Below, one piece after another: positions 1 through 64,000 of a stretch of 64,000 nt of DNA. Source of the stretch: Agelas oroides. Taxonomy: Eukaryota; Porifera; Demospongiae; Agelasida; Agelasidae. The stretch spans positions 25,745,316 through 25,809,315 of the forward strand of contig OX422183.1 of the NCBI GenBank assembly GCA_949130485.1. Reading direction: 5' to 3'. Below the pieces are notes generated by a model. That model was not told where the DNA came from. It saw only the letters and a list, made by a program, of their open reading frames with translations, and did no database searches. The number at the start of each line of letters is the position of its first letter. Position 1 is the stretch's first letter. The position numbers and the translations under genes are program-made.

Positions 1-445
1 GGCTCATCTCCCACGACTGTCGTCGAGAAGGAAATTTTTAAAACTATGCCTGCTCTTCAACATCTTCACAGGGAAGGTTGCATATCATGATTCCCCACTT
101 GTTAGGCGGTTATCACCCTATCCTAACCGACTCCAGAACTCTCTACAACTCTCCCCTCTACATGCCAGAACTGACCACTTTAAATATTCTTTTTTTCCAT
201 CATCTATAGAGGCCTGGAACTCCCTACACTTTGATGTTGCCAGCAAGAACTCTCTGTTGTCCTTTAAACATGCCCTACATAACTAGTTGTATTCGTAGCT
301 TACGTCTTGTTATTGTGTTGGTGTTCAGTTTTGTTGTAAGGTCTTTAGATTGACACTAGCTCATATATATATATAGCTATTTCTATTGACCTGTGCTAAT
401 GCATCAAATTTATTATCATAAAAAAAAAAAAAAAAAAAAAAAAAA
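1..445 (+). mobile_element. 3' end of a non-LTR (LINE-type) retrotransposon
   Basis: The window opens inside a LINE-type element. The end of its reverse-transcriptase ORF (2-286) is followed by about 135 bp of AT-rich 3' untranslated sequence, with a short AT dinucleotide run near 364-375, and then an uninterrupted poly(A) tract of about 25 bases ending at 445. A coding end, short 3' UTR and A-tail on the same strand is the usual 3' structure of elements copied by target-primed reverse transcription. The 5' part lies outside the window, so full length, family and target-site duplication cannot be judged. The C-terminal motif suggests a CR1/L2/Jockey-like group, which is a weak assignment. Confidence 0.75.
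2..286 (+). CDS. C-terminal tail of non-LTR retrotransposon reverse-transcriptase polyprotein (partial)
   Basis: An open frame of 94 codons runs in from the left edge and ends in TAG at 284-286. The product has the features of the C-terminal, post-palm region of LINE ORF2 proteins: a basic RLSSRRKFLKLCLLF helix, an R-T-x-x-F stretch (ARTDHFKYSFFPSSIEAWN) and a closing AWNSL then LLSFKHAL before the stop. The F-F-P-x-x-I-x-x-W-N-S-L pattern followed by a Ser-Leu-x-x-Phe-Lys tail is the recurrent signature. Catalytic reverse-transcriptase motifs would lie upstream and are not visible. The visible frame has no internal stop, so the copy may be young, but whether the whole element is intact is unknown. 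Confidence 0.65.
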   Translation, partial: AHLPRLSSRRKFLKLCLLFNIFTGKVAYHDSPLVRRLSPYPNRLQNSLQLSPLHARTDHFKYSFFPSSIEAWNSLHFDVASKNSLLSFKHALHN

Positions 446-1406
446 CTGCCCCCCCAGAGAACTTGAGTTAATTAATTCCGCACTGGTCTTTTAAATGGCA
501 AAAATTTCCCACGTGTAACACATGAGGAACATATAAGTCACCTGTCCCTCACTTGTCCCATGTGTAACACATGGGGAACATATAAGTCACCTGTCCCTCA
601 CTTGTCCCATGTGTAACACATGGGGAACATTTAAGTATGACTTAAACGGTCATTGATTAACTTTCTTTGTACTTCTTATATTGGGGAACGTTTAAGTCAC
701 CTGCAATTAATCAGTTCAAAATGAAGGGGTAGTCCAAAAAGCATGAATACAATTAAAAACTTTGCACAAGCAGAAACTGCTAAATAATTAAGTATGAATA
801 TCATTAAATGGTAGCTCAGCAGGCTTCAGTTTATAGAGTATGAATATGATTAACATGATCTTACCTCACTACAGGGAGCCAGTTAGCAGTGAAGTGTGAA
901 TATCATTAATAATCTTCCACACAGAAGTGGAGTAATACTTTTACTTCAGCAAGGAGTTTAGTCGGATAATTAATCTTTGTCTTATGCCTCCATTCCATTA
1001 CTAAGTTTAACACCTGAGGCAACATGTGACAACACTGATAAGGCAGCACATGTGGGTATTACGTATTGCAGCTTGTAAACAGGTACAAGGTAGCTAAGAC
1101 TATCATAACAGTGATACCACCCTTAGAAGCAAGTGGTATGAAAAGAAAAGGTGAAACACCAGAAAGTATATCCTCAAGACGAACAAGATCTCCACAGTCC
1201 TCCTGACAAACCACCAATATTGCTCCCACATAAACACATACCCAAGAGAAGTGAACAAAAAACAACCTCCTGTTGTTCAGAATGAGTATCAACATAAACT
1301 GAAAAACAGCAGAACATCTCTCAGTCAAAGCCTGTCATGTTCTGGATGTGGATGATGGCTGGTATGATTGCACTAGCTGGAATTGCATAAGTTTCTGTGA
1401 CAAGAC
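446..1406. other. Single-copy AT-rich flank, no convincing gene
   Basis: This stretch lies between the retrotransposon poly(A) tail and the first macrosatellite unit and does not recur elsewhere in the window. It holds a 49-bp tandem repeat (508 to about 655, with a further partial match near 683-703). A short motif resembling TGAATATCATTAA occurs near 789, 837 and 895, and a similar motif is found in every linker. On the minus strand an open frame spans 1328-1059. It encodes two hydrophobic stretches and is preceded by a CTGTTTTTCAG acceptor-like sequence at 1309-1299. Its first ATG is at 1295. It could be an exon or chance, so I do not call a gene. Confidence 0.5.
508..703 (+). repeat. 49-bp tandem repeat with inverted-repeat core
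   Basis: Copies start at 508, 557 and 606, an exact 49-bp spacing. The third is truncated after about 30 bases, and a diverged partial copy lies at 683-703. Each unit has an 8-bp inverted repeat, CCCATGTG-TAA-CACATGGG (one base differs in copy one), followed by GGGAACATATAAGTCACC. The unit also contains CTGTCCCTCACTTGTCCC, close in composition to the satellite core that fills the rest of the window. Confidence 0.85.
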
Positions 1407-2680
1407 CCACCCGACACCCCAAGCACTGCTGTGTAGCTATCTCTTGGATACACTGACACCACAGTGGGAATGGAGGGATTTAGCTAAGTGTTTGCAGCTA
1501 CACTACCTCCAAGGTTGAACTTCTTACAAGCTAGTATCTATATATAGTCAAAGAAGTTAATTGCGAGAGTACAAAAATCATATACAGCTAGGCTGTAATC
1601 TTGATGACATTCTGCCAAATGCATGGCATTGCAAGTGAAGCAAAACAAATGAGCAAAAGTTTCCCCACTAGGGTGAGGTCTTGGGGTATTGGGCTACCAC
1701 GACACACGCAACACTACATGGCCAGAACAAGTCCCAGGTAACACCTGATGGCAGAGCCAGAGCCCCTCTCCTCCTTGCAGCTGGCTAGGCTGACACCCCT
1801 GGTTCCACTCCGTGTCCAGAGTCTGTGGGATGTAAGGGAGGAACAGAGCGGCCCCTAGACCATATCGAGCAGCCAACTCGCATAGCTCTGAACCTTCTAA
1901 CAGCTTTGGTTATGACTGTTAGTCCCCACAGTCTCCATGTAGGACACTCCCCAACAGCTGCGCACAGTGTGGGTACTAGTAAAAGTGTTTTTCTCCTATT
2001 TATACTGCTATAAAATGCGTCCCTAATAATTATGGGTTTCGAAACAATGAATATCATTAACTTCACGTTAGTTACATTTCCGCATGCGCTTGCAGCTAAT
2101 TAGCCCTCGCGGTCGCGGTGCCAGACTCTCTCGCGGAGCCAGATAACCAGATCCAAACGCAGTTTTTGTCACTACTGGCAGGACCCGTGTGAAGGTCTGC
2201 AGTCGAGATCAAAAGAAAAATGTTGGCTTCAGGCTAGGCTATAGCTAGAGTTACCAGCTAGCCACACGGTCATGGCTGAGAGTCAGCGTATGACAGACAG
2301 TGCTGCATTGCGTCTCAGATGATGTGGTGTCTTCTGGTTTCCCATGGTGTCTCATCATCTATCAGGTACAGGGTGCACTTGCAGATTACTCTGAGATGAG
2401 CAGTCAGTAAGATATCAAGGTGATTGTGTAACCAACATAGGCAGTGTTGTCCCATTGTGTCTCATGATGTCACATGGGATCTCATGTTACATGATAGTTA
2501 GTGTTGTCTGATGGTTTCAAGGTTTCATGTCGAAGCACCCTGATGACCAGTGTGTTTGAAGCATATCTACCAAAAAACAAGTCACTTTGCCATAACTGCC
2601 CAACCCATTTGAGCCATAAATGCCCCACCCATTTATGATGTAAATGCCACACCTATTCAAGCGATGAATGTCTCATTCCC
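1407..2680. repeat. Linker L0 (left-truncated first linker)
   Basis: This complex, non-satellite sequence corresponds to the right-hand half of the later linkers. It contains the anchor at 1717, a TATTTATACTGCTATAAAA segment at 1997-2015, a shortened GC-rich part (about 2080-2150) that lacks much of the CG alternation seen in L1-L5, and three copies of a 24-bp minisatellite at 2591-2662. Short open frames occur on both strands (for example 1876-1694 minus). They begin with TTG or other non-ATG codons and are disrupted in another linker copy, so they are not called as genes. Confidence 0.85.
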
Positions 2681-5600
2681 GATTTGCCAACTGCTACTGG
2701 TGCACCACCACTTGACACACAACTGCCTCTGTTGCTGTCCCACTATCCATTCCGTGTTCTTCTGTTTCTGTGTCTTTCACTTTTGTCCATCTGTCCCTGT
2801 CCCTATGTCCCTGTTTCCTTCCATGTATCCCTGTCCTGGAAATTTTCACCTAATGAACATCGATTTGCCAGCTGGTGTTGGTGCACCCCCACTTGATGCA
2901 CAACTGCCTCTGTTGCTGTCCCACTATCCATTCCATGTTCTGCTTCTGTGTTTTTCACTTTGTCCATCTGTCCCTGTCCCTACGTCCCTGTCAATGTCCC
3001 TGTCACTATCCCTGTTCCCCTGTCCCTGTTGCTGTCACTATCCCTTGCCCCTGTCCCTATTCCTCTGTCCCTTTCTCTGTTCTAATCCGTCTGTCCCTGT
3101 CCCTATGTCTGTCCTTCTCCCCTTGCCCCGGTACCTGTCCCTGTCCATCTTCCTCTGTCCCAGGTCTGTCTCTGATCTCGTACTGGTACCAGTCCTTGCT
3201 TCTTTGTCATCTTCCCTCTCCCCTCCACTGTGTCCTTCTGCTCCTGTTTTTATCCCTCCAGGACCATTTCTGGCCCCCTCTTCCCGTTACCCCATTCCTG
3301 TCCCTCTGTCCCTGTCTCTCTGTCCCTGTCCCTCTGTCCCTGTCACTCTGTCCGTGTCTCAGTCGCTATTCCAGTCCCTCTTTCCTTATTCTTGTCCGTC
3401 TGTTGTGCTTCTGTTCCTGTCCAAGTCCCCCTTTCCATGTCCCTTTCCGTAGATCCCCGTTTCTGTCCTCCTTTCCCTGTTCCTGTCCCTCTGTGTCTGT
3501 CACAGTCCCTGTCCTTCGTTCCATGTCCATCTGCCCTTTCTCTGTTCCTGTACCTTTCGCTATGATTCCTTCCTGTCCCTCTCTCAGCCTGTCACTGTCC
3601 CTCTGTCCCTTTCCCTACCTCTGTCAATTGTCCCTCCGTCCCTGTGTCCTTGTCCGTCTGTCCTCGCCCCTATTTCTGTGTCCCTCTCCCTGTTCACCTG
3701 TCCCCCTGTCCCTGTCCTCTGTTCTGATCCCTGTCCCTCTGTCCTTGTCCCCTGTCACTCTCCCTGTCCCTCTGTGCTGTCCCTCTGTCCTTCTCCATCT
3801 GTTCTTGTCCCTCTGTCCTTGTCCCTCTGTCCTTGTCCCCTGTCACTTTCCCTGTCCCCCTGTCCCTGTCCCTCTGTTCCGGTCCCGTTCCCTCTGTCCT
3901 TGTCCCCTGTCCCCCTGTCGCTGACCTTCTGTCCCTGTCCCTCTGTGCTATCCCTCTGTCCTTCTCCCTCTGTCCTTGTCTCTCTGTCCCTGTCCCTCTG
4001 TCCTTGTTCCCTGTCACTCTTCCTGTACCCCTGTCCCTGTCCCTGTTTGTGTGTCCCTCTCCATGTACCTCTGTCCCTGTACCTGTCTCCTTGTCTCTCT
4101 CCCTGACCTTGACCCTATCTCCCTCTTCCTTGTCCATATCCCTCTGTCCCCATACATCTGCCCTGTCACTCTGTCCCTCTTCCTGTCTTTGTCCTATCCA
4201 TCTGTTCATATCCCTTTGTCCTTGTACATCTGGCCCTGTCACTCTGTCCCTGTTCCTGTCTTTGTCCTTATCCATCTCCCTCCTCCATGTCCCCATCCCT
4301 CTGTCCCTGTCCCTCTGTCCTTGGCCCTCTGTCACTCTGTCGCTGTACCCTGTCACTCTGTCCCTGTTCCTGTCCTTGTCCGTCTGTCCTTGTCCCTGTT
4401 CCTATTTGTGTCCCTCTCCCTGTCCCTCTATCCATGTACCTGTCTTCCTGTCTGTGTCCCTGTCCTCGTCTCTATCTCCCTCTTCCTTGTCCATATCCCT
4501 ATGTCCCTGTACATCTCGCCCTGTCACTCTGTTCCTGTTTCTTCGTCCCTATTCATCTCCCTCTACCATTTCCATATCCCTTTGTCCCTGTACATCTCGC
4601 TCAGTCACTCTCTCCCTGTTCCTGTCTTTGTCCCTATCCATCTCCCTCTTCCTTGTCCCTATCCCTCTGTCCATGTACATCTGACCCTGTCACTCTCCTC
4701 CTTTTCCTGCCTTTGTTCCCTTCCATCTCCCTCTTCCTTGTACCTATCCCTCTGTCCCTGTCCCTCTGTCCCTGTCCCTCTGTCCTTGGCCCTCTGTCAC
4801 TCTGTCGCTGTTCCCTGTCACTCTGTCCCTGTTCCTGTCCTTCTCCGTCTGTCCTTGTCCCTGTCCCTATTTGTGTCCCTCTCCCTGTCCCTCTGTTCCT
4901 GTACTTATCTCCCTGTCTCTGTCCCTCTCCTCATCTCTATCTCCCTTTTCTTTATCCATATCCTTTTGTCCCTGTACATCTCGCCCTGTCACTCTCTCCC
5001 TGTTCCTGTCTTTGTCCCTATCCATCTCCCTCTTCCTTGTTCAAATCTGTTTCTCCCTGTACATCTGGCCCTGTCACTCTGTTCCTGTTCCTGTCCATCA
5101 ATCTCTGTCCCTGTCACTGTCCCTCTATCCCTCTCTCTGTCCCTGTTCTCCTGTCTATGTCCCAGTCCCAGTCCTTGTGCCTATGTATCTCCCTCTTCCC
5201 TGTCCTTCTATCCTGGTCCCTCTGTCCCCATTCCTTTCTATCTGTCATAGTCCCTGTCCCTTTGCTGTCATTCATTTTCTATCCCTCCTGTCATTGTCCC
5301 TGTCCCTGTCACTCTATCCTTCTTCCTGTTCCTGTCCCTCTGCAGCTGTCCCTGTCCTTCAACCCCTGTCCCTGTTCCTGTCGTTATCACTACCGCTCTG
5401 TCCCTGTCTGTGTCACCCTGTCCCCGTTCCTGTCCCTCTCCCGGTTCCCATTCGTCTGTCCCTCTGTTTCTCTTTCCCTCTGTTCCTGTCCCTATGTCTG
5501 ACCTTGTCCTTTTCCCCCGGTCTGACTATACCTGTCGCTCCCTGTCCTTGTTCCTCTCTTTGTCCCTGCCCTTGTTCCTGTTCCTGTCCCTGTCTGTGTC

Positions 5601-8600
5601 ACTTTGTCTGTGTCACTCTGTCCGTATCCCTGTCCCTCTGTCCCTGTTTGTGTCACCCTGTTAATGTTCCTGTCCTATGTCACTGTTCCTCTGTCCCTGT
5701 CCCTATGTCTGTCCTTGTTTCTCTGTCCCTGTCTGACTATTCCATGTCGCTGTCCCTCTGTCGTTGTTTCTCTGTCCTTGTCTGACTATTCCTGTCACTG
5801 TCCCTCTGTCCCTGTCATGTCCTGTCCCTGTCCTGTCCCTGTCCATCTGTCCCTCTGTCACTCTCTCCCTGTCCTGTCCATGTTCCTGTCCGTGTTCCTG
5901 TCCCTTTCTTCCTGTTCCTATGTCCCATTGCCTGTTTGTGTGTCCATGTCCCAGTCCATTTCCCTCCACCCTTGTCCTTCTCCCCTGGTCCCTCTGTCCC
6001 TGTCTATCTGTTCCTGTCACTCAGTCCCCGTTCCGTGTTCCTGGGAGCTGTCTATCTGTCACAGTCCCTATCCCTCTGTTCCTGTCGATCTGGCCTTGTC
6101 TTTTTCTCTGTCCCTATTGCTGTCATTTTCTTCCTGTCCCTATCGCTGTCCCAAACTACCTTTTTCACTCTCCCTCTGTCCCTATCCCTCTGTCCCTATC
6201 GCTCTGTCCCTGTCCCTTTTCCTGTCCCTATCCTTGTCCGTCTGTTCTGTCTGTGTCCCCCTGTCCCTGTTCCTGTCCCACATTCCTTATTCTTCTCCGT
6301 CTGTTGTCCTTCTGTTCCTGTCCAAGTCCCCCTTTCCATGTCCATTTCCGTAGATCCCCGTTTCTGTCCTCCTTTCCCTGCTCCTGTCCCTGTCTGTCTG
6401 TCACAGTCCCTGTCCTTCGGTACGTGTCCATCTGTCATGTCTCTGTTCCTGTCCCTTTCGCTGTCATTCTTTCCCGTCCCTCTCTCACTCTGTCACTGTC
6501 CTTCTGTACCTTTCCCTACGTCTGCCAATTGTCCCTCCATCCCTCTTTACTCTATCCCTGTCCCTGTGTCCTTATCCATCTCTCCTCGCCCCTATTTCTG
6601 TGTCCCTCTCCCTGTCTCCCTTGTCCCCCTGTCATTGTCCCTCTGTTCCTGTCCCTGTCCCTCTGTCCTTGTCCCCAGTCACTCTCCCTGTCCCTCTGTC
6701 CTTGTCCCTCTGTCGTGTCCTTCAGTCCCTGTCCCTCTGTCTCTGTCTCATCTCTCCTGGTCCCTATACCTCTTTCCTTATTCCAGTCCCTGTGTCCCTG
6801 TCCCTATGTCCTTGTGCATCTGTCCTTCACCTACTTCTGTGTCCCTCTCCCTGTCCTCTTGTCACGCTGTCCCTGTCCCTTTCTCACTGTCCTCTGTCCT
6901 TGTCTCTCTGTCCCTATCCCTCTGTCCTTGTCCCCTGTCACTCACCCTGTCCCCCTGTCTCTATTTGTGTCCCTCTCCATGTCCCTCTGTCCCTGTACCT
7001 GTCTCCTTGTCTCTGTCCCTGTCCTTGTCTCTATCTCACTCTTCCTTGTCCATATCCATTTGTCCCCATACATCTGGTACTGTCATCCTGTCCCTGATCC
7101 TGTCTGTGTCCATATCCATCTCCGTCTTCCTTGTCCCTATCCCTCTGTCCCTGTACATCTGGCCCTGTCACTCTGTTCCTGTTCCTGTCCATCTGTCTCT
7201 GTCCCTGTCACTGTCCCTCTACCTCTCTCTGTCCCTGTGTCCCTTTCAATTTTTCCGTCCATCTCTCCCTGTTCTCCTGTCTATGTCCCAGTCCCAGTCC
7301 TTGTGCCTATGTATCTCCCTCTTCCCTGTCCTTCTATCCTAGTCCCTCTATCCCCATTCTTTTCTATCTGTAATAGTCCCTGTCCCTTTGCTGTCATTGA
7401 TTTCCTATCCCTGTCCCAGTCCCTCTGTCCCTCAGTCTCTGTCCCTATGTGTGTCCTTCTCCCTGTCACTCTATCCATTCCCCTGTTCCTATTCCCGTCC
7501 CTTTGCAGCTGTCCCTCTCCTTCAGCCCCAGTCCCTGTTTCTGGCGTTATCACTATCGCTCTGTCCCTGTCTGTGTCACCCTGTCCCCATTCCTGTCCCT
7601 TTGTCCCTTTTCCTCTGTCCCTTTCTCTGTTCCCATCCGTCTGTCCCTGTCCCTCTGTTTCTCTTTCCCTCTGTTGCTGTCACTGTGTCTGGCCCTGTCC
7701 CTCTATCCCTGTTTGACTATTCCTGTCGGTCCCTGTCCTTGTTCCTCTCTTTGTCCCTGCCCTTGTTCCTGTTCCTGTCCCTGTCTGTGTCACTTTGTCT
7801 CTGTCATTCTGTCCCTGTTCCTGTCCCTTTGTTTCTGTTCCTCTGTCCCAGTCCTTGTTTTGTCCGTCCCTGTCCCGGTCCATTTCCCTCTCTCCCTGTT
7901 TCCGTCCCTGTCCTTCTGTCCTGGTCCATTTGTCTCTATCCATCTGTTCCTGTCACTCATTCCCTGTTGCCTATTCCTGTCTATCTGTCACGGTCACTGT
8001 CCATCTGTCATTGTCTCTGTCCCTGTGCATTTCGCTGTCCTTATTGCTGTCCCCAACTCGCTGTCCCTCTGTCCCTGTCCCTATGAGTTCCTTAAGCTTG
8101 TCCCTCTGTCCCTATTAACTCTACCCCTTGTTCATAGTACCATGGGTGCATGTGTTAAATTTGCCATGTCCAAAGTTGTTTGGTGTATAATTTATATGTA
8201 TATAGGCTGCCTTAACTGTTCTGAGGGTTATTGTCCCTATCCCTGTCCCTCTGTCCCTGTTTGTGTCACCCTGTTCATGTTCCTGTCCTTTGTCACTTTT
8301 CCTCTGTCCCTATGTCTGTCCTTGTTTCTCTGTCCCTGTCTGACTATTCCTGTCGCTGTCCCTCTGTCCTTGTTTCTCTGTGCCTGTGTGACTATCCCTG
8401 TCACAGTCCCTCTGTCCCTGCCATATCCTGTCCCTGTCCTGTCCCTGTCCTGTCCCTGTCCTGTCCCTGTCTGACTATTCCTGTCGCTGTCCCTCTGTCC
8501 TTGTTTCTCTGTGCCTGTGTGACTATCCCTGTCACAGTCCCTCTGTCCCTGCCATATCCTGTCCCTGTCCTGTCCCTGTCCTGTCCCTGTCCATCTGTCC

Positions 8601-9970
8601 CTCTGTCCCTCTGTCCCTGTCCTGTCCACGTTCCTGTCCCTCCTCCTGTCCCTTTCTTCCTGTTCCTATGTCCCATTGCCTGTTTGTGTGTCCATGTCCC
8701 AGTCCATTTCCCTCCACCCCTGTCCTTCTCCCCTGGTCCCTCTGTCCCTCTCTATCTGTTCCTGTCACTCAGTCCCTGTTCCCTGTTCCTGGGTACTGTC
8801 CCTCTGTCCCTGTCCTGTCCATGTTCCTGTCCCTCCTCCTGTCCCTTTCTTCCTGTTCCTATGTCCCATTGCCTGTTTGTGTGTCCATGTCCCAGTCCAT
8901 TTCCCTCCACCCCTGTCCTTCTCCCCTGATCCCTCTGTCCCTCTTTATCTGTTCCTGTCACTCAGTCCCTGTTTCCTGTTCCTGGGTACTGTCTATCTGT
9001 CACAGTCCCTGTCCCTCTGTCCCTGTCAATCTGGCCTTGTCTGTGTCCCTGTCCCTATCGCTGTCCCAAACTACCTTTTCCTCTCTCCCTCTGTCCTTAT
9101 CCCTCTGTCCCTATCCCTTTTCCTGTCCCTATTCTTGTCCCTCTGTCCTGTCTTTGTCACCCTGTCCCTGTTCCTGTCCCTTTGTCTCTGTTTCTCCATC
9201 CCTTTCCCTATTTCTATCTTTCTGTCTCAGTCACTGTTTGTATGTCCCTCCGTTCCCGTCCCTGTCCATTTCCCTGTCCATCTCCCTCTCTCCTTGTCCC
9301 GGATGTTGTCTCTCTATTGCTCCCTCTGTCCCTCTGTCCCTATCCGTGTTCTCATATCTCTGCCCCTGTCCTCGTCCTTGTGCCTATTTGTCTCCCTCTT
9401 CCCTATCCTTCTTTCCAAGTCCCTCTGTTCCTGTTCATCTGTTCCGGCCCCTCTGTCCCTGTACATCTGTTCCTGTCACTCTGTCCCTGCTCCTATCTAT
9501 CTGTTACAGTCGCCCTATCATTGTACCCCTGTCACTCTGTTCCTGTCACTGTGCCTTTGTTCCTGTCCCTTTCCGTCTGTCCATGTGCTGGCCTCTGTCC
9601 ATTTCCCTCTGTTCCTGTGACCCTCGACGTCCTTGTCCTTGTCACTATCCCTCTCTCCCTGTCCCTGTACCTGTGCCTTTGTCCCAAACTCTTTGTGCTT
9701 GTCCCTCTGTCCCTAATTCTTTCTCCTCTGTCCCTGTCTGTCTGTCCATCTTCCAGTTCCTCTACCTGTCCATCTCCCTCTCTCCCTGTCCCTGTCCCTC
9801 TGTCCGTATCTCAGTCCCTGTCTTTCTCTCCCTGTCCCCGTCCCTGTCCCTCATTCCCTATTCATGTCCGTCTCTCCCTGTCCCTATGTCCCTTTCCCTG
9901 TCTGTCTCTCTCTCCCTGCCTCTTTCGCTCTATCCCCCTCTCCCTGTCCCTGTGTTTGTCCTTCTGTCCT
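2681..9970 (+). repeat. Satellite block A1, CCCTGT/CCCTCT hexamer array
   Basis: About 7.3 kb of degenerate hexamer repeat built from CCCTGT and CCCTCT, with drift to CTTGT, CTATC and ATCTG. It opens with two leader copies 181 bp apart (2681 and 2862), each carrying a TTGCCA-GGTGCACC-CTTGACxCACAACTGCC stretch that is not hexameric. Secondary anchors such as GTACATCT recur at about 80-85 bp in the first half. Local duplications of about 131 bp (8341 and 8472) and about 193 bp (8638 and 8831) are seen in this block. Stop-free frames are long in several frames because the core lacks TAA, TAG and TGA. None begins convincingly or looks like a protein family. Confidence 0.92.
8114..8232. repeat. 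Non-satellite island in A1
   Basis: About 119 bp of AT-richer sequence interrupts the hexamer array. It has a core GTGTTAAATTTGCCATGTCC, then AAAGTTGTTTGGTGTATAA and an ATATGTATATA stretch, ending GAGGGTTATTGTCCC where the satellite resumes. Related islands lie at 18962-19065, 43630-43748 and 56056-56174. No inverted termini or target duplication is obvious. It may be an old insertion amplified with the array. Confidence 0.8.
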
Positions 9971-11014
9971 TGACTCTACCCTCTCCTTCGTTGATATACC
10001 TGGTTCTACTAGGTTCATTATGACACCCCCCAACTTTTGTAGTTGTACTGGATTACCCTTACCTCTACTTGGTTGTACTTGACTCACCCAACTCTATGCT
10101 ATAATGCTCTACCAGGTTTAGTTGAACTCTCCTACAGTCTGCTACGTTGTACTACTAGAATCTATACAACACTCTGTATCCCACTCTACCGTAGCTTCTA
10201 ATGGAATCTGCCTGACTCCACTACACTCTACCATAGCTCTACCTGATTCTAAGGGACTCTGCTTGACTCCACCTCTCTCTGCCATGGCTCTATCTGATTC
10301 TACAGGAGAGTATTTGACTCCACCTAACTTCACCATGGATTTCCTGGTTCCAATCAATGCCACCCTTACTCTACATCTTTCTGGTTCTACTTGACTGTTG
10401 TTATTTTACAAAGATAGTGGTTTTGTTGCTTCTTACTTTCTTTTTTCCTACTTATATGCACTTACTCCTTACTAAAGCATCCCTGCATGTCTCAAGAAGT
10501 CATGCTAGTGGAACTAGGGCAGAATCTGCATCTAGTGAGGTTTGCTGTATTGAAGAAGTCCCACAATCAACTTTACACTGACATGAATTCTGCACAATGT
10601 AACGCGCTATTACAGCAGCAACCCTTCCCCCTGACTCACCTCAGAACCAGCCAACTCCCCCTCCACTTATCCCCAGTAACAGTCTAACCTCTTTCCACAA
10701 CACGTACACTAGCTCCCAGCATGAAGAGTCCTTATCTGGATTCCTTCAATTATTCAGCCCTACCCTAGCATACATGTAATCTGGAACAAATGGCCATCAC
10801 CCTCCCCCCCTCTCCCTCTCCCTCAAAGATCCCTACGGATTAGGGGAAGACATAAAGTTTTGTGAGTGTTACCTCAGCAAATGGGAGCTACGATGTGCGT
10901 TGTAGCAGTGTTGGCGCTCCCCCACCCGACACCCCAACCACTGCTGTGTAGCTATCTCTTGGATACACTGACAACGCAGTGGGAATGGAGGAGATGTAGC
11001 TACACTGCCTGCAA

Positions 11015-11193
11015 GAAAAAATGACAATGACTCAGAGAGGGACTCGAACCCACGACCTGGCAAATGCCATACCGCAACTGAGCTACTGGCAACTCAGTGG
11101 TTGAGTTCAAGTACTTAATTAAGCCTGAGCTACCAGGGATCCAGCCGAAGCGGATACCAAGCTGGCATATGTTCGATGGGGTGGATGCGACGC
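11015..11193 (-). mobile_element. tRNA-derived SINE-like insertion in L1
   Basis: Relative to L3-L5, about 180 bp interrupts the linker between CCTGCAA and TGTTGAAGTTC. Read on the minus strand it contains an RNA polymerase III type A box (TAGCTCAGTTGCGG, 11085-11072) and a B box (GGTTCGAGTCC, 11050-11040) about 30 bp apart. The T-arm is nearly intact: GTGGG, loop TTCGAGT, CCCTC, with one mismatch. The D-arm is poorly paired and there is no room for an anticodon arm, so this is not a functional tRNA. After the tRNA-like part the minus strand ends in CATTGTCATTTTTTC, a SINE-like tail. A second A-box-like CCTGGTAGCTCAGG lies at 11137-11124. No clear target-site duplication was found. Confidence 0.65.
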
Positions 11194-11658
11194 GATGTTG
11201 AAGTTCTTAGAAGCTAGTAGCTATAGATAGTGAAGAGTACAAAAATCATATAAGCTAGGCAGTAATCTTCATGACATTCTGCCAAATGCATTGCAAGTGA
11301 AGCAAAAATAATGAGCAAAAGTTTCCCCACTAGGGTGAGGTCTTGGGGTATTGGGCTACCACGACACATGCAACACTACATGGCCAGAACAAGTCCCAGG
11401 TAACACCTGATGGCAGAGCCAGAGCCCCTCTCCTCCTTGCAGCTGGCTAGGCTGACACCCCTGGTTCCACTCGGTGTCCAGAGTCTGTGGGATGTAAGGG
11501 AGGAACAGAGCGGCCCCTAGACCATATCGAGCAGCCAACTCGCATAGCTCTGAACCTTCTAACAGCTTTGGTTATGACTGTTAGTCCCCACAGTCTCCAG
11601 GTAGGACACTCCCCAACAGCTGCGCACAGTGTGGGTAGTAGTAAAAGTGTTTTTCTCC

Positions 11659-11840
11659 TATTTATACTGCTATAAAATGCGTCCCTAATAATTATGGGTT
11701 TCGAAACAATGAATCTCATTAACGTCTCGTTAATTACATTTGCACTTGCGCGTGCGCGCGTTCGCTTGCACCTCATTAGCCCTCGCGGTCGCGGAACCAG
11801 ACTCGGACTCCGCGAGCTAACCAGATCCAAACGCAGTTTT
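11659..11840. promoter_or_regulatory. TATA plus CpG-rich module of the linker (candidate promoter, representative copy)
   Basis: TATTTATACTGCTATAAAA is followed about 75 bp later by alternating CG/TG sequence (GCGCGTGCGCGCGTTCGC) and CCTCGCGGTCGCGGAACC. A 7-bp inverted repeat CTCGCGG...CCGCGAG spans the end of the GC-rich part. Equivalent TATAAAA boxes lie at 2009, 21283 and 21433 (duplicated), 33734, 46670 and 59096. The module is the most CpG-dense piece of each unit and recurs in every linker, though reduced in L0. It could act as a promoter or a Z-DNA-prone island. No transcript evidence is available from sequence alone. Confidence 0.25.
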
Positions 11841-14800
11841 CGTCACTACTGGCAGGAGCCGTGTGAAGGTCTGCAGTCTAGATCAAAGGACAAATGTTAG
11901 CTTCAGGCTAGGGTATAGCTGGAAGTAACAGCTAGCCACACGATCATGGCTGAGAGTCAACGTATCAGAGACAGTGCTGCATTGCGTCTCAGATGATGTG
12001 GTGTCTTCTGGTTTCCCATGGTGTCTCATCGTCTAGCAGGTACAGGGTGCACTTGCAGATTGCTCTGAGATGAACAGTCAATAAGATATCAAGGTGATTG
12101 TGTAACCAACATAGGCAGTGTTGTCCCATTGTGTCTCATGATGTCACATGGGATCTCATCATGTTACATGATGGTTCGTGTTGTCTGATGGTTTCAAGGT
12201 TTCATGTCGAAGCACCCTGATGACCAGTGTTTTTGAAGCATATCTACCAAAAAACAAGTCACTTTGCCATAACTGCCCAACCCATTTGAGCCATAAATGC
12301 CCCACCCATTTGTGAAGTAAATGCTACAACCATTTATGACATAAATGCCACACCTATTCAAGTGATGAATGTCTCATTCCCGATTTGCCAACTGGTGCTG
12401 GTGCACCCCCACTTGACACACAACTGCCTCTGTTGCTGCCCCACTATCCACTCCGTGTTCTTCTGTTTCTGTGTCTTTCACTTTTGTCCATCTGTCCCTG
12501 TCCCTATGTCCCTATTTCCTTCCATGTGTCCCTGTCCTGGAAATTTTCACCTGATGAACACTGATTTGCCAGCTGGTGTTGCTGCACCCCCACTTGACGC
12601 ACAACTGCCTCTGTTGCTGTCCCACTATCCATTCCATGTTCTGCTTCTGTGTCTTTCACTTTGTCCGTCTGTCCCTGTCCCTATGTCCCTGTCAATGTCC
12701 CTGTCACTATCCCTGTTCCCCTGTCCCTGTTGCTGTCACTATCCCTGGCCCCTGTCCCTATTCCTCTGTCCCTTTCCCTGTTCTAATCCGTCTGTCCCTG
12801 TCCCTATGTCTGTCCTTCTCCCCTTGCCCCAGTACCTGTCCCTGCCCATCTTCCTCTGTCCCAGGTCTGTCTCTGATCTCGTACCGGTGCCAGTCCTTGC
12901 TTCTTTGTCATCTTCCCTCTGCCCCCCACTGCTGTCCTTCTGCTCCTGTTTTTATCCCTCCAGGACCATTTCTGGCCCTCTCTTCCCGTTCCACCATTCC
13001 TGTCCCTCTCTCCCTGTCACCCTGTCCGTGTCTCAGTCGCTATTCCAGTCCCTCTTTCCTTATTCTTGTCCATCTGTTGTGTTTCTGTTGCTGTCCAAGC
13101 CCCCCTTTCCATGTCCCTTTCCTTAGATCCCCGTTTCTGTCCTCCGTTCCCTGTTCCTGTCCCTGTCTGTCTGTCACAGTCCCTGTCCTTCGGTCCATGT
13201 CCATCTGCCCTTTCTCTGTTCCTGTACCTTTCGCTGTGATTCCTTCCTGTCCCTCTCTCAGCCTGTCACTGTCCCTCTGTCCCTTTCCCTACCTCTGTCA
13301 ATTGTCCCTCCGTCCCTGTGTCCTTGTCCGTCTGTCCTCGCCCCTATTTCTGTGTGCCTCTCCCTGTTCACCTGTCCTCCTGTCCCTGTCCTCTGTTCCG
13401 ATCCCTGTCCCTCTGTCCTTGTCCGCTGTCACTCTCCCTGTCCCTCTGTGCTGTCCCTCTGTCCTTCTCCCTCTGTCCTTGTCCCTCTGTCCCTGTACTC
13501 TGTCCTTGTTCCCTGTCCCTCTCCCTGTCCTACTGTCCCTGTCCCTCTGTCGTGTTCCTCAGTCCCTGTCCCCTGGCACTCTCCCTGTCCCTCTGTCGTG
13601 TTCCTCAGTCCCTGTCCCCTGGAGCTCTCCCTGTCCCCCTGTCGCTCTCCCTCTGTCGTGTCCCTCAGTCCCTGTCCTTCTTTCCCTATTCCAGTCCATT
13701 TGTCCCCTTTCATGTGTCCTTGTCCATCTGTCCTTTCCCCAATTTCTGTGTATCTCTACCTGTTCCCCTGTCCCCCTGTCCCTGTCCCTCTGTCTCTCTC
13801 ACTGTGTCCCCGTTCCTGCCTATGCTTCTATCCACCTCCCTCTTCCTTCTCCCCATCCCTCTGTCCCTGTACATCTCTCCCTGTCCCTCTGTTCCTGTCC
13901 CTGTCCCTCTGTCCTTATCCATCTGTCACGCTGTCCCTGTTCCAGTCCTTGTCCGTCTGTCTCTGTTCCTCTTTGTGTACCTCTCCTTGTCCCTCTGTCA
14001 CTGTACCTATCTCCCTTTCTCTGTCCCTGTCCTCATCTCAATCTCCCTCCTCATTATTCATATCCCTTTGTCCCTGTACATCTGCCCCTGTCACTGTTCC
14101 TGTTCCTGTCTTTGTCCCGATCCATCTCCCTCTTCCATGTCCCCATCCCTCTGTCCTTGTCCCTCTGTCCCTGTCCCTCTGTCCCTGTCCCTCTATCCCT
14201 GTCCCTCTGTCCTTGTCCCTGTCCTTGTGCCTCTCTCCCTGTCCCTCTGTCCCTGTCCCTCTATCCCTGTCCCTCTGTTCTTGTCCCTGTCCTCGTCCCT
14301 CTGTTTCTGTCTCATGTCTACTTGTCCCTATACCTCTTTCCTTATTCCAGTGCCTGCGTCCTTGTGCATCTGTCCTTCCACTATTTCTGTGTCCCTCTCC
14401 CTGTCCTCCTGTCCCACTGTCCCTGTCCCTCTGTCCCTGTCCCTGTCCCTCTGTCCTTGTCACTCTGTCCCTGTCCCTCTCTCCTTGTCACTCTGTCCCT
14501 GTCCCTCGGTCCTTTTTCCCTGTCACTCTCACTGTACCCCTGTCCCTGTCCCTATTTGTGTCCCTCTCCGTGTACCTCTGTCCCTGTACCTGTCTCCTTG
14601 TCTCTCTTCCTGTCCTTGTCTCTATCTCCGTCTTCCTTGTCCACATCCCTTTGTCCCTGTACATCTGGCCCTGTCACTCTGTCCCTCTTCCTGTCTTTGT
14701 CCTATCCATCTGTTCATATCCCTTTGTCCTTGCACATCTGGCCCTTTCACTCTGTGCCTGTTCCTGTCTTTGTCCCTATCCATCTCCCTCTTCCTTGTCC

Positions 14801-15655
14801 CCATCCCTCTGTCCCTGCACATCTGTCCCTGTCACTCTGTCCCTCTTCCTATCTTTGTCCCTATCCATCCCCCTCTTCCTTGTTCATAGCCCTTTGTCCC
14901 TGTACATCTGACCCTGTCACTCTGTCCCTGTTCCTGTCCTTATCCGTCTGTCACTGTCCCTGTTCCTCTTTGTGTCCTTCTCCTTGTCCCTCTGTCCCTG
15001 TAACTATTTGTGTGCCTCTCCTTGTCCCTCTGTCCGTGTACCTATCTCCCTTTCTCTGTCCCTGTCCTCATCTCTATCTCCCTCTTCATTATCCATATCC
15101 CTTTGTCCCTGTACATCTGGCCCTGTCACTGTGTCCCTGTTCCTGTCTTTGTCCCTATCCATCTCCCTCTTCCATGTCCCCATCCCTCTGTCCCTGTATA
15201 TCTCTCCCTGTCCCTCTGTCCCTGTCCCTCTGTCCTTGTCCCTCTGTCCTTGTTCCTCTCTCTCTGTCTCATCTCTCCTTGTCCCTATACCTCTTTCCTT
15301 ATTCCAGTCCCTGTGTCCTTGTGCATCTGTCCTTCCCCTATTCCTGTGTCCCTCTCCCTTTCCTCCTGTCTCGCTGTCTCTGTCCCTCTGTCCCTCTGTC
15401 CTTTTTCCCTGTCACTCTCACTGTACCCCTGTCCCTGTCCCTATTTGTGTCCCTCTCCGTGTCCCTCTGTCCCTGTACCTGTCTCCTTGTCTCTATCTCC
15501 GTCTTCCTTGTCCATATCCCTTTGTCCCTGTACATCTGGCACTGTCACTCTGTCCCTGTTCCTGTCTTTGTCCTATCCATCTGTTCATATCCCTTTGTCC
15601 TTGTACATCTGGCCCTGTCACTCTGTCCCTGTTCCTGTCTTTGTCCTTATCCATC

Positions 15656-16540
15656 AAAGGGAGTATTCAAGGGCTTGGTGAGGGGTGAGGCCATTCGGTT
15701 CCTCAGATCTAACTCCAGCCAAGACAAATACGAGAGAACCCTCTCTACCTTTAGGCATCACCTGCTCTGCAGAGGGTACCCTAAGGAGTTTGTTGACCCA
15801 CTCCTCTCCACAGTCCCATACTCCCTTACGGAACATTACTTAGACATCCCTAACCCTAACCTTAACCCTAACTTTAATCCTAGCCCTAACCCTAACCCTG
15901 ACCCAATCACCCCTAGATTTATCACCCCCTACTCCCCCTCCCTCACCAACCTCTATAAAATCTTAACCCTACACTGGGACCTCATAGAAACAGACCAAAA
16001 CCTAAACCTACTTTTTTCCACCCCTGAACTCAGCTACAGAAAGGAAAAGGCGCTCAGCAACCACCTAGTCTCAGCCAAGACACTCGGAAAGGCTCCCCCA
16101 CCCACCACCGACATCCCCCTACAGATAAGTTCAGAAAACTACCGTGTTAAACCCTGCCACCATGCCCTCTGTGCTACCTGTCCGAAATTCCTTTCATACC
16201 ATACCATCTGTTCTACTATCACAAAACAACCATTCCATCTCACTGAAACCTTCACCTGTTCTAGCACCAATCTCATCTATGTCATCATATGTTGTAAATG
16301 TTCTAAAATGTATGTAGGCCAAACATCTAAAACCATCTGCAACCGTTTCCGCCACCACAGGGGAGCAGCCAAAGAGAGGAGAGCCTGGCCCATCTACCGC
16401 CACTTCCATTCTGTAGGTCATGACTCCCCCTGGAATGCTGCCCCCCCAACAGGCTCCTATCTCGTGAGATACATTGGATCAGGGCACTAAACACAACCCT
16501 CCCCCATGGACTTAACTCCCAATATTCCATCCGGGAATAA
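15656..16540 (+). pseudogene. Penelope-like element polyprotein, C-terminal fragment (linker region plus GIY-YIG endonuclease), frameshifted
   Basis: In intact elements this protein reverse-transcribes the element RNA and cuts target DNA with a GIY-YIG nuclease. Only the part after the reverse-transcriptase palm is visible. In order it has GVFKGLVRGEAIRFLR at the start (the conserved G-L-x-x-G-E-x-x-R-F motif), RGYP about 30 residues on, an Asn-Pro-rich stretch from CCCTAA-like repeats, a Cys/His cluster CHHALCATC near 16155, then the nuclease signature LIYVIICCKC, YVGQT (YVG at 16311-16319) and RFRHHR. The frame stops at 16488-16490. The usual C-terminal W-I-x-x-L-N-T...P-x-G-L-N stretch is readable in another frame up to a stop at 16538-16540. 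A one-base slip, probably in the run of seven C near 16440, would explain this. It is truncated and broken, so inactive. Confidence 0.8.
15848..15904 (+). repeat. Telomere-like CCCTAA tract inside the Penelope-like ORF
   Basis: About nine near-consecutive hexamers of CCCTAA type (variants CCTTAA, CTTTAA, CCTAGC, CCCTGA) lie in frame within the element and encode an Asn-Pro-rich run. CCCTAA is the C-strand of the TTAGGG animal telomere repeat. Being inside the coding sequence and degenerate, it looks like part of the element rather than a chromosome end. Confidence 0.8.
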
Positions 16541-18961
16541 AAAAGCCTCCCCTTGCAACTTAATCATTTAGGCTAGGAACTAAGTCCTTGATCTGATTGA
16601 TCCCCCGAGGTCGGAAGCCAACCCCCCCCAACAGCCCCTGGCTAGTTGATGCACTTTGTGTAACCTTTGTATGTCATCCCCATCTCACCCCTTCACTTCA
16701 TGTACATACCCTGACACCCCTTGATGTCTCTGTTCTCTTTGTTCTCTTTCATGTTCCTGTCAACATCCCTTCCTGTCACTTCCTGGTACACCTCTTCCTG
16801 TCTCCCTCTCTTCCCGGTACTCCCTTTCCTTTCCCTTACTAGTTCACATTTTTTGTATCACTTAGAAATTCAGACAGCCATAGTATAAAAAGACCCCCCT
16901 AAAGTCACATTTTCATTATCTCCTGAAGAAGACACATCACCAGTCGAAATAATGAGAAAGTTTACTTAAGCTAAGGCTGTCAATTGTCAAAAGTGTCTAC
17001 CGCGGTAACGCACACCCGCTCGCTGCGACCATGAACACCCTTCACCGCCTGCCGCCGAACCTTGCTCGCAACTCGTCAGTGTCGGGAGCATTTCTACAAC
17101 CGAGTCTGAGCCTCGCGCTTCGCGTTCGGCTACCACTATCCCTCTGTCCCTATCCCTCTGTCCCTGTCCCTTTTCCTGTCCCTATCCTTGTCCGTCTGTC
17201 CTGTCTGTGTCACCCTGTCCCTGTTCCTGTCCCTCTTTCCTTATTCTTCTCCGTCTGTTGTCCTTCTGTTCCTGTCCAAGTCCCCTTTTCCATGTCCATT
17301 TCCGTAGATCCCCCTTTCTGTCCTCCTTTCCCTGTTCCTGTCCCTGTCTGTCTGTCACAGTCCCTGTCCTTCGGTCCGTGTCCATCTGTCATGTCTCTGT
17401 TCCTGTCCCTTTCGCTGTCATTCTTTCCCGTCCCTCTCTCACTCTGTCACACTCCTTCTATCCCTTTCCCTATGTCTGCCAATTGTCCCTCCGTCCCTCT
17501 TTACTCTATCCTGTCCCTGTGTCCTTGTCCATCTGTCCTCACCCCTATTTCTGTGTCCCTCTCCCTGTCCCCCTGTCATTGTCCCTCTGTTCCTGTCCCT
17601 GTCCCTCTGTCCTTGTCCCCAGTCACTCTCCCTGTCCCCCTGTCCTTGTCCCTCTGTCGTGTCCCTCAGTCCCTGTCCCTCTGTCTCTGTCTCATCTCTC
17701 TTGGTCCCTATACCTCTTTCCTTATTCCAGTCCCTGTGTCCCTGTCCCTATGTCCTTGTGCATCTGTCCTTCACCTACTTCTGTGTCCCTCTCCCTGTCC
17801 TCTTGTCACACTGTGCCTGTCCCTTTTGTCACTGTCCTGTCATTATCTCTCTGTCCCTATCCCTCTGTCCTTGTCCGCTGTCACTCACCCTGTCCCCCTG
17901 TCTCTATTTGTGTCCCTCTCCATGTCCCTCTGTCCCTGTACCTGTCTCCTTGTCTCTGTCCCTGTCCTTGTGTCTATCTCACTCTTCCTTGTCCATATCC
18001 ATTTGTCCCCATACATCTGGCACTGTCATCCTGTCCCTGATCCTTTCTGTGTCCATATCCATCTCCGTCTTCCTTGTCCCTATCCCTCTGTCCCTGTACA
18101 TCTGGCCCTGTCACTCTGTTCCTGTTCCTGTCCATCTGTCTCTGTCCCTGTCATTGTCCCTCTATCCCTCTCTCTGTCCCTGTGTCCCTTTCAATTTTTC
18201 CGTCCCTCTGTCCCTGTTGTCCTGTCTATGTCCCAGTCCAAGTCCTTGTGCCTATGCATCTCTCTCTTCCCTGTCCTTCTATCCTGGTCCCTCTGTCCCC
18301 ATTCTTTTCTATCTGTAATAGTCCCTGTCCCAGTCCCTCTGTCCCTCAGTCTCTGTCCCTATGTGTGTCCTTCACCCTGTCACTCTATCCATTCCCCTGT
18401 TCCTATTCCCGTCCCTTTGCAGCTGTCCCTCTCCTTCAACCCCAGTCCCTGTTTCTGGCGTTATCACTATCGCTCTGTCCCTGTCTGTGTCACCCTGTCC
18501 CCATTCCTGTCCCTTTGTCCCTTTTCCTCTGTCCTTTTCTCTGTTCCCATCGGTCTGTTCCTGTCCCTCTGTTTCTCTTTCCCTCTGTTGCTGTCACTGT
18601 GTCTGGCCCTGTCCCTCTATCCCTGTTTGACTATTCCTGTCGGTCCCTGTCCTTGTTCCTCTCTTTGTCCCTGCCCTTGTTCCTGTTCCTGTCCCTGTCT
18701 GTGTCACTTTGTCTCTGTCATTCTGTCCCTGTTCCTGTCACTCAGTCCCTGTTGCCTATTCCTGTCCATTTCCCTCTCTCCCTGTTTCCGTCCCTGTCCT
18801 TCTGTCCTGGTCCCTCTGTCTCTATCCATCTGTTCCTGTCACTCAGTCCCTGTTGCCTATTCCTGTCTATCTGTCACGGTCCCTGTCCATCTGTCATTGT
18901 CTCTGTCCCTGTGCATTTCGCTGTCCTTATTGCTGTCCCCAACTCGCTGTCCCTCTGTCCC

Positions 18962-19065
18962 TATTAACTCTGAGTGCATGACTTGTGTTAAATTTGCCAT
19001 GTCCAAAGTTGTTTGGTGTATAACTTATATGTATATAGGCTGCCCTAACTGTTCTGAGGGTTATT
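18962..19065. repeat. Non-satellite island in A2 (variant)
   Basis: Shares the GTGTTAAATTTGCCATGTCC core and ATATGTATATA stretch with the A1 island, but the left 30 bp differ (CTGAGTGCATGACTT in place of CTACCCCTTGTTCATAG). This copy has therefore been rearranged on its left side. Confidence 0.78.
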
Positions 19066-21270
19066 GTCCCTATCCCTGTCCCTCTGTCCCTGTTTGTGTC
19101 ACCCTGTTCATGTTCCTGTCCTTTGTCACTGTTCCTCTGTCCCTGTCCCTATGTCTCTCCTTGTTTCTCTATCCCTGTCTGACTATTCCCATCGCTGTTC
19201 CTCTGTCCTTGTTTCTCTGTGCCCGGTCGACTATCCCTGTCGCAGTCCCTCTGTCCCTGTCATATCCTGTCCCTATCCTGTCCCTGTCCATCTGTCCCTC
19301 TGTCCCTGTCCTGTCCACGTTCCTGTCCCTCCTCCTGTCCCTTTCTTCCTGTTCCTATGTCCCATTGCCTGTTTGTGTGTCCATGTCCCAGTCCATTTCC
19401 CTCCACCCCTGTCCTTCTCCCCTGGTCCCTCTGTCCCTCTCTATCTGTTCCTGTCACTTAGTCCCTGTTCCCTGTTCCTGGGTACTCTCCCTTTCCCTGT
19501 ACCTGTGCCTTTGTCCCAAACTCTTTGTCCTTGTCCCTCTGTCCCTAACTCTTTCTCCTCTGTCCCTGTCTGTCTGTCCATCTTCCAGTTCCTCTACCTG
19601 TCCATCTCCCTCTCTCCCTGTCCCTGTCCCTCTGTCCGTATCTCAGTCCCTGTCCCTCTCTCCCTGTTCCTATGTCCCTTTCCCTGTCTCTCTCTCCCTG
19701 CCTCTTTCACTCTGTCCCCCTCTCCCTGTCCCTGTTTGTCCTTCTGTCCTTGACTCTACCCTCTCTTTTGTTGTTATACCTGGTTCTACTAGGTTCATTA
19801 TGACATCCCCCACCTTTTGTAGTTGTACTGGATTACCCTTAACTCTACTTGGTTGTACTTGAGTCTACCCAACTCTATGCTATAATGCTCTACCAGGTTT
19901 AGTTGAACTCTCCTACAGTCTGCTACGTTGTACTACTAGAATCTATACAACACTCCGTATCCCACTCTACCGCAGCTTCTAATGGAATCTGCCTGACTCC
20001 ACTACACTCTACCATAGCTCTACCTGATTCTAAGGGACTGTGCTTGACTCCACCTCTCTCTGCCATGGCTCTATCTGATTCTACAGGAGAGTATTTGCCT
20101 CCACCTAACTTCACCATGGATTTCCTGGTTCCAATCAATGCCACCCTTACTCCACATCTTTCTGGTTCTACTTGACTGTTGTTATTTTACAAAGATAGTG
20201 GTTTTGTTGCTTCTTACTTTCTTTTTTCCTACTTATATGCACTTACTCCTTACTAAAGCATCCCTGCATGTCTCAAGAAGTCATGCTAGAACTAGGGCAG
20301 AATCTGCATCTAGTGAGGTTTTCTGTATTGAAGAAGTCCCACAATCAACTTTACACTGACATGAATTCTGCACAATGTAACACGCTATTCCAGCAGAAAC
20401 CCTTCCCCCTGACTCACCTCAGAACCAACCAACTCCCCCTCCACTTATCCCCAGTAACAGTCTAACCTCTTTCCACAACACGTACACTAGCTCCCAGCAT
20501 GAAGAGTCCTTATCTCGATTCCTTCAATTATTCAGCCCTACCCTAGCATACATGTAATCTGGAACAAATGGCCATCACCCTCCCACCCTCTCCCTCTCCC
20601 TCAAAGATCCCTAAGGATTAGGGGAAGACATAATTTCCACAGTTTTGTGAGTGTTACCTCAGCAAATGGGAGCTACGATGTGCATCGTAGCAAAGTTGGC
20701 GCTCCCCCACCCTTCACCCCAACCACTGCTGTGTAGCTACCTCTTGGATACACTGACAACGCAGTGGGAATGGAGGCGATGTAGCTAGCTACATTACCTG
20801 CAAGGTTGAACTTCTTAGAAGCTAGTAGCTATAGATAGTCAAGAGTACAAAAATCATATAAGCTAGGCAGTAATCTTGATGACATTCTGCCAAATGCATG
20901 CAAGTGAACCAAAAAAATGAGCAAAAAGTTTCCCCACTAGGGTGAGGTCTTGGGGTATTGGGCTACCACGACACACGCAACACTACATGGCCAGAACAAG
21001 TCCCAGGTAACACCTGATGGCAGAGCCAGAGCCCCGCCCCTCTCCTCCTTGCAGCTGGCTAGGCTGACACCCCTGGTTCCACTCCGTGTCCAGAGTCTGT
21101 GGGATGTAAGGGAGGAACAGAGCGGCCCCTAGACCATATCGAGCAGCCAACTCGCATAGCTCTGAACCTTCTAAAAGCTTTGGTTATGACTGTTAGTCCC
21201 CACAGTCTCCATGTAGGACACTCCCCAACAGTTGCGCACAGTGTGGGTAGTAGTAAAAGTGTTTTTCTCC

Positions 21271-21570
21271 TATTTATACTGCTATAAAATGCGTCCCTAA
21301 TAATTATGCGTTTCGAAACAATGAATATCATTAACGTCTAGTTAATTACATTTCCGCCTGCGCGTGCGCGCGTTCGCTTGCACCTCATTAGCCCTCGCGG
21401 TCGCGGAACCAGACTCGGACTATTTATACTGCTATAAAATGCGTCCCTAATAATTATGGGTTTCGAAACAATGAATCTCATTAACGTCTCGTTAATTACA
21501 TTTCCACTTGCGCGTGCGCGCGTTCGCTTGCACCTCATTAGCCCTCGCGGTCGCGGAACCAGACTCGGAC
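21271..21570. repeat. 150-bp tandem duplication of TATA/CpG module
   Basis: Bases 21271-21420 and 21421-21570 are adjacent direct copies, each running from TATTTATACTGC to CCAGACTCGGAC. They differ at a few positions (for example GCGTTTCG and GGGTTTCG; CGTCTAG and CGTCTCG). The first copy resembles L3 and the second resembles L1, so unequal exchange between two diverged linkers is more likely than a simple local copy. Confidence 0.88.
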
Positions 21571-22026
21571 TCCGCGAGCTAACCAGATCCAAACGCAGTT
21601 TTCGTCACTACTGGCAGGAGCCGTGTGAAGGTCTGCAGTCTAGATCAAAGGACAAATGTTAGCTTCAGGCTAGGGTATAGCTGGAAGTAACAGCTAGCCA
21701 CACGATCATGGCTGAGAGTCAACGTATCAGAGACAGTGTTGCATTGCGTCTCAGATGATGTGGTGTCTTCTGGTTTCCCATGGTGGCTCATCATCTAGCA
21801 GGTACAGGGTGCACTTGCAGATTGCTCTGAAATGAACAGTCAGTAAGATATCAAGGTGATTGTGTAACCAACATAGGCAGTGTTGTCCCATTGTATCTCA
21901 TGATGTCGCATGGGATCTCGTGTTACATGATGGTTCGTGTTGTCTGATGGTTTCAAGGTTTCATGTCGAAGCACCCTGATGACCAGTGTTTTTGAAGCAT
22001 ATCTAGCAAAAAACAAGTCACTTTGC

Positions 22027-22122
22027 CATAAATGCCCAACCTATTTGAGCCATAAATGCCCCACCCATTTATCACATAAATGCCACACCCATTTGTGACA
22101 TAAATGCTGCACCTATTCAAGC
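22027..22122. repeat. 24-bp minisatellite at the linker/array border (best copy)
   Basis: Four copies start at 22027, 22051, 22075 and 22099, with unit CATAAATGCCCCACCCATTT plus four variable bases. Related tracts lie at 2591-2662 (three copies), about 12268-12364, 34336-34430, 47273-47368 and 59699-59794. Copy number and spacing vary slightly (22 or 24 bp). Confidence 0.85.
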
Positions 22123-24705
22123 GATGAATGTCTCATTCCCATATTACATTGCATTTTGTGACTTCATACTTTATGCATCTGGAAATTTTCACCTAATGAA
22201 CATCAATTTGCCAGCTGGTGTTGGTGCACCCCCACTTGACGCACAACTGCCTCTGTTGCTGTCCCACTATCCATTCCATGTTCTGCTTCTGTGTCTTTCA
22301 CTTTGTCCGTCTGTCCCTGTCCCTACGTCCCTGTCAATGTCCCTGTCACTATCCCTGTTCCCCTGTCCCTGTTGCTGTCACTATCCCTGGCCCCTGTCCC
22401 TATTCCTCTGTCCCTTTCTCTGTTCTAATCCGTCTGTCCCTGTCCCTATGTCTGTCCTTCTCCCCTTGCCCCGGTACCTGTCCCTGTCCATCTTCCTCTG
22501 TCCAAGGTCTGTCTCTGATCTCGTACCGGTACCAGTCCTTGCTTCTTTGTCATCTTCCCTCTCCCCTCCACTGTCGGCTCCTGTTTTTATCCCTCCAGGA
22601 CCATTTCTGGCCCTCTCTTCCCGTTCCCCCATTCCTGTCTCTCTGTCCCTGTCACTCTGTCCGTGTCTCAGTCGCTATTCCAGTCCCTCTTTCCTTATTC
22701 TTGTCCGTCTGTTGTGCTTCTGTTCCTGTCCAAGCCCCCATTTCCATGTCCCTTTCCGTAGATCCCCGTTTCTGTCCTCCTTTCCCTGTTCCTGTCCCTG
22801 TCTGTCTGTCAGAGTCCCTGTCCTTCGGTCCATGTCCATCTGCCCTTTCTCTGTTCCTGTACCTTTCGCTGTGATTCCTTCCTGTCCCTCTCTCATCCTG
22901 TCACTGTCCCTCTCTCCCTTTCCCTACGTCTGTCAATTGTCCATCCGTCCCTGTGTCCTTGTCCATCTGTCCTTGCCCCTATTTCTGTGTCCTTCTCCCT
23001 GTTCACCTGTCCCCCTGTCCCTGTCCTCTGTTCCGATCCCTGTCCCTCTGTCCTTGTCCCCTGTCACTCTCCCTGTCACTCTCCCTGTCACTCTCCCTGT
23101 CCCTCTGTGCTGTCCCTCTGTCCTTCTCCCTCTGTCCTTGTCCCTCTGTTCCGGTCCCGTTCCCTCTGTCCTTGTCCCCTGTCCCCCTGTCGCTGACCCT
23201 CTGTCCCTGTCCCTCTGTGCTATCCCTCTGTCCTTCTCCCTCTGTCCTTGTCCCTCTGTCCCTGTCCCTCTGTCGTGTCCCTCAGTCCCTGTCCCCTGTC
23301 CCCCTGTCCCTCTCCCTCTGTCATGTCCCTCAGTCCCTGTTCTTCTTTCCCTATTCCGGTCCATTTGTCCCTGTTCATGTGTCCTGGTCTGTCTGTCCTT
23401 TCCCCTATTTCTGAGCATCTCTACCTGTTCCCCTGTCCGCCTGTCCCCCTGTCCCTGTCCCTCTGTCCCTGTGACTGTGTCCCTGTTCCTGCCTATGTTT
23501 CTATCCACCTCCCTCTTCCTTCTCCCCATCCCTCTGTCCCTTTACATCTCTCCCTGTCCCTCTGTCCTTATCCATCTGTCACTCTGTCCCTGTTCCAGTC
23601 CTTGTCCGTCTGTATCTGTTCCTCTTTGTGTCCCTCTCCTTGTCCCTCTGTCCCTGTACCTATCTCCCTTTCTCTGTCCCTGTCCTCATCTCAGTCTCCC
23701 TCTTCATTATCCATATCCCTTTATCCCTGTACATCTGGCCCTGTCACTGTGTTCCTGTTCCTGTCTTTGTCCCGATCCGTCTCCCTCTTCCATGTCCCCA
23801 TCCCTCTGTCCTTGTCTCTCTGTCCTTGTCCCTCTGTCCCTGTCCCTCTGTCCCTGTCCCTCTATCCCTGTCCCTCTGTTCTTGTCCCTGTCCTTGTCCC
23901 TCTGTTTCTGTCTCATCTCTACTAGTCCCTATACCTCTTTCCTTATTCCAGTGCCTGCGTCCTTGTGCATCTGTCCTTCCCCTATTTCTGTGTCCCTCTC
24001 CCTGTCCTCCTCTCCCACTCTCGGTGTCCCTCTGTCCCTGTCCCTGTCCCTCTGTCCTTGTCACTCTGTCCCTGTCCCTCTGTCCTTTTTCCCTGTCACT
24101 CTCCCTGTACCCCTGTCCCTGTCCCTGTTTGTGTCCTTCTCCGTGTCCCTCTGTCCCTGTACCTGTCTCCTTGTCTCTCTTCCCGCCCTTGTCTCTCTTC
24201 CTGCCCTTGTCTCTATCTCCCTCTTCCTTGTCCATATCCCTTTGTCCCTGTACATCTGGCACTGTCACTCTGTCCCTGTACCTATCTCCCTATCTCTGTC
24301 CCTGTCCTCCTCTCTATCTCCCTTTACCTTATCCGTATCCCTTTGTCCTTGTACATCTCGCCCTGTCACTCTGTGCCTGTTCCTGTCTTTGTCCCTATCC
24401 ATCTCCCTCTTCCTTGTCCCCATCCCTCTGTCCCTGTACCTCTCTACTTTTCCCTCTGTCTCTGTCCCTCTGTCCTTGTCCCTCTGTCTCTGTCCCTCTG
24501 TCCTTGTCCCTCTGTCTCTGTCCCTCTGTCCTTGTCCCTCTGTCCCTGTCCCTCTGTCCTTGTCCCCTGCCACTCTCCCTGTCCCCCTACCCTTGTCCCT
24601 TGGTTGTGTCCCTCAGTCCCTGTCCCTCTGTCTCTGTCTCATCTCCCCTTGTCCCTATACCTCTTTCCTTATTCCAGTCCCTGTGTCCCTGTCCCTATGT
24701 CCTTG

Positions 24706-25137
24706 CAGGCCCGTAGGAAGCAAATTTGAAATGGTCCGGCGATATTACGGCGCGAAGCGCGCGCATAATACACACGCCCCGCCCCCAGCAAATTACTATG
24801 CTCTCAAATTACTTTTTACACCGTTTTGAAGCTGTCAGTGTCGCTGAATCCTCAAAGATTTGGCTGCACGCGGCAGTTACACCTTTGAACGAGGTATTAT
24901 TGTCAGCGAACTTTCTTGTCTTCGTCGCCATAACGGTGTTACAGTAAATTCGATCGCTCAAAAATTTTATCACAGCGCTAATATTTCCGCCAAGCCAAGG
25001 TCCCTAGTACGGTAATCTTGGAGCAAGAATTGGACAAAACGCCCGGCGAAACTTATACGGCATTTTCTGCGCGGGTTGGTTGGCCGAACATTGGTCCGGC
25101 GGCCGCCGGACCTGCCGGACCTGCTCCTACGGCCCTG
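24706..25137. mobile_element. 432-bp non-autonomous DNA transposon (MITE-like) with TIRs and 5-bp target duplication
   Basis: The element begins CAGGCCCGTAGGA and ends TCCTACGGCCCTG, 13-bp terminal inverted repeats with one mismatch. It is flanked on both sides by CCTTG (24701-24705 and 25138-25142). Uninterrupted copies of the target read ATGTCCTTGTGCATCTG elsewhere (for example 37604-37620), so the empty site can be reconstructed. The interior is not satellite and has no plausible transposase frame; GC-rich sequence lies near both ends. A CAG-starting TIR with a 5-bp duplication would suit a hAT-related group, but superfamily is uncertain. It occurs in A3 only. Confidence 0.82.
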
Positions 25138-28100
25138 CCTTGTGCATCTGTCCTTCACCTACTTCTTTGTCCCTCTCCCTGTCCTACTGTCGTGCTGTCC
25201 CTGTCCTTTTGTCCCTGTCCCTCGGTCCCTGTCCCTGTCCTCTGTCCTTGTCTCTCTGTCCCTGTCCCTCTGTGGCACTCACCCTGTCCCCCTGTCCCTG
25301 TCCTTATTTGTGTCCCTCTCCATGTCCCTCTGTCCCTGTACCTGTCTCCTTGTCTCTGTCCCTGTCCTTGTCTCTATCTCCCTCTTCCTTGTCCATATCC
25401 CTTTGTCCCCGTACATCTGGAACTGTCACTCTGTCCCTGATCCTGTTTGTGTCCATATCCATCTCCGTCTTCCTTGTCCCTTTCCCTCTGGCCCTGTCCA
25501 TCTGGCCCTGTCTCTCTGTCCCTGTTCCTGACCATCTGTCTCTGTCCTTCTCACTGTCACTCTATCCCTCTCTCTGTCCCTGTGTCCCTTTCAATTTTTA
25601 CATCCCTCTGTCCCCGTTGTCCTGTCTATGTCCCAGTCCAAGTCCTTGTCACTATGTATCTCTCTCTTCCCTGTCCTTCTATCCTGGTCCCTCTGTTCCC
25701 GTTCCTTTCTATCTGTCATAGTCCCTGTCCCTTTGCTGTCATTCATTTCCTCTCCCTGTCTCAGTCCCTCTGTCCCCCAGTCTCTGTCTCTATGTGTGTC
25801 CTTGTCCCTGTCACTCTATCCCTGTTCCTGTTCCTGTCCCTCTGCAGCTCTCCCTGTCCTTCAACCCCTGACCCTGTACCTGTCGTTATCACCATCGGTC
25901 CGTCCCTGTCTGTATCACCCTGTCCCCGTTCCTGTCCCTCTCCCGGTTCCCATCCGTCTGTCCCTCTGTTTCCCTTTCCCTCTGTTCCTGTCCCTATGTC
26001 TGATCTTATCCCTCTCCCCCGGTCTGACTATTCCTGTCGGTCCCTGTCCTTGTTCCACTCTTTGTCCCTGCCCTTGTTCCTGTTCCCATCCATGTCTGTG
26101 TCAATTTCCCTGTTCCTGTGCCTTTGTTTCTGTTGCTATATGTCCCTGTCCTGGTCCCTCTGTCCTTTCCATCTGTTCCCGTCACTCAGTCCCTGTTGCC
26201 TGTTCCTGTCTATCTGTCACAGTCCCTATCCATCTGACATTGTCTCTGTCATTGTCTCTGTCCCCGTGCATTTCGCTGTCCTTATTGCTATCCCCAACTC
26301 GCTGTCCCTCTGTCCCTGTTCATCTCCCTCTTCCTTGTTCATACCCCTTTCTCCCTATCCATCTCCCTCTTTCTTGTACCTATCCCTCTCTTCCTGTCCC
26401 TCTGTCCCTGTCCCTGTCCTTGTCCGTCTGTCCTTGTCCCTGGCCCTATTTGTGTCCCTCTCCCTGTTCCTCTGTCCCTGCACCTATCTCCCTGTCTCTG
26501 TCCCTCTCCTCATCTCTATCTCCCTTTTCCTTATCCATGTCCTTTTCTCCCTGTACATCTCGCCCTATCACTCTGTCCCTGTTCCTGTCTTTGTCCCTAT
26601 CCATCTCCCTCTTCCTTGTTCATATCCGTTTGTCCCTGTACATCTGGCCCTGTCACTCTGTTCCTGTTCCTGTCCATCTGTCTCTGTCCCTGTCACTGTC
26701 CCTCTATCCCTCTCTCTGTCCCTGTGTCCCTTTCAATTTTTCCGTCCCACTGTCCCTGTTCTCCTGTCTATGTCCCAGTCCCAGTCCTTGTGCCTATGTA
26801 TCTCCCTCTTCCCTGTCCTTCTATCCTTGTCCCTCTGTCCCCATTCCTTTCTCTCTGACATAGTCCCTGTCCCTTTGCTGTCATTCATTTCCTATCCCTC
26901 CTGTCATTGTCCCTTTCCCTGTGACTCTATCCCTCTTCCTGTTCCTGTCCCTCTGCAGCTGTCCCTGTCCTTCAACCCCTGTCCCTGTTCCTGTCGTTAT
27001 CACTACCGCTCTGTCCCTGTCTGTGTCACCCTGTCCCCGTTCCTGTCCCTCTCCCGGTTCCCATCCATCTGTCCCTCTGTTTCTCTTTCCCTCTGTTCCT
27101 GTCCCTATGTCTGGCCTTGTCCCTTTCCCCCGCTCTGACTATACCTGTCGCTCCCTGTCCTTGTTCCTCTCTTTGTCCCTGCCCTTGTTCCTGTTCCTGT
27201 CCCTGTCTGTGTCACTTTGTGTCACTCTGTCCGTATCCCTGTCCCTCTGTCCCTGTTTGTGTCACCCTGTTCATGTTCCTGTCCTGTGTCACTGTTCCTC
27301 TGTCCCTGTCCCTATGTCTGTCCTTGTTTCTCTGTCCCTGTCTGACTATTCCTGTCGCTGTCCGTCTGTTGTTGTTTCTCTGTCCGTGTCTGACTATTCC
27401 TGTCACTGTCCCTCTGTCCCTGTCATGTCCTGTCCCTGTCCTGTCCCTGTCCCTCTGTCCCTCTCTCCCTGTCCTGTCCATGTTCCTGTCCGTGTTCCTG
27501 TCCCTTTCTTCCTGTTCCTATGTCCCATTGCCTGTTTGTGTGTCCATGTCCCAGTCCATTTCCCTCCACCCCTGTCCTTCTCCCCTGGTCCCTCTCTCCC
27601 TGTCTATCTGTTCCTGTCACTCAGTCCCCGTTCCCTGTTCCTGGGAGCTGTCTATCTGTCACAGTCCCTATCCCTCTGTCCCTATCGATTTTGCCTTGTC
27701 TTTGTCCCTGGCCCTATTGCTGTGATTTCCTTCCTGTCCCTATCGCTGTCCCAAACTACCTTTTTCTCTCTCACTCTGTCCCTATCCCTCTGTCCCTATC
27801 CCTCTGTCCCTGTCCCTTTTCCTGTCCCTATCCTTGTCCGTCTGTCCTGTCTGTGTCGCCCTGTCCCTGTTCCTGTCCCTCTTTCCTTATTCTTCTCCGT
27901 CTGTTGTCCTTCTGTTCCTGTCCAAGTCCCCCTTTCCATGTCCATTTCCGTAGATCCCCGTTTCTGTCCTCCTTTCCCTGTTCCTGTCCCTGTCTGTCTG
28001 TCACAGTCCCTGTCCTTCGGTCCATGTTCATCTGCCCTTTCTCTGTTCCTGTACCTTTCACTGTCATACCTTCCTGTCCCTCTCTCAGCCTGTCACTGTC

Positions 28101-29660
28101 ACTGTCCCTCTGTCCCTTTCCCTACGTCTGTCAATTGTCCCACCGTCCCTGTGTCCTTGTCCTTCTGTCCTTCCCCTATTTCTGTGTCCCTCTCCCTGTC
28201 CTCCTGTCCCTGTCCCTCTGTCCCTGTCCCTCTGTCCCTGTCCATCTCTCCTTGTCCCCTGTCACTCTCCCTGCCCCCCTGTCCCTATTTGTGTCCCTCT
28301 CCATGTCGTACCTGTCTCCTTGTCTCTGTCCCTGTCCTTCTCTCTATCTCCCTCTTCCTTGTCCACATCCCTTTGTCCCTGTACATCTGGCACTGTCACT
28401 CTGTCCCTGTTCCTGTCTTTGTCCATATCCATCTCCGTCTTCCTTGTCCCCATCCCTCTGTCCCTGTACATCTGGCCCTGTCACTCTGTCCCTCTTCCTG
28501 TCTTTGTCCCTACCCATCTCCCTCTTCCTTGTCCCCATCCCCCTGTCCCTGTACATCTGTCCCTGTCACTCTGTCCCTCTTCCTGTCTTTGTCCCTATCC
28601 ATCCCCCTCTTCCTTGTTCATAGCCCTTTGTCCCTGTACATCTGGCGCTGTCACTCTGTCCCTGTTCCTGTCCTTATCCGTCTGACCCTGTCCCTGTTCC
28701 TCTTTGTGTCCTTCTCCTTGTCCCTCTGTCCCTGTACCTATTTGTGTTCCTCTCCTTGTCCCTCTGTCCCTGTACCTATCTCCCTTTCTCTGTCCCTGTC
28801 CTAATCTCTATCTCCCTCTTCATTATCCATATCCCTTTGTCCCTGTACATCTGGCCCTGTCACTGTGTCCCTGTTCCTGTCTTTGTCCCTATCCATCTCC
28901 CTCTTCCATGTCCCCATCCCTCTGTCCCTGTATATCTCTCCCTGTCCCTCTTTCCCTCTCCCTCTGTCCTTGTCCCTCTGTCCTTGTTCCTCTCTCTCTG
29001 TCTCATCTCTCCTTGTCCCTATACCTCTTTCCTTATTCCAGTCCCTGTGTCCTTGTGCATCTGTCCTTCCCCTATTCCTGTGTCCCTCTCCCTTTCCTCC
29101 TGTCTCGCTGTCTCTGTCCCTCTGTCCCTGTCCCTGTCCCTCTGTCCTAATCACTATGTCCCTGTCCCTTTGTCCTTGTTCCCTGTCACTCTTCCTGTAC
29201 CCCTGTCCCTGTCCCTCTTTGCGTGTCCCTCTCCATGTCCCTCTGTCCCTGTACCTGTCTCCTTGTCTCTCTCCCTGACCTTGACCCTATCTCCCTCTTC
29301 CTTGTCCATATCCCTCTGTCCCCATACATCTGCCCTGTCACTCTGTCCCTCTTCCTGTCTTTGTCCTATCCATCTGTTCATATCCCTTTGTCCTTGTACA
29401 TCTGGCCCTGTCACTCTGTCCCTGTTCCTGTCTTTGTCCTTATCCATCTCCCTCCTCCATGTCCCCATCCCTCTGTCCCTGTCCCTCTGTCCTTGGCCCT
29501 CTGTCACTCTGTTGCTGTTCCCTGTCACTCTGTCCCTGTTCCTGTCCTTGTCCATCTGTCCTTGTCCCTGTCCCTATTTGTGTACCTCTCCCTGTCCCTC
29601 TGTCCATGTACCTGTCTTCCTGTCTGTGTCCCTGTCATCGTCTCTATCTCCCTCTTCCTT

Positions 29661-30146
29661 GTCCATATCCCTATGTCCCTGTACATCTCGCCCTGTCATT
29701 CTGTCCTTGTTTCTTCGTTCCTATTCATCTCCCTCTTCCTTGTCCATATCCCTATGTCCCTGTACATCTCGCCCTGTCACTCTGTCCTTGTTTCTTCGTT
29801 CCTATTCATCTCCCTCTTCCTTGTCCATATCCCTATGTCCCTGTACATCTCGCCCTGTCACTCTGTCCCTGTTTCTTCGTCCCTATTCATCTCCCTCTTC
29901 CTTGTCCATATCCCTATGTCCCTGTACATCTCGCCCTGTCACTCTGTCCCTGTTTCTTTGTCCCTATTCATCTCCCTCTTCCTTGTCCATATCCCTATGT
30001 CCCTGTACATCTCGCCCTGTCACTCTGTCCCTGTTTCTTTGTCCCTATTCATCTCCCTCTACCATTTCCATATCCCTTTGTTCCTGTACATCTCGCCCAG
30101 TCACTCTCTCCCTGTTCCTGTCTTTGTCCCTATCCATCTCCCTCTT
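29661..30146 (+). repeat. Local 81-bp tandem expansion in A3
   Basis: The word GTCCATATCCCTATGTCC recurs at 29661, 29742, 29823, 29904 and 29985, exactly 81 bp apart, with a diverged sixth copy at 30066. Each unit contains GTACATCTCGCCCTGTCA and a TTTCTT(C/T)GT segment. The matching region of A1 (near 4485-4600) has only the first and the diverged last copy, so four copies were gained here. Confidence 0.9.
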
Positions 30147-32210
30147 CCTTGTCCCTATCCCTCTGTCCGTGTACATCTGACCCTGTCACTCTGCTCCTGT
30201 TCCTGCCTTTGTTCCCTTCCATCTCCCTTTTCCTTGTTCATATCCGTTTGTCCCTGTACATCTGGCCCTGTCACTCTGTTCCTGTTCCTGTCCATCTGTC
30301 TCTGTCTTTGTCACTGTCCCTCTATCCCTCTCTCTGTCCCTGTGTCCCTTTCAATTTTTCCGTCCCACTGTCCCTGTTCTCCTGTCTATGTCCCAGTCCC
30401 AGTCCTTGTGCCTATGTATCTCCCTCTTCCCTGTCCTTCTATCCTTGTCCCTCTGTCCCCGTTCCTTTCTATCTGTCATAGTCCCTGTCCCTTTGCTGTC
30501 ATTCATTTCCTATCCCTCCTGTCATTGTCCCTGTCCCTGTGACTCTATCCCTCTTCCTGTTCCTGTCCCTCTGCAGCTGTCCCTGTCCTTCAACCCCTGT
30601 CCCTGTTCCTGTCGTTATCACTACCGCTCTGTCCCTGTCTGTGTCACCCTGTCCCCGTTCCTGTCCCTCTCCCGGTTCCCATCCGTCTGTCCCTCTGTTT
30701 CTCTTTCCCTCTGTTCCTGTCCCTATGTCTGGCCTTGTCCCTTTCCCCCGGTCTGACTATACCTGTCGCTCCCTGTCCTTGTTCCTCTCTTTGTCCCTGC
30801 CCTTGTTCCTGTTCCTGTCCCTGTCTGTGTCACTTTGTCTGTGTCACTCTGTCCGTATCCCTGTCCCTCTGTCCCTGTTTGTGTCACCCTGTTCATGTTC
30901 CTGTCCTATGTCACTGTTCCTCTGTCCATGTCCCTATGTCTGTCCTTGTTTCTCTGTCCCTGTCTGACTATTCCTGTCGCTGTCCCTCTGTTGTTGTTTC
31001 TCTGTCCGTGTCTGACTATTCCTGTCACTGTCCCTCTGTCCCTGTCATGTCCTGTCCCTTTTTCCTTATTCTTCTCCGTCTGTTGTCCTTCTGTTCCTGT
31101 CCAAGTCCCCCTTTCCATGTCCATTTCCGTAGATCCCCGTTTCTGTCCTCCTTTCCCTGTTCCTGTCCCTGTCTGTCTGTCACAGTCCCTGTCCTTCGGT
31201 CCGTGTCCATCTGTCATGTCTCTGTTCCTGTCCCTTTCGCTGTCATTCTTTCCCGTCCCTCTCTCACTCTGTCACTGTCCTTCTGTTCCTGTCACTCAGT
31301 CCCTGTTCCCTGTTCCTGGGTACTGATATCTGTCACAGTCCCTGTCCCTCTGTCCCTGTCGATCTGGCCTTGTCATGTCCCTGTCCCTATCGCTGTCCCA
31401 AACTACCTTTTCCTCTCTCCCTCTGTCCTTATCCCTCTGTCCCTGTCCCTTTTCCTGTCCCTATTCTTGTCCCTCTGTCCTGTCTTTGTCACCCTGTCCC
31501 TGTTCCCGTCGCTTTGTCTCTGTTTCTCCATCCCTTTCCCTGTTTCTATCTTTCTGTCTCAGTCCCTGTTTGTATGTCCCTCCGTTCCTGTCCCTGTCCA
31601 TTTCCCTGTCCATCTCCCTCTCTCCTTGTCCCGGATGTTGTCTCTCTATTCCTCCCTCTGTCCCTCTGTCCCTATCCATGTTCTCATATCTCTGCCCCTG
31701 TCCTTGTCCTTGTGCCTATTTGTCTCCCTCTTCCCTATCCTTCTTTCCAAGTCCCTCTGTTCCTGTTCATCTGTTCCGGCCGCTCTGTCCCTGTCCATCT
31801 GTTCCTGTCACTCTGTCCCTGTTCCTAACTATCTGTTACAGTCGCCCTACCATTGTACCACTGTCACTCTGTTCCTGTGACCCTCGACGTCCTTGTCCTT
31901 GTTACTATCCCTCTCTCCCTGTCCCTGTACCTGTGCCTTTGTCCCAAATTCTTTGTCCTTGTCCCTCTGTCCCTAACTCTTTCTCCTCTGTCCCTGTCTG
32001 TCTGTCCATCTTCCAGTTCCTCTACCTGTCCATATCCCTCTCTCCCTGTCCCTCTGTCCGTATCTCAGTCCTTGTCTTACTCTCCCTGTCCCCGTCCCCG
32101 TCCCTCCTTCCCTATTCATGTCCGTCTCTCCCTGTCCCTTTCCCTGTCTCTCTCTCATGCCTCTTTCGCTCCATCCCCCTCTCCCTGTGCCTGTGTTTGT
32201 CCTTCTGTCC

Positions 32211-34447
32211 TTGACTCTACCCTCTCTTTCGTTGATATACCTGGTTCTACTAGGTTCATTATGACATCCCCCAACTTTTGTAGTTGTACTGGATTACCCT
32301 TAACTCTACTTGGTTGTACTTGACTCACCCAACTCTATGCTATAATGCTCTACCAGGTTTAGTTGAACTCTCCTACAGTCTGCTACGTTGTACTACTAGA
32401 ATCTATACAACACTCTGTATCCCACTCTACCGTAGCTTCTAATGGAATCTGCCTGACTCCACTACACTCTACCATAGCTCTACCTGATTCTAAGGGAGTC
32501 TGCTTGACTCCACTTCTCTCTGCCATGGCTCTATCTGATTCTACTGGAGAGTATTTGCCTCCACCTAACTTCACCATGGATTTCCTGGTTCCAATCAATG
32601 CCACCCTTACTCTACATCTTTCTGGTTCTACTTGACTGTTGTTATTTTACAAAGATAGTGGTTTTGTTGCTTCTTACTTTCTTTTTTCCTACTTATATGC
32701 ACTTACTCCTTACTAAAGCATCCCTGCATGTCTCAATAAGTCATGCTAGAACTAGGGCAGAATCTGGATCTAGTGAGGTTTTCTGTATTGAAGAAGTCCC
32801 ACAATCAACTTCACACTGACATGAATTCTGCACAATGTAACACGCTATTCCAGCAGAAACCCTTCCCCCTGACTCACCTCAGAACCAGCCAACTCCCCCT
32901 CCACTTATCCCCAGTAACAGTCTAACCTCTTTCCACAACACGTACACTAGCTCCCAGCATGAAGAGTCCTTATCTGGATTCTTTCAATTATTCAGCCCTA
33001 CCCTAGCATACATGTAATCTGGAACAAATGGCCGTCACCCTCCCCCCCTCTCCCTCTCCCTCAAAGATCCCTACGGATTAGGGGAAGACATCATTTGCAC
33101 AGTTTTGTGAGTGTTACCTCAGCAAATGGGAGCTACGATGTGCGTCGTAGCAGTGTTGGCGCTCCCCCACCCGACACCCCAACCACTGCTGTGTAGCTAT
33201 CACTTGGATACACTGACAACGCAGTTGGAATGGAGGCGATGTAGCTACACTACCTGCAATGTTGAAGTTCTTAGAAGCTAGTAGCTATAGATAGTCAAGA
33301 GTACAAAAATCATATAAGCTAGGCAGTAATCTTGATGACATTCTGCCAAATGCATGCAACTGAACCAAAAAAAATGAGCAAAAAGTTTCCCCACTAGGGT
33401 GAGGTCTTGGGGTATTGGGCTACCACGACCCACGCAACACTACATGGCCAGAACAAGTCCCAGGTAACACCTGATGGCAGAGCCAGAGCCCCTCTCCTCC
33501 TTGCAGCTGGCTAGGCTGACACCCCTGGTTCCACTCCGTGTCCAGAGTCTGTGGGATGTAAGGGAGGAACAGAGCGGCCCCTAGACCATATCGAGCAGCC
33601 AACTCGCATAGCTCTGAACCTTCTAACAGCTTTGGTTATGACTGTTAGTCCCCACAATCTCCTGTAGGACACTCCCCAACAGCTGCGCACAGTGTGGGTA
33701 CTATTAAAAGTGTTTTTCTCCTATTTATACTGCTATAAAATGCGTCGCTAATAATTATGGGTTTCGAAACAATGAATATCATTAACGTCTAGTTAATTAC
33801 ATTTCCGCCTGCGCGTGCGCGCGTTCGCTTGCACCTCATTAGCCCTCGCGGTCGCGGAACCAGACTCGGACTCCGCGAGCTAACCAGATCCAAACGCAGA
33901 TTTTGTCACTACTGGCAGGAGCCGTGTGAAGGTCTGCAGTCTAGATCAAAGGACAAATGTTAGCTTCAGGCTAGGGTATAGCTGGAAGTAACAGCTAGCC
34001 ACACGATCATGGCTGAGAGTCAACGTACGTTACGTATCGGAGACAGTGCTGCATTACGTCACAGATGATGTGGTGTCTTCTGGTTTCCCATGGTGTCTCA
34101 TCGTCTAGCAGGTACAGGGTGCACTTGCAGATTGCTCTGAAATGAACAGTCAGTAAGATATCAAGGTGATTGTGTAACCAACATAGGCAGTGTTGTCCCA
34201 TTGTGTCTCATGATGTCACATGGGATCTCATGTTACATGATGGTTCGTGTTGTCTGATGGTTTCAAGGTTTCATGTCGAAGCACCCTGATGACCAGTGTT
34301 TTTGAAGCATATCTACCAAAAAAAAGTCACTTGGCCATAACTGCCCAACCCATTTGAGCCATAAATGCCCCACCCATTTATGATGTAAATGCCACACCCA
34401 TTTATCACAAATGCCACACCTATTCAAGCGATGAATGTCTCATTCCC
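32211..34447. repeat. Linker L3
   Basis: A linker without insertions and a good reference copy. The TCTAC/TGACTC-rich left part is at about 32211-32640, the anchor at 33443, TATAAAA at 33734, the CG-alternating stretch near 33805-33830 and the minisatellite at 34336-34430. I see no gene. The 90-codon frame at 32363-32635 again starts with TTG. Confidence 0.88.
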
Positions 34448-37400
34448 GATTTGCCAACTGGTGCTGGTGCACCCCCACTTGACACACAACTGCCTCTGTT
34501 GCTGTCCCACTATCCATTCCGTGTTCTTTTGTTTCTGTGTCTTTCACTTTTGTCCATCTGTCCCTGTCCCTATGTCCCTGTTTGCTTCCATGTATCCCTG
34601 TCCTGGAAATTTTCACCTAATGAACATCGATTTGCCAGCTGGTGTTGGTGCATCCCCACTTGACGCACAACTGCCTCTGTTGCTGTCCCACTATCCATTC
34701 CATGTTCTGCTTCTGTGTCTTTCACTTTGTCCGTCTGTCCCTGTCCCTACGTCCCTGTCAATGTCCCTGTCACTATCCCTGTTCCCCTGTCCCTGTTGCT
34801 GGCACTATCCCTGGCCCCTGTCCCTATTCCTCTGTCCCTTTCCCTGTTCTAATCCGTCTGTCCATGTCCCTATGTCTGTCCTTCTCCCCTTGCCCCGGTA
34901 CCTGTCCCTGTCCGTCTTCCTCTGTCCCAGGTCTGTCTCTGATCTCGTACCGCTACCAGTCCTTGCTTCTTTGTCATCTTCCCTCTGCCCTCCACTGAAG
35001 TCCTTCTGCTCCTGTTTTTATCCCTCCAGGACCATTTCTGGCCCTCTCTTCCCGTTCCCCCATTCCTGTCCCTCTGTCCCTGTCTCTCTGTCCCTGTCCC
35101 TTTGTCCCTCTGTCCCTGTCACTCTCTCCGTGTCTCAGTCGCTATTCCAGTCCCTCTTTCCTTATTCTTGTCCGTCTGTTGTGTTTCTGTTGCTGTCCAA
35201 GCCCCCCTTTCCATGTCCCTTTCCGTAGATCCCCGTTTCTGTCCTCCTTTCCCTGTTCCTGTCCCTGTCTGTCTGTCACAGTCCCTGTCTTTCGGTCCAT
35301 GTCCATCTGCCCTTTCTGTGTTCCTGTACCTTTCACTGTGATTCCTTCCTGTCCCTCTCTCAGCCTGTCAATTGTCCCTCGATCCCTGTGTCCTTGTCCG
35401 TCTGTCCTCGCCCCTATTTCTGTGTCCCTCTCCCTGTTCACCTCTCCCCCTGTCCCTGTCATCTGTTCCGATCCCTGTCCCTGTCCTCTGTTCCGATCCC
35501 TGTCCCTCTGTCCTTGTCCCCTGTCACTCTCCCTGTCGCTCTCCCTGTCCCACTATGCTGTCCCTCTATGCTGTCCCTCTGTCCTTCTCCCTATGTCCTT
35601 GTCCCTCTGTCCTTGTCCCTCTGTCCTTGTCCCCTGTCACTCTCCCTGTCCCCCTGTCCCTGTCCGTCTGTTCCGGTCCCGTTCCCTCTGTCCTTGTCCC
35701 CTGTCCCCCTGTCGCTGACCCTCTGTCCCTGTCCCTCTGTGCTATCCCTCTGTCCTTCTCCCTCGGTCCTTGTTGTCCCTCTGTCCCTGTCCCTCTGTCC
35801 TTGTTCCCTGTCACTCTCCCTGTCCCACTGTCCCTGTTCCTCTGTCGTGTCCCTCAGTCCCTGTCCCCTGGCACTCTCCCTGTCCCCCTATCCCTCTCCC
35901 TCTGTCGTGTCCCTAAGTCCCTGTCCTTCTTTCCCTATTCCAGTCCATTTGTCCCCTTTTGTGTGTCCTTGTCCATCTGTCCTTTCCCCTATTTCTATGT
36001 ATCTCTACCTGTTCCCCTGTCCCCCTGTCCCCCTGTCGCTGTCACTCTGTCCCTCTCACTGTGTCCCCGTTCATGCCTATGTTTCTATCCACCTCCCTCT
36101 TCCTTCTCCCCATCCCTCTGTCCCTGTACATCTCTCCCTGTCCCTCTGTTCCTGTCCCTGTCCCTCTGTCCTTATCCATCTGTCACGCTGTCCCTGTTCC
36201 AGTCCTTGTCCGACTGTCTCTGTTCCTCTTTGTGTACCTCTCCTTGTCCCTCTGTCCCTGTACCTATCTCCCTTTCTCTGTCCCTGTCCTCATCTCAATC
36301 TCCCTCTTCATTATCCATATCCCTTTGTCCCTGTACATCTGGCCCTGTCACTGTGTTCCTGTTCCTGTCTTTGTCCCGATCCATCTCCCTCTTCCATGTC
36401 CCCATCCCTCTGTCCTTGTCCCTCTGTCCTTGTCCCTCTGTCCCTGTCCCTCTGTCCCTGTCCCTCTATCCCTGTCCCTCTGTCCTTGTCCCTGTCCTTG
36501 TCCCTTTGTTTCTGTCTCATCTCTACTTGTCCCTATACCTCTTTCCTTATTCCAGTGCCTGCGTCCTTGTGCATCTGTCCTTCCCCTATTTCTGTGTCCC
36601 TCTCCCTGTCCTCCTGTCCCACTGTCCCTGTCCCTCTGTCCCTGTCCCTGTCCCTCTGTCCCTGTCCCTGTCCCTCTGTCCCTCTCCCTCTGTCCTTTTT
36701 CCCTGTCACTCTCACTGTACCCTTGTCCCTGTCCCTATTTGTGTCCCTCTCCGTGTCCCTCTGTCCCTGTACCTGTCTCCTTGTCTCTCTTCCTGTCCTT
36801 GTCTCTGTCTCCGTCTTCCTTGTCCATATCCCTTTGTCCCTGTACATCTGGCACTGTCACTCTGTCCCTGTTCCAGTTTTTGTCCATGTTCATCTCCATC
36901 TTCCTTGTCCCTATCCCTCTGTCCCTGTACATCTGACCCTGTCGCTCTCTCCCTCTTCCTGTCTTTGTCCTATCCATCCGTCCATATCCCTTTGTTCTTG
37001 TACATCTGGCCCTGTCACTCTGTCCGTGTTCCTGTCTTTGTCCTTATCCATCTCCCTCCTCCATGTCCCCCTCCCTCTGTACCTGTCCCTCTGTCCTTGG
37101 CCATCTGTCACTCTGTCGCTGTTCCCTGTCACTCTGTCCCTGTTCCTGTCCTTGTCCGTCTATCCTTGTCCCTGTCCCTATTTGTGTTCCTCTCCCTGTC
37201 TCTCTGTCCCTGTACCTATCTCCCTGTCTCTGTCCCTGTCCTCATCTCTATCTCCCTTTACCTTATCCGTATCCCTTTGTCCCTGTACATCTCGCCCTGT
37301 CACTCTGTGCCTGTTCCTGTCTTTGTCCCTATCCATCTCCCTCTTCCTTGTCCCCATCCCTCTGTCCCTGTACATCTCTACTTTTCCCTCTGTCCCTGTT

Positions 37401-40400
37401 CCTCTGTCCTTGTCCCTCTGTCTCTTTCCCTTTGTCCTTGTCCCTCTGTCCCTGTCCCTCTGTCCTTGTCCCCTGTCACTCTCCCTGTCCCCCTGTCCTT
37501 GTCCCTCGGTTGTGTCCCTCAGTCCCTGTCCCTCTATCTCTGTCTCATCTCTCCTTGTCCTTATACCTCTTTCCTTATTCCAGTCCCTGTATCCCTGTCC
37601 CTATGTCCTTGTGCATCTGTCCTTCACCTACTTCTGTGTCCCTCTCCCTGTCCTCCTGTGACGCTGTCCCTGTCCCTTTGTCCCTGTCCCTCGGTCCCTG
37701 TCCCTATCCTCTGTCTTTGTCTCTCTGTCCCTGTCCCTCTGTGGCACTCACCCTGTCCCCCTGTCCCTGTCCCTATTTGTGTCCCTCTCCATGTTCCTCT
37801 GTCCCTGTACCTCTCTCCTTGTCTCTGTCCCTGTCCTTGTCTCTATCTCCCTCTTCCTTGTCCATATACCTTTGTCTCCGTACATCTGCCACTGTAACTC
37901 TGTCCCTGATCCTGTTTGTGTCCATATCCATCTCCGTCTTCCTTGGCCCTATCCCTCTGTCCTTGTCCATCTGGCCCTGTCTCTCTGTCCCTGTTCCTGT
38001 CCATCTGTCTCTGTCCCTCTCACTGTCACTCTATCCCGCTCTCTGTCCCTGTGTCCCTTTCAATTTTTACATCCCTCTGTCCCCGTTCTCCTGTCTATGT
38101 CCCAGTACCAGTCCTTGTGCCTATGTATCTCCCTCTTCCCTGTGCTTCTATCCTGGTCCCTCTGTCCCCGTTCCTTTCTATCTGTCATAGTCCCTGTCCC
38201 TTTGCTGTCATTCATTTCCTATCCCTGTCCCAGTCCCTCTGTCCCCCAGTCTCTGTCCCTATGTGTGTCTTTGTCCCTGTCACTCTATCCCTGTTCCTGT
38301 TCCTGTCCCTCTGCAGCTGTCCCTGTACTTGTCGTTATCACCATCGGTCCGTCCCTGTCTGTATCACCCTGTCACCGTTCCTGTCCCTCTCCTGGTTCCC
38401 ATTCCGTCTATCCCTCTGTTCCTGTCCCTATGTCTGAACTTGTCCCTCTCCCCCGGTCTGACTATTCCTGTCGGTCCCTGTCCTTGTTCCACCCTTTGTC
38501 CCTGCCCTTGTTCCTGTTCCCATCCCTGTCTGTGTCACTTTGTCTGTGTCACTCTGTCCCTGTTCCTGTGCCTTTGTTTCTGTTGCTATATGTCCCTGTC
38601 CTTGTCTCTCAGTCTCTATCCTTCTATTCCCGTTCCTGTTGCCTGTTCCTGTCTATCTGTCACAGTCCCTATCCATCTGTCATTTTCTCTGTCATTGTCT
38701 CTATCCCTGTGCATTTCGCTGTGCTTATTGCTATCCCCAACTCGTTGTCCCTCTCTCCCTGTTGATCTCCCTCTTCCTTCTTCATACCACTTTGTCCCTA
38801 TCCATCTCCCTCTTTCTTGTACCTATCCCTCTGTCCCTGTCCCTCTGTCCCTGTCCATCTGTCCTTGGCCCTCTGTCACTCTGTCACAGTTCCCTGTCAC
38901 TCTGTCCCTGTTCCTGTCCTTGTCCGTCTGTCCTTGTCCCTGTCCCTATTTCTGTCCCTCTCCCTGTCCCTCTGTCCCTGTACCTATCTCCCTGTCTCTC
39001 TCCCTCTCCTCATCTCTCTCTCCCTTTTCTTTATCCATATCCTTTTGTCCCTGTACATCTCGCCCTGTCACTCTGTCCCTGTTCCTGTCTTTGTCCCTAT
39101 CCATCTCCCTCTTCCTTGTTCATATCCATTTGTCCCTGTACATCTGGCCCTGTCACTCTGTTTCTGTTCCTGTCCATCTGTATCTGTCCCTGTCACTGTC
39201 CCTCTATCCCTCTCTCTGTCCCTGTGTCCCTTTCAATTTTTCCGTCCCTCTGTCCCTGTTCTCCTATCTATGTCCCAGTCCCAGTCCTTGTGCCTATGTA
39301 TCTCCCTCTTCCCTGTCCTTCTATCCTGGTCCCTCTGTCCCCGTTCCTTTCTATCTGTCATAGTCCCTGTCCCTTTGCTGTCATTCATTTCCTATCCCTC
39401 CTGTCATTGTCCCTGTCCCTGTCACTCTATCTCTGTTCCTGTTCCTGTCCCTCTGCAGCTGTCCCTGTCCTTCAACCCCTGTCCCTGTTCCTGTTGTTAT
39501 CACCACCGCTCTGTCCCTGTCTGTGTCACCCTGTCCCCGTTCCTGTCCCTCTCCCGGTCCGTGTCTCAGTCGCTATTCCAGTCCCTCTTTCCTTATTCTT
39601 GTCCGTCTGTTGTGCTTCTGTTCCTGTCCAAGTCCCCCTTTCCATGTCCCTTTCCGTAGATCCCCGTTTCTGTCCTCCTTTCCCTGTTCCTGTCCCTATC
39701 TGTCTGTCACAGTCCCTGTCCTTTGGTCCATGTCCATCTGCCCTTTCTCTGTTCCTGTACCTTTCGCTGTGATTCCTTCCTGTCCCTCTCTCAGCCTGTC
39801 ACTGTCCCTCTGTCCCTTTCCCTACGTCTGTCAATTATCCCTCCATCCCTGTCTCCTTGTCCGTCTGTCCTCGCCCCTATTTCTGTGTCCCTCTCCCTGT
39901 TCACCTGTCCCCCTGTCCCTGTCCTCTGTTCCGATACCTGTCCCTCTGTCCTTGTACCCTGTCACTCTCCCTGTCACTCTCCCTGTCCCTCTGTGCTGAC
40001 CCTCTGTCCTTCTCCCTCTGTCCTTGTCCTTCTGTCCTTGTCACTCTGTCCTTGTCCCTCTGTCCTTGTCCCTTGTCACTCTCCCTGTCCCCCTGTCCCT
40101 GTCCCTCTGTTGTGTCCCTCAGTCCCTGTCCCCTGTCACTCTCCCTGTCCCTCTGTCCCTCTCCCTCTGTCATGTCCCTCATTCCCTGTCCTTCTTTCCT
40201 TATTCCAGTCCATTTGTCCCTGTTCATGTGTCCTTGTCTGTCTGTCCTTTCCCCTATTTCTGTGTATCTCTACCTGTTCCCCTGTCCCCCTGTCCCCTTG
40301 TCCCTGTCCCTCTGTCCCTCTGACTGTGTCCCTGTTCCTGCCTATGTTTCTATCCACCTCCCTCTTCCTTCTCCTCATCCCTCTGTCCCTGTACATCTCT

Positions 40401-43400
40401 CCCTCTCCCTCTGTCCTTATCCATCTGTCACTCTGTCCCTGTTCCAGTCCTTGTCCGTCTGTATCTGTTCCTCTTTGTGTCCCTCTCCTTGTCCCTCTGT
40501 CCCTGTACCTATCTCCCTGTCTCTGTCCCTCTCCTCATCTCTATCTCCCTTTTCTTTATCCATATCCTTTTGTCCCTGTACATCTCGCCCTATCACTCTG
40601 TCCCTGTTCCTCTCTTTGTCCCTATCCATCTCCCTCTTCCTTGTTCATATCCGTTTATCCCTGTAGATCTGGCCCTGTCACTCTGTTCCTGTTCCTGTTC
40701 ATCTGTATCTGTCCCTGTCACTGTCCCTCTATCCCTGTTGTCCTGTCTATGTCCCAGTCCCAGTCCTTGTGCCTATGTATCTCCCTCTTCCCTGTCCTTC
40801 TATCCTGGTCCCTCTGTCCCCGTTCCTTTCTATCTGTCATAGTCCCTGTTCCTTTGCTGTCATTCATTTCCTATCCCTCCTGTCATTGTCCCTGTCCCTG
40901 TGACTCTATCCCTCTTCCTGTTCCTGTCCCTCTGCAGCTGTCCCTGTTCTTCAACCCCTGTCCCTGTTCCTGTTGTTATCACCACTGCTCTGTCCCTGTC
41001 TGTGTCACCCTGTCCCCTTTCCTGTCCCTCTCCCAGTTCCCATCCGTCTGTCCCTCTGTTTCTCTTTCCCTCTGTTCCTGTCCCTATGTCTGCCCTTGTC
41101 CCTTTCACCCGGTCTGACAATACCTGTCGCTCCCTGTCCTTGTTCCTCTCTTTGTCCCTGCCCTTGTTCCTGTCCCTGTCCCTGTCTGTGTCACTTTGTC
41201 TGTGTCACTCTGTCCGTATCCCTGTCCCTCTGTCCCTGTTTGTGTAACCCTGTTCATCTTCCTGTCCTATGTCACTGTTCGTCTGTCCCTGTCCCTATGT
41301 CTGTCCTTGTTTCTCTGTCCATGTCTGACTATTCCTGTCACTGTCCCTCTGTCCCTGTCATGTCCTGTCCCTGTGCTGTCCCTGTCCACCTGTCCCTCTG
41401 TCCCTCTCTCCCTGTCCTGTCCATGTTCCTGTCCGTGTTCCTGTGCCTTTCTTCCTGTTCCTATGTCCCATTGCCTGTTTGTGTGTCCATGTCCCAGTCC
41501 ATTTCCCTCCACCCCTGTCCTTCTCCCCTGGTCCCTCTGTCCCTGTCTATCTGTTCCTGTCACTCAGTCCCCGTTCCCTGTTCCTGGGAGCTGTCTATCT
41601 GTCACAGTCCCTATCCCTCTGTCCCTGTCGATCTGGCCTTGTCTTTTTCCCTGTCCCTATTGCTGTCATTTTCTTCCTGTCTCTATCGCTGTCCAAAACT
41701 ACCTTTTTGTCTCTCCCTCTGTCCCTATCCCCCTGTCCCTGTCCATTTTCCTGTCCCTATCCTTGTCTGTCTGTCCTGTCTGTGTCACCCTGTCCCTGTT
41801 CCTGTCCCTCTTTCCTTATTCTTCTCCATCTGTTGTCCTTCTGTTCCTGTCCAAGTCCCCCTTTCCATGTCCATTTCCGTAGATCCCCATTTCTGTCCTC
41901 CTTTCCCTGTTCCTGTCCCTGTCTGTCTGTCACAGTCCCTGTCCTTCAGTCCGTGTCCATCTGTCATGTCTCTGTTGCTGTTCCTTTCGCTGTCATTCTT
42001 TCCCGTCCCCCTCTCACTCTGTCACTGTCCTTCTCTCCCTTTCCCTATGTCTGCCAATTGTCCCTCCGTCCCTGTTTACTCTATCCCTGTCCCTGTGTCC
42101 TTGTCCATCTGTCCTCGCCCCTATTGTGTCCCTCTCCCTGACCCCCTGTCATTGTCCCTCTGTTCCTGTCCCTGTCCCTCTGTCTTTGTCCCCAGTCACT
42201 CTCCCTGTCCCCCGGTCCTTGTCCCTCTGTCTTGTACCTCAGTCCCTGTCCCTCTGTCTCTGTCTCATCTCTCCTGGTCCCTATACCTCTTTCCTTATTC
42301 CAGTCCCTGTGTCCCTGTCCCTATGTCCTTGTGCATCTGTCCTTCACCTACTTCTGTGTCCCTCTCCCTGTCCTCTTGTCACACTGTGCCTGTCCCTTTG
42401 TCACTGTCCTCTGTCCTTGTCTCTCTGTCCCTTTCCCTCTGTCCTTGTCCCCTGTCACTCACCCTGTCCCCCTGTCTCTATTTGTGTCCCTCTCCATGTC
42501 CCTCTGTCCCTGTACCTGTCTCCTTGTCTCTGTCCCTGTCCTTGTGTCTATCTCACTCTTCCTTGTCCATATCCATTTGTCCCCATACATCTGGCACTGT
42601 CATCCTGTCCCTGATCCTTTCTGTGTCCATATCCATCTCCGTCTTCCTTGTCCCTATCCCTCTGTCCCTGTACATCTGGCCCTGTCACTCTGTTCCTGTT
42701 CCTGTCCATCTGTCTCTGTCCCTGTCACTGTCCCTCTACCTCTCTCTGTCCCTGTGTCCCTTTCAATTTTTCCGTCCATCTCTCCCTGTTCTCCTGTCTA
42801 TGTCCCAGTCCCAGTCCTTGTGCCTATGTATCTCCCTCTTCCCTGTCCTTCTATCCTAGTCCCTCTGTCCCCATTCTTTTCTAACTGTAATAGTCCCTGT
42901 CCCTTTGCTGTCATTGATTTCCTATCCCTGTCCCAGTCCCTCTGTCCCACAGTCTCTGTCCCTATGTGTGTCCTTCTCCCTGTCACTCTATCCATTCCCC
43001 TGTTCCTATTCCCGTCCCTTTGCAGCTGTCCCTCTCCTTCAGCCCCAGTCCCTGTTTCTGGCGTTATCACTATCGCTCTGTCCCTGTCTGTGTCACCCTG
43101 TCCCCATTCCTGTCCCTTTGTCCCTTTTCCTCTGTCCCTTTCTCTGTTCCCATCCGTCTGTCCCTGTCCCTCTGTTTCTCTTTCCCTTTGTTGCTGTCAC
43201 TGCGTCTGGCCCTGTCCCTCTATCCCTGTTTGACTATTCCTGTCGGTCCCTGTCCTTGTTCCTCGCTTTGTCCCTGCCCTTGTTCCTGTTCCTGTCCCTG
43301 TCTGTGTCACTTTGTCTCTGTCATTCTGTCCCTGTTCCTGTCCCTTTGTTTCTGTTCCTCTGTCCCAGTCCTTGTTTTGTCCGTCCCTGTCCCGGTCCAT

Positions 43401-45138
43401 TTCCCTCTCTCCCAGTTTCCGTCCCTGTCCTTCTGTCCTGGTCCCTCTGTCTCTATCCATCTGTTCCTGTCACTCAGTCCCTGTTGCCTATTCCTGTCTA
43501 TCTGTCACGGTCCCTGTCCATCTGTCATTGTCTCTGTCCCTGTGCATTTCGCTGTCCTTATTGCTGTCCCCAACTCGCTGTCCCTCTGTCCCTGTCCCTA
43601 TGAGTTCCTTAAGCTTGTCCCTCTGTCCCTATTAACTCTACCCCTTGTTCATAGTGCCATGGGTGCATGTGTTAAATTTGCCATGTCCAAAGTTGTTTGG
43701 TGTATAATTTATATGTATATAAGCTGCCTTAACTGTTCTGAGGGTTGTTGTCCCTATCCCTGTCCCTCTGTCCCTGTTTGTGTCACCCTGTTCATGTTCC
43801 TGTCCTTTGTCACTGTTCCTCTGTCCCTGTCCCTATGTCTCTCCTTGTTTCTCTGTCCCTGTCTGACTATTCCCATTGCTGTCCCTCTGTCCTTGTTTCT
43901 CTGTGCCTGTGTGACTATCCCTGTCACAGTCCCTCTGTCCCTGTCATATCTTGTCCCTGTCCTGTCCCTGTCCTGTCCCTGTCCTGTCCCTGTCCTGTCC
44001 CTGTTCATCTGTCCCTCTGTCCCTGTCTTGTCCACGTTCCTGTCCGTGTTCCTGTCCCTTTCTTCCTGTTCCTATATCCCATTGCCTGTTTGTGTGTCCA
44101 TATCCCAGTCCATTTCCCTCCACCCCTGTCCTTCTCCCCTGGTCCCTCTGTTCCTCTCTATCTGTTCCTGTCACTCAGTCCCTGTTCCCTGTTCCCTGTT
44201 CCTGGGTACTGTCTTTCTGTCACAGTCCCTGTCTCTCTGTCCCTGTCGATCTGGCCTTGTCTATGTCCCTGTCCCTATCGCTGTCCCAAACTACCTTTCC
44301 CTGTCCTTATCCCTCTGTCCCTGTCCCTTTTCCTGTCCCTATTCTTGTCCCTCTGTCCTGTCTGTGTCACCCTGTCCCTGTTCCTGTCACTTTGTCTCTG
44401 TTTCTCCATCCCTTTCCCTGTTTCTATCTTTCTGTCTCAGTCACTGTTTGTATGTCCCTCCGTTCCTGTCCCTGTCCATTTCCCTGTCCATCTCCCTCTC
44501 TCCTTGTCCCGGATGTTGTCTCTCTATTCCTCCCTCTGTCCCTCTGTCCCTATCCATGTTCTCCTATCTCTGCCCCTGTCCTTGTCCTTGTGCCTATTTG
44601 TCTCCCTCTTCTTCTTTCCAAGTCCCTCTGTGCCTGTCCATCTGTTCCTGTCACTGTCCCTGTTCCTATCTATCTGTTACAGTCGCCCTATCATTGTACC
44701 CCTGTCACTCTGTTCCTGTCCCTGTGCCTTTGTTCCTGTCCCTTTCCGTCTGTCCGTGTGCTGGCCTCTGTCCATGTCCCTCTGTTCCTGTGACCGTCGA
44801 CGTCCTTGTCCTTGTCACTATCCCTCTCTCCCTGTCCCTGTACCTGTGCCTTTGTCCCAAACTCTTTGTCCTTGTCCCTCTGTCCCTAACTCTTTCTCCT
44901 CTGTCCCTGTCTGTCTGTCCATCTTCCAGTTCCTCTACCTGTCCATCTCCCTCTCTCCCTGTCCCTGTCCCTCTGTCCGTATCTCAGTCCCTGTCTTTCT
45001 CTCCCTGTCCCTGTCCCTGTCCCTCATTTCCTATCCATGTCCCTCTCTCCCTGTTCCTATGTCCCTTTCCCTGTCTCTCTCTCCCTGCCTCTTTCGCTCT
45101 ATCCCCCTCTCCCTGTCCCTGTGTTTGTCCTTCTGTCC
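34448..45138 (+). repeat. Satellite block A4
   Basis: About 10.7 kb of hexamer satellite with two leader copies at the start. The right half (about 41190-43620) is closely similar to A1 (about 5600-8100), at an offset of about 35.5 kb. From 40492 on it is repeated with one noticed difference at +12426 bp. Its middle shares long blocks with A5 (for example near 35700-37060 with 50600-51900). Confidence 0.92.
43630..43748. repeat. Non-satellite island in A4
   Basis: Nearly the same as the A1 island, with a few substitutions (for example TAGTGCCATGG for TAGTACCATGG, and ATATAAGC for ATATAGGC). The satellite on both sides also matches A1, so the island moved with its surroundings. Confidence 0.8.
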
Positions 45139-47384
45139 TTGACTCTACCCTCTCTTTCGTTGATATACCTGGTTCTACTAGGTTCATTATGACATCCCCC
45201 AACTTTTGTAGTTGTACTGGATTACCGTTAAGTCTACTTGGTTGTACTTGACTCTACCCAACTCTATGCTATAATGCTCTACCAGGTTTAGTTGAACTCT
45301 CCTACAGTCTGCTACGTTGTACTACTAGAATCTATACAACACTCTGTATCCCACTCTTCCGCAGCTTCTAATGGAATCTGCCTGACTCCACTACACTCTA
45401 CCATAGCTCTACCCGATTCTAAGGGACTGTGCTTGACTCCACCTCTCTCTGCCATGGCTCTATCTGATTCTACAGGAGAGTATTTGACTCCACCTCACTT
45501 CACCATGGATTTCCTATTTCCAATCAATGCCACCCTTACTCTACATCTTTCTGGTTCTACTTGACTGTTGTAATTTTGCAAAGATAGTGGTTTTGTTGCT
45601 TCTTACTTCCTTTTTACCTACTTATATGCAGTTACTTCTTACTAAAGCATCCCTGCATGTCTCAAGAAGTCATGCTCGTAGAACTAGGGCAGAATCTGCA
45701 TCTATTGAGGTTTTCTGTATTGAAGAAGTCCCACAATCAACTTTACACTGATATGAATTCTGCACAATGTAACACGCTATTCCAGCAGAAACCCTTCCCC
45801 CTGACTCACCTCAGAACCAGCCAACTCCCCGTCCACTTATCCCCAGTAACAGTCTAACCTCTTTCCACAACATGTACACTAGCTCCCAGCATGAAGAGTC
45901 CTTATCTGGATTCCTTCAATTATTCAGCCCTACCCTAGCATACATGTAATCTGGAACAAAAGGCCGTCACCCTCCCCCCCTCTCCCTCTCCCTCAAAGAT
46001 CCCTACGGATTAGGGGAAGGCATCATTTGCACAGTTTTGTGAGTGTTACCTCAGCAAATGGGAGCTACGATGTGCGTCGTAGCAGTGTTGGCGCTCCCCC
46101 ACCCGACACCCCAACCACTGCTGTGTAGCTATCTCTTGGATACACTGACAACGCAGTGGGAATGGAGGCGATGTAGCTAGCTACACTACCTGCAAGGTTG
46201 AAGTTCTTAGAAGCTAGTAGGTATAGATAGTCAAGAGTACAAAAATCATATAAGCTAGGCAGTAATCTTGATGGCATTCTGCCAAATGCATGCAAGTGAA
46301 CCAAAAAAATGAGCAAAAAGTTTCCCCACTAGGGTGAGGTCTTGGGGTATTGGGCTACCACGACACACGCAACACTACATGGCCAGAACATGTCCCAGGT
46401 AACACCTGATGGCAGAGCCAGAGCCCCTCTCCTCCTTGCAGCTGGCTAGGCTGACACCCCTGGTTCCACTCCGTGTCCAGAGTCTGTGAGATGTAAGGGA
46501 GGAACAGAGCGGCCCCTAGACCATATCGAGCAGCCAACTCGCATAGCTCTGAACCTTCTAACAGCTTTGGTTATGACTGTTAGTCCCCACAGTCTCCATG
46601 TAGGACACTCCCCAACAGCTGCGCACAGTGTGGGTACTAGTAAAAGTGTTTTTCTCCTATTTATACTGCTATAAAATGCGTCCCTAATAATTATGGGTTT
46701 CGAAACCATGAATATCATTAACGTCTAGTTAATTGCATTTCCGCTTGCGCGTGCGCGCGTTCTCTTGCACCTCATTAGCCCTCGCGGTCGCGGAACCAGA
46801 CTCGGACTCCGCGAGCTAACCAGATCCAAACGCAGTTTTTGTCACTACTGGCAGGAGCCGTGTGAAGGCCTGCAGTCTAGATCAAAAGACAAATGTTACC
46901 TTCAGGCTAGGGTATAGCTGGAACTAACAGCTAGCTACACGATCATGTCTGAGAGTCAACGTATGTTACGTATCAGACAGTGCTGCTATACGTCACAGAT
47001 GATGTGGTGTCTTCTGGTTTCCCATGGTGTCTCATCGTCTAGCAGGTACAGGGTGCACTTGCAGATTGCTCTGAGATGAACAGTCAGTAAGATATCAAGG
47101 TGATTGTGTAACCAACATAGGCAGTGTTGTCCCATTGTGTCTCATGATGTAACATGGGATCTCATCATGTTACATGATGGTTCGTGTTGTCTGATGGTTT
47201 CAAGGTTTCATGTCGAAGCACCCTGATGACCAGTGTTTTTGAAGCATATCTACCAAAAAAAAGTCACTTGGCCATAACTGCCCAACCCATTTGAGCCGTA
47301 AATGCCCCACCTATTTATGATGTAAATGCCACACCCATTTATGACAAATGCCACACCTATTCAAGCGATGAATGTCTCATTCCC
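45139..47384. repeat. Linker L4
   Basis: Complete linker with the anchor at 46378 and TATAAAA at 46670. Compared with L1-L3 it has its own substitutions (TCTTGCACC for TCGCTTGCACC near the CpG stretch, ATGTCCCAGG for AAGTCCCAGG at the anchor). All noticed private variants are shared with L5 but not with other linkers. No gene is seen. Confidence 0.88.
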
Positions 47385-50300
47385 GATTTGCCAACTGGTG
47401 CTGGTGCACCCCCACTTGACACACAACTGCCTCTGTTGCTGTCCCACTATCCATTCCGTGTTCTTTTGTTTCTGTGTCTTTCACTTTTGTCCATCTGTCC
47501 CTGTCCCTATGTCCCTGTTTGCTTCCATGTATCCCTGTCCTGGAAATTTTCACCTAATGAACATCGATTTGCCAGCTGGTGTTGGTGCATCCCCACTTGA
47601 CGCACAACTGCCTCTGTTGCTGTCCCTCTATCCATTCCATGTTCTGCTTCTGTGTCTTTCACTTTGTCCGTCTGTCACTATCCCTACGTCCCTGTCAATG
47701 TCCCTGTCCCTTTCCCTACGTCTGTCAATTGTCCCTCCGTCCCTGTCTCCTTGTCCGTCTGTCCTCGCCTCTATTTCTGTGTCCCTCTCCCTGTTTACCT
47801 GTCCCCCTGTCCCTGTCCTCTGTTCCGATACCTGTCCCTCTGTCCTTGTACCCTGTCACTCTCCCTGTCACTCTCCCTGTCCCCCTGTCCGTGTCCCTCT
47901 GTTCCGGTCCCGTTCCCTCTGTCCTAGTCCCCTGTCCCCCTGTTGCTGACCCTCTGTCCCTGTCCCTCTGTGCTATCCCTCTGTCCTTCTCCCTCTGTCC
48001 TTGTCCCTCTGTCCCTGTCCCTCTGTCCTTGTTCCCTGTAACTCTCCCTGTCCCTCTGTCGTGTCCCTCAGTCCCTGTCCCTTGGCACTCTCCCTGTCCC
48101 CCTGTCCCTCTCCCTCTGTCGTGTCCCTCAGTCTCTGTCCTTCGTTCCCTATTCCAGTCCATTTGTCCCCTTTCATGTGTCCTTGTCCATCTGTCCTTTC
48201 CCCTATTTCTGTGTAGCTCTACATGTTCCCCTGTCCCCCTGTTCCCCTGTCCCCCTGTCCCTGTCCCTCTGTCGCTCTCACTGTCCCTCTGTCGCTCTCA
48301 CTGTGTCCCCGTTCCTACCTATGTTTCTATCCACCTCCCTCTTCCTTCTCCCCATCCCTCTGTCCCTGTACATCTCTCCCTGTCCCTCTGTTCCTGTCCC
48401 TGTCCCTCTGTCCTTATCCATCTGTCACGCTGTCCCTGTTCCAGTCCTTGTCCGTCTGTCTCTGTTCCTCTTTGTGTATATACCTCTCCTTGTCCCTCTG
48501 TCCCTGTACCTTTCTCTGTCCCTGTCGTCATCTCAATCTCCCTCTTCATTATCCATATCCCTTTGTCCCTGTACATCTGGCCCTGTCACTGTGTTCCTGT
48601 TCCTGTCTTTGTCCCGATCCATCTCCCTCTTCCATGTCCCCATCCCTCTGTCCTTGTCCCTCTGTCCTTGTCCCTCTGTCCCTGTCCCTCTGTCCCTGTC
48701 CCTCTATCCCTGTCCCTCTGTCTTTGTCCCTGTCCTTGTCCCTCTGTTTCTGTCTCATCTCTACTTGTCCCTATACCTCTTTCCTTATTCCAGTGCCTGC
48801 GTCCTTGTGCATCTGTCCTTCCCGTATATCTGTGCCCCTCACCCTGTCCTCCTGTCCCACTGTCCCTGTCCCTCTGTCCCTGTCCCTGTCCCTCTGTCCT
48901 TTTTCCCTGTCACTCTCCCTGTACCCCTGTCCCTGTCCCTATTTGTGTCCCTCTCCATGTCCCTCTGTCCCTGTACCTGTCTCCTTGTCTCTCTTCCTGT
49001 CCTTGTCTCTATCTCCGTCTTCCTTGTCCATATCCCTTTGTCCCTGTACATCTGGCACTGTCACTCTGTCCCTGTTCCAGTCTTTGTCCATATTCATCTC
49101 CATCTTCCTTGTCCCTATCCGTCTGTCCCTGTACATCTGGGCCTGTCGCTCTCTCCCTCTTCCTGTCTTTGTCCTATCCATCCGTCCATATCCCTTTGTT
49201 CTTGTACATCTGGCCCTGTCACTCTGTCCGTGTTCCTGTCTTTGTCCTTATCCATCTCCCTCCTCCATGTCCCCCTCCCTCTGTACCTGTCCCTCTGTCC
49301 TTGGCCATCTGTCACTCTGTCGCTGTTCCCTGTCACTCTGTCCCTGTTCCTCTCCTTGTCCGTCTATCCTTGTCCCTGTCCCTATTTGTGTCCCTCTCCC
49401 TGTCTCTGTCCCTGTCCTCATCTCTTTCTCCCTTTACCTTATCCGTATCCCTTTGTCCCTGTACATCTCGCCCTGTCACTCTGTGCCTGTTCCTGTCTTT
49501 GTCCCTATCCATCTCCCTCTTCCTTGTCCCCATCCCTCTGTCCCTGTACATCTCTACTTTTCCCTCTGTCCCTGTCCCTCTGTCCTTGTCCCTCTGTCTC
49601 TGTCCCTTTGTCCTTGTCCCTCTGTCCCTGTCCCTCTGTCCTTGTCCCCAGTCACTCTCCCTGTCCCCCTGTCCTTGTCCCTCGGTTGTGTCCCTCAGTC
49701 CCTGTCCCTCTGTCTCTGTCTCATCTCTCCTTGTCCTTATACCTCTTTCCTTATTCCAGTCCCTGTGTCCCTGTCCCTATGTCCTTGTGCATCTGTCCTT
49801 CACCTACTTCTGTGTCCCTCTCCCTGTCCTCCTATGATGCTGTCCCTGTCCCTTTGTCCCTGTCCCTCCGTCCCTGTCCCTGTCCTCTGTCTTTGTCTCT
49901 CTGTCTCTGTCTCTCTATGGCACTCACCCTGTCCACCTGTCCCTGTCCCTATTTGTGTCCCTCTCCATGTCCCTCTGTCCCTGTACCTCTCTCCTTGTCT
50001 CTGTCCCTGTCCTTGTCTCTATCTCCCTCTTCCTTGTCCATATCCCTTTGTCCCCATACATCTGCCACTGTCACTGGGTGTTTGTGTCCATATCCATCTC
50101 CGTCTTCCTTGTCCCTATCCCTCTGTCCCTGTTCCTGTCCATCTGTCTCTGTCCCTCTCACTGTCACTCTATCCCGCTCTCTGTCCCTGTGTCCCTTTCA
50201 ATTTTTACATCCCCCTGTCCCCGTTCTCCTGTCTATGTCCCAGTCCCAGTCCTTGTCCCTATGTATCTCCCTCTTCCCTGTCTTTCTATCCTGGTCCCTC

Positions 50301-53300
50301 TGTCCCCGTTCCTTTCTATCTGTCGTAGTCCCTGTCCCAGTCCCTCTGTCCACCAGTCTCTGTCCCTATGTGTGTCCTTGTCCCTGTCACTCTATCCCTG
50401 TTCCTGTTCCTGTCCCTCTGCAGCTGTCCCTGTCCTTCAACCCCTGTCCCTGTACCTGTCGTTATCACCCTCGGTCCATCCCTGTCTGTATCACCCTGTC
50501 CCTGTTCCTGTCCCTCTCCAGGTTCCCTGTTCCTGTCACCCTGTCCCTGTCCCTCTGTTCCGGTCCCATTTCCTCTGTCCTTGTCCCCTGTCCCCCTGTC
50601 GCTGACCCTCTGTCCCTGTCCCTCTGTGGTATCCCTCTGTCCTTCTCCCTCTGTCCTTGTCCCTCTGACCCTGTCCCTCTGTCCATGTTCCCTGTCACTC
50701 TCCCTGTCCAATTGTCCCTGTTCCTCTGTCGTGTCCCTCAGTCCCTGTCCCCTGGCACTCTCCCTGTCCCCCTGTCCCTCTCCCTCTGTCGTGTCCCTCA
50801 GTCCCTGTCCTTCTTTCCCTATTCCAGTCCATTTGTCCCCTTTCATGTGTCCTTGTCCATCTGTCCTTTCCCCTATTTCTGTGTATCTCTACCTGTTCCC
50901 CTGTCCCTGTTCCCCTGTCCCTGTCCCTCTGTCCCTCTCACTGTGTCCCCGTTCCTGCCTATGTTTCTATCCACCTCCCCCTTCCTTCTCTCCATCCCTC
51001 TGTCCCTGTACATCTCTCCCTGTCCCTCTGTTCCTGTCCCTGTCCCTCTCTCCTTATCGATCTGTCACGCTGTCCCTGTTCCAGTCCTTGTCCGTCTGTC
51101 TCTGTTCCTCTTTGTGTACCTCTCCTTGTCCCTCTGTCCCTGTACCTATCTCCCTTTCTCTGTCCCTGTCCTCATCTCAATCTCCCTCTTCATTATCCAT
51201 ATCCCTTTGTCCCTGTACATCTGGCCCTGTCACTGTGTTCCTGTTCCTGCCTTTGTCCCGATCCATCTCCCTCTTCCATGTCCCCATCCCTCTGTCCTTG
51301 TCCCTCTGTCCTTATCCCTCTGTCCTTGTCCCTTTGTCCCTGTCCCTCTATCCCTGTCCCTCTGTCCTTGTCCCTGTCCTTGTCCCTCTGTTTCTGTCTC
51401 ATCTCTACTTGTCCCTATACCTCTTTCCTTATTCCAGTGCCTGCGTCCTTGTGAATCTGTCCTTCCCCTATTTCTGTGTCCCTCTTCCTGTCCTCCTCTC
51501 CCACTGTCCCTGTCCCTCTGTCCCTGTCCCTGTCCCTCTGTCCTTTTTCCCTGTCACTCTCACTGTACCCTTGTCCCTGTCCCTATTTGGGTCCCTCTCC
51601 GTGTCCCTCTGTCCCTGTACCTGTCTCCTTGTCTCTCTTCCTGTCCTTGTCTCTATCTCCGTCTTCCTTGTCCATATCCCTTTGTCCCTGTACATCTGGC
51701 ACTGTCACTCTGTCCCTGTTCCAGTTTTTGTCCATATTCATCTCCATCTTCCTTGTCCATATCCCTCTGTCCCTGTACATCTGGCCCTGTCGCTCTCTCC
51801 CTCTTCCTGTCTTTGTCCTATCCATCCGTCCATATCCCTTTGTTCTTGTACATCTGGCCCTGTCACTCTGTCCCTGTTCCTGTCTTTGTCCTTATCCATC
51901 TCCCTCCTCCTTGTTCATATCCGTTTATCCCTGTAGATCTGGCCCTGTCACTCTGTTCCTGTTCCTGTCCATCTGTATCTGTCCCTGTCACTGTCCCTCT
52001 ATCCCTCTCTCTGTCCCTGTGTCCCTTTCAATTTTTCCGTCCGTCTGTCCCTGTTCTCCTGTCTATGTCCCAGTCCCAGTCCTTGTGCCTATGTATCTCC
52101 CTCTTCCCTGTCCTTCTATCCTGGTCCCTCTGTCCCCGTTCCTTTCTATCTGACATAGTCCCTGTTCCTTTGCTGTCATTCATTTCCTATCCCTCCTGTC
52201 ATTGTCCCTCTCCCTGTCACGCTATCCCTCTTGCTGTTCCTGTCCCTCTGCAGCTGTCCCTGTCCTTCAACCCCTGTCCCTGTTCCTGTTGTTATCACCA
52301 CTGCTCTGTCCCTGTCTGTGTCACCCTGTCCCCGTTCCTGTCCCTCTCCCGGTTCCCATCCGTCTGTCCCTCTGTTTCTCTTTCCCTCTATTCCTGTCCC
52401 TATGTCTGGCCTTGTCCCTTTCACCCGGTCTGACAATACCTGTCGCTCCCTGTCCTTGTTCCTGTTCCTGTCCCTGTCTGTGTCACTTTGTCTGTGTCAC
52501 TCTGTCCGTATCCCTGTCCCTCTGTCCCTGTTTGTGTAACCCTGTTCATCTTCCTGTCCTATGTCCTTGTCCCTCTGTCCCTGTCCCTCTGTCCCTGTCC
52601 CTCTGTCCTTCTCCCTCTCCTTGTCCCTTTGTTTCTGTCTCATCTCTACTTGTCCCTATACCTCTTTCCTTATTCCAGTGCCTGCGTCCTTGTGAATCTG
52701 TCCTTCCCCTATTTCTGTGTCCCTCTTCCTGTCCTCCTCTCCCACTGTCCCTGTCCCTCTGTCCCTGTCCCTGTCCCTCTGTCCTTTTTCCTTGTCACTC
52801 TCACTGTACCCTTGTCCCTGTCCGTATTTGGGTCCCTCTCCGTGTCCCTCTGTCCCTGCACCTGTCTCCTTGTCTCTCTTCCTGTCCTTGTCTCTATCTC
52901 CGTCTTCCTTGTCCATATCCCTCTGTCCCTGTACCTATCTCCCTGTCTCTGTCCCTCTCCTCATCTCTATCTCCCTTTTCTTTATCCATATCCTTTTGTC
53001 CCTGTACATCTCGCCCTATCACTCTGTCCCTGTTCCTCTCTTTGTCCCTATCCATCTCCCTCTTCCTTGTTCATATCCGTTTATCCCTGTAGATCTGGCC
53101 CTGTCACTCTGTTCCTGTTCCTGTTCATCTGTATCTGTCCCTGTCACTGTCCCTCTATCCCTGTTGTCCTGTCTATGTCCCAGTCCCAGTCCTTGTGCCT
53201 ATGTATCTCCCTCTTCCCTGTCCTTCTATCCTGGTCCCTCTGTCCCCGTTCCTTTCTATCTGTCATAGTCCCTGTTCCTTTGCTGTCATTCATTTCCTAT

Positions 53301-56300
53301 CCCTCCTGTCATTGTCCCTGTCCCTGTGACTCTATCCCTCTTCCTGTTCCTGTCCCTCTGCAGCTGTCCCTGTTCTTCAACCCCTGTCCCTGTTCCTGTT
53401 GTTATCACCACTGCTCTGTCCCTGTCTGTGTCACCCTGTCCCCTTTCCTGTCCCTCTCCCAGTTCCCATCCGTCTGTCCCTCTGTTTCTCTTTCCCTCTG
53501 TTCCTGTCCCTATGTCTGCCCTTGTCCCTTTCACCCGGTCTGACAATACCTGTCGCTCCCTGTCCTTGTTCCTCTCTTTGTCCCTGCCCTTGTTCCTGTC
53601 CCTGTCCCTGTCTGTGTCACTTTGTCTGTGTCACTCTGTCCGTATCCCTGTCCCTCTGTCCCTGTTTGTGTAACCCTGTTCATCTTCCTGTCCTATGTCA
53701 CTGTTCGTCTGTCCCTGTCCCTATGTCTGTCCTTGTTTCTCTGTCCATGTCTGACTATTCCTGTCACTGTCCCTCTGTCCCTGTCATGTCCTGTCCCTGT
53801 GCTGTCCCTGTCCACCTGTCCCTCTGTCCCTCTCTCCCTGTCCTGTCCATGTTCCTGTCCGTGTTCCTGTGCCTTTCTTCCTGTTCCTATGTCCCATTGC
53901 CTGTTTGTGTGTCCATGTCCCAGTCCATTTCCCTCCACCCCTGTCCTTCTCCCCTGGTCCCTCTGTCCCTGTCTATCTGTTCCTGTCACTCAGTCCCCGT
54001 TCCCTGTTCCTGGGAGCTGTCTATCTGTCACAGTCCCTATCCCTCTGTCCCTGTCGATCTGGCCTTGTCTTTTTCCCTGTCCCTATTGCTGTCATTTTCT
54101 TCCTGTCTCTATCGCTGTCCAAAACTACCTTTTTGTCTCTCCCTCTGTCCCTATCCCCCTGTCCCTGTCCATTTTCCTGTCCCTATCCTTGTCTGTCTGT
54201 CCTGTCTGTGTCACCCTGTCCCTGTTCCTGTCCCTCTTTCCTTATTCTTCTCCATCTGTTGTCCTTCTGTTCCTGTCCAAGTCCCCCTTTCCATGTCCAT
54301 TTCCGTAGATCCCCATTTCTGTCCTCCTTTCCCTGTTCCTGTCCCTGTCTGTCTGTCACAGTCCCTGTCCTTCAGTCCGTGTCCATCTGTCATGTCTCTG
54401 TTGCTGTTCCTTTCGCTGTCATTCTTTCCCGTCCCCCTCTCACTCTGTCACTGTCCTTCTCTCCCTTTCCCTATGTCTGCCAATTGTCCCTCCGTCCCTG
54501 TTTACTCTATCCCTGTCCCTGTGTCCTTGTCCATCTGTCCTCGCCCCTATTGTGTCCCTCTCCCTGACCCCCTGTCATTGTCCCTCTGTTCCTGTCCCTG
54601 TCCCTCTGTCTTTGTCCCCAGTCACTCTCCCTGTCCCCCGGTCCTTGTCCCTCTGTCTTGTACCTCAGTCCCTGTCCCTCTGTCTCTGTCTCATCTCTCC
54701 TGGTCCCTATACCTCTTTCCTTATTCCAGTCCCTGTGTCCCTGTCCCTATGTCCTTGTGCATCTGTCCTTCACCTACTTCTGTGTCCCTCTCCCTGTCCT
54801 CTTGTCACACTGTGCCTGTCCCTTTGTCACTGTCCTCTGTCCTTGTCTCTCTGTCCCTTTCCCTCTGTCCTTGTCCCCTGTCACTCACCCTGTCCCCCTG
54901 TCTCTATTTGTGTCCCTCTCCATGTCCCTCTGTCCCTGTACCTGTCTCCTTGTCTCTGTCCCTGTCCTTGTGTCTATCTCACTCTTCCTTGTCCATATCC
55001 ATTTGTCCCCATACATCTGGCACTGTCATCCTGTCCCTGATCCTTTCTGTGTCCATATCCATCTCCGTCTTCCTTGTCCCTATCCCTCTGTCCCTGTACA
55101 TCTGGCCCTGTCACTCTGTTCCTGTTCCTGTCCATCTGTCTCTGTCCCTGTCACTGTCCCTCTACCTCTCTCTGTCCCTGTGTCCCTTTCAATTTTTCCG
55201 TCCATCTCTCCCTGTTCTCCTGTCTATGTCCCAGTCCCAGTCCTTGTGCCTATGTATCTCCCTCTTCCCTGTCCTTCTATCCTAGTCCCTCTGTCCCCAT
55301 TCTTTTCTAACTGTAATAGTCCCTGTCCCTTTGCTGTCATTGATTTCCTATCCCTGTCCCAGTCCCTCTGTCCCACAGTCTCTGTCCCTATGTGTGTCCT
55401 TCTCCCTGTCACTCTATCCATTCCCCTGTTCCTATTCCCGTCCCTTTGCAGCTGTCCCTCTCCTTCAGCCCCAGTCCCTGTTTCTGGCGTTATCACTATC
55501 GCTCTGTCCCTGTCTGTGTCACCCTGTCCCCATTCCTGTCCCTTTGTCCCTTTTCCTCTGTCCCTTTCTCTGTTCCCATCCGTCTGTCCCTGTCCCTCTG
55601 TTTCTCTTTCCCTTTGTTGCTGTCACTGCGTCTGGCCCTGTCCCTCTATCCCTGTTTGACTATTCCTGTCGGTCCCTGTCCTTGTTCCTCGCTTTGTCCC
55701 TGCCCTTGTTCCTGTTCCTGTCCCTGTCTGTGTCACTTTGTCTCTGTCATTCTGTCCCTGTTCCTGTCCCTTTGTTTCTGTTCCTCTGTCCCAGTCCTTG
55801 TTTTGTCCGTCCCTGTCCCGGTCCATTTCCCTCTCTCCCAGTTTCCGTCCCTGTCCTTCTGTCCTGGTCCCTCTGTCTCTATCCATCTGTTCCTGTCACT
55901 CAGTCCCTGTTGCCTATTCCTGTCTATCTGTCACGGTCCCTGTCCATCTGTCATTGTCTCTGTCCCTGTGCATTTCGCTGTCCTTATTGCTGTCCCCAAC
56001 TCGCTGTCCCTCTGTCCCTGTCCCTATGAGTTCCTTAAGCTTGTCCCTCTGTCCCTATTAACTCTACCCCTTGTTCATAGTGCCATGGGTGCATGTGTTA
56101 AATTTGCCATGTCCAAAGTTGTTTGGTGTATAATTTATATGTATATAAGCTGCCTTAACTGTTCTGAGGGTTGTTGTCCCTATCCCTGTCCCTCTGTCCC
56201 TGTTTGTGTCACCCTGTTCATGTTCCTGTCCTTTGTCACTGTTCCTCTGTCCCTGTCCCTATGTCTCTCCTTGTTTCTCTGTCCCTGTCTGACTATTCCC

Positions 56301-57564
56301 ATTGCTGTCCCTCTGTCCTTGTTTCTCTGTGCCTGTGTGACTATCCCTGTCACAGTCCCTCTGTCCCTGTCATATCTTGTCCCTGTCCTGTCCCTGTCCT
56401 GTCCCTGTCCTGTCCCTGTCCTGTCCCTGTTCATCTGTCCCTCTGTCCCTGTCTTGTCCACGTTCCTGTCCGTGTTCCTGTCCCTTTCTTCCTGTTCCTA
56501 TATCCCATTGCCTGTTTGTGTGTCCATATCCCAGTCCATTTCCCTCCACCCCTGTCCTTCTCCCCTGGTCCCTCTGTTCCTCTCTATCTGTTCCTGTCAC
56601 TCAGTCCCTGTTCCCTGTTCCCTGTTCCTGGGTACTGTCTTTCTGTCACAGTCCCTGTCTCTCTGTCCCTGTCGATCTGGCCTTGTCTATGTCCCTGTCC
56701 CTATCGCTGTCCCAAACTACCTTTCCCTGTCCTTATCCCTCTGTCCCTGTCCCTTTTCCTGTCCCTATTCTTGTCCCTCTGTCCTGTCTGTGTCACCCTG
56801 TCCCTGTTCCTGTCACTTTGTCTCTGTTTCTCCATCCCTTTCCCTGTTTCTATCTTTCTGTCTCAGTCACTGTTTGTATGTCCCTCCGTTCCTGTCCCTG
56901 TCCATTTCCCTGTCCATCTCCCTCTCTCCTTGTCCCGGATGTTGTCTCTCTATTCCTCCCTCTGTCCCTCTGTCCCTATCCATGTTCTCCTATCTCTGCC
57001 CCTGTCCTTGTCCTTGTGCCTATTTGTCTCCCTCTTCTTCTTTCCAAGTCCCTCTGTGCCTGTCCATCTGTTCCTGTCACTGTCCCTGTTCCTATCTATC
57101 TGTTACAGTCGCCCTATCATTGTACCCCTGTCACTCTGTTCCTGTCCCTGTGCCTTTGTTCCTGTCCCTTTCCGTCTGTCCGTGTGCTGGCCTCTGTCCA
57201 TGTCCCTCTGTTCCTGTGACCGTCGACGTCCTTGTCCTTGTCACTATCCCTCTCTCCCTGTCCCTGTACCTGTGCCTTTGTCCCAAACTCTTTGTCCTTG
57301 TCCCTCTGTCCCTAACTCTTTCTCCTCTGTCCCTGTCTGTCTGTCCATCTTCCAGTTCCTCTACCTGTCCATCTCCCTCTCTCCCTGTCCCTGTCCCTCT
57401 GTCCGTATCTCAGTCCCTGTCTTTCTCTCCCTGTCCCTGTCCCTGTCCCTCATTTCCTATCCATGTCCCTCTCTCCCTGTTCCTATGTCCCTTTCCCTGT
57501 CTCTCTCTCCCTGCCTCTTTCGCTCTATCCCCCTCTCCCTGTCCCTGTGTTTGTCCTTCTGTCC
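47385..57564 (+). repeat. Satellite block A5
   Basis: About 10.2 kb of hexamer satellite with internal mosaic structure. A block near 48000-49200 recurs at about +2671 bp (50700-51900). A part of that second copy (about 51360-51680) recurs again at +1241 bp, ending at the 52917/52918 breakpoint. From 52918 the block is the right copy of the 12,426-bp duplication. The longest stop-free frame in the window (48177-52433, 1418 codons) lies here and reads as Ser/Leu/Pro/Cys/Val repeats only. Confidence 0.92.
56056..56174. repeat. Non-satellite island in A5
   Basis: Identical to the A4 island at 43630-43748, as expected from the 12,426-bp duplication. Confidence 0.8.
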
Positions 57565-59810
57565 TTGACTCTACCCTCTCTTTCGTTGATATACCTGGTT
57601 CTACTAGGTTCATTATGACATCCCCCAACTTTTGTAGTTGTACTGGATTACCGTTAAGTCTACTTGGTTGTACTTGACTCTACCCAACTCTATGCTATAA
57701 TGCTCTACCAGGTTTAGTTGAACTCTCCTACAGTCTGCTACGTTGTACTACTAGAATCTATACAACACTCTGTATCCCACTCTTCCGCAGCTTCTAATGG
57801 AATCTGCCTGACTCCACTACACTCTACCATAGCTCTACCCGATTCTAAGGGACTGTGCTTGACTCCACCTCTCTCTGCCATGGCTCTATCTGATTCTACA
57901 GGAGAGTATTTGACTCCACCTCACTTCACCATGGATTTCCTATTTCCAATCAATGCCACCCTTACTCTACATCTTTCTGGTTCTACTTGACTGTTGTAAT
58001 TTTGCAAAGATAGTGGTTTTGTTGCTTCTTACTTCCTTTTTACCTACTTATATGCAGTTACTTCTTACTAAAGCATCCCTGCATGTCTCAAGAAGTCATG
58101 CTCGTAGAACTAGGGCAGAATCTGCATCTATTGAGGTTTTCTGTATTGAAGAAGTCCCACAATCAACTTTACACTGATATGAATTCTGCACAATGTAACA
58201 CGCTATTCCAGCAGAAACCCTTCCCCCTGACTCACCTCAGAACCAGCCAACTCCCCGTCCACTTATCCCCAGTAACAGTCTAACCTCTTTCCACAACATG
58301 TACACTAGCTCCCAGCATGAAGAGTCCTTATCTGGATTCCTTCAATTATTCAGCCCTACCCTAGCATACATGTAATCTGGAACAAAAGGCCGTCACCCTC
58401 CCCCCCTCTCCCTCTCCCTCAAAGATCCCTACGGATTAGGGGAAGGCATCATTTGCACAGTTTTGTGAGTGTTACCTCAGCAAATGGGAGCTACGATGTG
58501 CGTCGTAGCAGTGTTGGCGCTCCCCCACCCGACACCCCAACCACTGCTGTGTAGCTATCTCTTGGATACACTGACAACGCAGTGGGAATGGAGGCGATGT
58601 AGCTAGCTACACTACCTGCAAGGTTGAAGTTCTTAGAAGCTAGTAGGTATAGATAGTCAAGAGTACAAAAATCATATAAGCTAGGCAGTAATCTTGATGG
58701 CATTCTGCCAAATGCATGCAAGTGAACCAAAAAAATGAGCAAAAAGTTTCCCCACTAGGGTGAGGTCTTGGGGTATTGGGCTACCACGACACACGCAACA
58801 CTACATGGCCAGAACATGTCCCAGGTAACACCTGATGGCAGAGCCAGAGCCCCTCTCCTCCTTGCAGCTGGCTAGGCTGACACCCCTGGTTCCACTCCGT
58901 GTCCAGAGTCTGTGAGATGTAAGGGAGGAACAGAGCGGCCCCTAGACCATATCGAGCAGCCAACTCGCATAGCTCTGAACCTTCTAACAGCTTTGGTTAT
59001 GACTGTTAGTCCCCACAGTCTCCATGTAGGACACTCCCCAACAGCTGCGCACAGTGTGGGTACTAGTAAAAGTGTTTTTCTCCTATTTATACTGCTATAA
59101 AATGCGTCCCTAATAATTATGGGTTTCGAAACCATGAATATCATTAACGTCTAGTTAATTGCATTTCCGCTTGCGCGTGCGCGCGTTCTCTTGCACCTCA
59201 TTAGCCCTCGCGGTCGCGGAACCAGACTCGGACTCCGCGAGCTAACCAGATCCAAACGCAGTTTTTGTCACTACTGGCAGGAGCCGTGTGAAGGCCTGCA
59301 GTCTAGATCAAAAGACAAATGTTACCTTCAGGCTAGGGTATAGCTGGAACTAACAGCTAGCTACACGATCATGTCTGAGAGTCAACGTATGTTACGTATC
59401 AGACAGTGCTGCTATACGTCACAGATGATGTGGTGTCTTCTGGTTTCCCATGGTGTCTCATCGTCTAGCAGGTACAGGGTGCACTTGCAGATTGCTCTGA
59501 GATGAACAGTCAGTAAGATATCAAGGTGATTGTGTAACCAACATAGGCAGTGTTGTCCCATTGTGTCTCATGATGTAACATGGGATCTCATCATGTTACA
59601 TGATGGTTCGTGTTGTCTGATGGTTTCAAGGTTTCATGTCGAAGCACCCTGATGACCAGTGTTTTTGAAGCATATCTACCAAAAAAAAGTCACTTGGCCA
59701 TAACTGCCCAACCCATTTGAGCCGTAAATGCCCCACCTATTTATGATGTAAATGCCACACCCATTTATGACAAATGCCACACCTATTCAAGCGATGAATG
59801 TCTCATTCCC
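57565..59810. repeat. Linker L5
   Basis: Copy of L4 at +12426, with no difference noticed. Anchor at 58804, TATAAAA at 59096, minisatellite at 59699-59794. No gene is seen. Confidence 0.88.
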
Positions 59811-62800
59811 GATTTGCCAACTGGTGCTGGTGCACCCCCACTTGACACACAACTGCCTCTGTTGCTGTCCCACTATCCATTCCGTGTTCTTTTGTTTCTG
59901 TGTCTTTCACTTTTGTCCATCTGTCCCTGTCCCTATGTCCCTGTTTGCTTCCATGTATCCCTGTCCTGGAAATTTTCACCTAATGAACATCGATTTGCCA
60001 GCTGGTGTTGGTGCATCCCCACTTGACGCACAACTGCCTCTGTTGCTGTCCCTCTATCCATTCCATGTTCTGCTTCTGTGTCTTTCACTTTGTCCGTCTG
60101 TCACTATCCCTACGTCCCTGTCAATGTCCCTGTCCCTTTCCCTACGTCTGTCAATTGTCCCTCCGTCCCTGTCTCCTTGTCCGTCTGTCCTCGCCTCTAT
60201 TTCTGTGTCCCTCTCCCTGTTTACCTGTCCCCCTGTCCCTGTCCTCTGTTCCGATACCTGTCCCTCTGTCCTTGTACCCTGTCACTCTCCCTGTCACTCT
60301 CCCTGTCCCCCTGTCCGTGTCCCTCTGTTCCGGTCCCGTTCCCTCTGTCCTAGTCCCCTGTCCCCCTGTTGCTGACCCTCTGTCCCTGTCCCTCTGTGCT
60401 ATCCCTCTGTCCTTCTCCCTCTGTCCTTGTCCCTCTGTCCCTGTCCCTCTGTCCTTGTTCCCTGTAACTCTCCCTGTCCCTCTGTCGTGTCCCTCAGTCC
60501 CTGTCCCTTGGCACTCTCCCTGTCCCCCTGTCCCTCTCCCTCTGTCGTGTCCCTCAGTCTCTGTCCTTCGTTCCCTATTCCAGTCCATTTGTCCCCTTTC
60601 ATGTGTCCTTGTCCATCTGTCCTTTCCCCTATTTCTGTGTAGCTCTACATGTTCCCCTGTCCCCCTGTTCCCCTGTCCCCCTGTCCCTGTCCCTCTGTCG
60701 CTCTCACTGTCCCTCTGTCGCTCTCACTGTGTCCCCGTTCCTACCTATGTTTCTATCCACCTCCCTCTTCCTTCTCCCCATCCCTCTGTCCCTGTACATC
60801 TCTCCCTGTCCCTCTGTTCCTGTCCCTGTCCCTCTGTCCTTATCCATCTGTCACGCTGTCCCTGTTCCAGTCCTTGTCCGTCTGTCTCTGTTCCTCTTTG
60901 TGTATATACCTCTCCTTGTCCCTCTGTCCCTGTACCTTTCTCTGTCCCTGTCGTCATCTCAATCTCCCTCTTCATTATCCATATCCCTTTGTCCCTGTAC
61001 ATCTGGCCCTGTCACTGTGTTCCTGTTCCTGTCTTTGTCCCGATCCATCTCCCTCTTCCATGTCCCCATCCCTCTGTCCTTGTCCCTCTGTCCTTGTCCC
61101 TCTGTCCCTGTCCCTCTGTCCCTGTCCCTCTATCCCTGTCCCTCTGTCTTTGTCCCTGTCCTTGTCCCTCTGTTTCTGTCTCATCTCTACTTGTCCCTAT
61201 ACCTCTTTCCTTATTCCAGTGCCTGCGTCCTTGTGCATCTGTCCTTCCCGTATATCTGTGCCCCTCACCCTGTCCTCCTGTCCCACTGTCCCTGTCCCTC
61301 TGTCCCTGTCCCTGTCCCTCTGTCCTTTTTCCCTGTCACTCTCCCTGTACCCCTGTCCCTGTCCCTATTTGTGTCCCTCTCCATGTCCCTCTGTCCCTGT
61401 ACCTGTCTCCTTGTCTCTCTTCCTGTCCTTGTCTCTATCTCCGTCTTCCTTGTCCATATCCCTTTGTCCCTGTACATCTGGCACTGTCACTCTGTCCCTG
61501 TTCCAGTCTTTGTCCATATTCATCTCCATCTTCCTTGTCCCTATCCGTCTGTCCCTGTACATCTGGGCCTGTCGCTCTCTCCCTCTTCCTGTCTTTGTCC
61601 TATCCATCCGTCCATATCCCTTTGTTCTTGTACATCTGGCCCTGTCACTCTGTCCGTGTTCCTGTCTTTGTCCTTATCCATCTCCCTCCTCCATGTCCCC
61701 CTCCCTCTGTACCTGTCCCTCTGTCCTTGGCCATCTGTCACTCTGTCGCTGTTCCCTGTCACTCTGTCCCTGTTCCTCTCCTTGTCCGTCTATCCTTGTC
61801 CCTGTCCCTATTTGTGTCCCTCTCCCTGTCTCTGTCCCTGTCCTCATCTCTTTCTCCCTTTACCTTATCCGTATCCCTTTGTCCCTGTACATCTCGCCCT
61901 GTCACTCTGTGCCTGTTCCTGTCTTTGTCCCTATCCATCTCCCTCTTCCTTGTCCCCATCCCTCTGTCCCTGTACATCTCTACTTTTCCCTCTGTCCCTG
62001 TCCCTCTGTCCTTGTCCCTCTGTCTCTGTCCCTTTGTCCTTGTCCCTCTGTCCCTGTCCCTCTGTCCTTGTCCCCTGTCACTCTCCCTGTCCCCCTGTCC
62101 TTGTCCCTCGGTTGTGTCCCTCAGTCCCTGTCCCTCTGTCTCTGTCTCATCTCTCCTTGTCCTTATACCTCTTTCCTTATTCCAGTCCCTGTGTCCCTGT
62201 CCCTATGTCCTTGTGCATCTGTCCTTCACCTACTTCTGTGTCCCTCTCCCTGTCCTCCTATGATGCTGTCCCTGTCCCTTTGTCCCTGTCCCTCCGTCCC
62301 TGTCCCTGTCCTCTGTCTTTGTCTCTCTGTCTCTGTCTCTCTATGGCACTCACCCTGTCCACCTGTCCCTGTCCCTATTTGTGTCCCTCTCCATGTCCCT
62401 CTGTCCCTGTACCTCTCTCCTTGTCTCTGTCCCTGTCCTTGTCTCTATCTCCCTCTTCCTTGTCCATATCCCTTTGTCCCCATACATCTGCCACTGTCAC
62501 TGGGTGTTTGTGTCCATATCCATCTCCGTCTTCCTTGTCCCTATCCCTCTGTCCCTGTTCCTGTCCATCTGTCTCTGTCCCTCTCACTGTCACTCTATCC
62601 CGCTCTCTGTCCCTGTGTCCCTTTCAATTTTTACATCCCCCTGTCCCCGTTCTCCTGTCTATGTCCCAGTCCCAGTCCTTGTCCCTATGTATCTCCCTCT
62701 TCCCTGTCTTTCTATCCTGGTCCCTCTGTCCCCGTTCCTTTCTATCTGTCGTAGTCCCTGTCCCAGTCCCTCTGTCCACCAGTCTCTGTCCCTATGTGTG

Positions 62801-64000
62801 TCCTTGTCCCTGTCACTCTATCCCTGTTCCTGTTCCTGTCCCTCTGCAGCTGTCCCTGTCCTTCAACCCCTGTCCCTGTACCTGTCGTTATCACCCTCGG
62901 TCCATCCCTGTCTGTATCACCCTGTCCCTGTTCCTGTCCCTCTCCAGGTTCCCTGTTCCTGTCACCCTGTCCCTGTCCCTCTGTTCCGGTCCCATTTCCT
63001 CTGTCCTTGTCCCCTGTCCCCCTGTCGCTGACCCTCTGTCCCTGTCCCTCTGTGGTATCCCTCTGTCCTTCTCCCTCTGTCCTTGTCCCTCTGACCCTGT
63101 CCCTCTGTCCATGTTCCCTGTCACTCTCCCTGTCCAATTGTCCCTGTTCCTCTGTCGTGTCCCTCAGTCCCTGTCCCCTGGCACTCTCCCTGTCCCCCTG
63201 TCCCTCTCCCTCTGTCGTGTCCCTCAGTCCCTGTCCTTCTTTCCCTATTCCAGTCCATTTGTCCCCTTTCATGTGTCCTTGTCCATCTGTCCTTTCCCCT
63301 ATTTCTGTGTATCTCTACCTGTTCCCCTGTCCCTGTTCCCCTGTCCCTGTCCCTCTGTCCCTCTCACTGTGTCCCCGTTCCTGCCTATGTTTCTATCCAC
63401 CTCCCCCTTCCTTCTCTCCATCCCTCTGTCCCTGTACATCTCTCCCTGTCCCTCTGTTCCTGTCCCTGTCCCTCTCTCCTTATCGATCTGTCACGCTGTC
63501 CCTGTTCCAGTCCTTGTCCGTCTGTCTCTGTTCCTCTTTGTGTACCTCTCCTTGTCCCTCTGTCCCTGTACCTATCTCCCTTTCTCTGTCCCTGTCCTCA
63601 TCTCAATCTCCCTCTTCATTATCCATATCCCTTTGTCCCTGTACATCTGGCCCTGTCACTGTGTTCCTGTTCCTGCCTTTGTCCCGATCCATCTCCCTCT
63701 TCCATGTCCCCATCCCTCTGTCCTTGTCCCTCTGTCCTTATCCCTCTGTCCTTGTCCCTTTGTCCCTGTCCCTCTATCCCTGTCCCTCTGTCCTTGTCCC
63801 TGTCCTTGTCCCTCTGTTTCTGTCTCATCTCTACTTGTCCCTATACCTCTTTCCTTATTCCAGTGCCTGCGTCCTTGTGAATCTGTCCTTCCCCTATTTC
63901 TGTGTCCCTCTTCCTGTCCTCCTCTCCCACTGTCCCTGTCCCTCTGTCCCTGTCCCTGTCCCTCTGTCCTTTTTCCCTGTCACTCTCACTGTACCCTTGT
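59811..64000 (+). repeat. Satellite block A6 (cut by window edge)
   Basis: First 4.2 kb of the sixth satellite block, a copy of the start of A5. It carries the two leader copies (from 59811) and the first parts of both members of the 2.67-kb internal repeat. It contains the single noticed difference between the two large copies (62076). Confidence 0.9.

Follow-up and report, generated by a model that had tools for sequence, protein, structure and literature searches.

A macrosatellite of Agelas oroides as a probable tandem array of polymerase III type-3 small-RNA genes with hexamer-satellite spacers

Macrosatellites such as DXZ4 and D4Z4 are large arrays of kilobase units; to our knowledge, their units contain neither an snRNA-type gene nor a hexamer spacer. 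The human snaR genes, likewise tandem, encode multicopy polymerase III RNAs of about 117 nt. In human RNU2, according to the cited passages, a 6.1-kb unit occurs in 5-82 copies (PMC4132748) and the remainder of the unit is largely composed of interspersed repeats (PMC3795722). For sponges, a passage of PMC4287351 reports an RNase P RNA gene with a PSE and a TATA element upstream and a T-run end. Searches of open-licence papers listed nothing on point for a sponge macrosatellite, an snRNA satellite or a polymerase III array. The locus described here had been read from its sequence as belonging to no described family of its design. That claim was too strong, because each unit of the human RNU2 macrosatellite carries one snRNA gene.

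The 64,000 nucleotides analysed (hereafter the window) form the left end of a tandem array on a contig of 32.7 Mb (C1). A genome search located 49 core copies in one orientation over 601 kb (C1:25747183-26348604), with a median core-to-core distance of 11.9 kb and a range of 5906-31716 bp. Within the window, linker copies start at 1407, 10922, 20707, 33167, 46099 and 58525, all in one orientation, and take turns with C+T-rich blocks. The distances between the six cores are 9662, 9612, 12452, 12935 and 12426 bp, and the C+T-poor linker measures about 2.5-2.7 kb in 200-bp windows. With six linker copies in the window and an array of over 600 kb, the nested macrosatellite of the sequence-only reading, built of linker plus satellite in one orientation, was confirmed, as were its several levels of periodicity: lag 6, TRF units of 73/81/85 bp (in addition to 158-443 bp), blocks of 0.3-3.5 kb and units of 9.6-12.9 kb. 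The array DNA that was read comprises 25 linker places and three edge pieces, C1:26.009-26.327 Mb being left out; the array also includes copies with damaged promoters and an edge fragment. The coordinates are listed in Table 1.

Table 1. Features of the window, with positions counted from its first letter
Feature	Position	Strand	Remark
Array left end (linker and CCCTGT-type satellite, six linker copies)	1407..64000	.	array runs on to ~C1:26348600
12426-bp unit	46099..58524	.	repeated at 58525 with 1 difference; unit comparison
RNA gene unit 1, 318 nt, predicted	1659..1976	-	
RNA gene unit 2, 318 nt, predicted	11321..11638	-	first base changed, CTACCC
RNA gene unit 3, 323 nt, predicted	20928..21250	-	first base changed; promoter disturbed by 150-bp tandem duplication
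RNA gene unit 4, 317 nt, predicted	33385..33701	-	conservation reference
RNA gene unit 5, 318 nt, predicted	46320..46637	-	
RNA gene unit 6, 318 nt, predicted	58746..59063	-	
TATAAATAGGAGAAAA, units 1, 2, 3	1989-2004, 11651-11666, 21263-21278	-	
TATAAATAGGAGAAAA, unit 4	33714..33729	-	
TATAAATAGGAGAAAA, units 5, 6	46650-46665, 59076-59091	-	
PSE-like box GAAACCCATA, unit 4	33756..33765	-	
PSE-like box starts, units 1, 2, 5, 6	2031, 11693, 46692, 59118		
PSE-like box start, unit 3	21455		displaced
Upstream GTTAATGATATTCA box, unit 4	33773..33786	-	resembles boxes upstream of U6, RNase P RNA
Degenerate GTAGAG-type repeats, downstream of unit 4 gene	32230..32650	-	same kind downstream of C3, C18 copies
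CCCTGT-type satellite, unit 4 (presumed spacer)	34767..45200	.	C+T profile, autocorrelation, block comparison

In 3 kb of the satellite CCCTGT occurs 89 times, and in one block autocorrelation peaks at lags of 6, 14 and 20 (0.53, 0.51 and 0.48 vs 0.34 expected). Genome-wide, three consecutive CCCTGT motifs matched 246 times in forward and 665 times in reverse orientation; C2, C3 and C4 are among the contigs with listed matches. A more specific 34-letter satellite pattern gave 464 forward matches and 1 reverse match, of which the first 100 by position all lie in the array. Strong strand asymmetry and open frames of up to 1463 codons would suit an alternative in which the satellite itself is the product, yielding either a long RNA made of repeats or a repetitive protein. 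Arguing against this possibility are the open frames of the block tested (851 and 140 codons vs maxima of 992 and 319 in dinucleotide shuffles), the reshuffling of blocks between units and the T run that stands between promoter and satellite; we regard it as extremely improbable. G-quadruplex motifs were not above dinucleotide shuffles in the two blocks tested, such that both a coding satellite and G-quadruplex selection were dismissed as being at shuffle level in the tested blocks.

The linker, which had been described as the conserved anchor of the unit, is indeed conserved but is more than an anchor, as it carries a gene-like segment of about 318 bp on the minus strand. In a comparison of 15 array copies with unit 4 as the reference, 21 of the 317 columns of this segment were variable, as were 4 of the 64 columns of the stretch from the start to the PSE, vs 81/461 and 84/502 columns in the flanks and 71/421 in the GTAGAG-type repeats. 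The comparison omits the first copy, the copies at 10922 and 20707 (each with an insertion or duplication), two duplicates of the 46099 copy and five partial or shortened copies. The least variable 318-bp stretch (start 33433) contains 15 variable columns, and the minimum over 2000 column shuffles was 33. The low variation could partly reflect gene conversion. Gene conversion or recent spread, without function, is also the core of an alternative in which the array is a plain non-coding macrosatellite and its promoter boxes are left over from a dead RNA gene trapped in the first unit. The units that start at 46099 and 58525 are identical except for 1 of 12426 positions, and the copy just past the window matches over about 6 kb, apart from 1 difference, before diverging; the near-identical 12426-bp units arose either by duplication in the very recent past or as an artefact of assembly. 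Such a recent unit duplication would suit a plain macrosatellite, as would the 0.3-3.5 kb blocks, which recur among the compared units in a partly changed order. The restriction of low variation to the RNA and the start-to-PSE stretch, to the exclusion of the rest of the linker, argues against it, and we consider this alternative unlikely.

The interpretation as an array of RNA genes draws further on the promoter. Upstream of the array gene, AAACCCATA is followed after 26 nt by TATAAATA, and the layout is identical at the RNase P RNA gene (C7) and at the best U6 locus (C18). TA|GT occurs at an equal distance from the TATA in the array gene, this U6 and the RNase P RNA gene, with the U6 model match starting 2 nt later; the predicted RNA start is 28 nt past the first T of the TATA. 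In the 259-Mb genome, TATAAATAGGAGAAAA occurs 51 times vs 0 for a reversed-pattern control: 46 times in the array, in four dispersed copies (C1, C2, C3 and C18) and once at the RNase P RNA gene. The exact 16-letter TATA region (TATAAATAGGAGAAAA) lies 60-260 bp from 46 of the 49 cores, a retention that speaks against a plain macrosatellite. Boxes were scanned in the 25 array copies of the DNA read, two of which are duplicates of a third. TATAAATAGG is present in 24 of the 25, and 19 have exact GAAACCCATA separated by a gap of 26; in unit 3, GAAACCCATA has been displaced by a 150-bp duplication. Exact GAAACCCATA is absent from the searched span in 5/25 copies, a point in favour of the plain macrosatellite. 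The TGATATTCA-like upstream box shows no more conservation than the flanks, as 3 of its 14 columns vary among the 15 copies. At the 3' end, a straight run into TTTT was found in 17 of the 18 copies (of 25) readable by the anchor used. Elsewhere in the genome, AAACCCATA is positioned 22 nt from TATAAAA in all four U2 genes read but is lacking upstream of the weaker U6 locus (C5) and in the 115 bp read upstream of the RNase MRP RNA gene, which in other organisms is a polymerase III gene. AAACCCATA offers a candidate PSE with which other polymerase III RNAs of the Agelas oroides genome may be found. Internal A/B boxes on the plus strand, considered at first, were abandoned once the minus-strand promoter proved to match those of U6 and RNase P.

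The RNA segment also recurs, whole or in part, outside the array on C1 as well as on C2, C3, C6, C15, C17 and C18. Aligned with the array RNA, the C3, C18 and C1-distal copies agree at 293/295, 314/321 and 308/321 bases (96-99%) vs 71-91% in their flanks, and in each of them the RNA exceeds all three measured flank segments. The flank identities are upper estimates because the aligner was permissive, giving 169/214 even for a shuffled control. The preservation of the RNA at other loci likewise argues against a plain macrosatellite. Independent scatter of linker and satellite, named beforehand as the outcome contrary to linked parts, was found in part: RNA-segment copies lie outside the array on C1 and on six other contigs, with CCCTGT at most once on either strand around seven dispersed copies (0.6-4.5 kb read each), and the plain hexamer is also present on other contigs. 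Promoter boxes are altered or lost in the C18, C1-distal and C17 copies, which are probably dead. The copies on six other contigs could also point to a mobile element family whose promoter is the conserved segment and whose tandem burst is the array. Consistent with this is the C6 copy, a possible retrocopy of 179 bp that lacks TATA, although such an origin is weakened because its match extends about 14 bases upstream of the predicted start. However, copies beyond the array are few, and those on C3 and C18 resemble segmental copies, having flanks and downstream GTAGAG-type repeats in common with the array linker. We regard a mobile element as very improbable.

An Rfam search of the RNA returned nothing above chance, only sub-threshold matches, and 7SK, RF00009 and RF00030 were not among its matches at E up to 10. 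U2, U6, RNase P RNA and RNase MRP RNA were rejected as identities, since their matches sit at other loci: U6 has four matches (among them the best on C18, a weaker one on C5 and a third on C2), of which three are over the cut-off, RNase P RNA has one (C7) and RNase MRP RNA one gene, the latter two away from the array, and U2 exceeds the cut-off at 11 places on C2, C7, C9 and C19, with no match in the 64-kb window. A tRNA was rejected, as was a protein, the longer frames of the segment being broken differently among the four copies translated. Telomerase RNA was set aside with a longest template-like stretch of 6 nt (shuffles: mean 4.8, maximum 7); contig ends consist of (CCCTAA)n in two of the five read. 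Prokaryote and viral contigs scanned for exact 24-mers contained 0 matches, as expected of an animal gene. The RNA folds no more stably than its shuffles (z 0.21), and among 89 base pairs in seven sequences of little divergence there were 0 compensatory changes, 9 one-sided changes and 16 pairs with breaks. With 0/89 compensatory pairs and 16 with breaks, no RNA structure is supported, which would also suit a plain macrosatellite.

A length and a PSE-plus-TATA promoter of this kind would fit 7SK. HEXIM is encoded in the genome (C22, E 2.3e-32) and the Rfam 7SK model had no genome match at E up to 10, among 19 scored of 4775 first-look candidates, so that a diverged 7SK at another locus may have escaped the search. 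The array RNA might thus be a strongly diverged 7SK, the partner of HEXIM multiplied in tandem. Arguing against this are the absence of the 7SK model from the matches of the RNA, the room that the 19/4775 scoring leaves for a diverged 7SK elsewhere and the consensus RNA, in which GATC occurs 0 times whereas HEXIM, in the cited passage, contacts the GAUC stem of 7SK (PMC8406779). A diverged 7SK counterpart is possible, though unsupported, and as the identity of the array RNA very unlikely; the RNA partner of HEXIM in such animals becomes a testable question.

Judging from the sequence features, the macrosatellite most probably consists of copies of a polymerase III type-3 small-RNA gene arrayed in tandem, with hexamer-satellite spacers. 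In this model, each unit would contain one RNA gene of about 318 nt on the strand opposite the CCCTGT reading, with a promoter composed of the TGATATTCA-like box, AAACCCATA, 26 nt and TATAAATA and with a T run as its end. The nested macrosatellite with a hexamer-dominated spacer is thereby upheld but its reading as a gene-free satellite fails, given the predicted RNA gene in the unit. From the array, the island of conservation, the promoter match, the T runs and the dispersed copies, which are directly observed, we infer transcription, the polymerase and a function of the RNA. SNAPc and TBP would recruit RNA polymerase III. Past the terminator, the GTAGAG-type repeats and 7-10 kb of CCCTGT-type satellite would serve as a presumably neutral spacer, enlarged and reshuffled by slippage and unequal exchange; the latter would also add whole units, such as the 12426-bp duplication, while selection would hold the RNA and its promoter nearly invariant. 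There is about an even chance that the RNA constitutes a new snRNA-class polymerase III family of about 318 nt, whose roughly 49 macrosatellite genes provide a large, adjustable dose. A giant repeat, meaningless in appearance, thus becomes a candidate dosage array for an snRNA-class gene in an animal.

The array resembles DXZ4 and D4Z4 as a large array of kilobase units, and human snaR, set beside it by description alone, in its predicted multicopy polymerase III RNAs. With the type-3 polymerase III genes (U6, RNase P RNA, 7SK) it shares an upstream PSE and TATA and a T-run end, and its PSE-TATA spacing, the same as in the host U6 (C18) and RNase P RNA genes, would place the predicted gene in this class; it differs from them in its 49 tandem core copies vs four matches for host U6 and one for RNase P RNA. 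Like RNU2, it is a long head-to-tail array of kilobase units at one locus, with one predicted snRNA-class gene per unit. However, RNU2 produces U2 by polymerase II whereas the promoter layout of the array is that of host U6 and RNase P RNA; the spacer of the array is a degenerate hexamer satellite of 7-10 kb, with cores 5.9-31.7 kb apart, and its gene is not U2. It is thus the same kind of locus with another gene.

A 27-mer of the linker core, the short sequence used to count array copies, was searched with up to three mismatches against the host genome (259.3 Mb in 141 contigs) and gave 55 matches, 52 forward and 3 reverse; its reversed control gave 0 matches genome-wide. Since 49 of the 55 lie within C1:25747183-26348604, the array is about 601 kb long and the window, C1:25745316-25809315, covers its left end. 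All 49 array cores on contig C1 are oriented alike, which bears out the single orientation of units claimed in the sequence-only reading. Their spacing has a median of 11862 bp (range 5906-31716 bp). A non-LTR retrotransposon with RVT_1 and endonuclease domains lies to the left of the array, followed farther left by a PP-loop/zinc-ribbon gene. On the right the array disintegrates, with an inverted linker piece adjoined by a satellite-like frame on the opposite strand. The 46099 and 58525 units differ at 1 of 12426 positions, their identity extends 5607 bp farther upstream, and a third copy of this 12426-bp unit just past the window matches over about 6 kb with 1 difference. The two units are a recent tandem duplication unless the assembly is in error.

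Features of the array, its surroundings and a host RNA gene (window positions unless a contig is named)
Feature	Position	Remarks
Frame end	2-283	Seemingly end of same frame as left-hand retrotransposon (judged by eye)
49-bp tandem repeat	507-636	2.7 copies, immediately outside array's left edge
Linker copies	starts at 1407, 10922, 20707, 33167, 46099, 58525	C+T-rich blocks in between
Complex insert	15640-17130	Within satellite; frame resembles end of Penelope-like element; CCCTAACCCTAA at 15848 and 15884
150-bp tandem duplication	21270-21571	Disrupts third unit's promoter
Further complex insert	24715-25135	Within satellite
Low-variation island	33385-33701	
Short segment of differing composition	43600-43745	Recurs within satellite, about 1-2 kb ahead of next linker
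C+T-poor blocks	near 8150, 19000, 56100	Similar to 43600-43745; sequence read at 43600 only
Inverted linker piece	C1:26353792-26354086	
RNase P RNA gene (locus L043)	C7:447094-447393	TATAAATAGGAGAAAA and AAACCCATA common to array gene

Variation counted per column in an alignment of 15 linker copies revealed a single low-variation island, with 21 of 317 columns variable; the counts were 81/461 and 84/502 in its flanks and 71/421 across the GTAGAG-type repeats. Among 318-bp windows, the most uniform one contained 15 variable columns, the minimum over 2000 column shuffles being 33. Reading frames of the segment are disrupted differently among the four copies translated. On the minus strand, the segment begins 28 nt past the initial T of TATAAATA and has a T run at its 3' end; among 18 array copies with a 3' end readable by anchor, 17 run directly into TTTT.

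Host RNA genes were identified by Rfam searches of the genome, which yielded four U6 matches (three above cut-off), twelve U2 matches (eleven above cut-off, eight of them on contig C19 alone) and one each for RNase P and MRP RNA. Upstream sequence was then read for two U6, one RNase P, four U2 and one MRP gene. An identical layout, AAACCCATA 26 nt ahead of TATAAATA, occurs at the array gene, the U6 gene on C18 and the RNase P RNA gene. TA|GT stands at equal distance in these three TATAAATA genes, the U6 model match starting 2 nt later. In all four U2 genes AAACCCATA lies 22 nt ahead of TATAAAA, and it was not found upstream of MRP RNA or of the weaker U6 locus on C5. Farther upstream, the three genes with the identical layout carry a TGATATTCA-like box, which in the array is no less variable than its flanks (3/14 columns). 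TATAAATAGGAGAAAA occurs 51 times in the genome (46 in the array, 4 in dispersed family members, 1 at RNase P RNA), its reversed control not at all. Among 25 array copies examined, TATAAATAGG is present in 24 and exact GAAACCCATA at the 26-nt gap in 19.

The simplest account of the locus is an RNA gene array. A U6/RNase P-type promoter (PSE plus TATA) would drive a minus-strand RNA of about 318 nt that would terminate at T runs; the promoter spacing and the T run argue for polymerase III rather than II. The satellite would serve as spacer, reshaped by slippage, while units would be added by unequal exchange and the gene maintained by selection.

Even with E values up to 10 admitted, an Rfam search with the predicted RNA gave nothing beyond chance-level matches. 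RNase P, MRP, U6 and U2 were rejected as its identity because their genes sit elsewhere in the genome. The telomere repeat CCCTAA occurs at two of five contig ends examined, and telomerase RNA was rejected because the array RNA has no template for it. HEXIM, the protein partner of 7SK, is encoded in the genome and marks the host as an animal; the Rfam 7SK model was not found there (19 of 4775 first-look candidates scored), and GATC is absent from the array RNA. Identity with 7SK is therefore conceivable but not supported. On neither strand did the unit-4 segment fold better than its shuffles, and no covariation was found in the RNA alignment.

Whole or partial copies lie outside the array on C1 beyond it, C2, C3, C6, C15, C17 and C18. 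Aligned bases match the array RNA at 293/295 (C3), 314/321 (C18) and 308/321 (distal C1), in each case above every adjoining segment measured. The promoter is intact in the C3 copy, whose RNA lacks 27 nt, and in the C2 copy, whose match covers just the first 50 nt of the RNA. The AAACCCATA box is changed in the C18 and C1 copies, and neither box survives in the two C17 copies inspected. On C6 lies a 179-bp fragment lacking TATA, which matches up to about 14 bases upstream of the predicted start. Downstream of the C3 and C18 copies come GTAGAG-type repeats resembling the ones in the array linker, and CCCTGT is scarce (0 or 1 per strand) near seven dispersed copies checked.

The nested periodicity initially read from the sequence held up on measurement, with several levels from 6 bp to kilobase blocks. 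Satellite autocorrelation peaks at 6, 14 and 20 bp, tandem units measure 73, 81 and 85 bp and longer, and kilobase-sized blocks are shared between units in partly altered order. Genome-wide, a satellite pattern of 34 letters matched 464 times forward and once in reverse; the 100 matches listed, which are the first by position, all lie within the array. The plain hexamer, CCCTGT x3, is commoner (246 forward and 665 reverse hits) and is also present on other contigs. The Penelope-like resemblance of one insert is based on what we take to be a GIY-YIG-like motif; Pfam detected no domain in this frame (query including satellite).

A sponge gene for RNase P RNA has been reported with Pol III signals (PMC4287351). 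The nearest design to the array is human RNU2, described as a 6.1-kb unit with U2 in 5-82 copies (PMC4132748, PMC3795722). The likeness is that of the same kind of locus; the array differs in its RNA, its predicted Pol III-type promoter and its hexamer satellite spacer.
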